From positions 29,687,435 to 29,751,434 of the forward strand of contig NC_089724.1 in assembly GCF_035083965.1 (NCBI RefSeq): a stretch of 64,000 nucleotides of DNA. The letters run 5' to 3'. Below, piece after piece: positions 1 through 64,000 of the stretch. The DNA comes from Branchiostoma lanceolatum. Taxonomy: Eukaryota; Chordata; Leptocardii; Amphioxiformes; Branchiostomatidae. Numbering within the stretch: position 1 is the stretch's first letter; every line of letters begins with the position of its first letter. The notes beneath the pieces were generated by a model. The model was not told the origin of the DNA. It saw only the letters and a list, made by a program, of their open reading frames with translations, and searched no databases. A program made the position numbers and the translations under genes.

Positions 1-263
1 GTGAGAAAATCGTGGCCAGAGTTTTTGTAGGCTCGTGAAACTAAAGGAATCATAGGACGGCACGGTTTTGCACGGTTTTGAAATCCTAAAAGTATGAATT
101 TTATTACGCAGATGTGCTAAACAAGGTTATTAAATGTCACCATCGATACCATAAAGATTTCAGCATTCTTTTATTTCCATTTTTTACCTAATATTGCTTT
201 GGTTGCCTTTAAAACACTTGATCTGAATAAAGAAAAAAGCATTACAAACTATTTGTGTTGCAG

Positions 264-340
264 ACCTGTCTGTGAAGACGTGCTGGAGGCTGAGTGTGGG
301 CTGGAATTGACCATGAAATTGGAAGATCTCGGATGTTTGA
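264..340 (+). CDS. Gene A exon: Cys-containing segment, no family recognised
   Basis: Follows the acceptor TTGTGTTGCAG. Only the phase-2 frame is open (reads PVCEDVLEAECG ... LEDLGCL). The donor at 341 is the weak GTTCGT, chosen because it gives phase 1, which the next exon needs. The mirror exon is 21075-20999 in gene B, where it completes the Cys-rich exon at 22376-22487. Confidence 0.6.
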
Positions 341-533
341 GTTCGTCGGTTTACCTTCCACCTCTATGATGATAGAAGTCAGGGCTAGATACAAAACACC
401 CCAGTTGCATGGCAGGCGCCTAACAGCAATGATGAAAAATAAAATGTAAAATTGTATACAACACTACAGTACTGAACAGTCAGTCATGTTTGGGGATACA
501 ACCATTGCAACATGCTAGCGTGAAGGTGTATCA

Positions 534-735
534 TTTTTACAGGTTTGCGTAGCAAAGCCTTTGTTGGATCCGTTGTCATGTGCGTTGGCCGCCATCTTGA
601 TTTTGTGACGTTGCAGGGTAGCCATACTATTTCATTGGGAGGGGTGTTCCCTCTATTTTTAACAAATCGGCACACAACTATCACACATTTAACTCAAACA
701 AAAATAAAAGTTCATTACCAATTCATATTTATAAA
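534..735. repeat. Interspersed repeat (about 205 bp), left arm
   Basis: Begins TTTTACAGGTTTGCGTAGCAA and contains GGATCCGTTG and GCCGCCATCTTGA. Related copies are at about 20599-20806 (mirror) and 27711-27915 (gene B intron). Confidence 0.65.
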
Positions 736-1276
736 AAGACCCCGTAGTCGCTACACTAACACAGCAAACCTGAAGAATATGTAGCACAAATACTAAATTC
801 TTCTTTTTTATTGCAACATAGGAAAAAACACATATTGATGCCGCACTCAAGCAAACACGCTTATTTAAGCGACATCACTAAACACAAGAAACAATGTGTC
901 GAAGTATGAAACACTAACAGTACGGGTTTAATACAATAACCGAGGTGCAAAAGAATATAACAAAAACAAGACATTAGCTTTTTTATAAAAATGCTAAGTA
1001 TCCAATACATACAGGTGAGTTTAACAGATTAAAATTTGCATATTGAAATTTGAAGGTAACAAAGAAGATCCATTAAGCAAAATATGTACAAAACCATTAT
1101 CAGATAAAGTGCATCATTCTGTTTTCAATTGATAGAAATCCCCATGAAACGGATTCTACACCCATTCCTTGTCACATGCATCTGCACTTAGACACCTGTG
1201 CAACTCCTGGGCAACTCATGCATGTAATATATCTTCCATTTGAAAAGGATTGTCATTTTAAATTTTTGTCGTGTAG

Positions 1277-1387
1277 AAATCGACAGCCAGTTCAGCCCGT
1301 GCGGGGATGGGGACGTGTACCATGATAGTCAGACTTGTGACGGCTCGGAAGCCTGCTCAACTGGGGAGGACGAGGCACACTGTGACG
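1277..1387 (+). CDS. Gene A exon: four-Cys LDLa module
   Basis: Phase 1-1 exon of 111 bp with acceptor GTGTAG and donor GTAAGG. It encodes CGDG ... TCDGSEACSTGEDE ... C. The SxGEDE calcium-type acidic motif is present. Cysteines I and III of the usual six are absent, which removes a disulfide pair (I-III) as a unit. It differs from its mirror 20024-19914 by about three bases. Confidence 0.85.
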
Positions 1388-1442
1388 GTAAGGCTTCTCC
1401 GGGCACATTCGTAGACAAACTCAGGACAAGGTTGATGCTAAT

Positions 1443-1965
1443 GCGCCGTGTGGCGCAAGTGGTAGAGCGCGCGACTGTCAAACAATGGGACCCGAGATTG
1501 ATCCCTGGCTGTGCCCAGAGACATGTCCGAACTTGCGCCCCGACGTTGTGCCCTTGGGAAAGGCACTTGACACAAATTTTCTCACCTCATTCAGGTGTAA
1601 ATGAGTACCTAGCTCATCCAGGGTTAGAGACGTTAAATGGAGGTTTAATGTGGCTCTCCCGTGTTTGGGGAGAGCCACACCCCGCAAAGGTAAAAGAAGC
1701 CACCACACCTTTCGAAAAAGAGTAGGGGCATGCCCCGGTATGCGATGGTCCAAATCCTTATGTCTGGAGTTAGTGATTCACTACAAATCACCCGGATGGA
1801 GGCCTGGCGAACCTCCGTCTCGTATCAGCCATACGGTGATTTACACCATTCACCCGGACGGGAGATCAGGAGCATCCCCGTCTCGTTTGACAGCCAAAGA
1901 AATGGCATGTCACCCCGTAAAAAGGGCGGTATAAGCGCGTCGTAGCGAATGCACGCCGACTGATG
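1443..1965 (+). mobile_element. tRNA-derived SINE, left arm
   Basis: The head resembles a tRNA promoter (GTGGCGCAAGTGGTAGAGCG, then GATTGATCCC near box B). The body is shared with copies near 59.7 and 60.8 kb: TGCCCTTGGGAAAGGCACTT, a GTGTTTGGGGAGAGCCACAC block, and AAAAAGAGTAGGGGC. It lies in a gene A intron. The mirror copy is at about 19335-19858. Confidence 0.75.
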
Positions 1966-2170
1966 ATGATGACAGTGTACCCAAGCAAGTGCCAGAGAAA
2001 TCGACAGTTCAATGTATGAATGCTTAAACCTTATAATTCTGCTCAATATTGTTCTTGAACCTAGCCTTCACTCTCTTCACTCTTCAACCAAATTATCATC
2101 AACATAAAGGCGGACTTGAAATGAAAAGATGTGAGCCACTCACATATCCTGCACTCTGTGTTTTCTTAAG

Positions 2171-2284
2171 AGTGTGCGATGGAATGTCTGAGAGACTCGG
2201 GTGACCCCTGCATTCCGAGAGGGTGGATCTGTGATGAACTAGACGACTGTCTGGATGGGAGGGACGAACGAGGGTGTGTGCTAG
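2171..2284 (+). CDS. Gene A exon: LDLa module
   Basis: Phase 1-1 exon of 114 bp, acceptor TTCTTAAG, donor GTAGGT. It encodes a six-Cys LDLa reading ECAMECLRD ... CIPRGWICDELDDCLDGRDERGC. The acidic Ca-site segment DCLDGRDE is present. Mirror exon: 19132-19019. Confidence 0.88.
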
Positions 2285-2510
2285 GTAGGTGCATGTTGGA
2301 CTATTAGACTATGTTGGACTATTAGCTAGGGAGGCGTCCAGGCGTCGTATGGACATTCTGTACAAAAAAATTAAAGAAATAGACGCCCTCTTTTGCAGAA
2401 GGACGCCTAAAAGACACACTGTTCTCCTGGTAATTACATGCACGCTACACAAAGGGCTTTTTCTTAGATTGTTGCAATGCTTTAACAGTGCTGTGTACTT
2501 TTCATGACAG

Positions 2511-2627
2511 GAGTACCCAAAAACTGCTTTTTCACCTGCCACAACAACGTCACGTGTCTGCCGACAAGTCAGCTGGGTGACGGACATCACGACTGTTCTG
2601 ATGGCGAGGACGAAAGACCCAGTGACA
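2511..2627 (+). CDS. Gene A exon: LDLa module lacking cysteines IV and VI
   Basis: Phase 1-1 exon of 117 bp, acceptor CATGACAG, donor GTGAGT. It reads NCFFTCHNNVTCLPTSQLGDGHHDCSDGEDE. Cys IV is replaced by Gly and Cys VI is missing, so the IV-VI disulfide pair is lost together. Mirror exon: 18791-18675. Confidence 0.85.
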
Positions 2628-2650
2628 GTGAGTCACGACTGTAATACATT

Positions 2651-2853
2651 TACTGTAAATGCATTTAAGTTCGCGTGGTTTTATTTTGCGCTAAGGTGAA
2701 AATGGAGTGTTCGAGGTGGTTTTAAGCTAGCGGCAGCGCTATAGTCACATACTGCTACAACATTGGACAAAAACGTTTTCGATGACTTTAAGTTCGCAGA
2801 GAAACGGTCGCCACGAACATAAAACAAACGCGAACATTTCTGCATTTACAGTA
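2651..2853. mobile_element. TA-flanked MITE (GTTCGCGGTGG family), left arm
   Basis: Begins TACTGTAAATGC and ends GCATTTACAGTA, with internal repeats of 'GGTGGTTTTAAG'. The TA ends suggest Tc1/mariner-type insertion. It is immediately downstream of the exon at 2511-2627. The mirror copy is at 18449-18651. Confidence 0.75.
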
Positions 2854-4674
2854 CACTGTTTGTATGACAGGTTAAGTGTATCATATTGTGTTTAAAATTA
2901 AGGCATCTCAAGACGTAATAGGTCTTTTCAAATTAAAAGTACATTTGGATGCCAACAAACATACTGGTTCTTTTATTTCCTCTTCAGATAGTCCCTTTTC
3001 GAATTCCCTAGGAATGACTTCCCTTATAATTACCACAGTGTGGTAACGGTTCCCTAAATACTATTAATAATAATCTTTATTGCAGATTTATATGCCCAGA
3101 GGCCTAAAATGCATCTATGACCACCACACAACACGTGGTTTAATGGGTGTAAAATGGCAAGCATGAGGCACTAAGATCCTACATTCTAATACTTAATGCA
3201 ATGAATTAAAACGCTACATACTAAATGTTAATCTATACACCTAATAGTGTATTTTTGGAAACATAATTTCATGTTATCTCCACAATATACTAGTATACAT
3301 TCGTCCATGACATATCAACAGTTGAAATTTAAACTGTTCACATATTGTACCTTTCATGAGCTTACAAGACTACACAATGTAATTTTTTTTTAAATCTAAT
3401 AAAGTGCAGTGCATTAAAAGTCAAGCTTTTTTTTTCTAATTAAGAGTCAACCCGGCCGGTCCATTGCATGATCTTTGTAGTATGGAAACATTGAAAATTC
3501 CTACATGATATGTACGACATATCTTGCTTGTTATGAAAGCAATACGTGTACACAAAGTGTATCCATGAGAGGGATTCAAATCTGCTTGAATCAGTTATTA
3601 ATGAAGAAAGTTTTCTTTGGCAAATTTGGAATCAGTTTATAATGCAGATGTGGTGATTAAATGTGTTTGGCTGTTAAGTCGAGTTCTTGAATTATTGACA
3701 TCTCACTGCGTGAAAACTCAGATTTCCGGTCCTTTCCGAGCCTGTGCACGTCCGTTAAAATTGGAGTGGGCAGGAAGTGTGAAGAGTTTTCCGGGCCCGG
3801 CGTGTGCGTGCCGGAAAACCCCGGGGTTTTTCTGCACAGTCGCGTGCGCGTTGAATCCCAGGTCTTGCACACTCGCGTGTCACCACGCCGGGTAGATAAC
3901 AATAAGCTTTAATTCATGCATTATAAGCCACGGTGTGTGAATTACACGGAAAGGATCTAAAACTGCTGTGACTAGTTGTTGGACACTAATGCCAAGGCCT
4001 GTTACACATGCACACATTTTCAGTTATAGTTAAAGCGAAAGGCCAAAATCTATGGCTAATTAAGGTTTCATCTAGCATGATTTGAATTGTTATCCATGGA
4101 AGGGACAAGAGTTTTATCAAATTTTCCATCAGATGTATATGATAGTCAAGCTTTACATTGCATTCTTTATTAAAATGTGTATTCATGACTGAGCGTTCAA
4201 TTCTTTTTTTTCTATATTTATTTTAAGCTTGCTTTTATTTCATTTTGTTCTAGAACAGGAAAAAAGAAGTCGCAAAAATCGACTTATAAACTTTATTGTG
4301 TTTTGGTACTATACAATTCAGAGGAGAAACACAGCAGCAACAAACTAGATCATACATAAACATGCGAGCATTGTTAAACATGGCGTCGTGTGCCGCGCGT
4401 CCCCACCATTGTTTATGGACGGCTAAGAAACAGCAAGGAGGTTTTATATTCAAAACCTTCTTGGTAACAGCCGAACTGCGAAATACTAGTAGAACAGAAC
4501 CGACCAAAATGCGAATAACCCCAAGTGAAACCCTAATGCATGGGTAGATTCTGGATATATTCGACATTTGATATTTCATGTATTTGGATTAGGTCTGAGC
4601 GCCCGACCAAGCAGGCACTAGCATTAAAATTTTCCAGCTATCCGTCAATAATTTTTGTATCAAAGGTTCTATTG

Positions 4675-5229
4675 CATGCCCGTAGCCAGGATTTTGAATG
4701 GGGGGGTTCTTTTTAATTTTTAAGGGACCAGCGAGCGCCGTAGGCACGAGACGAGCGCCGCAGGCGCGAGCTTCCTACGGGGGTCCGGGGGTATGCCCCC
4801 CCGGGAAATTTTAAAATTTGAACCTTCTGATATGGCATTTCCTGTGTTTTTGAGAGGATTTCAAAGGAAGAAATCAGAGACAAAGTTCGCAGTTTTTCTA
4901 GGATTTCAGCTCCGTTGGTGATACAAATAGACCCACCTTAAAAAAAACTTTGGACGTTAAAAAGTGGACCCTTGAGCGTTTCAATTTCTAAGAATTGAAC
5001 CTTCTGAAAGGGCATTTCCTGTGTTTTTGAGAGAATTTCAGAGGAAAAATCAGAGACAAAGTTTTTTCTAGGATCCTAGCCTCAGTGGTATTGCTGGTGA
5101 TACAAATAAGTCCACCTTGAAAAAAATCTTGAACATCAAAAAGTGGACCTTCAAGCCTGTGAAAGTGGACCTTCAAGCCAATGGGGGGGTTCGTCCGAAC
5201 CCCCCGAACCCCCCCTGGCTACGGGCATG
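4675..5229. mobile_element. Nested MITE with CATGCCCGTAGCCAGG termini
   Basis: A 555-bp element with perfect terminal inverted repeats of 16 bp or more (CATGCCCGTAGCCAGG and its complement) flanked by a 5-bp duplication TATTG. Inside are two tandem diverged copies of a unit of about 175 bp (from about 4820 and about 4995), both reading GAACCTTCTG ... GGCATTTCCTGTG. No ORF of transposase type. Confidence 0.8.
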
Positions 5230-6575
5230 TATTGCAAGCTTGAATAATAATGCAGCTGACCGCGAGTATGACAATTTCATAGTGCTTCGAGGATTGGCGC
5301 AGATAGAGCTGATAGCTTGGAGTACACGAAAGCTAGCCTGCCCGTAACCATGACGGCTTTCGGGGATTTCACCCATATAGATCTAGATCTTTATCCTGCT
5401 TCTTCTGACATCCTATCGTTCCAATCAATATTTCTGATACAGGCCCCGTAAACCAACTACAGGCGCATGTTAAAGGACCATTTGACATGATTTGAATTAT
5501 TCTCAATGAAAAGTAAACACGAGTCATCTGTAAGATACAAGCGTGCATAATGCTATAAGATGTGTATTGGAATGTCTGTCGTGGTGTCCATGTTAATTGT
5601 CTATTTTTGTATATTTTTCCTGTAAAAAGAAGGAGTTGAAAATACACAGAATACTACTACAATGTAGTGCGTACTTTTGTTCCTAAAATTCAGTCTAGAG
5701 TGGTATAATTGTGTATGCATGGTAGAAAGAAGGAGCCTCAAATTGTCAAAACAAAGACAAAACACGAAACAATCAGTATCGCGCATCACCTGAGAATTAC
5801 AGCGATGTAACTTATATATATGTAGCCCCCACCCCAAATGCAGGGGGTAGGGAAAACCAAGAAAGAATTTGTAATTTTGCAAGATCTAAACAGAGATGAA
5901 GGATAACAGCACATTAGTTGCAATGATTACACTCGTATTGCAGAAATTGAGAGGGTTTACTCCCCAGCTGACAAAAAGGCGATCATGGTCAAAACTGACC
6001 GACGGAGGCCGTATATATAACCTATATAATGATAATGGCCTCTTGTGAAAAAAAAAAATTGTGAGTGTGGCTTGCAATCCATGCTGGATATACAATCATG
6101 TATTTGGCGTTATTTGAACTGCTCAAGGGCAAGACCGCAATTATATTATTGCTACAAACTACACACAATGATGACCGGTTGTTTTGATGCATAGGGGATA
6201 GCTTTGAAATGTACCGGGGAGGGGGCAAATTAATTGCAATAGTCTGTGTTAAAATAAAACGAACTTGTGTGGTCTGTTGTGGTTTCACATCGGAGACTTC
6301 TTTGAGTCGAACAAGTAAATAACGTGCATTTCTACGTACTGTTAGCCCGTAGACACGGAAGTTTATTGTTGTACAAGCGTGCATCTCAAATAAAACACTG
6401 AATAATTACAATAAAAGTCTTGACGAGCACGTGGTATTTCACGTGGTCAGCCAATTGCAATTCACTTAGTATATGCTCTGAAAAGAACAGCCAATCAACG
6501 CCCGGGTCACTTTTTTCAAATCTTTTAGTTGGCACACGTATCCCAGATGAGCACTGCCCGACTTTGTGTGTGGAC

Positions 6576-6802
6576 TAGCCCGGGTCCCAGTCTCTACGGG
6601 TCGGCTTGGGTGTGTTTTACCGGGCCCAGTCTACTAAATTGACCCGTCTTAGCTGATCATGACATTTCACAGCCACCGTAGTTTTGCCACCATGGGAGGG
6701 AGCTAAGTACCCTCGGGGCGGGCTAATCTGTCTGGGTGGACGGGCATTACTCCCGGCGCCAGAGAGAGACCGGGCGCTCCCGACGGTATGGTTTCCAGGC
6801 TA
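6576..6802. mobile_element. TAGCC-family MITE, copy 1
   Basis: A 227-bp element from TAGCCCGGG to CCAGGCTA, flanked by TGTGTGGAC at 6567-6575 and 6803-6811. It shares internal sequence with the copy at 24264-24506 (CGGCTTGGGTGTGTTTTACCG). Confidence 0.7.
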
Positions 6803-6811
6803 TGTGTGGAC

Positions 6812-7020
6812 TAGCCTGGAAACCATACCATCGGGAGCTCCGCGGTATCTCTGCGGCGCTGGTAGTGATACCTGCCCGCCCAGTGAGAATTCTGCGCACG
6901 GGACGACTTTACGGGCTTGGATCAATTAGCTCGGTCTACGGAGAAGCAAAACTGACAGAAACGGATCAGTGGCAGTGCATAGCAGACTAAGCCGTTCCGT
7001 AGAGACTGGTGACCAGGCTT
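6812..7020. mobile_element. TAGCC-family MITE, copy 2
   Basis: A 209-bp element from TAGCCTGGAAACC to GACCAGGCTT, flanked by TGTGTGGAC (6803-6811) and TGTGTGGAT (7021-7029). It sits head to tail with copy 1 and shares its 9-bp flank. The junction (6781-6834) folds into a long hairpin because the facing termini are complementary. Confidence 0.7.
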
Positions 7021-8715
7021 TGTGTGGATATGTGTTCTCCGCTCCCTGTCCCCTTTGCCAGGAATAGGCCGCTGAGCCACGGCGCCGGGAATACTGAAAG
7101 CTTTGGGTCGTGTTTCTATATCAATATTGGTAACTTTCGCGACCTGGACGGTCAGAGGCAACAACCTACGAGTTCATCTGACGCGAGACCAAGCGGGCTC
7201 ATGTGACTTTGATGTTTGTCTGCTGGGATTATCTGCCTTTTTATCTGAAGCATCTGGATGGAAAGGTGTAGGAATGTCAGCATCACGGAGACCCACACTG
7301 AGAACTTTGTTTCATTTGACCTGAGCGACTGGGACCCTGAGCCGTCAAGATATAGGAAGGAACACACTCTACCACAAAATACAAACAGTGGTATTCGTGG
7401 ATACGAAAAACAAAAATGAAAGTTTAATCACCATTTTGAACGAATAAAAGCATGTTTTCAGCGTTTTGGGCCGGCGAGCGGAAAGCGTATGGGGAAGATG
7501 GGGGGGGGGGGATTTGCTTGGGTTGGGTCGAGTACAGTAGCGGCAACGCTAATTTCAATTACAATAGGTCATTTTGGCGGCAAAACCTGGCCGGGTCAGA
7601 CCTGGGAGGATAATTAGGTGATAATTAGGTGATAATTGCCGCTAAATTATGCAGGTACTATCGATGTTCGGCGACAGTCGTGTTGACTGTGCAGGTCTGC
7701 ATCGAAATTTCCCGCCAGCTGTGCGAGAATTTGCAGGGTGCTTCCACGTCCTGCACAGAAAGTGGTGCATATCCGGTATTTCCCAGGTCGGCACGGGTCC
7801 CGTGCAGAAGAGCTGTGCAGGTCAGCACGGCCTGGAGATTCACGGAAAACTCGAATTTGCAGGCACGTGAAACATGATTTCCTCCCCGGAAATTCGGATT
7901 TCCATGCAGTGTGTATTCTATCGAATGTACATACTTGATCAACCTGTTAATGTTTGTGGGAGGGGGGTGGAGTAATTGAAAACTTCACTGCTCCCCTCCC
8001 CCCAAGGACAAAAGACTGATTCTGCCATTGTGTAAGATCTTATCTTTACTCTAAAGTTATTTAGACATTAAAGCGCAAGACTTTGAAGTTTATAAAGGTT
8101 TGATTCATTCATTCATGCCCCCCCCCCCCCAGGGTCACTTTGCAGTAGAACGATGTTGAGGTCACAGAACACAGTTTTTATCCGCGACCCCTATGACGCG
8201 GGTACACAAAATATACGGCTAGATTCTTGAAAGCCTGGTAGAAAGCCGCATGTTGGAGGCAGCTAAGTGTAAACTATGCTGCGTGGTAGTATTGTGTCGA
8301 CCTTGAGTCTGTATGATTTGGATTGTGAAGGTTTTCCAAAGCGTGTATCAATGCGCCTCATGACGTAACTGTCTTTTCGGGTGAGCCGGCTGCAGTTTTT
8401 TTTACATCCGCAGAGGGGCATTTCAAAGAGGGCGTCAAAACGAGGTACGCCGACAGAATTTTTTATTTGTTGAGTCTTTTGTAGGTTGTACCCTAAACTC
8501 AAACATATTCGTTTTTCGTGTTTCTCAAGTGCACCGCACTATAATTTTTACCAGTCAGAAGCCAGTCACCTTGTAGCCCTTAAGTATAGAAATCCCCATA
8601 GGCCGAAAACTGTGTTCTGCTACCTTGACCAGAATAGATTGTAAGAATTGCGACAGCTAGCAAGGTCTATCACGGAAACGTGTACATTCAAATGAACACA
8701 AATCTGTTGCTACAG

Positions 8716-9102
8716 TTGAAGATGCACTGAGACGCAGGTGGGGCTCCTGCAGCTACAACTGCGCGTCCATCTACGGTAACGCGTCGTGCGTTCCCGACGC
8801 GTTCAGCTGCGACGGTGGCGCGGACTGCTTGGAGGAAGAGGACGAGCAGGGCTGTGAAGGCGTCGCACCTACGACAGTTGATGATTGCCCGACGTTCTAC
8901 TGCGGCCTTCCCGGCTCTCCGGACCGTACGTACTGCGTGCAAGGTCATCTGATCTGTGACGGATACCCGGACTGTGCGGCAGGGGAGGACGAGCAGGGGT
9001 GCGGCAACGCGGACGGCGTGTCCACTCAAGCCAGCACCACGCTGACAACCGGCCTGACCGCAGAGCCAACAAGTGGTCAAGGATCGCTCGAAGATCAAAC
9101 AG
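8716..9102 (+). CDS. Gene A exon: two LDLa modules plus Ser/Thr linker
   Basis: Phase 1-1 exon of 387 bp (129 codons), acceptor TTGCTACAG, donor GTACTT. The first LDLa ends DCLEEEDEQGC and the second DCAAGEDEQGC. A roughly 30-residue Thr/Ser-rich stalk follows (starting VSTQASTTLTTG), a likely O-glycosylated spacer. It is more GC-rich than its surroundings. It is identical to mirror exon 16803-16417. Confidence 0.9.
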
Positions 9103-9132
9103 GTACTTATAATTCTCCTTAATAAGTTGCTG

Positions 9133-9310
9133 TTAATGCATTCAAGTTCGTGGTAAGTTTAATTAAAATTTCACCATAAGGAGAACATGGATTGTTTGCG
9201 GTGGTTTTAAGTTCACGATACCGCTATAGGTAGTATCACATACTGTACAGTAATGGAAACAAAACGTTTCGCGGTGGTTTTAAGTTCGCGGTGAAGCTGT
9301 CACTGCCCGA
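9133..9310. mobile_element. Degenerate GTTCGCGGTGG-family MITE
   Basis: Diverged copy with 'GCGGTGGTTTTAAGTTC' twice. It lies downstream of the exon ending at 9102. Its mirror lies at about 16209-16386. Confidence 0.6.
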
Positions 9311-9660
9311 CATTAAACCACCTCAAAGACGTCATCAAAGGAGTTTAATAATTTTCATACTTTCCTCAGAAAAGAGGTTTGAGACATGTTACCCAATAAC
9401 AAGCTAACGCTAAAAGTTAACATTCATATATACCCTGTATAGTACATTTTTACAAAGATCAATAATGTTATGCATCACTGATTAAAACTACATTCGAAAA
9501 TATCCAAATACTTACAAAGGTTTACAATATAACTATTAATTAAACCCGTCAAGAAGGCCTAGTGTAGTATATTAATAACTTATCAATAAAGGTTGTCGTT
9601 TTTATCACAATGCTAAATAAGTGCTGTTACTATTTATTTTCCTTCTTTATTTCCTTACAG

Positions 9661-9758
9661 GGCTCTACGCAGAGAGCCATGGTCCCAGGGACCAGGCCGT
9701 TATTTGGATAACAGCCGCTGCACTTGGCGGTCAGATTATCTACCGCCTGGCTTTCTGA
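9661..9758 (+). CDS. Gene A last exon: hydrophobic C-terminus
   Basis: Follows the acceptor TTCCTTACAG in phase 1 and ends at TGA 9756-9758. The tail is about 32 residues. Its last 20 are mostly hydrophobic (AVIWITAAALGG onward) and end right at the stop. This fits a GPI-anchor signal or a transmembrane segment with no cytoplasmic tail. It is identical to gene B's last exon at 15858-15761. Confidence 0.75.
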
Positions 9759-12360
9759 TCAATGCATTAGCTAGGTCTCAGCTGTAGGGCACGAAACATT
9801 GTGTGGGAATACCCCATAAGATCAAAGAAAGAGTATGAAGGATTAGATTTTCTGGAAACAAGTAACATGGTCAATGTTAATGAATCGTGTGGGAAATATA
9901 TGAATCAGTTAACTTGAAATCTGCTGCCCTTGTTCTACCTTGTCCGAACTATTGCTTGGAATGTATCATGTTTCGAATATGTCTAAATCTAACATTGGAT
10001 ATGTCTTAAAGTTGATGATGGTGGAATTAATCACTAAAGGATTTCAGCTTAGGTCCAAGAAAAAAATGCTGTGTTTTTGATTACGGTCTTGATAAAAAAG
10101 TTAGGGTTGGTAGGTAGGGATTATTCTTTTTCTGTTTAGATTCCGGCCGAACTGATCCAATAAATACAGTTTAACAATGCAAAAAAAGACATTGGTAGAA
10201 CTTGCATCATATTGTAGAAGTACAATGTTTACTACACATTTTTATACAAACTTAGCCTTCATCTACGAACATAGAAATGAACATTTGCAAGACTACTTGG
10301 AATTCTGTTATAGTTCATCACTCAGATGTCAGATTGAAAATTTTATAGCACTTGCTCGACCGAAAAAAAAGGCTAGGGTGAGCAGATTTTTTCTAGGTTC
10401 GGTCGTATATTATAACCGGAAACGGAACTTTTTTTTTCACAGGCCTTGCGGTCTACAAATCTTTTTGTAATGTGTAAATATTTGTCTTGAGAATCTAGGG
10501 TAAAATTATTAGAATAATTGTGAGATAACCGCAAAAAAAGAGTACTGAAGCAGCAGAGTATGCAACCAACGGGTACGCATGGATTGTTGAAGTTAAGCTT
10601 CGTGCAGATGACATATTAATTTTTCAAGGTCTAATATGATATAATCTAAGCTATCCGAAATGTTATAGTACATTTTTATCACTGTATTTCACTGCAAAAA
10701 AAGAAGCCCCATGATTCTTTCAACACTAGGTATTAAAGATCAAACTGTAATATTTCTATTATATTCTCTTTAGCTAAACCCATGACAGTAAGAATTTTTA
10801 ATCAGTTATTTTTATGGGAGGACGACCTTTTCCTTCGATTGCCAAAACGCATGAAGAATTTTTAGAACATCATTCAATCTATAGCTGAAAGGTTTTAAAA
10901 TATGACATTAAGGGGATTTTGTATTGTCAATCAGAATAAACTTATGCCAGCATGTGAATACTTGTTTGTTTGTTTGTTTGTTTGTTTTATTAAGATATCC
11001 ATTAGTGATATACAATATGCACTATTCTTCCTAGAGTCCCTATACAAATACATAAAATGAAACAAAAACTATACAATTGGTTAGCTAAGAATTCAACAAA
11101 ACAAATGTGGTGAAATCAAAAATAAACGAGAGATGAACGAGAGAGGTCAGAGGTCAACATAATTGAAAACATGATCTGGATGTAGTTGACAGAAAGCCAG
11201 AAATAATCATAAATTACGAATATAAGTAACTTAAATAAACAGCATAATGTAAATACGAATGAATAAATACTTGTAAGGTGTCTTCTGTTTTTGGTGTGAC
11301 CTGTGACCTATCGCATGAGGTCTAAGTCGTTCACAGAGTCCCTTTTTTCTGCTAACCTGACGCTCAAAGGAAAAAGTCAAATATCATACTAAATCAATCT
11401 ACGTACACTACATAACACTTAAACTGAATCCCTAAAATACCACAGAAAATGCATAACACCCCTACAACTAAGTGGGAAACGCCTGAAAGGTATCCACACA
11501 CATACACAGCTAGAATAACTTTTAACGAACACATCACACGGTCTCTTTTGACCTTTCGGTTCCGAAGAAGAAGACACGACAACTAGAATCTCAGGTAAGG
11601 ACTTGTCTGTATAGTCTACTCTACACAATGATGCTGTAGTTTTCTGCTATTATGATAAAGATATCATATTGAGTTCTATCAACCATGCTTTTGTGCTAAA
11701 TTTGGACAAAAGTTTCTACAACATAACCGACTTGAAAAGTTGCGCCTGTAAATACGAAATGACCTGAAACTGAAATTCGATATGCTCCTAAATTGGCCAT
11801 GACACACGTGTCGTTTTGCATGTTAACGGTTTTGGGAAGGTAGTTTGATAGAAGCACAAAGCGGGAGAAAAATTTCAGATTTAGTACATAAGTGGGCCAT
11901 TGGACACGAGAGTAGATATATCATAGGACCATGTAGACACGTACTCAGTCAACATGCAGTAAGTATAACCTTGCTTATAGTATGCACTTTGCATATCCGA
12001 TTGTTACAGATGACACTTACTGTCTATTCAATTCGTGGCGTAAACTTTAAGGTAATTTTCCTTCTTATATAAATAGAGCAGATCTTTTCAAAGCTACATG
12101 TTTTTTTAAAGTCCCGTGCTGATCATGAGATGTGTAGGCGGGCGTGCCGTGGTAATATCGGGATGAAATGCGTACTGTCATATTAATGTGCATGATGATT
12201 TTTGCTGTATCCCTGTTTATAATAGACTTGTTAGAAAGACATTTGTTATACACGCCGAATTGAGCAGAAAGAGGCGTCAATATGAAAAAGGCATTCTACA
12301 GTCACCTCCTCATTAGCATTAGCTCCTAAAACAACAGGAGCTAATTGAGTCATTAGCATA
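9759..12360 (+). other. Gene A 3' flank and inner palindrome arm
   Basis: No supported gene. It holds the likely 3' UTR with AATAAA at 10159-10164, a (GTTT)n run at about 10961-10985, and AT-rich sequence. A short hairpin (ATTAGCTCCT/AGGAGCTAAT) lies at about 12317-12346 near the arm end. Short ORFs here are mirrored exactly in the other arm simply because the arms are identical. Their composition is not coding-like. Confidence 0.6.
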
Positions 12361-13158
12361 CAACCGAAAATTTCAATATCTTAAAGGCATCCAGAGCATC
12401 TTATGAGGCTTGAAACTTGAATGAAAGACTCCAATTAGTCATTCCTACACATAGTAAGTTTCAATAACACTATACCATTAAATATCGACATTAAATGAGC
12501 AAAGATACGAAGTCGTTGTGTGGTGAGAACTGATAGAAAATCCAAGCCCATATAGACTGATCCTGACTGTCCATCACAATTAGCGGTTCGACCAATGAGA
12601 GAGTGACTGCATACCCGTCAAATATTTGCATTTTTGTGTTCTAATTTTGCATTTCTACGTTTTGACGGAGATGGGAGGGGCAATGTTATCGGTTTATTTA
12701 CACTAGGCACGTGAATCTAATAGATCACAATGTAGCTTATTTTTGTGCCGCTTTTGAGCACTTCTGGTAAGAAATCCGCACGCAAATGTGGTAAACAGTG
12801 GCATCAAATGTCAATTTCATAAAGATTACAGCAACTAGAATATCTCCAGTTTTCAAGCCTCATAAAATGCTCTGGGTGCCTTTAAAGCCAAGATTTCCCA
12901 TAAAACTGAAAATGGGTCAACTTTGTGGCGATATATCTTCATAATTACTTCTAGCTATAAGAAATATTTCCTTGAGTGACTATAGTGACTGTACGTTGAT
13001 GAAGGTTAGACATCCATGTAATAATATACGCCAAAAATTGTTACTCAAGCAAATGGGTAAAATTTTGAAATAATCAGACGTTTCAGACAGGATCCGCTAT
13101 CTTCCATCAGTGACTAACGAAAGATCTGGCAGAACTAGGTTTTATACAAAACTCTGAG
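12361..13158. repeat. Palindrome spacer (loop)
   Basis: These 798 bp separate the two arms and are not repeated in either arm. The arms end at the same bases (CATTAGCATA on the left, its complement on the right). Most of the spacer is a MITE at 12385-12881. No coding sequence is visible. Confidence 0.9.
12385..12881. mobile_element. piggyBac-like MITE in the palindrome spacer
   Basis: A 497-bp element flanked by TTAA at 12381-12384 and 12882-12885. Its terminal inverted repeats start AGGCAYCCAGAGC and pair over about 32 bp with two mismatches. TTAA target duplication is typical of piggyBac transposons. There is no transposase ORF, so it is non-autonomous. Confidence 0.75.
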
Positions 13159-15760
13159 TATGCTAATGACTCAATTAGCTCCTGTTGTTTTAGGAGCTAA
13201 TGCTAATGAGGAGGTGACTGTAGAATGCCTTTTTCATATTGACGCCTCTTTCTGCTCAATTCGGCGTGTATAACAAATGTCTTTCTAACAAGTCTATTAT
13301 AAACAGGGATACAGCAAAAATCATCATGCACATTAATATGACAGTACGCATTTCATCCCGATATTACCACGGCACGCCCGCCTACACATCTCATGATCAG
13401 CACGGGACTTTAAAAAAACATGTAGCTTTGAAAAGATCTGCTCTATTTATATAAGAAGGAAAATTACCTTAAAGTTTACGCCACGAATTGAATAGACAGT
13501 AAGTGTCATCTGTAACAATCGGATATGCAAAGTGCATACTATAAGCAAGGTTATACTTACTGCATGTTGACTGAGTACGTGTCTACATGGTCCTATGATA
13601 TATCTACTCTCGTGTCCAATGGCCCACTTATGTACTAAATCTGAAATTTTTCTCCCGCTTTGTGCTTCTATCAAACTACCTTCCCAAAACCGTTAACATG
13701 CAAAACGACACGTGTGTCATGGCCAATTTAGGAGCATATCGAATTTCAGTTTCAGGTCATTTCGTATTTACAGGCGCAACTTTTCAAGTCGGTTATGTTG
13801 TAGAAACTTTTGTCCAAATTTAGCACAAAAGCATGGTTGATAGAACTCAATATGATATCTTTATCATAATAGCAGAAAACTACAGCATCATTGTGTAGAG
13901 TAGACTATACAGACAAGTCCTTACCTGAGATTCTAGTTGTCGTGTCTTCTTCTTCGGAACCGAAAGGTCAAAAGAGACCGTGTGATGTGTTCGTTAAAAG
14001 TTATTCTAGCTGTGTATGTGTGTGGATACCTTTCAGGCGTTTCCCACTTAGTTGTAGGGGTGTTATGCATTTTCTGTGGTATTTTAGGGATTCAGTTTAA
14101 GTGTTATGTAGTGTACGTAGATTGATTTAGTATGATATTTGACTTTTTCCTTTGAGCGTCAGGTTAGCAGAAAAAAGGGACTCTGTGAACGACTTAGACC
14201 TCATGCGATAGGTCACAGGTCACACCAAAAACAGAAGACACCTTACAAGTATTTATTCATTCGTATTTACATTATGCTGTTTATTTAAGTTACTTATATT
14301 CGTAATTTATGATTATTTCTGGCTTTCTGTCAACTACATCCAGATCATGTTTTCAATTATGTTGACCTCTGACCTCTCTCGTTCATCTCTCGTTTATTTT
14401 TGATTTCACCACATTTGTTTTGTTGAATTCTTAGCTAACCAATTGTATAGTTTTTGTTTCATTTTATGTATTTGTATAGGGACTCTAGGAAGAATAGTGC
14501 ATATTGTATATCACTAATGGATATCTTAATAAAACAAACAAACAAACAAACAAACAAGTATTCACATGCTGGCATAAGTTTATTCTGATTGACAATACAA
14601 AATCCCCTTAATGTCATATTTTAAAACCTTTCAGCTATAGATTGAATGATGTTCTAAAAATTCTTCATGCGTTTTGGCAATCGAAGGAAAAGGTCGTCCT
14701 CCCATAAAAATAACTGATTAAAAATTCTTACTGTCATGGGTTTAGCTAAAGAGAATATAATAGAAATATTACAGTTTGATCTTTAATACCTAGTGTTGAA
14801 AGAATCATGGGGCTTCTTTTTTTGCAGTGAAATACAGTGATAAAAATGTACTATAACATTTCGGATAGCTTAGATTATATCATATTAGACCTTGAAAAAT
14901 TAATATGTCATCTGCACGAAGCTTAACTTCAACAATCCATGCGTACCCGTTGGTTGCATACTCTGCTGCTTCAGTACTCTTTTTTTGCGGTTATCTCACA
15001 ATTATTCTAATAATTTTACCCTAGATTCTCAAGACAAATATTTACACATTACAAAAAGATTTGTAGACCGCAAGGCCTGTGAAAAAAAAAGTTCCGTTTC
15101 CGGTTATAATATACGACCGAACCTAGAAAAAATCTGCTCACCCTAGCCTTTTTTTTCGGTCGAGCAAGTGCTATAAAATTTTCAATCTGACATCTGAGTG
15201 ATGAACTATAACAGAATTCCAAGTAGTCTTGCAAATGTTCATTTCTATGTTCGTAGATGAAGGCTAAGTTTGTATAAAAATGTGTAGTAAACATTGTACT
15301 TCTACAATATGATGCAAGTTCTACCAATGTCTTTTTTTGCATTGTTAAACTGTATTTATTGGATCAGTTCGGCCGGAATCTAAACAGAAAAAGAATAATC
15401 CCTACCTACCAACCCTAACTTTTTTATCAAGACCGTAATCAAAAACACAGCATTTTTTTCTTGGACCTAAGCTGAAATCCTTTAGTGATTAATTCCACCA
15501 TCATCAACTTTAAGACATATCCAATGTTAGATTTAGACATATTCGAAACATGATACATTCCAAGCAATAGTTCGGACAAGGTAGAACAAGGGCAGCAGAT
15601 TTCAAGTTAACTGATTCATATATTTCCCACACGATTCATTAACATTGACCATGTTACTTGTTTCCAGAAAATCTAATCCTTCATACTCTTTCTTTGATCT
15701 TATGGGGTATTCCCACACAATGTTTCGTGCCCTACAGCTGAGACCTAGCTAATGCATTGA
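13159..15760 (-). other. Gene B 3' flank and inner palindrome arm
   Basis: Mirror of 9759-12360. It holds a likely 3' UTR with AATAAA (minus strand) at 15355-15360 and no supported gene. Confidence 0.6.
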
Positions 15761-15858
15761 TCAGAAAGCCAGGCGGTAGATAATCTGACCGCCAAGTGCA
15801 GCGGCTGTTATCCAAATAACGGCCTGGTCCCTGGGACCATGGCTCTCTGCGTAGAGCC
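15761..15858 (-). CDS. Gene B last exon: hydrophobic C-terminus
   Basis: Exact mirror of 9661-9758. It ends the gene with a hydrophobic tail that stops right at TGA, compatible with a GPI-anchor signal or tail-less transmembrane helix. Confidence 0.75.
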
Positions 15859-16416
15859 CTGTAAGGAAATAAAGAAGGAAAATAAATAGTAACAGCACTT
15901 ATTTAGCATTGTGATAAAAACGACAACCTTTATTGATAAGTTATTAATATACTACACTAGGCCTTCTTGACGGGTTTAATTAATAGTTATATTGTAAACC
16001 TTTGTAAGTATTTGGATATTTTCGAATGTAGTTTTAATCAGTGATGCATAACATTATTGATCTTTGTAAAAATGTACTATACAGGGTATATATGAATGTT
16101 AACTTTTAGCGTTAGCTTGTTATTGGGTAACATGTCTCAAACCTCTTTTCTGAGGAAAGTATGAAAATTATTAAACTCCTTTGATGACGTCTTTGAGGTG
16201 GTTTAATGTCGGGCAGTGACAGCTTCACCGCGAACTTAAAACCACCGCGAAACGTTTTGTTTCCATTACTGTACAGTATGTGATACTACCTATAGCGGTA
16301 TCGTGAACTTAAAACCACCGCAAACAATCCATGTTCTCCTTATGGTGAAATTTTAATTAAACTTACCACGAACTTGAATGCATTAACAGCAACTTATTAA
16401 GGAGAATTATAAGTAC

Positions 16417-16803
16417 CTGTTTGATCTTCGAGCGATCCTTGACCACTTGTTGGCTCTGCGGTCAGGCCGGTTGTCAGCGTGGTGCTGGCTTGAGTGGACA
16501 CGCCGTCCGCGTTGCCGCACCCCTGCTCGTCCTCCCCTGCCGCACAGTCCGGGTATCCGTCACAGATCAGATGACCTTGCACGCAGTACGTACGGTCCGG
16601 AGAGCCGGGAAGGCCGCAGTAGAACGTCGGGCAATCATCAACTGTCGTAGGTGCGACGCCTTCACAGCCCTGCTCGTCCTCTTCCTCCAAGCAGTCCGCG
16701 CCACCGTCGCAGCTGAACGCGTCGGGAACGCACGACGCGTTACCGTAGATGGACGCGCAGTTGTAGCTGCAGGAGCCCCACCTGCGTCTCAGTGCATCTT
16801 CAA
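16417..16803 (-). CDS. Gene B exon 17: two LDLa modules plus Ser/Thr linker
   Basis: Exact mirror of 8716-9102. 387 bp, phase 1-1. Identical protein. Confidence 0.9.
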
Positions 16804-18448
16804 CTGTAGCAACAGATTTGTGTTCATTTGAATGTACACGTTTCCGTGATAGACCTTGCTAGCTGTCGCAATTCTTACAATCTATTCTGGTCAAGGTAGC
16901 AGAACACAGTTTTCGGCCTATGGGGATTTCTATACTTAAGGGCTACAAGGTGACTGGCTTCTGACTGGTAAAAATTATAGTGCGGTGCACTTGAGAAACA
17001 CGAAAAACGAATATGTTTGAGTTTAGGGTACAACCTACAAAAGACTCAACAAATAAAAAATTCTGTCGGCGTACCTCGTTTTGACGCCCTCTTTGAAATG
17101 CCCCTCTGCGGATGTAAAAAAAACTGCAGCCGGCTCACCCGAAAAGACAGTTACGTCATGAGGCGCATTGATACACGCTTTGGAAAACCTTCACAATCCA
17201 AATCATACAGACTCAAGGTCGACACAATACTACCACGCAGCATAGTTTACACTTAGCTGCCTCCAACATGCGGCTTTCTACCAGGCTTTCAAGAATCTAG
17301 CCGTATATTTTGTGTACCCGCGTCATAGGGGTCGCGGATAAAAACTGTGTTCTGTGACCTCAACATCGTTCTACTGCAAAGTGACCCTGGGGGGGGGGGG
17401 GGGGGCATGAATGAATGAATCAAACCTTTATAAACTTCAAAGTCTTGCGCTTTAATGTCTAAATAACTTTAGAGTAAAGATAAGATCTTACACAATGGCA
17501 GAATCAGTCTTTTGTCCTTGGGGGGAGGGGAGCAGTGAAGTTTTCAATTACTCCACCCCCCTCCCACAAACATTAACAGGTTGATCAAGTATGTACATTC
17601 GATAGAATACAGATGTCAATAATTCAGGAACTCGACTTAACAGCCAAACACATTTAATCACCACATCTGCATTATAAACTGATTCCAAATTTGCCAAAGG
17701 AAACTTTCTTCATTAATAACTGATTCAAGCAGATTTGAATCCCTCTCATGGATACACTTTGTGTACACGTATTGCTTTCATAACAAGCAAGATATGTCGT
17801 ACATATCATGTAGGAATTTTCAATGTTTCCATACTACAAAGATCATGCAATGGACCGGCCGGGTTGACTCTTAATTAGAAAAAAAAAGCTTGACTTTTAA
17901 TGCACTGCACTTTATTAGATTTTAAAAAAAATTACATTGTGTAGTCTTGTAAGCTCATGAAAGGTACAATATGTGAACAGTTTAAATTTCAACTGTTGAT
18001 ATGTCATGGACGAATGTATACTAGTATATTGTGGAGATAACATGAAATTATGTTTCCAAAAATACACTATTAGGTGTATAGATTAACATTTAGTATGTAG
18101 CGTTTTAATTCATTGCATTAAGTATTAGAATGTAGGATCTTAGTGCCTCATGCTTGCCATTTTACACCCATTAAACCACGTGTTGTGTGGTGGTCATAGA
18201 TGCATTTTAGGCCTCTGGGCATATAAATCTGGAATAAAGATTATTATTAATAGTATTTAGGGAACCGTTACCACACTGTGGTAATTATAAGGGAAGTCAT
18301 TCCTAGGGAATTCGAAAAGGGACTATCTGAAGAGGAAATAAAAGAACCAGTATGTTTGTTGGCATCCAAATATACTTTTAATTTGAAAAGACCTATTACG
18401 TCTTGAGATGCCTTACTTTTAAACACAATATGATACACTTAACCTGTG

Positions 18449-18651
18449 TACTGTAAATGCAGAAATGATCGCGTTTGTTTTATGTTCGTGGCGACCGTTT
18501 CTCTGCGAACTTAAAGTCATCGAAAACGTTTTTGTCCAATGTTGTAGCAGTATGTGACTATAGCGCTGCCGCTAGCTTAAAACCACCTCGAACACTCCAT
18601 TTTCACCTTAGCGCAAAATAAAACCACGCGAACTTAAATGCATTTACAGTA
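18449..18651. mobile_element. TA-flanked MITE (GTTCGCGGTGG family), right arm
   Basis: Mirror of 2651-2853 with a few base differences. Same TACTGTAAATGC termini. Confidence 0.75.
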
Positions 18652-18674
18652 AATGTATTACAGTCGTGACTCAC

Positions 18675-18791
18675 TGTCACTGGGTCTTTCGTCCTCGCCA
18701 TCAGAACAGTCGTGATGTCCGTCACCCAGCTGACTTGTCGGCAGACACGTGACGTTGTTGTGGCAGGTGAAAAAGCAGTTTTTGGGTACTC
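18675..18791 (-). CDS. Gene B exon 16: LDLa module lacking cysteines IV and VI
   Basis: Mirror of 2511-2627. Phase 1-1, 117 bp. It keeps the DCSDGEDE acidic motif. Confidence 0.85.
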
Positions 18792-19018
18792 CTGTCATGA
18801 AAAGTACACAGCACTGTTAAAGCATTGCAACAATCTAAGAAAAAGCCCTTTGTGTAGCGTGCATGTAATGACCAGGAGAACAGTGTGTCTTTTAGGCGTC
18901 CTTCTGCAAAAGTGGGCGTCTATTTCTTTAATTTTTTTTGTACAGAATGTCCATACGACGCCTGGACGCCTCCCTAGCTAATAGTCCAACATAGGCTAAT
19001 AGTCCAACATGCACCTAC

Positions 19019-19132
19019 CTAGCACACACCCTCGTTCGTCCCTCCCATCCAGACAGTCGTCTAGTTCATCACAGATCCACCCTCTCGGGATGCAGGGGTC
19101 ACCCGAGTCTCTCAGACATTCCATCGCACACT
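19019..19132 (-). CDS. Gene B exon 15: LDLa module
   Basis: Mirror of 2171-2284. Phase 1-1, 114 bp, six cysteines. At least one synonymous difference (ATC/ATT for Ile). Confidence 0.87.
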
Positions 19133-19334
19133 CTTAAGAAAACACAGAGTGCAGGATATGTGAGTGGCTCACATCTTTTCATTTCAAGTCCGCCTTTATG
19201 TTGATGATAATTTGGTTGAAGAGTGAAGAGAGTGAAGGCTAGGTTCAAGAACAATATTGAGCAGAATTATAAGGTTTAAGCATTCATACATTAAACTGTC
19301 GATCTGTCTGGCACCCTTGGGTACACTGTCATCA

Positions 19335-19858
19335 TCATCAGTCGGCGTGCTTTCGCTACGACGCGCTTATACCGCCCTTTTTACGGGGTGACATGCCATT
19401 TCTTTGGCTGTCAAACGAGACGGGGATGCTCCAGATCTCTCGTCCGGGTGAATGGTGTAAATCACCGTATGGCTGATACGAGACGGAGGTTCGCCAGGCC
19501 TCCATCCGGGTGATTTGTAGTGAATCACTAAATCCAGACATAAGGATTTGGACCATCGCATACCGGGGCATGCCCCTACTCTTTTTCGAAAGGTGTGGTG
19601 GGTTCTTTTACGTTTGCGGGGTGTGGCTCTCCCCAAACACGGGAGAGCCACATTAAACCTCCATTTAACGTCTCTAACCCTGGATGAGCTAGGTACTCAT
19701 TTACACCTGAGTGAGGTGAGAAAATTTGTGTCAAGTGCCTTTCCCAAGGGCACAACGTCGGGGAGCAAGTTCGGACATGTCTCTGAGCACAGCCAGGGAT
19801 CAATCTCGGGTCCCATTGTTTGACAGTCGCGCGCTCTACCACTTGCGCCACACGGCGC
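19335..19858 (-). mobile_element. tRNA-derived SINE, right arm
   Basis: Mirror of the SINE at 1443-1965, in the matching gene B intron, with scattered substitutions. Its presence in both arms shows it inserted before the inverted duplication. Confidence 0.75.
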
Positions 19859-19913
19859 ATTAGCATCAACCTTGTCCTGAGTTTGTCTACGAATGTGCCC
19901 GGAGAAGCCTTAC

Positions 19914-20024
19914 CGTCACAGTGTGCCTCGTCCTCCCCAGTTGAGCAGGCTTCCGAGCCGTCACAAGTCTGACTATCATGGTACACGTCACCATCCCCGC
20001 ACGGACTGAACTGGATGTCGATTT
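19914..20024 (-). CDS. Gene B exon 14: four-Cys LDLa module
   Basis: Mirror of 1277-1387. Phase 1-1, 111 bp. One visible amino-acid change (EIDIQF for EIDSQF). It lacks cysteines I and III. Confidence 0.85.
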
Positions 20025-20598
20025 CTACACGGCAAAGATTTAAAGTGACAATCCTTTTCAAATGGAAGATATATTACATGCATGAGTTGCCCAGGAGCTG
20101 AGCAGGTGTCTAATTGCAGGTGCGTGTGACAAGGAATGGGACCGGTGTAGAATCCGTTTCATGTTGATTTCTACAAATGGAAAACAGAATGATGCACTTT
20201 ATCTGATAATGTTTTTATGCATTTTTTGCTTAATGGATTTTCTTTGTTACCTTCAAATTTCAATACGCAAATATCATCTGTAACTCACCTGTATGTATTG
20301 GATACTAGGCGTTTTCATAATTAAGCTATTACGTGTTTTTGCTATATGACTGTATAGTTGTTTCTCTTGCACCTCCGTTACTGTATTTAACCTGTACTGT
20401 TAATGTCTCATACTTCGAGACATGTTTTGTTTCTTGTGTTTAGTGATGTCGCTTAGATATACGTGTTTGCTTGAGTGTGGCATAACTATGTGTTTTTTTC
20501 TTAAGTTGCAATGGAAAACTAGAATTAAGTATTTGTGCTACATATTCTTCAGGTTTGCTATGTAAGTGTAGCGATTACGGGGTATTTTTATAAATATG

Positions 20599-20806
20599 AA
20601 TTGGTATTGACGTTTTCTTTTTATTTGAGTTAAATGTGTGATAGTTGTGTGCCGATTTGTTAAAAATAGAGAGAACGCTAGCGACCCCCAAAAACACCCC
20701 TCCCAATGAAATGGTATGGCTACCCTGCGACGTCACAAAATGAAGATGGCGGCCAGCACACATGCCAACGGATCCAACAAAGGTTTTGCTACGCAAACCT
20801 GTAAAA
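20599..20806. repeat. Interspersed repeat (about 205 bp), right arm
   Basis: Mirror of 534-735 with differences that include about 15 bp of extra sequence near AGCGACCCCC. Confidence 0.65.
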
Positions 20807-20998
20807 ATGATACACTTTCACGCTAGCATGTTGCAATGATTGTATCCCCAAACATGACTGACTGTTCAGTACTGTAATGTTGTATACAATTTTACATTAC
20901 ATTGGATCATTGCTGTTAGGTGCCTGCCATGCAACTTGGGTGCTTTGTATCTAGTCCTGACTTCTATCATCATAGTGGTGGAACATGAACCAACGAAC

Positions 20999-21075
20999 CC
21001 AAACATCCGAGATCTTCCAACTTCATGGTCAATTCTAGCCCGCACTCAGCCTCCAGCACGTCTTCACAGACAGGT
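20999..21075 (-). CDS. Gene B exon 13: Cys-rich segment, continued
   Basis: Phase 2-1 exon, 77 bp, acceptor GGTTGCAG. It reads PVCEDVLEAECGLELTMKLE then DLGC. The donor is the weak GTTCGT at 20998. It is the first gene B exon inside the palindrome; mirror 264-340. Confidence 0.6.
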
Positions 21076-22076
21076 CTGCAACCCAGACAGTTTGTAAGAC
21101 TTTTTTCTTTATTCAGATCAAGTGTTTTAAAGGCAACCAGAACAATATGAGGTCAAAAAAATTGAAAAAAAAAAATGCTGAAATCTTTATGGTAGTATCT
21201 TTTCCTTAGCAACGGTTTCCATAGAAACAAGCCAGATTCTTTCAAGGTTCCCAAAAGGAAAACTCTCCTGTCGTTTGTGACTTTCTCCAAGTTTCATGTC
21301 ATTTGGACAGGTATCACAGAAGCTATGCTGTTTTCTTCTCAATTCATGGCATAACTACCTCATTTGCATAAATTTGCATAAAGAGCTCTAGAACCACGAT
21401 GTCCCACCAGGACCATAGAACAACATAACTAAAAATGATCTAGAGTCATCAAGCTATCATTCTATGATACTGAACTAACTATATAAAGGGTGTGATACGT
21501 TTGTCAATTTCTAGGCCTCTTCTGAGAATTTCCTCCTGGACTACATTTACTTACCTTGTTTAGCACATTTGCGTAATAAAATTAATACTTTTAGGAATTT
21601 AAAACCGTGGTAAACCGTGCCGTACTATGATCCCTTTAGTTTCACGAGTCTACAAAAACTCTGGCCACGATTTTCAGTGAGTTCTCACATCACAACAACG
21701 TCGTATTTTTGCATCATGGACATTGCTATACATTTTGATAGTGTTGTTTCAACTAATCCTTATAGAAATAACTACATAAATTGACTTTCAAACTCCAATT
21801 TTTCAGATCCTAATATTGCTTGGGGTTCCTTTAAGTGTTGTTTTCTGATTTGCCTGCTAGCAGTCAGAGCTCACGAATTAATTTGCATTCACGTCTTATT
21901 AACAAACGGATGATATTTAGCTTATTCATCTTTCTGTCAGTTTCGGCTATCCACCTAAAGAACAATATCTAAATTGAATTGTCCTTATATCATATTGTCA
22001 GTTTAACAGATAAACAGCTATTCTAAGTGCACACTTACTTACAAACATGTTACTAACATGACAATCTCAAGAACCA

Positions 22077-22290
22077 TACTGTAAATGCATTTAAGTTCGC
22101 GGTAGTTTTTATTTCGCACTAAGGCGAAAATGGAGTGTTCGCGGTGGTTTTAAGTTTGCGGTAGCACTATAGTTACATACTGCTACAGCATTGGACAAAA
22201 ATGTTCGCGGTGGCTTCAAGTTTTTGGTGAAACGGTCGCCGCGAAAACCGCGAACATAAAACCACCGCGAACATTTCTGCATTTACAGTA
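22077..22290. mobile_element. TA-flanked MITE (GTTCGCGGTGG family), intact copy
   Basis: The best-preserved copy. It runs TACTGTAAATGC to GCATTTACAGTA, with CGCGAAC/GTTCGCG pairs inside. It lies just outside the palindrome, in the gene B intron before 22376. Confidence 0.8.
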
Positions 22291-22375
22291 TATTGTCCCC
22301 AAAAAAATCAGGGAAAAGTCTGGCAACAGCGTAATTTTTCAGAGTACCATTTATGCAAAGGAAAGTTGTATTTAC

Positions 22376-22487
22376 TTGTCTCCGCCGTTATAGCGTTGTG
22401 GGACACATCCGTCAAAAGCCTGACAGAAATTTTCCCTTGGGCGACATGCCTCGTCACAGAAGACCTCGTTAGATGCACAGCCGGAAC
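22376..22487 (-). CDS. Gene B exon 12: Cys-rich segment, family not recognised
   Basis: Phase 1-2 exon, 112 bp, acceptor CCTTACAAG, donor GTAAAT. It reads SGCASNEVFCDEACRPRENF then CQAFDGC. Six closely spaced cysteines without an LDLa acidic motif. It continues in exon 13 and lies just outside the palindrome. Confidence 0.7.
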
Positions 22488-23009
22488 CTTGTAAGGAATG
22501 TCAAATTGAAGCCGATGATATAACCACATTCATGTGACTAGTAGACTATGTTTTAGGTTCTGTTGGTTTGTAGGTGAGTGGAAAGCAAAACACCCCTTGG
22601 CGAACCTTCAGTACTTGAAGTACTAAAAGTATATGTATAATTTCAGGACATTTTTAATAAATCAGATTTTACTGTCGTACTGAATCATCGCTTCCAAGTA
22701 CTTATGCTTCTTTTACTCTTCAATTACTTTCAGTACAGTACTGAAATGTATTTGGCAGTTATGATATTTACTGTCGCCTCAGCTCAATTACTGTCAATTA
22801 GATGCTTTTATAGACTGACCAATCAGAGCATTTACCACTTAATCAACCTGTGATTGGTCTGTTTTTGTACTTCAAACGACAGTTGCTCCAAATGAAGATG
22901 AAACCAGCCAGGTAACATGTCTGATTATCTCTCTTTGAGTGAAATGTGTCTATCAAAGCCCCACGACAGTTTTGTCACATTGACTAATGAAATAAATTAG
23001 ACTTCTGAC

Positions 23010-23148
23010 CATATTTGACGAGAATCTCGATCCTCAGTGCGACCCGATGGTGGAAGGTGAGCGGGTAGAAGCGAGTGTAGAGTGCAAAAGTTGGGTTGTC
23101 CAAGATGTTGCGAGCGTAGCGGTAGCTGTTGCTGTTCCCTTGGAACAC
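23010..23148 (-). CDS. Gene B exon 11: F5/8C domain 2, part 3
   Basis: Phase 0-1 exon of 139 bp, the same length as exon 8. Acceptor CGTTTCAG. It begins VFQGNSNSYRYARNILDN and ends ALRIEILVKYG. The donor GTCAGA at 23009 was chosen because it restores phase 1; an earlier GT would not. Confidence 0.8.
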
Positions 23149-23342
23149 CTGAAACGAAAAATATTGTACTGTACACCTGGTGACGAGGATGCCTTGTTGT
23201 CAGAATGTTATATGGAATCTAAGAAAAATATATCGAACAGACTGAATTACTTTGTCAATAGTACAACACTGGGCCCGAACAGAATTTTCTATCACCATTC
23301 TATTTCTTGGAAACTGTTTTTAGAACGTGAGGTTGAACTGAC

Positions 23343-23492
23343 CATTTCTTCACCGTCCCCGGTGCTGTTTGTGTACATTGTCCATTCTCCAACCACAGAG
23401 AACGCCAGCTTGTAGGATGTGACCCAGTAGTCCTGGTTGTAAGCTCCCTGGGTGATGACACCGGCAACTTCGTACACCTTGTCATGCTTAAC
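23343..23492 (-). CDS. Gene B exon 10: F5/8C domain 2, part 2
   Basis: Phase 0-0 exon, 150 bp, acceptor ACTCCAG, donor GTCAGT. It reads VKHDKVYEVAGVITQGAYN ... YWVTSYKLAFSVVGEW. Same intron positions as domain 1, so the two domains arose by duplication of a three-exon unit. Confidence 0.9.
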
Positions 23493-23758
23493 CTGGAGTG
23501 ACATTAGGAGAAAGCTCACTTCACTTCATTGATGAAAATTGCCAATATTTTTATTTGGTTGTTATGTTGAAAAGAGTCTTAAGTCCATTTTTGTTGGAAT
23601 TTACAAAATAAGTTGCAAAAATACTCTTCTTAAATTCCAAGTCCAATGTCATGATGCAAAGCAAGGACATTTATCGTTGAAGACATTCACGTGTGACTAC
23701 CAGTTCCTAGAATATTCCTCAATCAGAGACTCTAGAAAGGTAACAAAACACGAACCTT

Positions 23759-23893
23759 CAAATTTTCGACGTCCACTGTACGTCTTGATCACGTGGTGTG
23801 ACCTAGTCTCGCGAGAAAATCTACACAAGTCTCGACCTCGTGCTCTCGCGAGACTAGGTCACTCACTAGGTCACAGTGGACGTCGAAAATTTG
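23759..23893. repeat. Foldback element carrying TCTCGCGAGA in both stems
   Basis: An inverted repeat in a gene B intron. 23759-23779 pairs with 23873-23893, and 23800-23816 pairs with 23844-23860. Each inner stem contains the self-complementary 10-mer TCTCGCGAGA (23807-23816 and 23844-23853). Confidence 0.8.
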
Positions 23894-24263
23894 GATGTAC
23901 GTGTTTTCTTACCTATCTTAAGTTACTGTTTGAAGTATGTTCTAGTAACAAGGACAGCTATGAGAAAAGGCACATTCTTACCAAAACTGAGGTGTCGTTC
24001 TAAACTGCTCAGGATCTCGCACCAATTCTACCTAGAATGTAGTTTTGAATTCTTGCAAGGCAAAATTGTCGTGATAGGAAATCGTGATTGGAGTGTGCCA
24101 TGAAGGAGCACCTAACTAGCGTGGACCCCTGGATACATACAGCCGCTTGGAAGCGCGGTGTGAAGACTGCCGCCCACCCGTGCCACGGACCCCCGCAGCG
24201 GTATTGCCAAATACTGAATATGTACAACTACAGTACTAACTCTAATTCCCACTGCGTACTGAT

Positions 24264-24506
24264 TAGCCTGGAAACCATATCATCGGGGGATCCCCGATAT
24301 CTCTACGGCGCTGGGAGTGATGCCCACCCGCCCAGACAGCTTAGCCGACTCGGGGGTGGGTTTACGGCCTTGGATTGAATTAACTCGCGTGGCGGCGAAA
24401 CTCTATATGGCAGCTAAGAAGACAGGCTGACAGAAACGATTCAATAAAGCAGACTGGGCCCGGTAAAACACACCTAAGCCGACCCCTAGAGAATGGGACC
24501 AGGCTA
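24264..24506. mobile_element. TAGCC-family MITE, copy 3
   Basis: A 243-bp element from TAGCCTGGAAACC to GGACCAGGCTA, in a gene B intron between two exons of the second F5/8C domain. It is flanked by 9-bp near-identical duplications CGTACTGAT (24255-24263) and CGCACTGAT (24507-24515). A 9-bp duplication suggests a Mutator-like mechanism, though 8 bp (hAT) is not excluded. Confidence 0.75.
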
Positions 24507-24846
24507 CGCACTGATTGGATAAGAGTAATGAATACATCAGAACATACCATATAAGTACAATAGAGACGGAGCACCACTATCACATCAACGGATTCATCCA
24601 ACACTTATCGCAGGAGCGTGACGGAGACTGAGGGATGAAGAATTGGAAGGGAAAGCCAAATGAAGGGGTAGTCTTGGAGGCCGATAAGATTTTTGTTTTG
24701 TTTTTCCTTACCACCCACCCTCTGTGCTTACTCAGAAGTGATGTGACTGGTCAGGCTCTGTTCTCGCGTGACTTCATCGCGGACCCCATAACTCTTATGG
24801 GTTGCTACTCAAGGTATGATGACCGAACAATAAGTACATAATGTAC

Positions 24847-25070
24847 CTGTAGCCACTGGTCGGTGTCATGGCCCAGAGCCGGGGACCAACATGCTCCATG
24901 CTGCTGTCCTTTCCCGTTGTTCAGACGTGCCTGCCACGGGTAGAAGTCGTCCCCTCGCGACGAAGCGGTCATGTGGAGGTCGGGAATCTTCGGAACCGCG
25001 GCGGGATCGTCGGGATCCAGTCCGACTCCCATTGTGACGTACTCGTCTTGCGTCATCCAGGTGTTTTCGT
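24847..25070 (-). CDS. Gene B exon 9: F5/8C domain 2, part 1
   Basis: Phase 1-0 exon, 224 bp, acceptor TGCTTCAG, donor GTACAT. It contains KIPDLHMTASS and CWSPALGHDTDQWLQ. It is longer at the N-terminus than the domain-1 counterpart (DENTWMTQDEYV...). Confidence 0.88.
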
Positions 25071-26570
25071 CTGAAGCAATCAGCAGGATGTTATTAGAGG
25101 ATGGGGTAGGTAATCGGATACCTATAAAATGTACTGATGGCGATTCTCATGAATATTTGAGAGTCCTGGTTCAAGACAACAGCTGCCTATAAAATACAGG
25201 CTTAGAATTGCGCTATGTTGCATGCAGTGATGGGGGTTTGCACTCTTTAGCTATAAAAAATGCTAGTCTCCAACCAGACCCAATAGATTGCAAAGACCGT
25301 ATCCAACTGGCAAAAGGAGCTTATAGTGCAATCTAAGGTCTGGAACAAGTCGGTCTGAACAAAGGCTATTAACATCTAATTGTTACCTAATCAAACAGTG
25401 CTTCTGCAAGTGAGTTTATTACTCTCTGTCCGCACGGGCGTGCGGCGCCATGCCGGGCTGTCACGGGTCAGCTGCGCACCGTCTGACACCTCCAGACCGC
25501 GACTGAGAGGCCGTCCACTTTGGCAGAGCTGTACCGCGAAAATGAAAATTCCCAGGAAAAATAAACTTAATGTTGCCAGCAGAAAAGACGTGGTCTCTTT
25601 TTCAAAATCAATTTGTTATGAAGATCGCTACCAAAACTGCTTCAATCGTAACAAAATGATGATCGTCACAGCTGAAATGCGAGGGCGAAATTCTTACGTT
25701 TTTTATGTTTACGTTTTTCCTTGTTTTTTTCTCGATGACTTTCTTAGATTGAGTCTTGAAAAACGTTTTCAAAGGCACCGATTCTTCGCAAGCGTAACAA
25801 TAGCAAAGTGAGATAAGGCCGTCATTGGACAGGAAGACGGCCCTCTGGTGGAAGCGCTGCGGACAGGCGGGCACTTGTAATATCTAGTAATAGTGGCTTG
25901 AACCCGAAACAGTAAACATTGTCTACGAATGTTTTTGTAAGAACGGTTTTCCATAATGCCATGATGGGTGAAAGAAACTGCTATTGTGAGAGCTTTTTAC
26001 TAGGCTCAACCAAGTCTTGGCTCAACCAAGGTGCGAACCTCCCACTGGGACGTGCGCGGGTTCACTGGGCTTGTCCCAGAAATCGGTCATAAAAAGATTA
26101 GTACCCCGGACATTCGTACGGCTGTTAGCATTACAACGAGGAGGGGCAGCGGCACCTTTATTGAATAGAAATGCTCCGCCCTGTTTGAGTTGTGGCAGAC
26201 CTTGGTTGGCTATGAGACTTGGGTTGGCTATGAAAACTCCTTCTGCCTGTTGGATACGGTCTTTGCCAACCGGTAGGTCTGCTTGGAGACTAAAAAAATG
26301 CTACAACCTTGAAATTATGTACGGCTTGTACCAACAAAACATAATACATAAGTTTCTTGTAGCCACTAAGGAGATGCTTCTGTCGTGGTCTTGAATCTTG
26401 AATGAGGACATCTGTCGTGGTATTGTAAATGTAACATAATGAAAATTTAGTTTTATGGAAACGTTGGTGCAAAATTTTGGTTTACAGCTGGATTAGCGCC
26501 GTTCCGGCCATCCCACAAAATTGTAAGAGAAACTTCGGTCTGAGACCTTATTAAACAGCAGGAGACTAAC

Positions 26571-26709
26571 CGTCTGTGACGTACACCTCCATCACCATGG
26601 CAACCCAGCCCTCGTAGTCGTTCGGGTGAAGACGGATGTAGCGTGACGTCACAGGAGTTTGGAGAGGACGACTCACTTTGTTGTACCGGTCTCGGTTTCC
26701 TTGGAAAAC
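26571..26709 (-). CDS. Gene B exon 8: F5/8C domain 1, part 3
   Basis: Phase 0-1 exon, 139 bp, acceptor TTGCACAG, donor GTTAGT. It begins VFQGNRDRYNKVSR, then TSRYIRLHPNDYEGWVAMVM. This is the classic F5/8C C-terminal half (YIRL.P..W). It splices in phase directly to domain 2. Confidence 0.9.
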
Positions 26710-26874
26710 CTGTGCAAGAAACATAATCAGGGTCAGATCTAGAAGGGCACAGAAAAGAAGTCAGACACCTTAAAGTGAGCATAACTCGTCAGTAATGTCC
26801 TGAGAGGGAAAAAAATGTACTCCCGTAGCCTTTTATTAAGCCCTGTGGGCAGTGGCTTGCTATAAGCAAATTCT

Positions 26875-27036
26875 CGGTTCCGACTACGCATGTGCAGTGT
26901 CAAAGGGGAAGGCCCCTGGCTTGTATACAGTGCTCGTCTCGACATTGTCTAGATTTGCATAACAACGCCCCGACGGGTTTTGTTTACGTCTCGGGGGTCT
27001 TTACCTTTTTACACCGCACATGCGTAGTAGGAACCG
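26875..27036. mobile_element. Foldback MITE 1 in gene B intron
   Basis: Ends CGGTTCC.ACTACGCATGTGC and its complement at 27020-27036, and includes 'TCAAAGGGGAAGGCCCC'. It lies in the intron between exons 8 and 9's upstream side (26710-27527). Confidence 0.65.
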
Positions 27037-27071
27037 TAAATGGGCTTATCCACTGTGTCACACTTCTGAGT

Positions 27072-27224
27072 ACGCATGCGCGACGACAGGAATTGTTGGT
27101 AATATGTCAAAGGTGAAGGCCCCTGAGACATCAACAACTCACGTCCGGACAGTGTTATGCAAATTAGAGTTAGGAGCCTTCACCTTTGAGAAAACACTCA
27201 CAATTCCTGTCGCCGCGCGTGCAT
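27072..27224. mobile_element. Foldback MITE 2 in gene B intron
   Basis: Ends GCATGCGCGACGACAGGAATTG and its near-complement at 27200-27222. It shares 'TCAAAGGTGAAGGCCCCTGAG' with the adjacent foldback element, so the two are one family. Confidence 0.65.
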
Positions 27225-27527
27225 ACAAAGAAGTATGAGAGCGCTTATTTCTTCAGAGATTGCTGTACCTCAGACCAGGCCGTCTTAACCTGTTAAGCCA
27301 TAACACTTTTGGGTTGGCTACGTTAGCAGTTATGTGCACGTAAGTTTTGATGTATCTAGCTGTTTTCAACATTTGGCCAGGTGATGTACATAACAAATAT
27401 TTAAAAGATCGCAATAACCTGACCCTCGCCCCTAACTAACTTGTCTGTAGCAACCACCTGTCCTCAGCAACCACTTAAGCTCAGCCCCTTAAGTGGTAGC
27501 TTAGGACAGGTGTCACTGTATCTGTAC

Positions 27528-27683
27528 CTGTACATTGTTGCTGCTGCCTTCGTACGGTGCCCACGAAGCGCCGTCCATGCTAAAGGCCAGAGTGAATGAC
27601 GTCACCCAACTGCCCAGGTCCCAGTTCGAACCGCCTCCACTAATCAACACACCGGTGACGTCAGTCGTTTTGCCAAAGTAAAC
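27528..27683 (-). CDS. Gene B exon 7: F5/8C domain 1, part 2
   Basis: Phase 0-0 exon, 156 bp, acceptor TACTGCAG, donor GTACAG. It reads VYFGKTTDVTGVLISGGG ... WVTSFTLAFSMDGASW. This matches the 'VTGV.TQG ... WV..Y.L.YS.DG..W' core of F5/8C domains. Confidence 0.9.
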
Positions 27684-27710
27684 CTGCAGTAAAAAAATAC
27701 ATAGTAAAGA

Positions 27711-27915
27711 GATTGGTATTGAATTTTTCGTTTTATTTGAGTTGAATGTGTGATAGTAGTGTGCCGATTTTTTGAAAATAGAGAGAACGCTAGCGACCCA
27801 AAAAAACACACCTCCCAAAAATAGTATGGTGACCCTGTGACGTCACAATTTAAGATGGCGACCACCACACATGCCAACGGATCCAACAAAGGTTTTGCTA
27901 CGCAAACCTGTAAAA
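27711..27915. repeat. Interspersed repeat (about 205 bp), gene B intron copy
   Basis: A third copy of the GGATCC/GCCATC-containing repeat. It ends only about 18 bp from the donor side of the F5/8C exon 27933-28108, so it fills the 5' end of that intron. Confidence 0.7.
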
Positions 27916-27932
27916 TAATGAAAATCACGTAC

Positions 27933-28108
27933 CTGAAGCCATTGGTCCACCACAAAACTCGGTACCCAGCAGTATCCTGATGTAGTCGAAGGAGTGTGCC
28001 GAGCCTGGGATGGGGCGAACTCCAGCTTGTATTCGGAACTGGCAGTGACGTAAACATCGGGAATGTACCGACTTGCCAAACCAAGCGGGAAGCCAGGAGG
28101 TGGAACAT
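27933..28108 (-). CDS. Gene B exon 6: F5/8C domain 1, part 1
   Basis: Phase 1-0 exon, 176 bp, acceptor TCCTCACAG, donor GTACGT. It begins DVPPPGFPLG and contains IPDVYVTASSEY and CWVPSFVVDQWLQ. The W.P...D.WLQV pattern is the F5/8C (discoidin) signature. Confidence 0.88.
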
Positions 28109-28268
28109 CTGTGAGGAAAATGTCTGTGAGCCTCAAGGTGCACTATTTGAACTAAAAAAGCTTTCTTAGTATAGTTGATACAAATGGGCCTAATGATGTG
28201 GAAAGCTGCACTGTCTAACGTTAGTAACACTTAGATGGCGCGTGCATGGTAAAAGCTTATCTGACTAC

Positions 28269-28379
28269 CTCCACAGTCGTCCTCATCCTCCCCTCCACTG
28301 CAGTCCGTCTGGTTGTCACACAGCTGAGACTCCAACAGGCAGGAACCGTCCACGCAGTGGAACTGCTTCGCACTGCAAC
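28269..28379 (-). CDS. Gene B exon 5: LDLa module
   Basis: Phase 1-1 exon, 111 bp, acceptor CTGTACAG, donor GTAGTC. It reads GCSAKQFHCVDGSCLLESQL then CDNQTDCSGGEDEDDC. It contains the FHCVDGSC core typical of LDLa. Confidence 0.88.
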
Positions 28380-28501
28380 CTGTACAGGTGTAGTATTATC
28401 AACTTGCATTCAAGCCTAATCCATCTAAAACAATCTTTAACTACAACATTTATCTCCCCATAAGGGTTTTGTATGACAAAGACACATTAACTGCCTCCCA
28501 C

Positions 28502-28618
28502 CTCCGGCTGTACAGTTGATCTCGTCCTCCCCGTTCGAACAGTCCTCCAGCCCGTCACAGGCGCGGTATTTCGGCAGACATCCGCCGTCACACTCCAGCT
28601 GGAGATCGTTGCAAGGAG
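28502..28618 (-). CDS. Gene B exon 4: LDLa module
   Basis: Phase 1-1 exon, 117 bp, acceptor ACTTACAG, donor GTGGGA. It reads APCNDLQLECDGGCLPKYRA then CDGLEDCSNGEDEINC. Six cysteines. Confidence 0.88.
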
Positions 28619-28685
28619 CTGTAAGTAACCAGGAGCAGGTGTAAGTATCAATGATTCAATAGAATGTCCATTAGCAACGACGGCA

Positions 28686-28688
<3 letters not shown>

Positions 28689-28728
<40 letters not shown>

Positions 28729-28737
28729 TGTGTATGC

Positions 28738-28782
<45 letters not shown>

Positions 28783-29033
28783 TGTGTGTGACGTGTGAGA
28801 AAGAGACTGTGTGAGAGAGTCTAGATGTGTGTGGATCTGTCTGAGTCTGTGTGTGTGAGAGTCGCTCTGTGTGTGTGTGTGGGTGTCTGTGTGTGTCTGT
28901 ATGCGTTTGCCTGTGTATGTGTGTGTGAATCTGTGCGTGTGTGTGTGTGCGTATGAATCTATGTGTGTGTGTGTGTGTGTTTGTGTGTGTACGTGCATGA
29001 GTGTGTGTGTGTGTGCGTGTGAGGATGTGTCAC

Positions 29034-29109
<76 letters not shown>

Positions 29110-29110
29110 C
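28689..29110. repeat. Compound TG/AG microsatellite block in gene B intron
   Basis: A roughly 420-bp block of (TG)n, (AG)n and mixed TGTG/GTCTG runs between exons 3 and 4. The pure AG run at 29045-29109 is a polypurine tract. Confidence 0.95.
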
Positions 29111-29150
29111 CTGTGCGGATGTGTGTGACTGGTTTATAATAGGAACCTAC

Positions 29151-29267
29151 CGTTGCAGTTCTGTTCGTCTGCCCCAGAAGAGCAGTCCTTGTCTCCGTCA
29201 CACAAGGAGGCGTTATTAATGCATTCGCCGCTATCGCACTGCCACAGTCCCTGATCTGCACAGGACT
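29151..29267 (-). CDS. Gene B exon 3: LDLa module
   Basis: Phase 1-1 exon, 117 bp, acceptor TTCTTCAG, donor GTAGGT. It reads ESCADQGLWQCDSGEC ... LCDGDKDCSSGADEQNC. Six cysteines. A microsatellite-filled intron follows. Confidence 0.88.
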
Positions 29268-29851
29268 CTGAAGAACACAGACATCGGACACAAGCGTCAT
29301 CTTTTTGTACAAACATACACAATTGCGATTGAAGAGTGTTCTGGATGAATATCTCATTTCCAATGTAATACCTCTCATCGATATCGAGAAATGGTAAGCG
29401 GAACGCATTAACATGTACATTATGAGCAGAAAATTTGGCAAGATTTTTCAAGCTTTTTCAAAATTCTTTAACGTTGGGCCTCCTGACGTACGTGGACCTT
29501 ATGCCGCAATGTCTCGGGTCATGTAGGCCATGACAATTTCATTGTATATTGTTTTGCATTATGTATTGTTTAGTCTTAGAGCCCTGTCACACTTGTGCGT
29601 ATATTCAAGTGCGCATGAGTTCCGCAGTAACATATTTTTGGTTAATGTAAATTTTGCGGGGAGGAAGCTGTTTTCTACGTTGAACGATCGTCGTGCAGTC
29701 TGGTTATCAAACCAAAGAACTGCCTTCTTCGGCTGCAAACTGAACCTAAACCAAAAACATATTAATACGCAACACATGCGGGCTTGTATATGCGCATAAG
29801 TGTGCCAGAGGCTTTACACTTAGTAGTCCTAGCGATCTGTAAGAAACTCAC

Positions 29852-29962
29852 GGCATATCAGCTCCTCCGATGCGTTCTCACAGTCGGGGACACCATCGCA
29901 CACTGCAGATGGTGGCACACATCTGCCGCTGTGTTCACACTGGAACTCGACATTGGTGCACA
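29852..29962 (-). CDS. Gene B exon 2: LDLa module
   Basis: Phase 1-1 exon, 111 bp, acceptor TTGTACAG, donor GTGAGT. It reads [15 protein letters not shown] ... [17 protein letters not shown]. The usual DGSDE motif is altered to ENASEE, so calcium binding may be weakened. Confidence 0.88.
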
Positions 29963-29969
29963 CTGTACA

Positions 29970-31740
29970 ACATAATGATAATAACTTTACTGCATAACAA
30001 TTGTACAAGGTACAAAGTATGGCATCCAATGGTAAAAAGATAACATTCTATCAGGTTAATCAATCTATCTTATACAATATGGTGTAGTAGTATGGGATGA
30101 CAATGGGATTTTACAATCATTGGAGGAGTTTTTAGCTTCTAGACATTCTTTGATATATTTTCCAATGTATACCATGCATGGGTTGTCACATGCCATTATG
30201 TACTTAAATTTGCTATTCAAGTCCATTTAGATAAATCCTGGTAAATCCAAAGATATCATTGAGCATAATGGATTGCGTATATCAAAATGTTTGGGACATA
30301 TAAGTTTTTTTTTTTCGCCCCATAGGCTTACAGTGTTATAAGGCGTGTTTGACAAGGGCGCGTTCGTAATGAAGCTATAGGAAATGCACCAAGGTCATTC
30401 ATACTGTGTTGAGCACATTTACCCTAGATCATGTAAAAAACTGCCAACAATTGTATGACGAACAATCTCTGTTTATAGCAATTACAAACTGCACTTAGCT
30501 ACACCCAAAAAAGGCACTTTCCAGCTGTAAGCGCACGACCGCATCACTGAAATGCAGGGCTATTCACGTCTGACCTTGCGCGCGGCTGCCGAACTTTACC
30601 TGCTGATTTCTTCAGTAACATTACTAACAAGCTTTCATTAGTTTGACACTTCAGATCAGTTGGGCCGGATAAAAGGAAATTTCCCACCGATATAAACTGA
30701 AGTTCATGCAGCCGTTAATTTGGGGGGGTAATGACTTTTTTAGAGTCTATATGCGGAGTAACACAGGAATGAGACCATAACGTCCGGTTGATATGCGTAA
30801 ACGTATCACAATGGAAAGAATTGACTAACTCTTTGAAACCACCTATGTTCAAAACACGCCATGGCGTTAAGTTAATATGTTTGCCCTAATATAAATTAGG
30901 CACTCATTTGCATATTTGGTATATGTTACTGTTCAACCTGGAATAAACTACATATACATATATATATTGTCCTATTATGGAAAAGACTGGAATCATAGAG
31001 TTTCCTCAGTAATCATAGAAATAAAATTAAGACCATAGCATCTCCTGGACCAAACATAAATGGAAAATACTGGTATGAAGGAATTTCCTCATAGCTCATG
31101 CAAAGGTAGTTTTATTTTGTATGATTTGCATGCCATATCTGTCTAAGCTATCAACTTCAACTATCAACGTATAATCGAAAACAATGAAATCAAAGAATTT
31201 CAGCATTAATTTTGCTAATTAATTCCTGACTTGTATTTTATTGCTCATATCTCTCTTCAAGTTAGCTACCTGCATAAAGAACATCACGATTTATCGTTCC
31301 TTTGTTCAGTTTTTTTTTTTTTTTTTGATTGTATACCCGTTAAACCGCCTCATTGCGTAACACACCGGGTTTGCACTGAACAGTACGTATATACAGGCTG
31401 CATATCCGGACAGATATACTTGATCCACTCACACCGGGAAGGACTCCTACTATTTTACATAAGCGTGGTGACTTCATTTATTGCCAGAGATCAAAGTCAG
31501 TTTTTTTAATCCAAAGCAAGTAGATTATGAAGTTGCTAAGACCATAAGTTGACAAAAAAGTATCCAGAACTTTTAAGATCAGCCCCAGTTTGCCTCAGTT
31601 GAATAGTGTTCAATAGCTGTCGGCGATATGATATATTATACTTGGCTGTAATTTATTCGGAGGGTACTGGGGGGGCAGGATATTGTTTCTGTATAATACA
31701 GATACTGCCTAGCCGAAATTCAATTATAATACAATCATTA
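29970..31740. other. Large gene B intron 1, mostly unassigned
   Basis: AT-rich sequence without exon-like ORFs. It contains a T run at 30307-30316 and a truncated SINE (31311-31460). The rest shows nothing I can name. Confidence 0.5.
31311..31460 (-). mobile_element. 3' fragment of a tRNA-derived SINE
   Basis: Reverse complement of the 3' half of the SINE at 59712-60105. The block ACACCGGGAAGGACTCCTACT and a terminal T run (poly-A tail on the minus strand) are recognisable. Confidence 0.7.
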
Positions 31741-31794
31741 TTCTTATTCAGAATGATATAATCTGCAAAACCAGAACACTTTTGGTGAACTTAC

Positions 31795-33800
31795 CGCAGT
31801 CGATCTCATCGGACTCGTCGTCACAGTCACCGACGCCATCGCAGAGCTTGTTGTCAGGAATGCAGGAACCGGGTTCACAGAAATGATGGGACAGGGGACA
31901 ATCCTCGGCTGCGCAAAAAAATTCATCTGAACCGTCTTCACAATCAGGAAACCTGTCACATTGATCCGATGATCTCAGACATACTCCACTTCTTTCACAC
32001 TTGATATCGTCGGGCAAGTAACACTGTGTTTTTTTGCAATTTTCCTCATCTGAGCCGTCGTCACAATCATACCATCCGTCACATTGCCATTCTCGATGGA
32101 TGCATACTTAATCACTTTCACACTTGAAATGTTCCGAGTCACACTCTTTGTTTGTGCAATTTTCCTCATCCCAACCGTCTCCACAATCATCATCACCGTC
32201 ACATGGGGCGTCTGGTTCGATACAAACTCCATTACTTTCACACTTGATGTGGCGCGAGAAGTGGCACTCTTTGTCTTTGCAATTTTCCTCATCTGAACCG
32301 TCGTCACAATCGACATCACTGTTACATTGCTTCCTTGGGGGGATACATACTCCATTACTTTCACACTTGATGTGGTGCGACAAGTGGCACTCTTTGTCCT
32401 TGCAATTTTCCTCATCTGAACCGTCGTCACAATCGACATCACTGTTACATTGCTTCCTTGGAGGGACACATACTCCATTACTTTTACACTTGAAATAGTC
32501 TGGGTTGTAACAGTCTTTGCTTGTGCAATTTACCTCATCTGAGCCGTCGTCACAATCATCGTCACCGTCACATCCCCACTCTGGTTTGAGACATACTCCA
32601 CTTCCTTCACACTTAATATCGCCTGGGTTGTAACACTCTTTGCTTGTGCAATTTTCCTCATCTGAAACGTCTTCACAATCATTCCCTCCGTCACATTGTT
32701 CTTCTGGATGGATACATACCCCACTTCTTTTACACTTGAAATATTCGGGGTGGTGACACTCTTTGCTGGTGCAATTTTACCTCATCTGAGCCGTCAAAAC
32801 AATCATCATTACCGTCGCATTGCTTCTCTGGTTCGATGCATTCTCCAATACTTTCACACTTGAAGTCCAGGTTGAAACACTCTTCGCAATTTTCCTCATC
32901 TGAGCCGTCGTCACAATCATAATAATCGTCACATTGCCACTCTGGTTTGATACAAACTCCATTAATTTCACACTTGAAATATTCGGGGTTGTAACACTCT
33001 TTGCTTGTGCAATTTTCCTCATCTGAAACGTCTTCACAATCATCCCCTCCGTTACATTGTCTTTCTGGTTGGATACATATCCCACTTCCTTTACACTTGA
33101 AATATTCGGGGTTGTAACACTCTTTGCTTGTGCAATTTTTCTCATCTGAGCCGTCAAAACAGTCATCATAACCGTCGCATTGCCACTCTGGTTCGATACA
33201 TTCTCCGAGACTTTCACACTTGAAGTCCAGGTTGAAACACTCTTTGCAATTTTCCTCATCTGTACCGTCATCGCAATCATAATCGTCGTCACATTGGTAC
33301 TCCAGACGGACACATGCTCCACTAGTTTCACACCTAAAATCGTCCGGGTTGGAACACTCTTTGCTCCAGCAATTTTCCTCATCTGAGCCGTCTGAGCAGT
33401 CATCATAACTGTCACATTGGTCCTCCAGAGGGACACATAATTCATTTCTTTGTTCACACTTGATATCGTCCGGGTTGAAACACCCGGGTTCGCAATTTTC
33501 CTCATCTGAGCCGTCGTCACAATCATTTATATAGTCACATTGCCACTCTGGTTCGATACATACTCCATTACTTTCACACTTGATATATTCGGGATTGTAA
33601 CACTCCTTCCTTGTGCAATTTACCTCATCTGAACCGTCTTCACAATCTTCATCACCGTCACATTGCCACTCTGGACGGACACATACTCCATTACCTTCAC
33701 ACATGATATCGTCCGGGTTGATACACTCTGTATCGCCAATACGAGGGGAGGCATGACCGATGGAAATCAGGCATGCAAATACGAGCAAGCCAGCCGCCAT
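31795..33800 (-). CDS. Gene B exon 1: signal peptide and 16 tandem LDLa repeats (two lesions)
   Basis: The start MAAGLLVFACLISIGHAS is a clear signal peptide with cleavage likely after HAS. It is followed by 16 LDLa modules of about 38-40 residues, each of the form C..C..C..QC..DC.DGSDE..C. Repeats 4-5-6 and 7-8-9 are related as a three-module block (spacing about 360 bp), and 11 and 12 are near-identical. Repeat 8 is followed by a one-base insertion in a T run (32775-32778; TTTT where the parallel site at 32524 has TTT). Repeat 14 has TAA at 32108-32110 where others have a Gly codon. Removing the extra base makes the exon end in phase 1 (donor GTAAGT at 31794), which matches the next exon. 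That supports a single-base error or recent lesion. Confidence 0.88.
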
Positions 33801-34750
33801 GATCAGCTTTTCGGGGGGAATTGTTGATAGAATCCTCGGTGTACTGGGCCTACCCTGGCACTGAGGCGTGCGGTGACAAAAATAATCAAATAGTGCTGGG
33901 TTGTAGGTGGTACGGCTCTGTACATACTTTGTTTAACGAGCTTAGTCTCCCTACGGACAGATGCGCACAAACACCGAAGAATGCGTGACAACGCCGCAAA
34001 GGAATGTCATCAATTATTTGCTAGCAGTCTCTTGCTGTCGTATCTTCGACCAAAGAATTCAGTTGTTCCAACTTATTAGAGTATTGTACTAAAGATTTTG
34101 ATGTATTTGAAGGTGATACCAAGAGTTGAAATTAATCGGTACATATCTGACATAAAACAAGAAGAACAACTGTTTTTTCTTTATCAATCTTAACTTTTAC
34201 TCGTCCTCTCTATGTTCCTAACTTTACTAAATATGAAAAGTAACATTTTCGGATGAATTGTCACAAATGATCTAGGGTGGCCAAAGTAGCAAGTTAAGCA
34301 CTTTTTGGATGGCCAAATTAAAGATCCACAAGTATGGAATTCTGACAGAGGAGCTAGAGAAGCAACCATAGCTATTTCATGACGTCTACACCAGGTGCAT
34401 CGTTACCACGAGACACACATAAAGCTGCAAATAAAAATACCATAAGTAGCAATCACCCAGCCTGGTCTAGAGCGGACAGTTAATGCTCTCAAAAATATTT
34501 TAATCAAAAACTGGTAGTACTAAAAGGCCACCGAGGAGACTGCTACGGAGGCTTACATTCTTCATCTATCTTTTGATATGAGCATTCCGCAGTGCACGCT
34601 AAGGTGATTTTTGTACAAAAACAAGGGTAACGCAGTACTACTGTAACAGTACAACATGTAGAACAGTTGTACGACAGGGGCCAACCGTCCTCCACCAGAA
34701 TGGGCCATCCGTCGCTCACCAGAACATCACTCGTACTGCTGTGGGGTCTA
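33801..34750. other. Upstream region of gene B
   Basis: The region 5' to the gene B start codon should contain its promoter. I see no clear TATA box or CpG island. ORFs here look like chance. Confidence 0.4.
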
Positions 34751-36250
34751 TGCCAATGCGTGTCAGGTGCATTTTGGCTAGCAGGTAAGCAATTTACTAT
34801 CCATGTCAATTTGTCCCAGTCGTTGAGTGCGCCACATATCTGGGTTTCAAACTTCACCACAGCCTTGGTTGGGACAACCAAACCACCCACATAGCAAAGA
34901 AAGGCTTTCTACTTTCTCTGCATGCCTAAGAAAGGCGGGGTGTCACCGGAGGACCTAGAGGTTGTTTATTCTACTCTGATACGAGCTGTGTTAGTCGTGT
35001 ACCTAGGCTGCAACACATAACAGAACAACACTCGTGAAGTAGTACAGATCTAGAGAAGGGCAACGAAAATCATCTACAGCAACAGCATCCATACAACCCC
35101 TCTCCCCACCCTTCAGGACAGACGGCAGACGGACACCTGAAATGTCAACCACCCTCTGCACTCCATGGAACTAAAACCACATCTCCACACCAAAATTCAC
35201 CCCTTAAAGACAGAGAACATCCTTTCTATTTTTGACAATAAGCTAGCGTCAGTAATCCGGACCTGAGAATACTTTGTTTGTCACTGCCATTTAACGGACA
35301 CACCGACGAACACTAGTAACTTTTAATATAACTATTTAACTATAACCGTCTATGTCGGCCGTTTTTAATGTGTATTGAGATGATATCTGCCACCTATTGT
35401 GCAATTCTGCCGCTTGGCTTGGCTGCTAAGCAATTTGAATAAAACATTTATGAGTTGTACAAAACTGAGGTCATAGAACATAGAAGGATACATGTCTTGC
35501 GCATGCATTATTTTCCATAATAGCACATGAGAGAATACCAGAAAATTTGCAACTAACGCTGCTTCACCTAAATCTGCAATGAAGCAAATATATGGGATAT
35601 TTAAAAAATGGGGTATTTAGGTATATATCCTAGATACAACACAGCATTAGTTATACCAGTAGAAATTAAAATTTGACAGATTAATGTATTCAGAACATAG
35701 TCTGAAAAACGTCGATAACCCTGCATTAGGAAACGAAGACGTCGAAAATATTCAACCCCAGTATGGAGTTGACTGACCTCGTCACTGGGGGGGGGGGGGG
35801 TTGATCTACGGTGTACGTTCGCTGGAACAGATCGTGTTTTTTTGTGACGTAGCCGTGTGGAACTTAACGGCCGTCTTGCCGTGATCTTTCCTTGATTAGT
35901 CAAGCTTATATCTTTAGCACTCTCTGGAACTCAAGGAAGGGACAACAGCTGCTCTATAAAGGTAATTAGCGGCAAGATAATTTTGGGGAATATTTGCCTC
36001 GCGGAAAAAAAATGCCGCCGGTCTCAACACCACGGGTGGCTCTTTAAAATTCAAATATTTAACATTGCAGTATTTTGTATCAACAGGACTAGAGAAAAAA
36101 TATAACATGTAAAGAATCAGTGACAAAGCAGGTGATCAGTAATATCGCCATGTATCAGAAAGAAATGGTGGCTAATTCTATGGCCAAGTTGGTGTTGACC
36201 CATATCAGACCAATAATTTTTTGCGACGAAACTGGCATTTCTGTTGCTTA
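34751..36250. repeat. Tandem segmental duplication, copy 1
   Basis: Starts at GCGTGTCAGGTGCATTT and matches 36407-40806 once the retrotransposon there is removed. It includes a decayed stretch that reads like the 3' end of an old non-LTR reverse transcriptase ORF (GVSPEDLEVVYSTLIRA-like), now full of stops. Confidence 0.8.
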
Positions 36251-36943
36251 TAAATATATTTCTGGTAGATTAGTTTTGTTATTAGTGTACATATACTGTT
36301 TCAAAAATCTGCTTTAAACGAGGAGAACCCGCATTTTGCTTTTAAAATCTACAATACTCTCCTCAATCCAACAATTCTAGTGCCCTTATATTTCACTTTA
36401 CGTCCGTGCCCCTGCGTGTCAGGTGCATTTGAGCTAGCAGGTAAGCAATTTACTATCCATGTCAATTTGTCCCGGTCGTTGAGTGCACCATATATCTGGG
36501 TTTCAAACGTCACCGCACTACTACTAGTCTTGGTCGGGACAACCAAACCACCCGCATTGCAAAGAAGGGCTCTCTACTTTCTTTGCATGCTTTAAGAAGG
36601 GCGGGGTGTCACCGGAGGATCTGGAAATTGTTTATTCTACTCTGATATGGCCTTTGTGAATTAGGCAAATGCCGTGTACCTAGGCTGCAACACAAAACAG
36701 AACAACACTCGTGAATCAGTACAGAGAAGGGCAACAAAAATCATCTACAGCAACAGTATCCAGATAACCCCTCTCCCCAAACCTCAGGACAGACGGAAGA
36801 CGAAAACTTGGAATGTCAACCACCCTCTACACTCCATGGAAATTAAAACCACATCTCCACACCAAAATTCAGCACTCAAAGACAGAGAACATCCTTTCAG
36901 ACAATAAGCTAGGCTCAGTAATCATGACCTAAGAATACCGTGT

Positions 36944-39310
36944 TTGTCACTGCCATTTAACGGACACACCGACGAACATTATGACTCCCCGTTAGATTCA
37001 CAAATTCTACCTAAAGATTATAACTTTGATCACCCCCTGCCCAGAGCTAGTATGGATGATGGTCAAAGTACTACATTTGGAAAAAATCTGATCGACCTCT
37101 GTATAAACAGCAAAATTAGAATTCTAAACGGCAGAACACCCGGTGACCTTCTTGGAAAACCAACTTGCTACCAACCTAAAGGTTGTAGTGTTGTAGATTA
37201 TGTGTTGGGTAGTGAAGCAATTTTCCTACGTAAAGCGACCTTCCTTCATGTCCATGCGTTATCGCCGTTTTCCGACCATTGTAAGCTTTCCTTATTGTTA
37301 GAGAGCAGCCCTAAATCGTCTGAACAAACAGAATGTGAATTGCCAAAACGCCCGTTTTGTAAATTTGTCTGGAATGCAGACTCTAAGAAAAAGTTTATCA
37401 AAATGATCAATTCAACATTATTCTCCTCAAGTATTAACCGATTCTTACATAAAAAATATGAACTGAATCCAGAATCTTTAGACACCGCGCTACAAGACTT
37501 CATAACGCCGCTGCAAGAGGTGGGACGAAAGTCTTTGTCCTTGCGCGTAACAAAAAAACGAAAACAGCGGTGTAATAAACAAAAAAGCAGAAAAAGATGG
37601 TTCGACCAAACATGCGCTTCGGCCAGACAAGAACTGAAAAACCTAGGTAGACTTCTCTCCAAAGACCCACGTAACCCATTTCTCAGAGGGTCCTATTTTA
37701 ATAAGAAAAAGCAATACACAAGACTCATACGCAAAACCAAAAAAGATTTCAAAAATAATATCCTAAATCAACTTAACTCTTACTCTGATAACAATAATTC
37801 GTCATTTTGGTCACTCTTGAAAGACTTCAAGTCCAATAGCAATAGTAAGTCAAATACTCAAGATGTAATTACCGAAGAAAAACTCCATTCGCACTTTAAA
37901 AATCTTTATGGTAAAGAATCCACCTCCAACGTTTCAATATCATCAGACAGTTTTGAAACTCAAATAAAAAGCAAATTATTGAAGTTAGAGAATGACCTAA
38001 AAGACAACCCCCTAGACAGTCCGATTCTGAGTAACGAGATCAGTAAAGCAATTTCAGACCTTAAAAATGGAAAGGCCTCAGGTAATGATCTAATCCTCAA
38101 TGAAATGTTAAAAAGCTCCCCGCACACTCTTATAGAACCCCTGACCAAACTATTTAACCTTTTTCTTTCCTCTGGTTATTTCCCCCAGAATTGGTGTACT
38201 AGCCACATTGTGGCCCTACACAAGGGCGGGGCAAAAGATGACCCCAGTAACTACAGAGGCATTTCGGTCACCAGCTGCCTGGCCAAACTATTCACATCAG
38301 TTTTAAATACACGTTTAACCACTTTTTTAGATGAGAATAAACTCATCTCCCCCAACCAGGCCGGCTTTAGAAAACACTTCGGCACAAATGACAATCTCTT
38401 TGTCTTAGACTCGCTAATTACCAAATATTTCCATAACAACAAACGCCTTTATTCATGTTTTATAGATTTTAGAAAAGCATTTGACACAGTTTGGAGGGAA
38501 GGGCTCCGTTTCAAATTGCTAAATTCAGGAATAGGAGGGAATTTCTATAAGTTAATCAAATGTTTATATAGTAAACCTGAAACTTGTGTAAAAACAAAAT
38601 CTGGTCTAACACCACCATTTGTGACCGACAAGGGTGTCCGTCAGGGTTGCAACATGAGCCCCACCCTTTTTAATTTATTTATTAATGATTTAGTTAAAGA
38701 GTTAGATAACTCAGAGTGTATGCCACCAACTTTATATAATCTTTATGTTTCATGTTTATTGTATGCAGATGATGTTGTTATATTTTCAGAATCAGACAAA
38801 GGCCTGCAATCTGCAATTAACAGACTAAGTGCCTTTTGTAGCAAATGGAAGCTCCAAGTAAATATGAAGAAAACAAAAGTAATCATATTTAACAAGGCAG
38901 GTCGTTCTTTTCCAAAGCAAAAGTTCTACTTTGAAAATAACACAATAGACAATGTCCCCTCCTATTGCTATTTAGGCCTAACCCTCACTTCATCAGGTAG
39001 CTTCACCCTAGCCAAAAAGCAGCTGTCACTTAAGGCACGTAAAACCATTTATAGCTTTAAATCTATCATTCGTTCATCAGTCTTACCACGCGGCCTTCTA
39101 AAGATATTTGATACCTGCATAAAACCGATCCTTCTGTACGGATGCCAAATCTGGGGGACAGAACAACTACATGATGCGTCGCCTATTGAAAACGTACACA
39201 ACCAATTCTGCAAAAATGTTCTTGGTGTTTTTAGAAATAGTAGCAATGTAGCATGTAGAGCAGATTTAGGTAGATTCCCATTAGATATAGATATATGTAT
39301 ATATATATAG
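36944..39310 (+). CDS. LINE endonuclease (partial) and reverse transcriptase ORF
   Basis: 788 codons, of which the first dozen come from flanking host DNA, since the element begins near 36979. Residues about 20-120 are the C-terminal part of an APE-type endonuclease, ending in the SDH motif (PFSDHCKLSL near residue 110). The reverse transcriptase core follows: CFIDFRKAFDTVW (motif A, about residue 507), GVRQGCNMSPTLFNLFIND (about 566), and the catalytic YADD (about residue 607). The frame breaks at an AT microsatellite near 39288-39310. The RT copies element RNA at a nicked target. Confidence 0.92.
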   Translation: MSLPFNGHTDEHYDSPLDSQILPKDYNFDHPLPRASMDDGQSTTFGKNLIDLCINSKIRILNGRTPGDLLGKPTCYQPKGCSVVDYVLGSEAIFLRKATFLHVHALSPFSDHCKLSLLLESSPKSSEQTECELPKRPFCKFVWNADSKKKFIKMINSTLFSSSINRFLHKKYELNPESLDTALQDFITPLQEVGRKSLSLRVTKKRKQRCNKQKSRKRWFDQTCASARQELKNLGRLLSKDPRNPFLRGSYFNKKKQYTRLIRKTKKDFKNNILNQLNSYSDNNNSSFWSLLKDFKSNSNSKSNTQDVITEEKLHSHFKNLYGKESTSNVSISSDSFETQIKSKLLKLENDLKDNPLDSPILSNEISKAISDLKNGKASGNDLILNEMLKSSPHTLIEPLTKLFNLFLSSGYFPQNWCTSHIVALHKGGAKDDPSNYRGISVTSCLAKLFTSVLNTRLTTFLDENKLISPNQAGFRKHFGTNDNLFVLDSLITKYFHNNKRLYSCFIDFRKAFDTVWREGLRFKLLNSGIGGNFYKLIKCLYSKPETCVKTKSGLTPPFVTDKGVRQGCNMSPTLFNLFINDLVKELDNSECMPPTLYNLYVSCLLYADDVVIFSESDKGLQSAINRLSAFCSKWKLQVNMKKTKVIIFNKAGRSFPKQKFYFENNTIDNVPSYCYLGLTLTSSGSFTLAKKQLSLKARKTIYSFKSIIRSSVLPRGLLKIFDTCIKPILLYGCQIWGTEQLHDASPIENVHNQFCKNVLGVFRNSSNVACRADLGRFPLDIDICIYI

Positions 39311-40127
39311 TTAAATTCTGGTTACGTCTGGTTCAAATCGATAGATCTACACACCCCCTCCAAGCGGACGCACTCCATCTACAGCAAAGTCTTCCGACGA
39401 ATACCCGTAGACGAACATTGTTACAACGTGTTAAAGAAATATTAGATTACAATGGATATTCCTATTTGTGGCACTCCGGTAATACACATTGTAAACCTGA
39501 ACATGTCGGAAAAGTGCTGAGAAGGAGACTAACAGATATATATATACAATCATTTTTTCATACCTTGGTAAACGACAGCGGTAAGTTAAGATTCTATGCA
39601 AAATGTAAAACCATGTACAATTTAGAGAATTATCTTGATCTTGCAGATTTTGATTTGCGCTCAGCCATTAGTAAAATTAGAGTTAGTGCTCATCCTCTTG
39701 AAATAGAGAGAGGCCGGTATAGAAAATTACCTATATACGAAAGACTTTGTAAGTATTGTAATACAAATGCCGTGGAAGACGAAATACACTTTATTTCAAA
39801 CTGTTCATTTCATGATAATGCACGAAATGAGTTGTCTACTCAGACCACTAAAATCTATCCGAATTTCCCTAAGCTTACAGACAAAGAAAAGACTATTCTT
39901 CTTTTAACTAACAAAAACCCACAAATTATAGAAAAGGTGGGACATTACGTCTTCCATTGCTTACAAAAGAGAAGTCAAACCCTTCACTAGTTATAGACAA
40001 TTACATTTGTAAAATTTAGATAAGCAGCTTTTATACTTATTTTGTACACTGTTCTTTTATGTATGTTATTTGCATTTAGCCTTCGGGCATGAATTTGCAA
40101 TAAACTTATTATTAACTTTCGAAATAA
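36979..40127 (+). mobile_element. 5'-truncated non-LTR retrotransposon (LINE)
   Basis: The ends come from the uninterrupted copy of the host segment at 34751-36250. The element starts inside the endonuclease domain and ends after AATAAACTTATTA at 40097-40110. It holds a reverse transcriptase ORF and a shifted C-terminal ORF. No perfect target duplication is seen. The clade (CR1/L2/Jockey-like group) is not certain. Confidence 0.88.
39295..39990 (+). CDS. LINE C-terminal ORF, separated by frameshift
   Basis: Continues the reverse transcriptase in another frame: VKFWLRLVQID follows naturally from the interrupted ADLGRFPLDIDI. It ends in a zinc-knuckle-like C..C..H..C motif (LCKYCNTNAVEDEIHFISNC). 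Loss or gain within TATATATATA at 39293-39308 explains the shift. The original was presumably a single ORF. Confidence 0.85.
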   Translation: MYIYIVKFWLRLVQIDRSTHPLQADALHLQQSLPTNTRRRTLLQRVKEILDYNGYSYLWHSGNTHCKPEHVGKVLRRRLTDIYIQSFFHTLVNDSGKLRFYAKCKTMYNLENYLDLADFDLRSAISKIRVSAHPLEIERGRYRKLPIYERLCKYCNTNAVEDEIHFISNCSFHDNARNELSTQTTKIYPNFPKLTDKEKTILLLTNKNPQIIEKVGHYVFHCLQKRSQTLH

Positions 40128-40849
40128 CTATAACCGTCTATGTCGTTTTTAATGTGTATTGAGATCCTGAATCTGTCACCTATTGTGCAATTCTGCCGCT
40201 TGGCTTGGCTGCTAAGCAATTTGAATAAAACATTTATGAGTTGTACAAAACTGAGGTCATAGAACATAGAAGGATACATGTCTTGCGCATGCATTATTTT
40301 TCAAAATAGCACATGAGAGCATACTGGAAAATTTGCAACTAACGCTGCCTCACCTAAATCTGCAATGAAGCAAATATACGTGGTTTTTAGAAATGGGGTA
40401 TTTAGGTATATACGTTAGATATAACGCAACATTAGTAATGCCACTAGAACTGCATTTTTGACGGACAAACGTATTCAGAACACTGTCTGAAAAACGTCGA
40501 TAACCTTGCATTAGAAAACGACGACGTCGAAAGCATTCCACCCCAGAATGGAGCTGACTGACCTCTTCAAGGTATTAGCGGCAAGACAATTTTAAGGAGT
40601 ATTCTCCTCGCTAAAAATGCCGCCGGTCGCAACACCACAGCTAGTTCTTTAGAATTTCAATATTCTGTGTCAACAGGACTAGCAAAAAAAATATGATATG
40701 TATAGCATCAGTGACAAAGGTGATAAGTAATATCGTCATGTATATATGAAAGAAATGATGGTTAATTTTATGACCAATACATTTTTGCGACGGATCTGGC
40801 GTTTTTTTTTCTCATATACTACCACTACACTACATATTTATGTTTAGCC

Positions 40850-41467
40850 ATACCTAGTATGGCTCAACATATTGTTTTTGTTATGTTGAGCCCATAAGTA
40901 TGGGCTCAACATATTGTATTTGTCTGGTTCTTCTTCTTCTTCTCCTCCTCCTGACAAATCTTCAAATGGCTTCTACTCCGCCATTTCTTACCCAATCGAC
41001 CTGAAATTTGGCATGGAGGTAAAGATGCCGAAAACCCACAGGCCCTTTTTTAATTGTTTTGAAACAGGCCTTAAAATCATTTTTATGGAGGTTTTTTGGG
41101 GCATTTTTAGACATTTTCTATATTTTTGGCTCCTGTGCCCTGGTATTACAAGCAAATGGCCTGGAATTCGGCACAAGGGTGCCTGGAACATGTCCCTACA
41201 GGACTTTAATCACATTTCTGGTGTACATCACTTCAAAATGCTTTGTATGGGGGACTTTTGGACCCATTTTCAGACCAAAAACGGGTCAAAAGTGCTGTCC
41301 CCGTTCCATGTTCTATCTAAGAATCCATGTTCTATCTAAGGTTCCGGGCGTTCCATTTGCTGCTGGCCAAAGAACATGAGTTCTTTTCTGGTTACCTGAG
41401 GTCATGTTGCAGGTAAACACGCAAGCCTTTGCAGTAAGAAGCTCTTGGCGTCTCGCAGAACTTGTAG
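40850..41467. repeat. Repeat unit B, copy 1
   Basis: Starts with a hairpin around TATGGGCTCAACATATTG, then CTTCTTCTTCTCCTCC and AAATCTTCAAATGG. It ends TCTCGCAGAACTTGTAG. It matches 44241-44777. Confidence 0.75.
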
Positions 41468-42092
41468 TAGGGGTGGCGCAGAGCCTGAAATTTGTTCTCC
41501 GGCCCCGTCAAAACCGAAAAATGCGCCAAATTCAAGGCGTACGATCTGATACATAACGGTCAAAAATCGCTTATATTTTTATACCAGTAGTTAAAGAAGG
41601 TTCTTAACTCAATATCTGTGAAAGATTTACTAAATTACCGTCAACCATAAGCGAGAAATCGCCCATCGGGTTACGCGCATTTCGCCCGCGGGAGCAGGTG
41701 CACCCGCTTCCCGGTCACGCACTTGGGGAGGGCCGGCTTCGCGCCGATCCAAATACGGATCGTTACGTCACTCGTAAACAAGAAAACTAGTCGCCAATTT
41801 GTAGCCAGCATTACGATCTACAAAATGATGTAAGTGGTCAGCTTGTGTGACTTCCATTGGTGAAAATATTCACATTTTAATTTTTCAAATCGAAATTCCG
41901 GAGGGAGGTACCCCTTTAAAAAAAATTTAGCCATTGGTATCGTTGGAAAATTCAAGAGATTGTTGTTATTTTGGTACCAAATTCGCATATATTCGAGCAA
42001 GGAGGTTTAAACCTCCTTGATTCGAGCCATGGTGGGCTCCGTAATCGGCTGATACTTTTAAAATTGCGAGCCAGTTTTGGGATGGAAGCAAA

Positions 42093-42190
42093 ATGGTGGA
42101 CGGCGGCCCGGGCGCTACTGACCGCTGTAGTTCGGAGCCGATTACGTCGGCATCGGGCCAAAATACGGACACTTCTACCACCCAAATGCC
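42093..42190 (+). CDS. Candidate first exon of a small gene (weak)
   Basis: ATG at 42093 with a favourable context (GCAAAATGGTGG) opens MVDGGPGATDRCSSEPITSA, Ser/Thr-rich, to a good donor GTAATG at 42191. It lies in a GC-rich, promoter-like stretch. Another frame starting at 42082 is also open. No homology is recognised. A possible final exon is at 42836-42895. Confidence 0.3.
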
Positions 42191-42835
42191 AGGTAATGTC
42201 TTTTTCCAAGTCTTTACGTAGTTTTATGTGGGTTTCGGGTTATTTTTATGTCAAATTTGGCCGCATGATTATCGGTAAACACTGTTGTTTTTGTATGCCG
42301 CATGGTACCTCAAATAATTTGCCGTTTTAATACATGGATTTTCGTGCCAGTGGTTGCATGTATGATTACTATAAATCATTTTCAACGCCCTATGGATGCA
42401 TTTGGTTCCTGTTTTTCTTTTTTTTGCTAGTGCCATGATCTAAACTTAAAATGCAGAAAACTGTACTTGCTATCCTCACCTTCTGCTGTCACTGCTAGGG
42501 GGAGGGGGGCGGCGGGGATGCCCAGCTGCCCTCTACTCGAGTCGTAGTTTCCGTTGTAATTCATTTTATGAGTAGAAGTATAAACCTCACTTAACAGAAT
42601 TATGCTGGTCTGTTAAGTTTATTAAATTGTTACATTTATAATGAATGATTGCCTTTATTATTGTATGCAATTACCAGACTACTTAGTATATATGTATGGT
42701 AGCTAATGGAGGAAATAAAGTACCTAAGTATCCAAGTTTCATATTTATCTCATCATAGATTGTTTGAAATGTGTGTCTGCCATGCATGTATTATATAGTT
42801 TGAATTTCAACAGACGTTTTCTCTTTTGACACAGG

Positions 42836-42895
42836 AATGAAGAGAGTGAAGAGGAGGAAAGTGATGAAGAACCAACAGAACTGCCAGTGAACTAG
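42836..42895 (+). CDS. Candidate last exon with acidic C-terminus (weak)
   Basis: Follows the acceptor TTTTGACACAG. In one frame it reads NEESEEEESDEEPTELPVN then TAG, an acidic tail like those of nuclear proteins. The phase does not match the candidate exon at 42093-42190 directly, so another exon or another partner would be needed. AATAAA at about 43164 could terminate it. Confidence 0.3.
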   Translation, partial: NEESEEEESDEEPTELPVN

Positions 42896-44025
42896 AAGAC
42901 GAGACTAGATATTCTATTTGCCGTAAATAACTTTGTAGTTTTGGTACATAACGAAAGAGAACTTCAGTAACTTCTACCCTTGTAGTGATCAGCATGTGTG
43001 TCTTGGTTATCTCAGCTGGATAGAGAAATCATACAAAAAGTAGATTTAGCTTTTGTAGTTGATTCAACTGTAGAAATAGTTCCAGACCAGAGAAGCAATG
43101 GCCACCTGTTCCATGATCCAGTTGTCTGATTCCCGTAAAATTGAAATATAATACATGTACAATACAATAAATCATGTACTTTGCCACTCAACTGCCCTGC
43201 AACAAGAAACGAAAGTCCTGCAGTGAAAAAAGGGGAAGAAATGAAATGAATACTGGATATTGAATTGTCGGACCAATATTGCAGATTGTACAAAGAATGA
43301 TATCAGTGTGTACAAGTGTAAATATATAGCATTGGGTAATACATGTAGTTCAATATTTCTGGATCAAATTATATTTTTGAGGCTAGATTTGAAATCAGCA
43401 TGTGTCTAAACCTCTGTGTACCAAGTTTTTTTCTTTTATCTTCAAGTATAAGGAAGATATGCAAGTTGCATATTTAACTAGCGGATGCACATCTTATTAC
43501 CTCAGGAAATCAATTATTCATCATAATTCATAATTTCTGAAGCAGATATATAGATTTTATGGCCATATTTAGATTCAGCATGTTACAGAACCCATGTACG
43601 CCAAGTTGTTTCCTTGTATATTGTACGGTTACAGAGATATCGCAATCTTGCATATTTAAGATGTCCTGTGCCCATGTCCATTTTTTCCCACTTTTGGTGA
43701 TATTTTGAGATGGGAAATCTAAAGAAACGATGAAGGCAAAGCTACAAGCTTTAAGGACTTGTTAATATCATTGTAAATAAAGAGAATGCAGCTTATTTGG
43801 TGCTTCTATTGTGAATTATTACTGAGTTATGACACTTTTAAGATATTATATTTTAACGGTTTTTACGGATTCCGGAGAATTTGAGGACTAATTCTCAGAC
43901 CTTTGAATCGCCGTAACTCGCTAACGGTATGTCCGATTTTGTTGAAACAAAAAACATTCTGTTTCTTTCACAAATACCTATCAGATAACACCAAGTTTAA
44001 AAAGATATGAAGAGTTTGAAATTTT

Positions 44026-44240
44026 TGTTTTTGCACGGGTGATTCTGGAACAGTCAATTTATACACCGGGAGGGAGATTGGCAAAGTATGATGCTCTCGC
44101 AAATGTTGCCTTCCAACATGCAGTTAATATTTCGACTTGCCCAGGAGTTATTTTGGGACAGCCCACTTCTTGCATGAGGAGGAGTATGGGCGAAACATGC
44201 TGAATTTGCTCTTAAAGCAAATGACGGCCAGTCTAGTTCA
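44026..44240. repeat. Repeat unit A, copy 1
   Basis: Reads GCACGGGTGATTCTGGAACAG through GCAAATGACGGCC. It matches 44790-45000. Confidence 0.8.
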
Positions 44241-44777
44241 CGTTCTTCTTCTCCTCCTGCCAAGTCTTCAAATGGAATCTACTCCGTCATTTTTGGGCCA
44301 AACGACCTGAAATTTGGCATGTAGGTAAAGATGGCAAATACCCTTAGGTGATTTTTCATTTCTTTCGAAACAGGCCTTAAAAACATTTTTATGGAGGTTT
44401 TTTGGGGCATTTTTAGACAATTTTTATATTTTGGGCTCCTGTGCCCTGGTATTGCTAGCAAGTGACCTGAAATTCGGTACAAGGGTGCCTTGAACATGTC
44501 CCTACAGGATTTCAATCACAATTCTGGTGTACATCACTTCAGAATGCTTCATTTTGGGGACTTTTGGACCCATTTTCAGACCAAAAACAGGCCAAAAGTG
44601 GTATCCACGTTCCATGTTCTATTTGCTGCTGGCCAAGGAATCCATGTTCTATCTAAGGATCCCCGCGTTCCATTTGCTACTGGCCAAAGAACACTGTTCT
44701 ATTTAGGTCACCTGAGGTCATATTGCAGGAACACACGCAAGCCTTTGCAGTAAGAAGCTCTTGGGGTCTCGCAGAAC
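44241..44777. repeat. Repeat unit B, copy 2
   Basis: Same unit as 40850-41467 (CTTCTTCTCCTCCTGCCAAGTC to TCTCGCAGAACTTGTAG). Confidence 0.8.
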
Positions 44778-44789
44778 TTGTAGAGAGAG

Positions 44790-45000
44790 TTTTTGTACGG
44801 GTGATTTTGGAACAGTCCATTTATGCATCAGGAGGGAGATTGTCGAAGTATAATGCTCTCGCAAATGTTGCCTTTCCACATGCAGTTAATATTTCGATTT
44901 GCCCAGGTGTTATTTTGGGACAGCCCACTTCTTGCATGGGGAGGAGTATGGCTAAACATGCTGTATTTGCTCAGGGGCAAATGACGGCCTTTCTAGTTTT
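44790..45000. repeat. Repeat unit A, copy 2
   Basis: Same unit as 44026-44240, ending GGGGCAAATGACGGCC. A third, truncated B-A unit lies at about 46150-46505. Confidence 0.8.
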
Positions 45001-46790
45001 TCTTGTTTTTCTTACCCAATTGTTTTAGCTCTTCAAGAATGATATTCTAGAAGTAACCAATTTAATTCCTGTAAGTGATGTTAGAATACAAATCTCAATC
45101 TAAGAAAAAATGCAACAAGAAAAATTTGCTTGGCCCATCGACAAGAACGATTTCTTGGACACAGAATAACTTTCTTCCTGTAAGTTTAATTCTCTGTTTG
45201 AAAGAAAAACAAGAAAAAATGCCTTTTCAATATTTGGTAGTGTAGATATATTTCCGGTGGATCTTTTTGTAATTAGGTTACATATACTATTTCAATAATC
45301 TGAAGAAAAAATGAGGAGAACCAGCATTTTGCTCTAAAAATCTACACTACTCCCCATATATTCCAACAGTTTTATTGAATTATTATTTCACTTTACAATG
45401 ATATCGATTCCAAAAGCATACTGATATCATTAGAATGTTAATGATTAAGGAATATTAAAATCTATATGAAAAATAAAGAATTCATTATTAAATTTTGCAT
45501 CATAGTCTGCCACCAACACATACACATACTTATACGCTCGTCAATTTTCATCACAAAGATCTTTTCTGTTGGCTATTTTTGTTATTTCTGTTGATTTATT
45601 GTTCAATTCATCCATTAAGGATATTCTGACATGTTTTGAGTGTAAATTAGTTGTACTCATTTGTCTCATTATCATAATTTAGGCAATGTTGATTTGATTA
45701 TATGGATTAAATAAATTTTCGTCCATTTCCTAAAATGAAATAAAAGTTTTCTATCATACTGGGAATCAAGCAAAGCAGCTGCATAATGAACAAATATATG
45801 ACCTAAATTGCAAACAAATATTTCGGAAAACGGATACTTATCTTGGGTTGGTTGTAGAAGGCCAAAGTAAAAAAAAAAAGTGAAATAGCAGAAATAAAGA
45901 ATCCATGGTTTCGTATGTCATTCTCGGCGTGTTAAGACATTTTTGCAACCTTCCTGACCAAGTAGATTTCATAAGGCAATTTTTTGCCAAACATTTTTTT
46001 ATTCACACGACCGCATCAGTTTTAGGGATCCTAGAGGATGTCATCCATATAATCAAATCAGCATGGCCTTATGCGAAATGAGTTTAAAAAACACATTTAC
46101 ACTGCAATGCTACAGTTATTCGTAAAAAAATGACACTACAAAACAATTTTTATTGTTTTCCACTCCCCATACCAGAGGTATGGGTAGAGTGAAATATATT
46201 GTTTTTGTTCATCTTCTTCTTCTTCTGCTGCTAAATCTTCAAATCGATTCAACTCCGCCATTTTTAGACCAAACAACCTGAAATTGGTGCTATCCCCGTT
46301 CCATGTTCTATCTCTGAGGTTCTGCGCGTTCCATTTGCTGCTGGACAAAGAACACGTGTTCCATTCAGGTTACCTAAGGTCATGTTGTAGGAACGGCACA
46401 TTCAAACAAATGTAGCTTATTATTAGATCATTACAAAACGTCATTATTGCACGAGGAGGGAGTGAAATATGCTGTATTTGCTCATGAGCAAATGACGTCC
46501 TTTCTAGTCTTCTATTATCTTAAGTTGAAGATAGCAGTATCGACAGTTTCGGAGTGTGGTTATATGTCTTCCGGTTTGAATGTGTAATTTGTGACAGCAT
46601 GTTCGTAGTTTTATGAAGGAAGTCATGTGCCGAATATTGTCAATACTCAGATTCTGTTCTTTATCAAAGGTGGACTTGAACAGTCCTCATTTTGTTTTTA
46701 GCGGATCCACCTTTTTGAATGTAGAAGTCTTCCAAACGCTGATTGATAGAATTAGAGATTTGAGACGTAATTAATGGAAGGTTGTCACCG
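45001..46790. other. Region upstream of the first gene C exon found
   Basis: AT-rich. It holds a piece (45243-45400) related to 36250-36400 and a truncated B-A repeat (46150-46505). Gene C needs an upstream exon with a start codon and signal peptide; I could not identify it. Confidence 0.45.
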
Positions 46791-46794
46791 GCAG

Positions 46795-47238
46795 GTGGCT
46801 GGGTGGAGACCGACCCGACATGGGTGACACCGAACGAATGGGAGGACGACGACGGGGTCCGACATGTCGCCGGCTATGTTCTGGACTCCAACCTTAGAAC
46901 CGGCTGGCAACTTGCAGCTACAGAGGACATCTGGTGGCTAACCTTTGACCTGCAGACCCCCATAACACTCTCCCGAGTTCACATGTGGTACTACCACAGT
47001 TGGGATGTAACAGTGGTCCGTTCAATGTCACCAGGAAAGCGGTTTGAGACTGTAAAACAATTCCCTGCATCACATCTAGGTGGTAGCATTGTAAATCAAG
47101 TAGGGAACGAAATATATCTGAATGAAGTTGATCTGAGCGGGTTCCTCGCTACAGGACAGCTTTGGCGCCTGGAATTTACCTCTCCGGGAGTTATAGGGTC
47201 TACAACTATGGAAGTCATGGAGGTGAAGTTTTTCAAAG
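46795..47238 (+). CDS. Gene C exon: galactose-binding/discoidin-like domain
   Basis: Phase 1-1 exon of 444 bp (148 codons), acceptor CACCGGCAG, donor GTAATG. It reads YVLDSNLRTGWQLAATEDIW, then WLTFDLQTPITLSRVHMWYY, and ends MEVMEVKFFKG. The 'W.L.FDL..P..LSRV' strand pattern fits a jelly-roll F5/8C-like domain, although it is divergent and in a single exon, unlike gene B's three-exon F5/8C domains. Confidence 0.8.
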
Positions 47239-47852
47239 GTAATGGTAAATGCTTATTTTATACCTCTATAACGTAAGAGCAAAGCGCAATCACCTTACAA
47301 TGGAGGCTGCGGCATTAGCTTATCACCATGAAAGGCCACACTAAGTACAAATAACATTCTATGGCGATCCCACATCTAATGCGAGAGTTCGAAAAAAACA
47401 AGATTGGAGAAATATATCTAGAATCTTGGTTTCATCAAATTTTCCAATAGATAAACCAGCACCCATTCACAAACATTTGATGTGTAATCAATATTTGACC
47501 GCAATTATAACACATAGTTTGTGACACCGAAGCTGCTGATTATGTTCAACTTCACTGAAGGAAAGCATATTGTGTTTGCTTCTCTTCTTCTTCTTCGGTT
47601 AAAGAAACATTCTAACGCATCACAATCCCCTCTGGTGACATACTAAGACATTATGATTGCACGATAAAAATATCAACGATAATACTTGATTAAAACACGA
47701 TTTATAAAACAGCACTTCACATATGCAGTATTAACGTAGTCTCATGGGCACCGAAATGCCGCCCTAAAGTTAAAGCCCAAAAGATACGATCACTGAATGG
47801 TCTAAAATCATTGACATCTAAACCGTAGCAATATCTTGAATACATCAGAAAG

Positions 47853-47857
<5 letters not shown>

Positions 47858-47902
<45 letters not shown>
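47858..47902. repeat. (TA)n microsatellite
   Basis: Uninterrupted TA run in the first gene C intron. Confidence 0.95.
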
Positions 47903-47905
<3 letters not shown>

Positions 47906-47969
47906 AGTGTGAATAGAGTCATGTTTGTTTAGAGTTCGTTGAGCAGTTCAACAATGACATGAATGGCGC

Positions 47970-47973
47970 TTCT

Positions 47974-48005
<32 letters not shown>

Positions 48006-48465
48006 ATCTTCTTCACCTTATTCATTTTTTTCTTCTTCTTCTTCTTCGTCTTCCTCTTCTTTTTCTCCTTTTTCTTCTTCTTCTTCTTCTTCATCATCTT
48101 TATCATCTTCTTCTTCATCTTCTTCATCTTCTTCTTCATCTTCTTCATCTTCTTCTTCTTCGTCTTCCTCATCTTCTTAATCATCTTCATCTTCTTCATC
48201 CTCTTCATCTTCTTCTTTTTCTTCTTCTTCTTCATCCTCTTCATCTTCTTCTTCTTCCTCCTCATCTTCCTCTCCTTCTTCTTCTCCTTCTTCTTCTCCT
48301 TCTTCTTCTTCTCCTTCTTTTTCTTCATCTTCTTCATCTTCTTCTTCATCTTCTTCATCTTCTTCTCCTTCTTCCTCTTCCTCTTCTTCCTCTTTTTCCT
48401 CTTCTTCTTCTTCATCCTCATCTTCCTCTTCTTCCTCTTCTTCCTCTTCTCCTGCTTCTTCTTCT
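47970..48465. repeat. About 500-bp TTC (GAA) polypyrimidine tract
   Basis: Almost pure pyrimidine on the plus strand, dominated by TTC with TCC, TCA and TTT interruptions, followed by (GAT)n. It sits in the intron between the discoidin-like and first LDLa exons. Long ORFs across it encode only Ser/Leu or Lys/Arg runs and are artefacts. Confidence 0.95.
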
Positions 48466-48753
48466 GATGATGATGATGAACCAGATGAACCAGAAGGCTG
48501 TCAACATATTTCTACTGTACTGCTAAAGTAGCAGCCACCCTGTGGTGTTCATTATGTGATATAGCAACCAGCATTACAGAGCTGGTCACCATATATATAT
48601 ATATATCAATGTATTTGACTAAGAATAAACAGAGCAGTAGTTTTCAATAATAAACTGAGCAGCAGTTCTCAAGGCTGTACATAGACAATGTGAAAGTAAA
48701 CATTAGGTTTTTGCTTATTGTCGTTTTAGTATCTTATTATCATGTCTGCCCAG

Positions 48754-48864
48754 CTTGCTCCGGATTTGAGAGGACGGTCTGCACGGACGGAGACTGTGAC
48801 GTGTACGAGGTGATCTGTGACGGGATAGTCGACTGTGACGATGGGAGCGATGAATACAACTGTG
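48754..48864 (+). CDS. Gene C exon: LDLa module
   Basis: Phase 1-1, 111 bp, acceptor CTGCCCAG, donor GTAAGG. It reads CSGFERTVCTDGDCDVYEVI then CDGIVDCDDGSDEYNC. Canonical six cysteines and DGSDE calcium motif. Confidence 0.9.
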
Positions 48865-49350
48865 GTAAGGCAGAAATGGATTTAATGCTTTGGTCACAAT
48901 TGAAAGTGGGCCTGTAGGTGGTATAGCCAGTCGGTTCGGGTTTTATAAAGAAATTTCTAAAATCTAGGGACACCGGCTATCGTAGGCAAGTCACAGACAT
49001 TTTCCTAACGCTCCCGGGGTGAGTGTCGTTGAAAGCACTTGAAAAAACTGGTCCGTTTGACGATTGGTTTCCGGCAGACAATTCGGTCGTTGTGCGGAGT
49101 GATCTCTGCGGGGTCCGACAGTGTGCCGGCTGGCTCACAGCCTGATTGGGCAGCTGTCTAAGAATTTTATCCAGGACCCGGACTGATTTTAAGTTCGGGT
49201 TGAAATAAACATGGAGATCTCACGAGCTTCAAAATAGTTCGGCAGCCACAGGGAGTCCCACGAGGACCCGTAAACTACCCGACAGGGTCCCTGTTTAAAA
49301 TCATGATCAAAGAATTAGGTACTTATCATATAATCCTGGAGAGACTTTAA

Positions 49351-50277
49351 CCCTATCCAGACTGGGCTTTTTTGGTATATCTGGGACTGGGGGGGGGGGC
49401 TGATTCGGCCCCCCCCCTCATAATTTCCGAACGGTATGATGTATCATCACCAAATTTGTAGGGAGTGATATTCACGTCAAGTTTTATAATTCCCGTAATT
49501 TTGGTGACGTTATGACGTAATATGACGTAATTATGACGTCATCGATGTGATTTTATTGGCTAAATAGGGAATTCCGGTAATATCTAAAGGAATTAAACAA
49601 AACGGTTTGTATTATTCATTTTAAGGTATGCAAAGGCATACAAAGTCAATGGAAAGTACGTTGGCGTCAAAATGACGTCATTAAATGACGTCACGTGTTG
49701 TAAGCGATCCCTTGGGATCCGCCATCTTGGATCGACCATTTTGAAGTTTTCAAAAATCCTTTTTTTCCACTTATGACCCCAAAGGACACTGAAAATAGAC
49801 TAAAAATATTAATCTACATGTTTCTGATAAAGAAAATGTCAGGTATTGACGATTTTAAGGGCGAAAAAGCCTGCTGATACCTGAAATAGTGATATAGTCC
49901 GCCATCTTGGATTTTGGCTGATTACGTCATAAAATTAGCATAAATTATGAATATTAAATCAGGAAAGTTACATCTAATTACATGTAATGTTATACATGTA
50001 GGAACACTAGTGTAGTTGTGCAAGAAAACCCGAAAATATCACTGTTTTCAAAAAAATTATGATTTTTGCATAAAATGCCAGTCAGAAACCCGTTGCCATG
50101 GCAACATGAAAAAATGATAAACTTAAACCATTAGTATAAAATTGTTGCCAACAAAATTTTAGGAAAAGTCACCAAGTTTGGTTGTCCTACCATACATCGT
50201 TCGGCAGAAATACGATGTCAAAGTTGGCGCGGGCACTTTTAGCCCCCCCCCCCCCCCCCCCCAGTCTGGATAGGGTT
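49351..50277. mobile_element. MITE with CCCTATCCAGACTGGG termini
   Basis: About 930 bp with inverted termini CCCTATCCAGACTGGG and CCCAGTCTGGATAGGG. TTAA lies at 49347-49350 and again at 50278-50281, close to the end, so it may be piggyBac-type. The inner edges hold G and C homopolymer runs. It contains three TGACGTCA palindromes (49534, 49673, 49686) and CCGCCATCTTGGAT blocks. Confidence 0.7.
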
Positions 50278-51554
50278 TTAAGGTTGGCTTATCCCATAGT
50301 CGTACCAGAAGTACTTAAAAGAAGAAAAGTTTGCCGACGGCATCTTGGCCGATGGCATCAGTTCCACTGGCACCTAGATAATTTCAAAAGCAAGCTGGCA
50401 TCTCCACATGACTTATCACAATATAAGGACACGTTTTTTTGGCGACGCCTCAGGGGCGGAGCCTATTGTATAGTACTGCTTTCGGTTTGCCAAATATTCT
50501 AGGATTTCCGCGAACGCATTCCCTAGGGAATTAGTTTTTGGCAACGCCTTGCAGGTATGGCCTTTTCTATAGCAAGGACGAATGCCACTGCGTACGGCAT
50601 AGAAAATGCGCTAGTTATAGTATACACTTTTACAGCTGTTTATCGATGTTTGAAATAAACTTTCTGGATGTTGCAATATATACCTATACATCACAGCTGT
50701 TCCTCAATGTCTTAAACGTTTTTGGTTTTTGTTATCATGAATGACATGCTTAGACTGGCTCTTCTTTTATTGTCATGAGAAAGTTTGATTTTGAAAGGTA
50801 AATAAGTCACAGCTTTAAAGAAGATGTCCGGATTTTTGCAAAAAGCAGCAACAACAATATGTCACTGCTTTTGATTGATTTTTCTTAGAAGCTTTGCTTC
50901 ATTCAATAGAAAAATTAAATGCTTGACATGTTACCAACGCATAATTCGAGTTATTTTAGCTGCATCTTTGAAGCTTCGAAAGACTAACATAGTAAGGATA
51001 AAGAAAGGACACAGAGACAAGGCTTTCCGTACACTTGGCACAGGAGACTTTAAAGACGGACTGACTATGACTACGTTATACTGGCTATGCTGACATCAGT
51101 TTCCGTATCTTCTTGCAAGTTGGTGAGAGCGTGCAATCGTATCACAGCTTTCATGCACACTGATTATTACAATATTCGTTTGGGGTTTTCAATTGAATTT
51201 TTGTACATCCACCCCTAGCCTGTGTTTACAGAAGCTCTCCCTGGGGGAGGTTAATGACCCCCTCTTGGGAGCGGTATCGTCGGGCCGGCCGCTAGGAGCG
51301 CGAAGTAGTCAGGCTACATCCACCCCAGGTTTGTTTAGAACCGTCATCGGCCAGGTTAATAGCCTTGTGTACGATTTTGATATGCATATACAATAGATTA
51401 CTACTATATACACACAATATAAATAATGAAATAGACAATATATTAGTATATCCGTGGAATAAACATGTTCAAGTCAGTCCGTAATATTTATTTCTAACTG
51501 GCGTCAGGTTTTGTCTCGCTGTAGCAACGGTTGTAGCAACGCAATCTATTGGCT

Positions 51555-51869
51555 TCACATCGTGGCTCCGCTACAGATCTGGTTCTTTCTCGTTCCCTTC
51601 TTTTTGTCGACGACGCTTGTTGTGTGGCTCCCCTCGCGATCGGTCCCGACGTTACGGACGCACGCACGGACGTCTGTTATGGATTCCCCTAGGGATGCAG
51701 CTCGTCTCACCGACATCCAGTAGAAGGTCTTGATCTGCCGACCTCCCCTACAGCGGTATCTCTGTGTAGAATGTGGCAGGAACATCTCGTCGTCATCGCT
51801 CTCGTCCCGTAAGCTAGGTCGGCCTGTGCAAGTATAAAGACGGAAACAGTCGGTGGAGCTGGCGACCAC
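51555..51869 (-). CDS. Hypothetical ORF (weak)
   Basis: 104 codons, CpG-rich, with a mixed hydrophilic composition (DESDDDEMFLPHSTQRYRC) unlike repeat-driven ORFs nearby. No start context or splice evidence decides it. No family recognised. Confidence 0.2.
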   Translation of the reverse strand: MVASSTDCFRLYTCTGRPSLRDESDDDEMFLPHSTQRYRCRGGRQIKTFYWMSVRRAASLGESITDVRACVRNVGTDREGSHTTSVVDKKKGTRKNQICSGATM

Positions 51870-52979
51870 AGCGGTTTGATCTGATTTCTATCTACCAAAA
51901 TCAGTTAACAAACTGTTTAAAAGAAGCTATGGCAGCCATCCTTAGTATCCCTACAAATATTCCATTGTGTGAAACCGGCAAATTATGAAATCTTTAAAAC
52001 TCTATCGGCTCTTATATGCTTATGAAATCACAATAATGGACTATTCCAAAATTACCCAAATAAATTTTCATCGTCGTTGTTCGGCTGCATGTGTTTTACG
52101 TGAACTAAGTCGCCATTTAGATGGTCGTCACAGCACTTATGTTGCAGAATCTTACATGTGCATTCAGGAGCTGCTGTAGAAAAAAAAAACAGCGAACAAA
52201 GATTAATATTGCAATACTTTGCAATTCTTTTGTCTTTATTGCCTAAACATACCAAACAGAAAACACTGTAGAACACCGTGTAACCAACCAGTTCCTAGAA
52301 ATTTTCTTCCATGACAACCATATTCAACATGTAAACATGTATGGATGTCTATCAGTTTTATCTAGATAAAATTTCTACGTTGCGTTGTTGAACTCTACAC
52401 TTGAAAGCATCTCCAATACAAAGGCTAGACACGTCCTTTATATTGAACATGTTTAAATTAATTTGTCTGCTAGAAGTTTCTCGTTATACGTGATCTTATC
52501 CACTTACACAAATAAATAAACAATATTTCTGCAACTTCAAAAAATCAATGCACATCCACTATCCATGGGTTACTGAACTGTTGCCATATTAGGATATTTG
52601 TGTCGGCTGAGATATAAACAGGATATCTATGAATCTGTAAGTTTGCAAGAAATATCTCAATGTCGAAAAGATCAAGACAGTCATCACCTCTCTTTTAAAT
52701 CGTATTAGAAGTTTGCACAAATTAAACGACAGGCGAAGAAACCATTTCTTGGCAGGTAAAATCTAACACGGTAAAATTCAAACGAATTATAATTAGGTAT
52801 ATGGTGGACAAAGGGTGCTACCAAATCAGTTTTTCACTACGCAGTGTGCAAGGCATTTAGAAGGCATGTCATTTGTAACCACTGTGTTCGAAAATAGAAT
52901 TAATGTAGACTGTTATTACTCCACGAAATAACGGGGTGATCAAACACAGAAACGGAGTCTATGTGTGTACAGAAACATA

Positions 52980-53270
52980 TGCGCCGTGCAAAAGGTTGAG
53001 ACCTAAAATTGTACTGACCTTTTGACCGCTGTCTTCGCTGTCGGTCTGTCCTGGACAGCTCTTTGTCGAAAAGGTGTGGGCCGTTTACTGGCCTTTTCCT
53101 CGGCTTCATACGGCTGGTGGTCGATATTAAGTCCACGGATGCCGCAGGTGCCCGCCTTTTCTTCTCATCTTTGCTATCTTGAGAAGTGCCGAGCCACTAG
53201 GCCTTCCCCTTTTTGTTCTTGGTGGCCTGGTTTTCGGAATCAAACCCAGAGTGACGATGGATTTTGAACA
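52980..53270 (-). pseudogene. Decayed basic ORF with AT-hook-like motif (weak)
   Basis: Two frames together read RTKRGRPSGSALLKIAKM and then STTSRMKPRKRPVNGPHLFD ... RTDRQRRQRSK. KRGRPSG resembles an AT-hook. A frameshift between them suggests a decayed nuclear or transposon protein. Confidence 0.3.
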
Positions 53271-53368
53271 ATGGATCAAACTTCACAATGGCCACATGGC
53301 ATCCTAAAAGCTTGATTAATTGGTCAACCGCCGTCGGCTCTGCCCTGTTGCGTGCTGCTGGTCAGCGG

Positions 53369-53520
53369 TTGGTTACGCCCTGCTGTGAGTTACGCCCCGC
53401 TGTCGGCAGTTGGTTGCGCCCTGCTGTGAGTTACGCCCCGCTGCCGGCGATTGGTTGCACTCTGCTGTGAGTTACGCCCCGCTGTGGCCGATTGGTTGCG
53501 CCCTGCTGTGGGCGGTCTAG
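53369..53520. repeat. 41-bp minisatellite
   Basis: TTGGTT starts at 53369, 53410, 53451 and 53492, an exact 41-bp period. The unit includes GCCCTGCTGTGAGTTACGCC. About 3.6 units. Confidence 0.92.
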
Positions 53521-53869
53521 AAAGTCCCGCCCTAATACTAGTATCCCACCTGGATGCCAGATGGTAATACACACAAAGACCGAGAGAGAAACACATGTTC
53601 CGCTTTCAAACCAAAGGTCTAACTGAGGGGATTTGTAATAAAAGAATCATTGCAATCCGCTGACATGTTGTCATGTCCTGGAGCTAGCTCAGTAGCTGGC
53701 CTGTTCAGGTCCTGAAAGAATTCTGGCATCCAGGCTATATAGGAATGTTTTCTTTTTGCATACCCCAACCGGTTTTTGTTGTGTTTCTAATGCCGTGTAG
53801 TAAGTGTGTGTCTGTGTTCTTCCACATACTAGTTCATATTCTGGCAAACATAACTCATGACATGCAAGA

Positions 53870-54185
53870 AGCTACGGATAAAGCACGTTGAAATTATTAA
53901 CCTTTCTCCACAATCTCTCTGTTGATGTTGGTAAGCTAAGATCATATAGACATCTCAAATCTGTGTGCGCCATGGAGTATTATCTACAAAGCAAAGACTT
54001 AGACATAAAATCATCTATATATAAACGCAGAGTAAGCGCATATACATATGAAGTAGAAAGAGGTAGATACAGACGGTTACCTGTTAACGAGAGAATATGT
54101 GAACAATGCACAGGAAAAGCGGTGGAAGATGAAATGCACTTTATTTGCCATTTGTTATTTCTTCCGTGAACGTTTCTGCTTCTTT
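53870..54185 (+). pseudogene. Fragment of a related LINE C-terminus
   Basis: Reads LRSYRHLKSVCAMEYYL ... SAYTYEVERGRYRRLP ... CEQCTGKAVEDEMHFICH. This is clearly homologous to the C-terminal ORF at 39295-39990 but from a diverged element. It lies in a gene C intron. Confidence 0.8.
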
Positions 54186-54654
54186 TATTGCGTTCTGTTG
54201 GTATGTGGTCTTACAAACAGGTAGCACACGGAGGATTTCAGGCCGCAACAGCCAAAAGATATTCTGGTGCGGAAACAGTAAAACTTCAGAAAAGTGTTAT
54301 GGAATTCGTTCATAGCAGAGGCACAGAAAAGTTCTTTACTACAGAGCACTGTGCATGTTTTGATAGACAAGTTCTGTAACCAAGAACTTTTAAGAGGGCA
54401 ATGTCATAATTGGTTTCCGTAATGAGAGTTGGACTTAAAAACGCACATGTAGTGAATAGATAGCAAATATAGAAAATATTTTATCCTCCTATGGAACTAA
54501 AGTTGAGTGCGCACATGTGCTTGTACGCGAAAGTTTGTACATATCCCTCCGCCGCTGGAGTCAGCTGTATTAAATGCAGTGCTATTAGTATACCATTGAA
54601 TAAATGACAGAAAAATAAACGTCACCGAGAATGTTATGCTTTGGGTAGCCTTTA

Positions 54655-54690
54655 TACGTATGTATGTATGTATGTGTGTATGTATGTGTT
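54655..54690. repeat. (TATG)n microsatellite
   Basis: TATG/TGTG run directly followed by 'GTGAACAGCATACTTGG', a phrase echoed after the microsatellites at 55700 and 55908. Confidence 0.85.
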
Positions 54691-55827
54691 TGTGAACAGC
54701 ATACTTGGGACAAGTTCTGTTATTTGAGTTAACTGGAACATAGGGCTTACGGAACGTTGGGATTTCCGTTGAGTGAACTGGAACATAGAGATTTCGGAAC
54801 ATAATAATTTCGGAACATAGGGCGGTCACCGATGTAAACATGCAGGTCTTGAAGACTAAGTCATCGATCTCAGTATGAGTGTATAACGTTACAGCACGAT
54901 AGATTATGAAAAAGTTGTGTTACCAACCGATTAAAATTTGTCACAAACTGATGCCAAAGTTGAGCCTTTGCTTTTTTTATTACCTGTTTGGCAAGCGATT
55001 TAATTCTGTAAAAGGAAACAGTAATTTTTCAAGGAACTTACCACGAGGGGGCAGATCTATGAGATCGACGCCATCGGGCTCGAGTTGACTGCATCCCGCG
55101 GTGGCTTCTGTGTCGCTCCCGGTGGCATCAGGGTGGGCTGGCTACTTCATTTGAGCTTGGAGTATGCATGCTAAAATGTTCTGAGTGGACGAAACTTCAA
55201 GACCTGACCTATGTGAAAATGTAAGCGACTAAGCGTTTGGGACGCCGTTCCAAACGGGCAAGGCGCGTTTTTGGCCGCCTCGTCCTCGTCGGACTAAGGC
55301 CAAGAGTATATACGTACACATATATATATATCTCCTTCGTCTTTTATCTCTTAGTCTACTGATATTTGAACGTTGGGGCACCACACAAGATCTGGCAACT
55401 AGTTTTCTTCACCCTTCTCGATTTTCTCCGATACCATCCTCCCATCTTTTCCGTTGTCTACTCTCCGTTCTTCCTCACTGGACGATTTCTTGCATTATAG
55501 CTCATGGCTACTCCCGATAACTCAGTGACACGTGGCCGTACCACTTCAGTTTCCTTTTCTTTATTGACATTCACTGTGTTAAGAAGGTCTCCGTACATTT
55601 GCAGTGCTACATGGTTGCGTACGAAGCAGGGACAGTATCAGGAAGATAATATGCATGTGTTTTACCTTTGCCAAAAAGATTATGTTTCTGATGGCGTTTG
55701 CAAGTCTGTGTGTACGTGTGTGTGTGTGCGTGTACATGTGTTGATGAACAGCATAACTCGAAAAGGCTGAGATGGATTGGATTGATAACTGGTACGGGGT
55801 GGGTCTTGATGAGACGTGCACATGATT

Positions 55828-55905
55828 ATTATCTCCATGAAAAATGGAGATATATTATCTCCATAAAAAATGGAGATATATTATCCCCATAAAAAATGAG
55901 ATATA
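55828..55905. repeat. Tandem ATCTCCAT hairpins
   Basis: Consecutive hairpins of form ATCTCCAT-aaaaa-ATGGAGAT at about 55830, 55856 and 55884 (the last degraded). Confidence 0.85.
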
Positions 55906-55906
55906 G

Positions 55907-55907
<1 letters not shown>

Positions 55908-55962
<55 letters not shown>
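55908..55962. repeat. (GT)n microsatellite
   Basis: Uninterrupted GT run of about 55 bp, followed by 'CAGCATAACTCAAGAACCTC'. Confidence 0.95.
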
Positions 55963-55964
<2 letters not shown>

Positions 55965-57367
55965 CCGGACTACTGTAGTCAGCATAACTCAAGAACCTCT
56001 TGATGGATTACAATGATATTTGGTATGTAGGCAGGTGTAGGGAAGCCGAAATTCAAGGTAGATTTTAGGCTCCCTGGTATGTGACCTTGGCACTGCAGCA
56101 GAACTTCCGTTTTTTTATCTTTTGACCTGGACATGCTATGGTCCTGATCATTTGGTGGCAGATAGCTTGTGAAGTAATGAAGAATTGGGGTAGGCGTTGG
56201 CCCCCTAGCAGCTTGCTCTAGAACTGCAGGGGCGTTATTGTGAAAATCTTCTAAGGAGAATAACTGAACAAAGGAACGACGGATTTCTATGATATTTAGT
56301 ATGCAGGTAGCTTGATAACTAATGGGAAAAATCTATATTTGCAGTGTTTTCTCAAACACTCAAGACTCAAATACATGTAACGTATGTAGTTTATGGCAAG
56401 TGGAACATCAATAAATTATTGATTATGCAAATAAATTTCTAATTTGCATAATCAATGTAAAAACGCCATTAGCCATCTAAGTGGTAATTGATAGGACTGT
56501 CAATATTGCGACATGTGTAAGTTAGCTACAGGTGTTCATGACCAAACATGCATTATGTAAATGTGTAAGTCATTTGCCTAAACAGAATAGTTCATGGAGA
56601 TATGAAGCCTCCGGACTCCTGTTGCGATTTGTAACGGTACTACAGCGTAACGTCTACATGTAGTTTTGAAATCACATGCTCTTGACATGCCATGGTCGTG
56701 ATTTTTGAGTGCTATATAGCTCATAGCCGACTTTGAAAGAAAACAACTCTGCGTATCCATGCTTTCTGGTATGAAGATAGTTCAAATGATGTTTTAGTTC
56801 ATTATGTTGTGATTATGCATTTCAGAATCTAATTTGCATGATTACTGAGAAACTTTACAAACCCGCTGCGTTCAATGATTGGACCATCCAAACATGTGAT
56901 ATGTTACTGAGAAAGATAGGGACATGTATAGATGCAAAATTATCACAGTGGAGACTTAATTTGCATAATTAAGTTGAAAATACTATTGTTCCATATTTCT
57001 AATTAACGGAAACTTTATATTTGTGGCACTTGAATGTTTGGTGAAGGCTAACATAGTAAGATATAAATCATGCAAATGAGGACCTACTTTGCATAATCCT
57101 CACGTCGCCGGTGTGTTTTTTAAACACCACCCTTGTTTTGTCTACTCCTACCCACCTTGCGGCTGACCGTTTTTCCAACAACGTAAGGCCTTGCAGACGT
57201 GTGAGAGACGAAGACGAAGCTTGCACTACATGTACATTAGAAGACATAAAACAACTTTGTTTATTGGTTTTAAAAAAACGAAAATTTCCTCTTCTGCCAA
57301 TCAATGTATTCACTGTACAATGTAGGAAATACTACCTTCAATATTGTACATGTCTATCTTAATATAG

Positions 57368-57463
57368 ATGAAGAAATATGTTCAAATGGGGCTGCCATCA
57401 ACAAGACACAAGTGTGTGACGGCAGAGACGACTGCGGAGACGGCACAGACGAACAGAACTGCT
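57368..57463 (+). CDS. Gene C exon: four-Cys LDLa module
   Basis: Phase 1-1, 96 bp, acceptor TTAATATAG, donor GTAAGT. It reads [16 protein letters not shown] then [16 protein letters not shown]. Cysteines I and III are missing together; the calcium motif is intact. Confidence 0.87.
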
Positions 57464-57831
57464 GTAAGTACAGACACAGAGAAAATTGTATTTTTGAAAA
57501 TTCAAGATAGCAGATCCAAGATGGCGGATGGCTAAAACTATATAGTCATTTTATGACGTCATTTTGACGTCATTGCTGTTGCTATTGACTTTTTTTCTGA
57601 GTTTGGCCTTTGGCATTTGCATTTTGCTATTGTATGGTTTAGAATCAGAATTATTTCATAGGAGATTTACTAGTTACACCTAACATGTAAAATATTGGTT
57701 ACATTTGTCACTCCTATGTCATGAACCGATGTATGCATAAAGCTACTAGTTCAAATATAAAACTTGAGTAAACGCTGATATATTTATGATAATGTGGTTT
57801 AACTATAATGTTTCCCTTATATTCGGCGCAG

Positions 57832-57999
57832 GTGATCGACAAGGCAAGACGGCCTGCGGCAACGGCCAGTGCATAGATATGCACAAAACATGTAGACCTC
57901 CCGATATAGATACTCGTGTTTCCTGTTGGAAACTAAGACAACATTATTCTAGATGTGACGGGATAGAAGATTGTAGGGATGGCAGCGACGAGTCTTGTC
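57832..57999 (+). CDS. Gene C exon: LDLa module with an inserted loop
   Basis: Phase 1-1, 168 bp, acceptor TTCGGCGCAG, donor GTGAGT. It reads ACGNGQCIDMHKTCRPPDID, a Cys-containing loop, then RCDGIEDCRDGSDESC. About 18-20 extra residues with an added cysteine lie between Cys III and the CDG motif. Confidence 0.85.
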
Positions 58000-58435
58000 G
58001 TGAGTACACTGGAAACATAACTAATCAGCTAAAGCCCCCCTCTCACTGGACCCGCGGCGCGCTGGTGGCGTCACTGCGGCCAATCGAATTGACAAAGCAC
58101 TCAACGAATTTCATCGACAAAAAAAACAACTAATCTTTTTAAGCTTTGTGTGTTTTGTTGTCTTTTGGTCATATTTGTACGTTTTGAATGATATTCCCAC
58201 TAAAAAGTCAAGGGTAACACAAATCCAGCTTAGGACGCAGCGACGCCGCCAGCGAGCCGCGGGTCCAGTGAGAGGGGGCTTAACACCCATAATCACACCT
58301 ACTGTAACTAGCGTTATAGTCATGGGTACATCAAAGTGTTCATGACACCAATGGCACCAAAGTACAACAAAGTACTTCTTGTATTCTATAAGAAAAGAAT
58401 TATCCATTGAACATAGCCATTTGCACTATACGTAT

Positions 58436-58625
58436 TAAACGGAGGTCCCGTGTTTGAGGAGAGCCACACCTTAAACAACCAACAGCACTCATTAAAAAGA
58501 GTAGGCGTCCTTCCCTGTGTGAGTCGACCAAATCTTATAGTCGGTATAGGCTCCAGAACCATGCCCCTAATGTTAACACATATACTAGCCTCTGAGAATA
58601 GTTAAAAAAAGGTGGGCGGTGTACA
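58436..58625 (+). mobile_element. Partial tRNA-derived SINE
   Basis: Contains GGAGGTCCCGTGTTTGAGGA, GAGCCACACC and AAAAAGAGTAGGCGTCC, the 3' body of the SINE at 59712. The tRNA head is absent. Confidence 0.7.
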
Positions 58626-59019
58626 GACAGTAGGAATTAGATAGGTGCATGGCATTGACTAAACTATTGTGCAATATGAATGATTATATGGGAGAATATG
58701 GATTTTTTTACCAAAATGATCTGTAAATATTGTAAGAAAGTTTGTCCTCACCACCTTTTCGAATTCTACCTGTAAAATTCTTCAACAGAACAGGTGGCCT
58801 AATCCGACGCCATTTCCATTCCTTTTACGATCCTAAGACTAGTAAGAGCTATTTACCTTTGAAAAGTTATAACCATAGTTATAATTCACAGACTAATCTA
58901 CATATGACATACATTAGGTACTAACCTGAATGCATTTATGACTTACTATGTATGTGTGTGCGTATGTGTGTGTGTGTGTGTGTGTAAAGCGAAACGTACC
59001 TATATGGGTGTGTCCTACC

Positions 59020-59156
<137 letters not shown>

Positions 59157-59586
59157 ACTGAAACATATGAGTGTGTCTTATTTAAAGCTGAACATAATAT
59201 ATAAGTGTACCCTACCATGTATATGTCTGTGTATGTGCACGTGTAAAGCGAAACTTCTATGTGTTTATCCGACCATGTATATATGTGTGTAAATCTATCC
59301 CTAAATCTATGAGGACTTTGTTGCCTTTGTCTATATATAACGTTGTGTATGTAAAATTTACAACACTTGGCCCTTAGTACCCAGTGCTCTTACCCCCGGC
59401 TTCACATTGGTTTCCTTACATCTATTAAGGCAAACGAGGAATTATCACATTTCCACAGCATTTAAAGGGTGGAATCCGTAATGAATCTTCAACAGTAACT
59501 CTAGATCTGGCAACATTGTAGTTAGCACCGAGGAAAGCACACTTCTGATTGGCTTAACAATATCTCTTCTCTGCTCTGTCCTTCAG

Positions 59587-59682
59587 CTGCTGCTGCCTGT
59601 GACAATGGAGCCCTGTTCCACCCGGCTACCCGGTGTAACGGCAGAGACGACTGTGGGGACAACAGTGATGAACATAACTGTG
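59587..59682 (+). CDS. Gene C exon: four-Cys LDLa module
   Basis: Phase 1-1, 96 bp, acceptor GTCCTTCAG, donor GTGAGT. It reads ACDNGALFHPATRCNGRDD then CGDNSDEHNC. It lacks cysteines I and III, like 57368-57463. Confidence 0.87.
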
Positions 59683-59711
59683 GTGAGTTTTCAAAAAAAA
59701 CACTCACACAA

Positions 59712-60105
59712 CTTGTCGCGGTAGCGTAGTGGCACGGTGTTAGGCCCCAGAACCCAGATATACCAGGTTCGAATCCGGGGTCCCCTGATTTGTCCCGTTG
59801 ACGTTGTGCCCTTAGAAAAGGCACTTAACACGACTTTCCCCACTTTACTCTTGTAAAAATTAATACCTAACTTCGGTTAGGGACGTCCCTCGGCTAGGAC
59901 GTGAAATGGAGGTCCCGTGTTTGAGGACAGCCACACCTCAAGCACGTTAAAGAACCCAACACACTTAGCGAAAAGAGTAGGGGTCCTTCCCGGTGTATGT
60001 GGATTATATAAATCTGTCCGGATATGCAGCTTGTACTCTTCAGTACAAACTTGGTGTGTTACGCATTCATGCAATATAAACAAACAGATAAACAAAAACT
60101 TGATC
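59712..60105 (+). mobile_element. tRNA-derived SINE, full-length copy
   Basis: The head has a good box A (TAGCGTAGTGG) and box B (GGTTCGAATCC). The body has TGCCCTTAGAAAAGGCACTT and GGTCCCGTGTTTGAGGACAG, ending in an A-rich tail (ACAAACAGATAAACAAAAA). It starts about 30 bp after the LDLa exon ending at 59682. Confidence 0.82.
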
Positions 60106-60469
60106 TAAATGTGCATAGCACTAAAATATACATCAGGAATGGCGTTGTGACTACTGAAAATGTCAAGCGACAACAACGTCAATTATAAGACGTGAAAGAT
60201 CGCCTCTGACGGAGTTTGATTGCAATTAAATCTGAATAAACGAACATGTAACTACTGTCTCAGGCGCAGCATCGGTACGCGGTATTTATTTGGAACTAAA
60301 ATGTTAAAACGGGTTACACAACAATCAGACGTTAGCCTAGACTTGCTTTCTGTGGCTACCACAACGCCAACCTACTAACATGCATGCATGCTAAAATTAC
60401 AAAGCTCTGAAATGCTCGTTTTTATCTTCTTCCTGACCACGTACATCCATCTGCAGACAAACCGGCAAT

Positions 60470-60810
60470 TATAGACATGTATCGGGTCAAATCAGGCTGT
60501 AAGGTTTTGGACCATCGCAAACCGGGGCATGCCACTACTCTTTTTCGAAAGGTGTGCTGGGTTCTTTTACTTGCGCAGGGTGTGGCTCTCCCCAAACACG
60601 GGACGTCCATTTAACGTCCGATCCGAGGGACGTCCCTAACCCTAGATGAGCTAGGTACTCATTTACACCTGAGTGAGGTGAGGAAAATCGTCTTAAGTGC
60701 CTTTCCCAAGGGCACAACGTCGGGCGCATGTCTGGGGGCAGCCCGGGATCGAACTGGGGTCCCCTTCTTTGACAGTCGGATGTTCTATTCAGTACGCCAC
60801 ACGATGCCAC
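60470..60810 (-). mobile_element. tRNA-derived SINE, minus strand
   Basis: Same family in reverse. Box B reads AGTTCGATCCC on the minus strand near 60740-60750. It ends about 43 bp before the kringle 1 exon acceptor. Confidence 0.8.
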
Positions 60811-60852
60811 AATTACATTATCCATTTACAATGTAACGTTATATGTCCATAG

Positions 60853-61092
60853 ACTGTTTCTATCTACACGACAAAGGGACAAGCTACAGGGGCCTTGCAA
60901 ACCTGGACGGATCCTGTCAGTTCTGGACATCTCAGTACCCCCACACCCATAACCACACTCCCCAGGCTTACCCATTGGCAGGGCTGGAGCAGAACTACTG
61001 TCGGAACCCGGACGGGAAGGACAGGCCGTGGTGCTACACAAACAACCCCCTCATCAGGTGGATGTACTGCGATGACGTCTTCGCCTGTGACG
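60853..61092 (+). CDS. Gene C exon: kringle 1
   Basis: Phase 1-1, 240 bp (80 codons), acceptor GTCCATAG, donor GTATAA. Complete kringle: CFYLHDKGTSYRG, CQFWTSQYPHTHNHTP, LEQNYCRNPDGKDRPWCYT, RWMYCD, C. All hallmark motifs (NYCRNPD, PWCYT, RW.YCD) are present. Kringles bind proteins, often through lysines. The whole domain is in one exon. Confidence 0.93.
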
Positions 61093-61460
61093 GTATAACC
61101 ACTATTTAACAAAATAATACCCTGTATACTTCGCCAGCTTTAAGGCATCATACCTCTGCAACTTCATAAGGAACACCGTCCCAATGTTTTTCCATTGACT
61201 TTTTTGTTTTGTTTGCCCTTTCATATTGTCAAATACAAGCAAGTACCGACAAGAATTTGAGTTCTAATCCTGTCAATGATAAAGTTTATTTTGACACCTT
61301 TTTAATTTTTAACTAATGTTAGTCTGTAGAGCTCTCTTGCTGTATCAATCTTATTCAGATTAACAGACGCTGACATTGAGTCCGTAAAACACAATGATCA
61401 GAAACACAGTCAACTTTAACGTTTCAATAAAGCATACTTCTGTTTGTTTTATATGTCCAG

Positions 61461-61524
61461 CCGTGCCAACACGATGCTTCTACGCAATAGACAAGGGAAG
61501 GAGCTACGCAGGGCACGTGAAAAG
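61461..61524 (+). CDS. Gene C exon: kringle 2, N-terminal part
   Basis: Phase 1-2, 64 bp, acceptor TGTCCAG, donor GTAAGA. It reads AVPTRCFYAIDKGRSYAGHV. It carries the first kringle cysteine and the G.SY.G motif. Confidence 0.88.
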
Positions 61525-61754
61525 GTAAGATTAGACGCATTTCTAATAGCAGGCCTCCCGACCGTTCCTAACCTTCCCTAGATCATGGTTCGGAGTAAAT
61601 TGTGAGCAAATTCGTAAGAAATTGGTCTGCGAAGTTTGAACCTGGTTGAATGCTTCAGCCGAATGTTTCAAATGATTTTAAATAGTTCATTTTATGACTT
61701 AGGAAATGTTGACCATGTTGTGAGTGTGCAATTCTGTATGTCGCCACTCTTCAG

Positions 61755-61945
61755 GGCAGGAGACCGGGAGTGTCAGAGATGGGACTCCCAGTCCCCCCAC
61801 AGCCATCCCCACACACCACAGGCTCATCCTGATGCAGACCTGCAGGAAAACTTCTGCCGTAACCCTGGCAACAAGGAGCGGCCTTGGTGCTACACAACGG
61901 ACCCGACACTGCGTTGGAGCTACTGCGACATTATGGAATGTGCCG
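61755..61945 (+). CDS. Gene C exon: kringle 2, C-terminal part
   Basis: Phase 2-1, 191 bp, acceptor CTCTTCAG, donor GTAAGC. It reads AGDRECQRWDSQSPHSHPH ... NFCRNPGNKERPWCYT ... RWSYCDIMEC. It completes a kringle split by a phase-2 intron, unlike the unsplit kringle 1. Confidence 0.92.
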
Positions 61946-62046
61946 GTAAGCACAACTGAAGACCACAATGTATTCTCACCCCTGCAAATCTACAGTTGTT
62001 ACATAGTCGCTACTTGATATCAATATAAATGCAGAACAAAGTAGAC

Positions 62047-62089
62047 TATCATCATCATCATCATCATCATCATTATCATCATCATCATG
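62047..62089. repeat. (ATC)n microsatellite
   Basis: TCATCATCATC run with one TTA interruption, in the intron before the somatomedin B exon. Confidence 0.95.
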
Positions 62090-62280
62090 TCAAATCATTA
62101 AAAATAAGTAGAAATACAATGTGAATGCTCAAACGTCCAAATCTGCCTTTGGTCAGATGGATTTGAAATACAACTAAAAGAAAATGTGTGATTTTGAACG
62201 ATTTGAACAGTTTTGTTGAACTTGGTTGTATTCTCTGCAATGGAAATCATTCATCTGTTGCTGTCTCATGTCCATCTTAG

Positions 62281-62416
62281 ACCCTACATCCCTGGACTTC
62301 ATCGGACAAGAATGCAAGGAAGTATACACCTGTAGATGGCAAGATTCAAAGGAACTCTCAGACTGTTTCTGTGACGATGACTGCAGCTTTTTCGGTGACT
62401 GCTGTAAAGACGCCGA
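62281..62416 (+). CDS. Gene C exon: somatomedin B-like module
   Basis: Phase 1-2, 136 bp, acceptor CCATCTTAG, donor GTAAGT. It reads ECKEVYTCRWQDSKELSDC, then FCDDDCSFFGDCCKD. The CxCDxxCxxFGDCCxD pattern is the somatomedin B signature. Such modules mediate protein binding. Confidence 0.88.
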
Positions 62417-62614
62417 GTAAGTAATTATAAGCCTCTAATTTGGAAGCACGTCATTTCTTATGAAAAGGAAAGATGTAGAGAAGAAAACTGGAGGTCTGCA
62501 TGGCGAATCACCATAATTTGAACTGCATGTCACAAAGGAAGTTCTACTGATGAGCTCGGCTTTGTAGGTCGTATTCACATGTCGTCGTTGGTGGGTTCTT
62601 CGGTCGGTGTCAAC

Positions 62615-63091
62615 TAGTGCTGCGTACCTAAACGCAACATCAGGTACAGGTACAGAAGTTTAGGTACAGGTCCGGACCGTACAGGTCCGGACCGTACAGG
62701 TCCGGACCTGCACCTGTACCTGAACAATATGAAAAATTAACATGTGTTTCTCTGACAAAAACATAAACTGTTTTCGACTTGTCAGTATCTTTATTAAAAA
62801 AACATAACTAGGTTTCCTACCACCAAAGTCCCTTGGCCTAAAATGCCAAATGCTATTAAAACTCCCGGCCAGCCTGAATGACCTGTTGCATATTAGTTAC
62901 TCTGCTCCAATGTATCACTTTGGTCACGTTTGGTGTTGCATAAGGGCAGGAGATCAGTCACAAAATAAGCACATACTTGGTGTAAATTTGTATCGGTACA
63001 GTACCTGTACTTCATGATCCGGTATTTTGGACCTGTACCGAATAAATTTTCATGGTACAGTACCGGTACACAGTACCGGTACGCAGCACTA
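62615..63091. mobile_element. hAT-type MITE with perfect 8-bp target duplication
   Basis: Termini TAGTGCTGCGTACC and GGTACGCAGCACTA, flanked by GTGTCAAC at 62607-62614 and 63092-63099. Inside, a 15-bp unit (AGGTCCGGACCGTAC) is repeated at 62668, 62683 and, partly, 62698. No ORF. Confidence 0.88.
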
Positions 63092-63430
63092 GTGTCAACG
63101 GCATAACTCATTGATTTGGGAGTTGATCTGTACAAGAAAATGAATAGATTGGGCATGTTCACAACTTTTGCTTTTTTGGAAACTTTTTCACGGAAGTTCT
63201 GCAGGGAAAATAGATGAGTATTTTTTTCTTTGATTTCTTTACAGGTAGATAGCACCTACTCCCCGTTAGATTCTTCAATCACACATTCCTGCAGTCTTTT
63301 TAATTACCTAAAACAATAGCCATGACATAGCATGCACTTTCAGAAGTAGTCATTTGCTGCATTGTAGCAGTCTAGTTTTCCTTACCGTTAATCATGTGAT
63401 TTATTTCGGGCTCCATTACACCGACCACAG

Positions 63431-64000
63431 AGTAGACAGCTCCGTTCAACAACCACCTGACTATTACCGGCTGCAGTGGAAGTGTGTGTCGGGCTTTACC
63501 AACTGGCCGTCCTATTGGATGGTTGCTGACTGTCCTGACGAATGGACGGATGACTTCACAAGGGAGCAATGTTTACAACAAGTGGATCCCTTCAGCCTCG
63601 GTGACATGGTTTACAGGGTACCTGTGGAAGATAATCCATACAAAATCTACTACAGAAACATGTTCTGTGCTCTTTGTAATAATGTGACAATGTCAGAAGC
63701 ATCTTTTTGGATGTCCAGACCTGTGTGTTCTGGACAGCTTAGTCCTTCTGCACAAACCTCTTTAGGTACGCTAGAGAATGTTCTCCGTACTCTTCAGTTT
63801 GAAGAGGTGGAGGGTTGCATTGGTGCAAACAAACTAGAATTCAAGATTCTCAATACGAGACAATGTCTTTCCCCCAAGCCGAAGTTTTCAAATGCACATT
63901 GTGATATGACTGCCTGCATGTCTTACAGCTTTCCTATTTCCAGTAGCTATAAGACCTACAGAAACCTACACTGTGCTCTTTGTGAAGGACTTTCCCTTAC
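63431..64000 (+). CDS. Gene C exon: Cys-rich region with CALC motifs (runs off window)
   Basis: Open from acceptor GACCACAG in phase 2 to the window edge (190 codons). It reads WKCVSGFTNWPSYWMVADCP, YYRNMFCALCNN (near residue 80) and TYRNLHCALCEG (near the end). The two CALC motifs are about 105 residues apart. I recall such repeats in invertebrate somatomedin B-containing adhesion-GPCR-like proteins. The continuation would decide between a receptor and a secreted protein. Confidence 0.85.

What the first reader, a model, noticed from the sequence alone, without database searches (positions are those of the whole stretch)
1..21690. Giant inverted duplication creates a tail-to-tail pair of near-identical LDLa genes
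Two arms of more than 8 kb of shared sequence, with a 798-bp spacer, each carry the 3' exons of the same multidomain gene. The pair is convergent, so transcripts reading past their ends would be complementary over several kilobases and could form long double-stranded RNA. The DNA could extrude a cruciform. An assembly artefact joining two haplotypes head to head is a serious alternative.
Basis: partly seen in the sequence, partly recalled or inferred. Interest (0 to 1): 0.78.

Follow-up and report, generated by a model that had tools for sequence, protein, structure and literature searches.

The report
Lancelet inverted gene duplication, possibly gene-converted
A stretch of lancelet DNA holds two mirror-image copies of the end of one receptor-like gene whose inner halves are letter-for-letter identical, most likely because one copy overwrote the other, although a mistake in assembling this genome is not ruled out.

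Summary
The inverted repeat is in the sequence: left arm 5-12361, right arm 13158-21675, spacer 796 bp; the arms reach the window edge, so their full size is unknown. Divergence falls stepwise toward the centre: 101/1080 (9.35%), 24/2360 (1.02%), 0/4464; the one inner difference is a poly-C length. The zero step ends at a 4.2-kb left-only insertion. The gene belongs to a lancelet LDLa + F5/8-type-C family, closest to Branchiostoma lanceolatum. The right gene runs about 33.9k to 15.8k on the minus strand; the left shows its last six exons, open. A separate B. lanceolatum record, P0121, equals the left copy at 123/123 residues of exons a-d but differs from the window's shared exons e-f at 23/161. 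I read this as a tail-to-tail partial duplication whose inner arms were homogenised by gene conversion (0.55); misassembly of the left inner arm is the main rival (0.33). Two alleles joined head to head fits poorly. The dsRNA and cruciform ideas rest on geometry alone. New member of a known kind.

The parts
1..1314 (+). Outer left arm; 9.35% diverged from the right arm where measured (left 229-1314 vs right 19987-21110); runs to the window edge
1315..3703 (+). Middle left arm, 1.02% diverged from about 17612-19986
3704..7911 (+). Left-only 4208-bp insertion with imperfect inverted ends and no clear target-site duplication, in the intron between exons d and e; edge of the identical tract
7912..12361 (+). 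Inner left arm, 0 substitutions against 13158-17611; poly-C run of 13 vs 17
12362..13157 (.). 796-bp spacer holding a roughly 0.5-kb stretch bounded by 35-bp inverted repeats (12381-12415 / 12851-12885, 94%) next to TTAA; transposon-like
   Evidence: TTAA read by eye; no repeat library searched
13158..17611 (-). Inner right arm
17612..21675 (-). Middle and outer right arm
264..340 (+). Left exon a; left-specific K codon at the a/b junction
   Evidence: ends placed by eye, donor weak (GTTCGT)
1277..1387 (+). Left exon b (LDLa); S where the right has I
2171..2284 (+). Left exon c (LDLa)
2511..2627 (+). Left exon d (LDLa-like)
8716..9102 (+). Left exon e (LDLa modules, Thr-rich tail)
   Evidence: start chosen by phase
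9661..9758 (+). Left exon f, hydrophobic C-terminus and stop
15761..21075 (-). Right exons f (15761-15858), e (16417-16803), d (18675-18791), c (19019-19132), b (19914-20024), a (20999-21075, end by arithmetic)
22375..33932 (-). Rest of the right gene: LDLa array with a signal-peptide-like start (31751-33932), single LDLa exons (28270-29963), F5/8-type-C exons (within 22960-27911), exon 22375-22500
   Evidence: exon ends approximate

Best explanation
A genuine local inverted partial duplication in a lancelet (most likely Branchiostoma lanceolatum) left a second, tail-to-tail copy of the 3' exons of an LDLa/F5-8-type-C gene beside the full gene. The arms aged to about 9% divergence but were partly reset by arm-to-arm gene conversion: an older tract over exons b-d (now 1% apart) and a recent one over exons e-f and the 3' flank (4.45 kb, no substitutions), whose outer limit is the 4.2-kb transposon-like insertion that only the left arm carries, a large heterology that would stop pairing or branch migration. 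Shown: arms, tiers, insertion at the step, open exons, and the switch of relationship to P0121. Inferred: that the copies are physically joined in the animal, that conversion rather than misassembly made the inner tract, the direction right to left, and the number of events. No function beyond concerted evolution of two gene copies is claimed.
For: Three-tier divergence: log-likelihood -469.5 for two change points, -494.7 for one, -642.4 for none. The identical tract ends at the insertion: last outside mismatch at 3687, 17 bp away, and none in 4464 columns inside. P0121 (B. lanceolatum, NCBI-sourced, 34.4-Mb contig, standing for a cluster of 7 sequences of which I saw only this one) agrees with the left copy at 123/123 residues in exons a(part)-d and with the right at 121/123, but differs from both at 23/161 in e-f (Fisher P 1.8e-6 left, 9.1e-5 right). 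Exons e-f evolve faster, so I calibrated on the 27 of 143 other listed proteins that aligned over enough of both halves: a-d/e-f mismatch ratio 0.42-1.29, median 0.85. At the median 15.0 a-d differences are expected, P(0)=3e-7; at the minimum 7.4, P(0)=6e-4. For the right copy's 2 differences P(<=2) is 4e-5 or 0.022. The closest relatives (P0004, P0021, P0122) give 0.42-0.45, so the weaker figures are the fairer ones. Against P0126 and P0004, P0121's e-f has 12 private residues and the window's 8, so both look like long-separated versions. The family is multi-copy: six listed records share one 25.7-Mb contig length. Precedent: inverted paralogue pairs in Caenorhabditis (PMC1803023, passages) and human palindrome P6, conversion tracts with mean minimum 2068 bp, up to 9023 bp (PMC3723533, passages).
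Against: No reads and no second genomic sequence of the locus. P0121 shows a left-type gene with its own e-f exons, which is also what a misassembly in the window would leave. P0121 may be an allele, a different paralogue, or a record from the same assembly as the window; none of this could be settled. For e-f the window is closer to P0126 (17 differences) than to P0121 (23). In B. floridae, allelic non-crossover tracts are predominantly under 200 bp (abstract, PMC12500494), far shorter than 4.45 kb. The insertion lacks a clear target-site duplication.
Confidence: 0.55

Rival explanations
1. Assembly chimera: the left locus is a separate real paralogue (P0121-type), and the assembler joined its outer part (up to the insertion) to a mirror copy of the right gene's inner arm, through fold-back or chimeric reads or a collapsed repeat.
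For: 0 substitutions in 4464 columns. P0121 keeps a distinct e-f. B. lanceolatum BraLan3 was built from PacBio RSII reads of N50 10,998 with Canu and purge_dups, and its authors report in-frame stops from PacBio indels (PMC9673378, passages), while the inner palindrome is 9.7 kb; whether the window is from BraLan3 is unknown. Fold-back reads are a documented long-read artefact (PMC12870357, passages). The right gene here has a frameshift and an in-frame TAA in its LDLa array.
Against: It needs two false joins (at 7911 and at the spacer). The TAA is not a simple indel: several bases differ from sister repeats (by eye). PMC12870357 saw virtually no fold-backs in PacBio HiFi, but tested only three PacBio samples and, in the passages I read, no RSII data.
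Confidence: 0.33
2. Two alleles of one locus assembled head to head.
For: Lancelets are highly heterozygous, and haplotypes assembled as separate loci are a known problem (PMC9673378, passages). The arms reach the window edge, so upstream exons on the left cannot be excluded.
Against: No tier matches 3.2-4.2%: 9.35%, 1.02%, 0.00%. P(0 in 4450) is 1.4e-62 at 3.2%, assuming independent sites at a uniform rate. P0121 starts inside exon a, hinting at a 5'-truncated copy, though automatic gene models are often short.
Confidence: 0.07
3. Recent inverted duplication with no conversion; the tiers reflect composite origin, the outer parts being older duplicates.
For: Inner arms identical; the family is multi-copy.
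Against: The three tiers are collinear and keep one gene structure in order; separate events would have to end at adjacent points.
Confidence: 0.05

Closest known systems
Inverted paralogous gene pairs with maintained palindromic arms in Caenorhabditis (PMC1803023, passages; e.g. the convergent pair at the HSP16 locus)
   Same: Paralogues in inverted orientation around a spacer, arm identity up to 100%, higher between arms than between orthologues
   Different: There the arrangement is shared by several species; here it is seen in one sequence, with only 3' exons of the left copy visible and a 4.2-kb insertion at the edge of identity
Human Y palindrome P6 with arm-to-arm gene conversion (PMC3723533, passages)
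   Same: Long inverted arms, high identity, multi-kilobase conversion tracts
   Different: About 8 kb of arm visible here, no link to a sex chromosome known, identity tiered, no population data
Fold-back inversions / inverted duplications in yeast (PMC10622511, PMC7467729; search listing only)
   Same: A possible origin for arms around a spacer
   Different: No ancestral junction available; origin not tested
Lancelet LDLa + F5/8-type-C proteins (P0001-P0031: 31 of 31 are Branchiostoma and carry PF00057 and PF00754; labels such as LRP1B, F8, SORL1 are the sources' own)
   Same: Domain order and C-terminus as in P0004
   Different: The right copy has a frameshift and a stop in its LDLa array

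Membership tests
Palindrome with arm-to-arm gene conversion | Two long inverted arms around a short spacer | tested here: met
Palindrome with arm-to-arm gene conversion | Tract of near-perfect identity with a sharp edge inside more diverged arms | tested here: met
   0/4464 vs 24/2360 vs 101/1080
Palindrome with arm-to-arm gene conversion | Arms closer to each other than each is to its orthologue or allele | tested here: inconclusive
   Holds for exons e-f against P0121 (0 vs 23/161), but orthology of P0121 is unproven and a misassembly gives the same result; in exons a-d the left copy is closer to P0121 (0/123) than to the right arm (2/123)
Palindrome with arm-to-arm gene conversion | Both arms physically joined in the genome | not testable with these tools
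   No reads; no genome held for this window
Head-to-head haplotype artefact | Arm divergence like allelic heterozygosity | tested here: not met
   against 3.2-4.2% (abstract, PMC12500494); local divergence can vary
Head-to-head haplotype artefact | Left arm continues as a full second copy | not testable with these tools
   The window starts inside the arm
LDLa / F5-8-type-C family | PF00057 and PF00754 domains with the family C-terminus | tested here: met
   Met for the right gene: PF00057 in the 338-aa C-terminal query and three array ORFs, PF00754 in 23292-23525; C-terminus aligned; further exons by tblastn. For the left copy only the C-terminal part is in the window

The most novel reading that the evidence does not exclude
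A palindrome in a lancelet, not known to be sex-linked, in which arm-to-arm conversion overwrote the whole 3' half of a receptor-like gene copy, is polymorphic within the species (if P0121 is an unconverted allele of the left copy), and is bounded by a transposon-like insertion acting as a conversion barrier: a system for measuring long-tract conversion in a highly heterozygous chordate.
Probability: 0.35. Interest if true: 0.45.

Novelty: new member of a known kind. Interest (0 to 1): 0.32.

Why it matters
If real, it is a clear case of palindromic gene conversion in a lancelet, with a natural heterology marking the tract end and a separate record that lacks the inner replacement. If an artefact, it warns that duplicated genes in lancelet assemblies can carry exons from the wrong copy.

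Tried and rejected
Rejected: structured RNA or tRNA explanations (Rfam at gathering score: 0 matches, ARAGORN: 0 genes). Uniform recent duplication (tiers). Long dsRNA as a normal product (read-through or ends in the spacer not excluded). DNA folding of the spacer plus arm ends (z -11.2, 20 shuffles) only restates that the arm ends are complementary.

My notebook entry put the e-f difference at about 10%; the count is 23/161, 14%. It also called P0121 a RefSeq record and linked assemblies to it; the listing says only that the source is NCBI/UniRef, so I withdrew that.

Papers: PMC12500494, abstract and section list. PMC9673378, PMC11907188, PMC1803023, PMC12870357, PMC3723533: passages. All others: search listings. 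Titles and abstract starts listed (10 of 10 papers; 12 of 220; 3 of 3) did not describe this locus; that is no proof that none does.
Full report
What is there. The window (64,000 bp, no N, 41% GC) contains a large inverted repeat. Arms 7912-12361 and 13158-17611 match over 4454 columns with no mismatch and four gap columns; 147-3703 and 17611-21194 match at 94.6%; 5-137 and 21543-21675 at 91.7%. The spacer is 796 bp. The left arm holds 4208 bp (3704-7911) that the right arm lacks. The only inner difference is a poly-C run of 13 vs 17. Because homology reaches base 5, the outer end lies outside the window.

Tiers. A change-point fit over 7904 aligned columns (the first 228 left bases, poorly aligned, were dropped) gives 101/1080 mismatches (9.35%), 24/2360 (1.02%) and 0/4464; log-likelihoods are -642.4, -494.7 and -469.5 for zero, one and two change points. 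The last mismatch before the insertion is at 3687, so the identical tract effectively ends at the insertion. The insertion's ends are imperfect inverted repeats without a clear target duplication. The spacer holds a stretch with 35-bp inverted ends beside TTAA; naming a transposon group for it would be recall, and I do not.

Genes. Splice-compatible exons a-f exist on both arms with open frames and the same stop. Across exons b-f (827 bp) the arms differ at 4 sites, one changing an amino acid; exon a adds K versus E at its junction. The right gene continues upstream through an exon at 22375-22500, F5/8-type-C exons, single LDLa exons and a 123-bp-period LDLa array with a signal-peptide-like start near 33.9 kb. 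That array has a 1-bp frameshift and an in-frame TAA, so the right copy may be damaged, mis-sequenced or spliced differently.

Relatives. A search with the right C-terminal region gave 146 proteins among 3461 candidates; of the 120 listed the first 31 are all Branchiostoma proteins with LDLa and F5/8-C domains. A second, with the last 338 residues, gave 24 among 1506 candidates. For exons a-d the best match is P0121 at 100%, against 93% for P0004 (both B. lanceolatum); the best from another species among the 30 rows printed is P0013, B. belcheri, at 78%. The window is therefore most likely B. lanceolatum. Which assembly it comes from is unknown.

Switch of relationship. P0121 (284 aa) equals the left copy in all 123 residues of exons a(part)-d, including both left-specific residues, and differs from the right at 2; in exons e-f it differs from the window's single shared version at 23/161. 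Exons e-f evolve faster in this family, so I took the 27 of the other 143 listed proteins that align over at least 118/123 and 150/161 residues: the ratio of a-d to e-f mismatch ranges 0.42-1.29, median 0.85 (gaps not counted). Under the least favourable ratio, which is also that of the closest relatives, 0 differences has probability 6e-4, and 2 or fewer 0.022. P0121's e-f and the window's carry 12 and 8 private residues against P0126 and P0004, and the window's e-f is closer to P0126 (17 differences) than to P0121 (23). So both versions look old, and in the left copy one seems to have replaced the other. The exchange point lies in the d-e intron, where the insertion sits. P0121 stands for a cluster of seven sequences; I saw only this one, and I cannot say whether it is an allele or another paralogue.

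Interpretation. A conversion from right to left arm explains the zero-divergence tract, its edge at a large heterology, and why P0121 lacks it; an earlier conversion explains the 1% tier, where P0121 is also close to the right copy. A misassembly that copied the right inner arm into the left locus explains the first and third points too, and cannot be excluded without reads. Two alleles joined head to head fits worse: lancelet heterozygosity is 3.2-4.2% (abstract, PMC12500494) and none of the tiers is near it, though local divergence varies. Against conversion stand the short (<200 bp) non-crossover tracts in B. floridae from the same abstract; for it stand the multi-kilobase tracts of human P6 (PMC3723533, passages) and fully identical inverted gene pairs in Caenorhabditis (PMC1803023, passages).

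Function. AATAAA motifs downstream of the left stop lie at 10159-11262, over 1 kb before the spacer; the spacer has two ATTAAA and one reverse AATAAA. Both mRNAs are same-sense copies. No call supports or tests a dsRNA role. The likely consequence is that two gene copies share identical 3' halves.

Verdict. Present in the sequence, tiered, and plausible as a convergent duplicate under gene conversion; ordinary in kind, with an unresolved assembly question.

Noticed in passing
31751-33932 (-): LDLa array of 123-bp units in what looks like one long exon, with a 1-bp frameshift near 32,775 and an in-frame TAA at about 32,108-32,110; possible damaged gene or sequence error.
   Followed up: partly
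46764-62417 (+): Apparent second multidomain gene: F5/8-C-like exon (weak tblastn match), LDLa exons, and by eye kringle-like and somatomedin-B-like exons (62220-62417 had no Pfam match; the kringle-like exons were not scanned).
   Followed up: partly
47969-48465: About 500-bp CTT-rich microsatellite.
   Followed up: no
1472-1760, 19541-19829, 59800-59983, 60500-60778: Dispersed repeat, 72-82% identical between the arm copies and the distal copies, with a tRNA-like stretch by eye; SINE-like, but ARAGORN found no tRNA.
   Followed up: no
34751-36981 and 40125-44998: Several local direct repeats, four of them at 84-89% identity.
   Followed up: no
12310-12361: The inner arm end carries a small hairpin (9-bp stem, by eye) and a repeated TCATTAGCAT; possible trace of how the inversion formed.
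   Followed up: no
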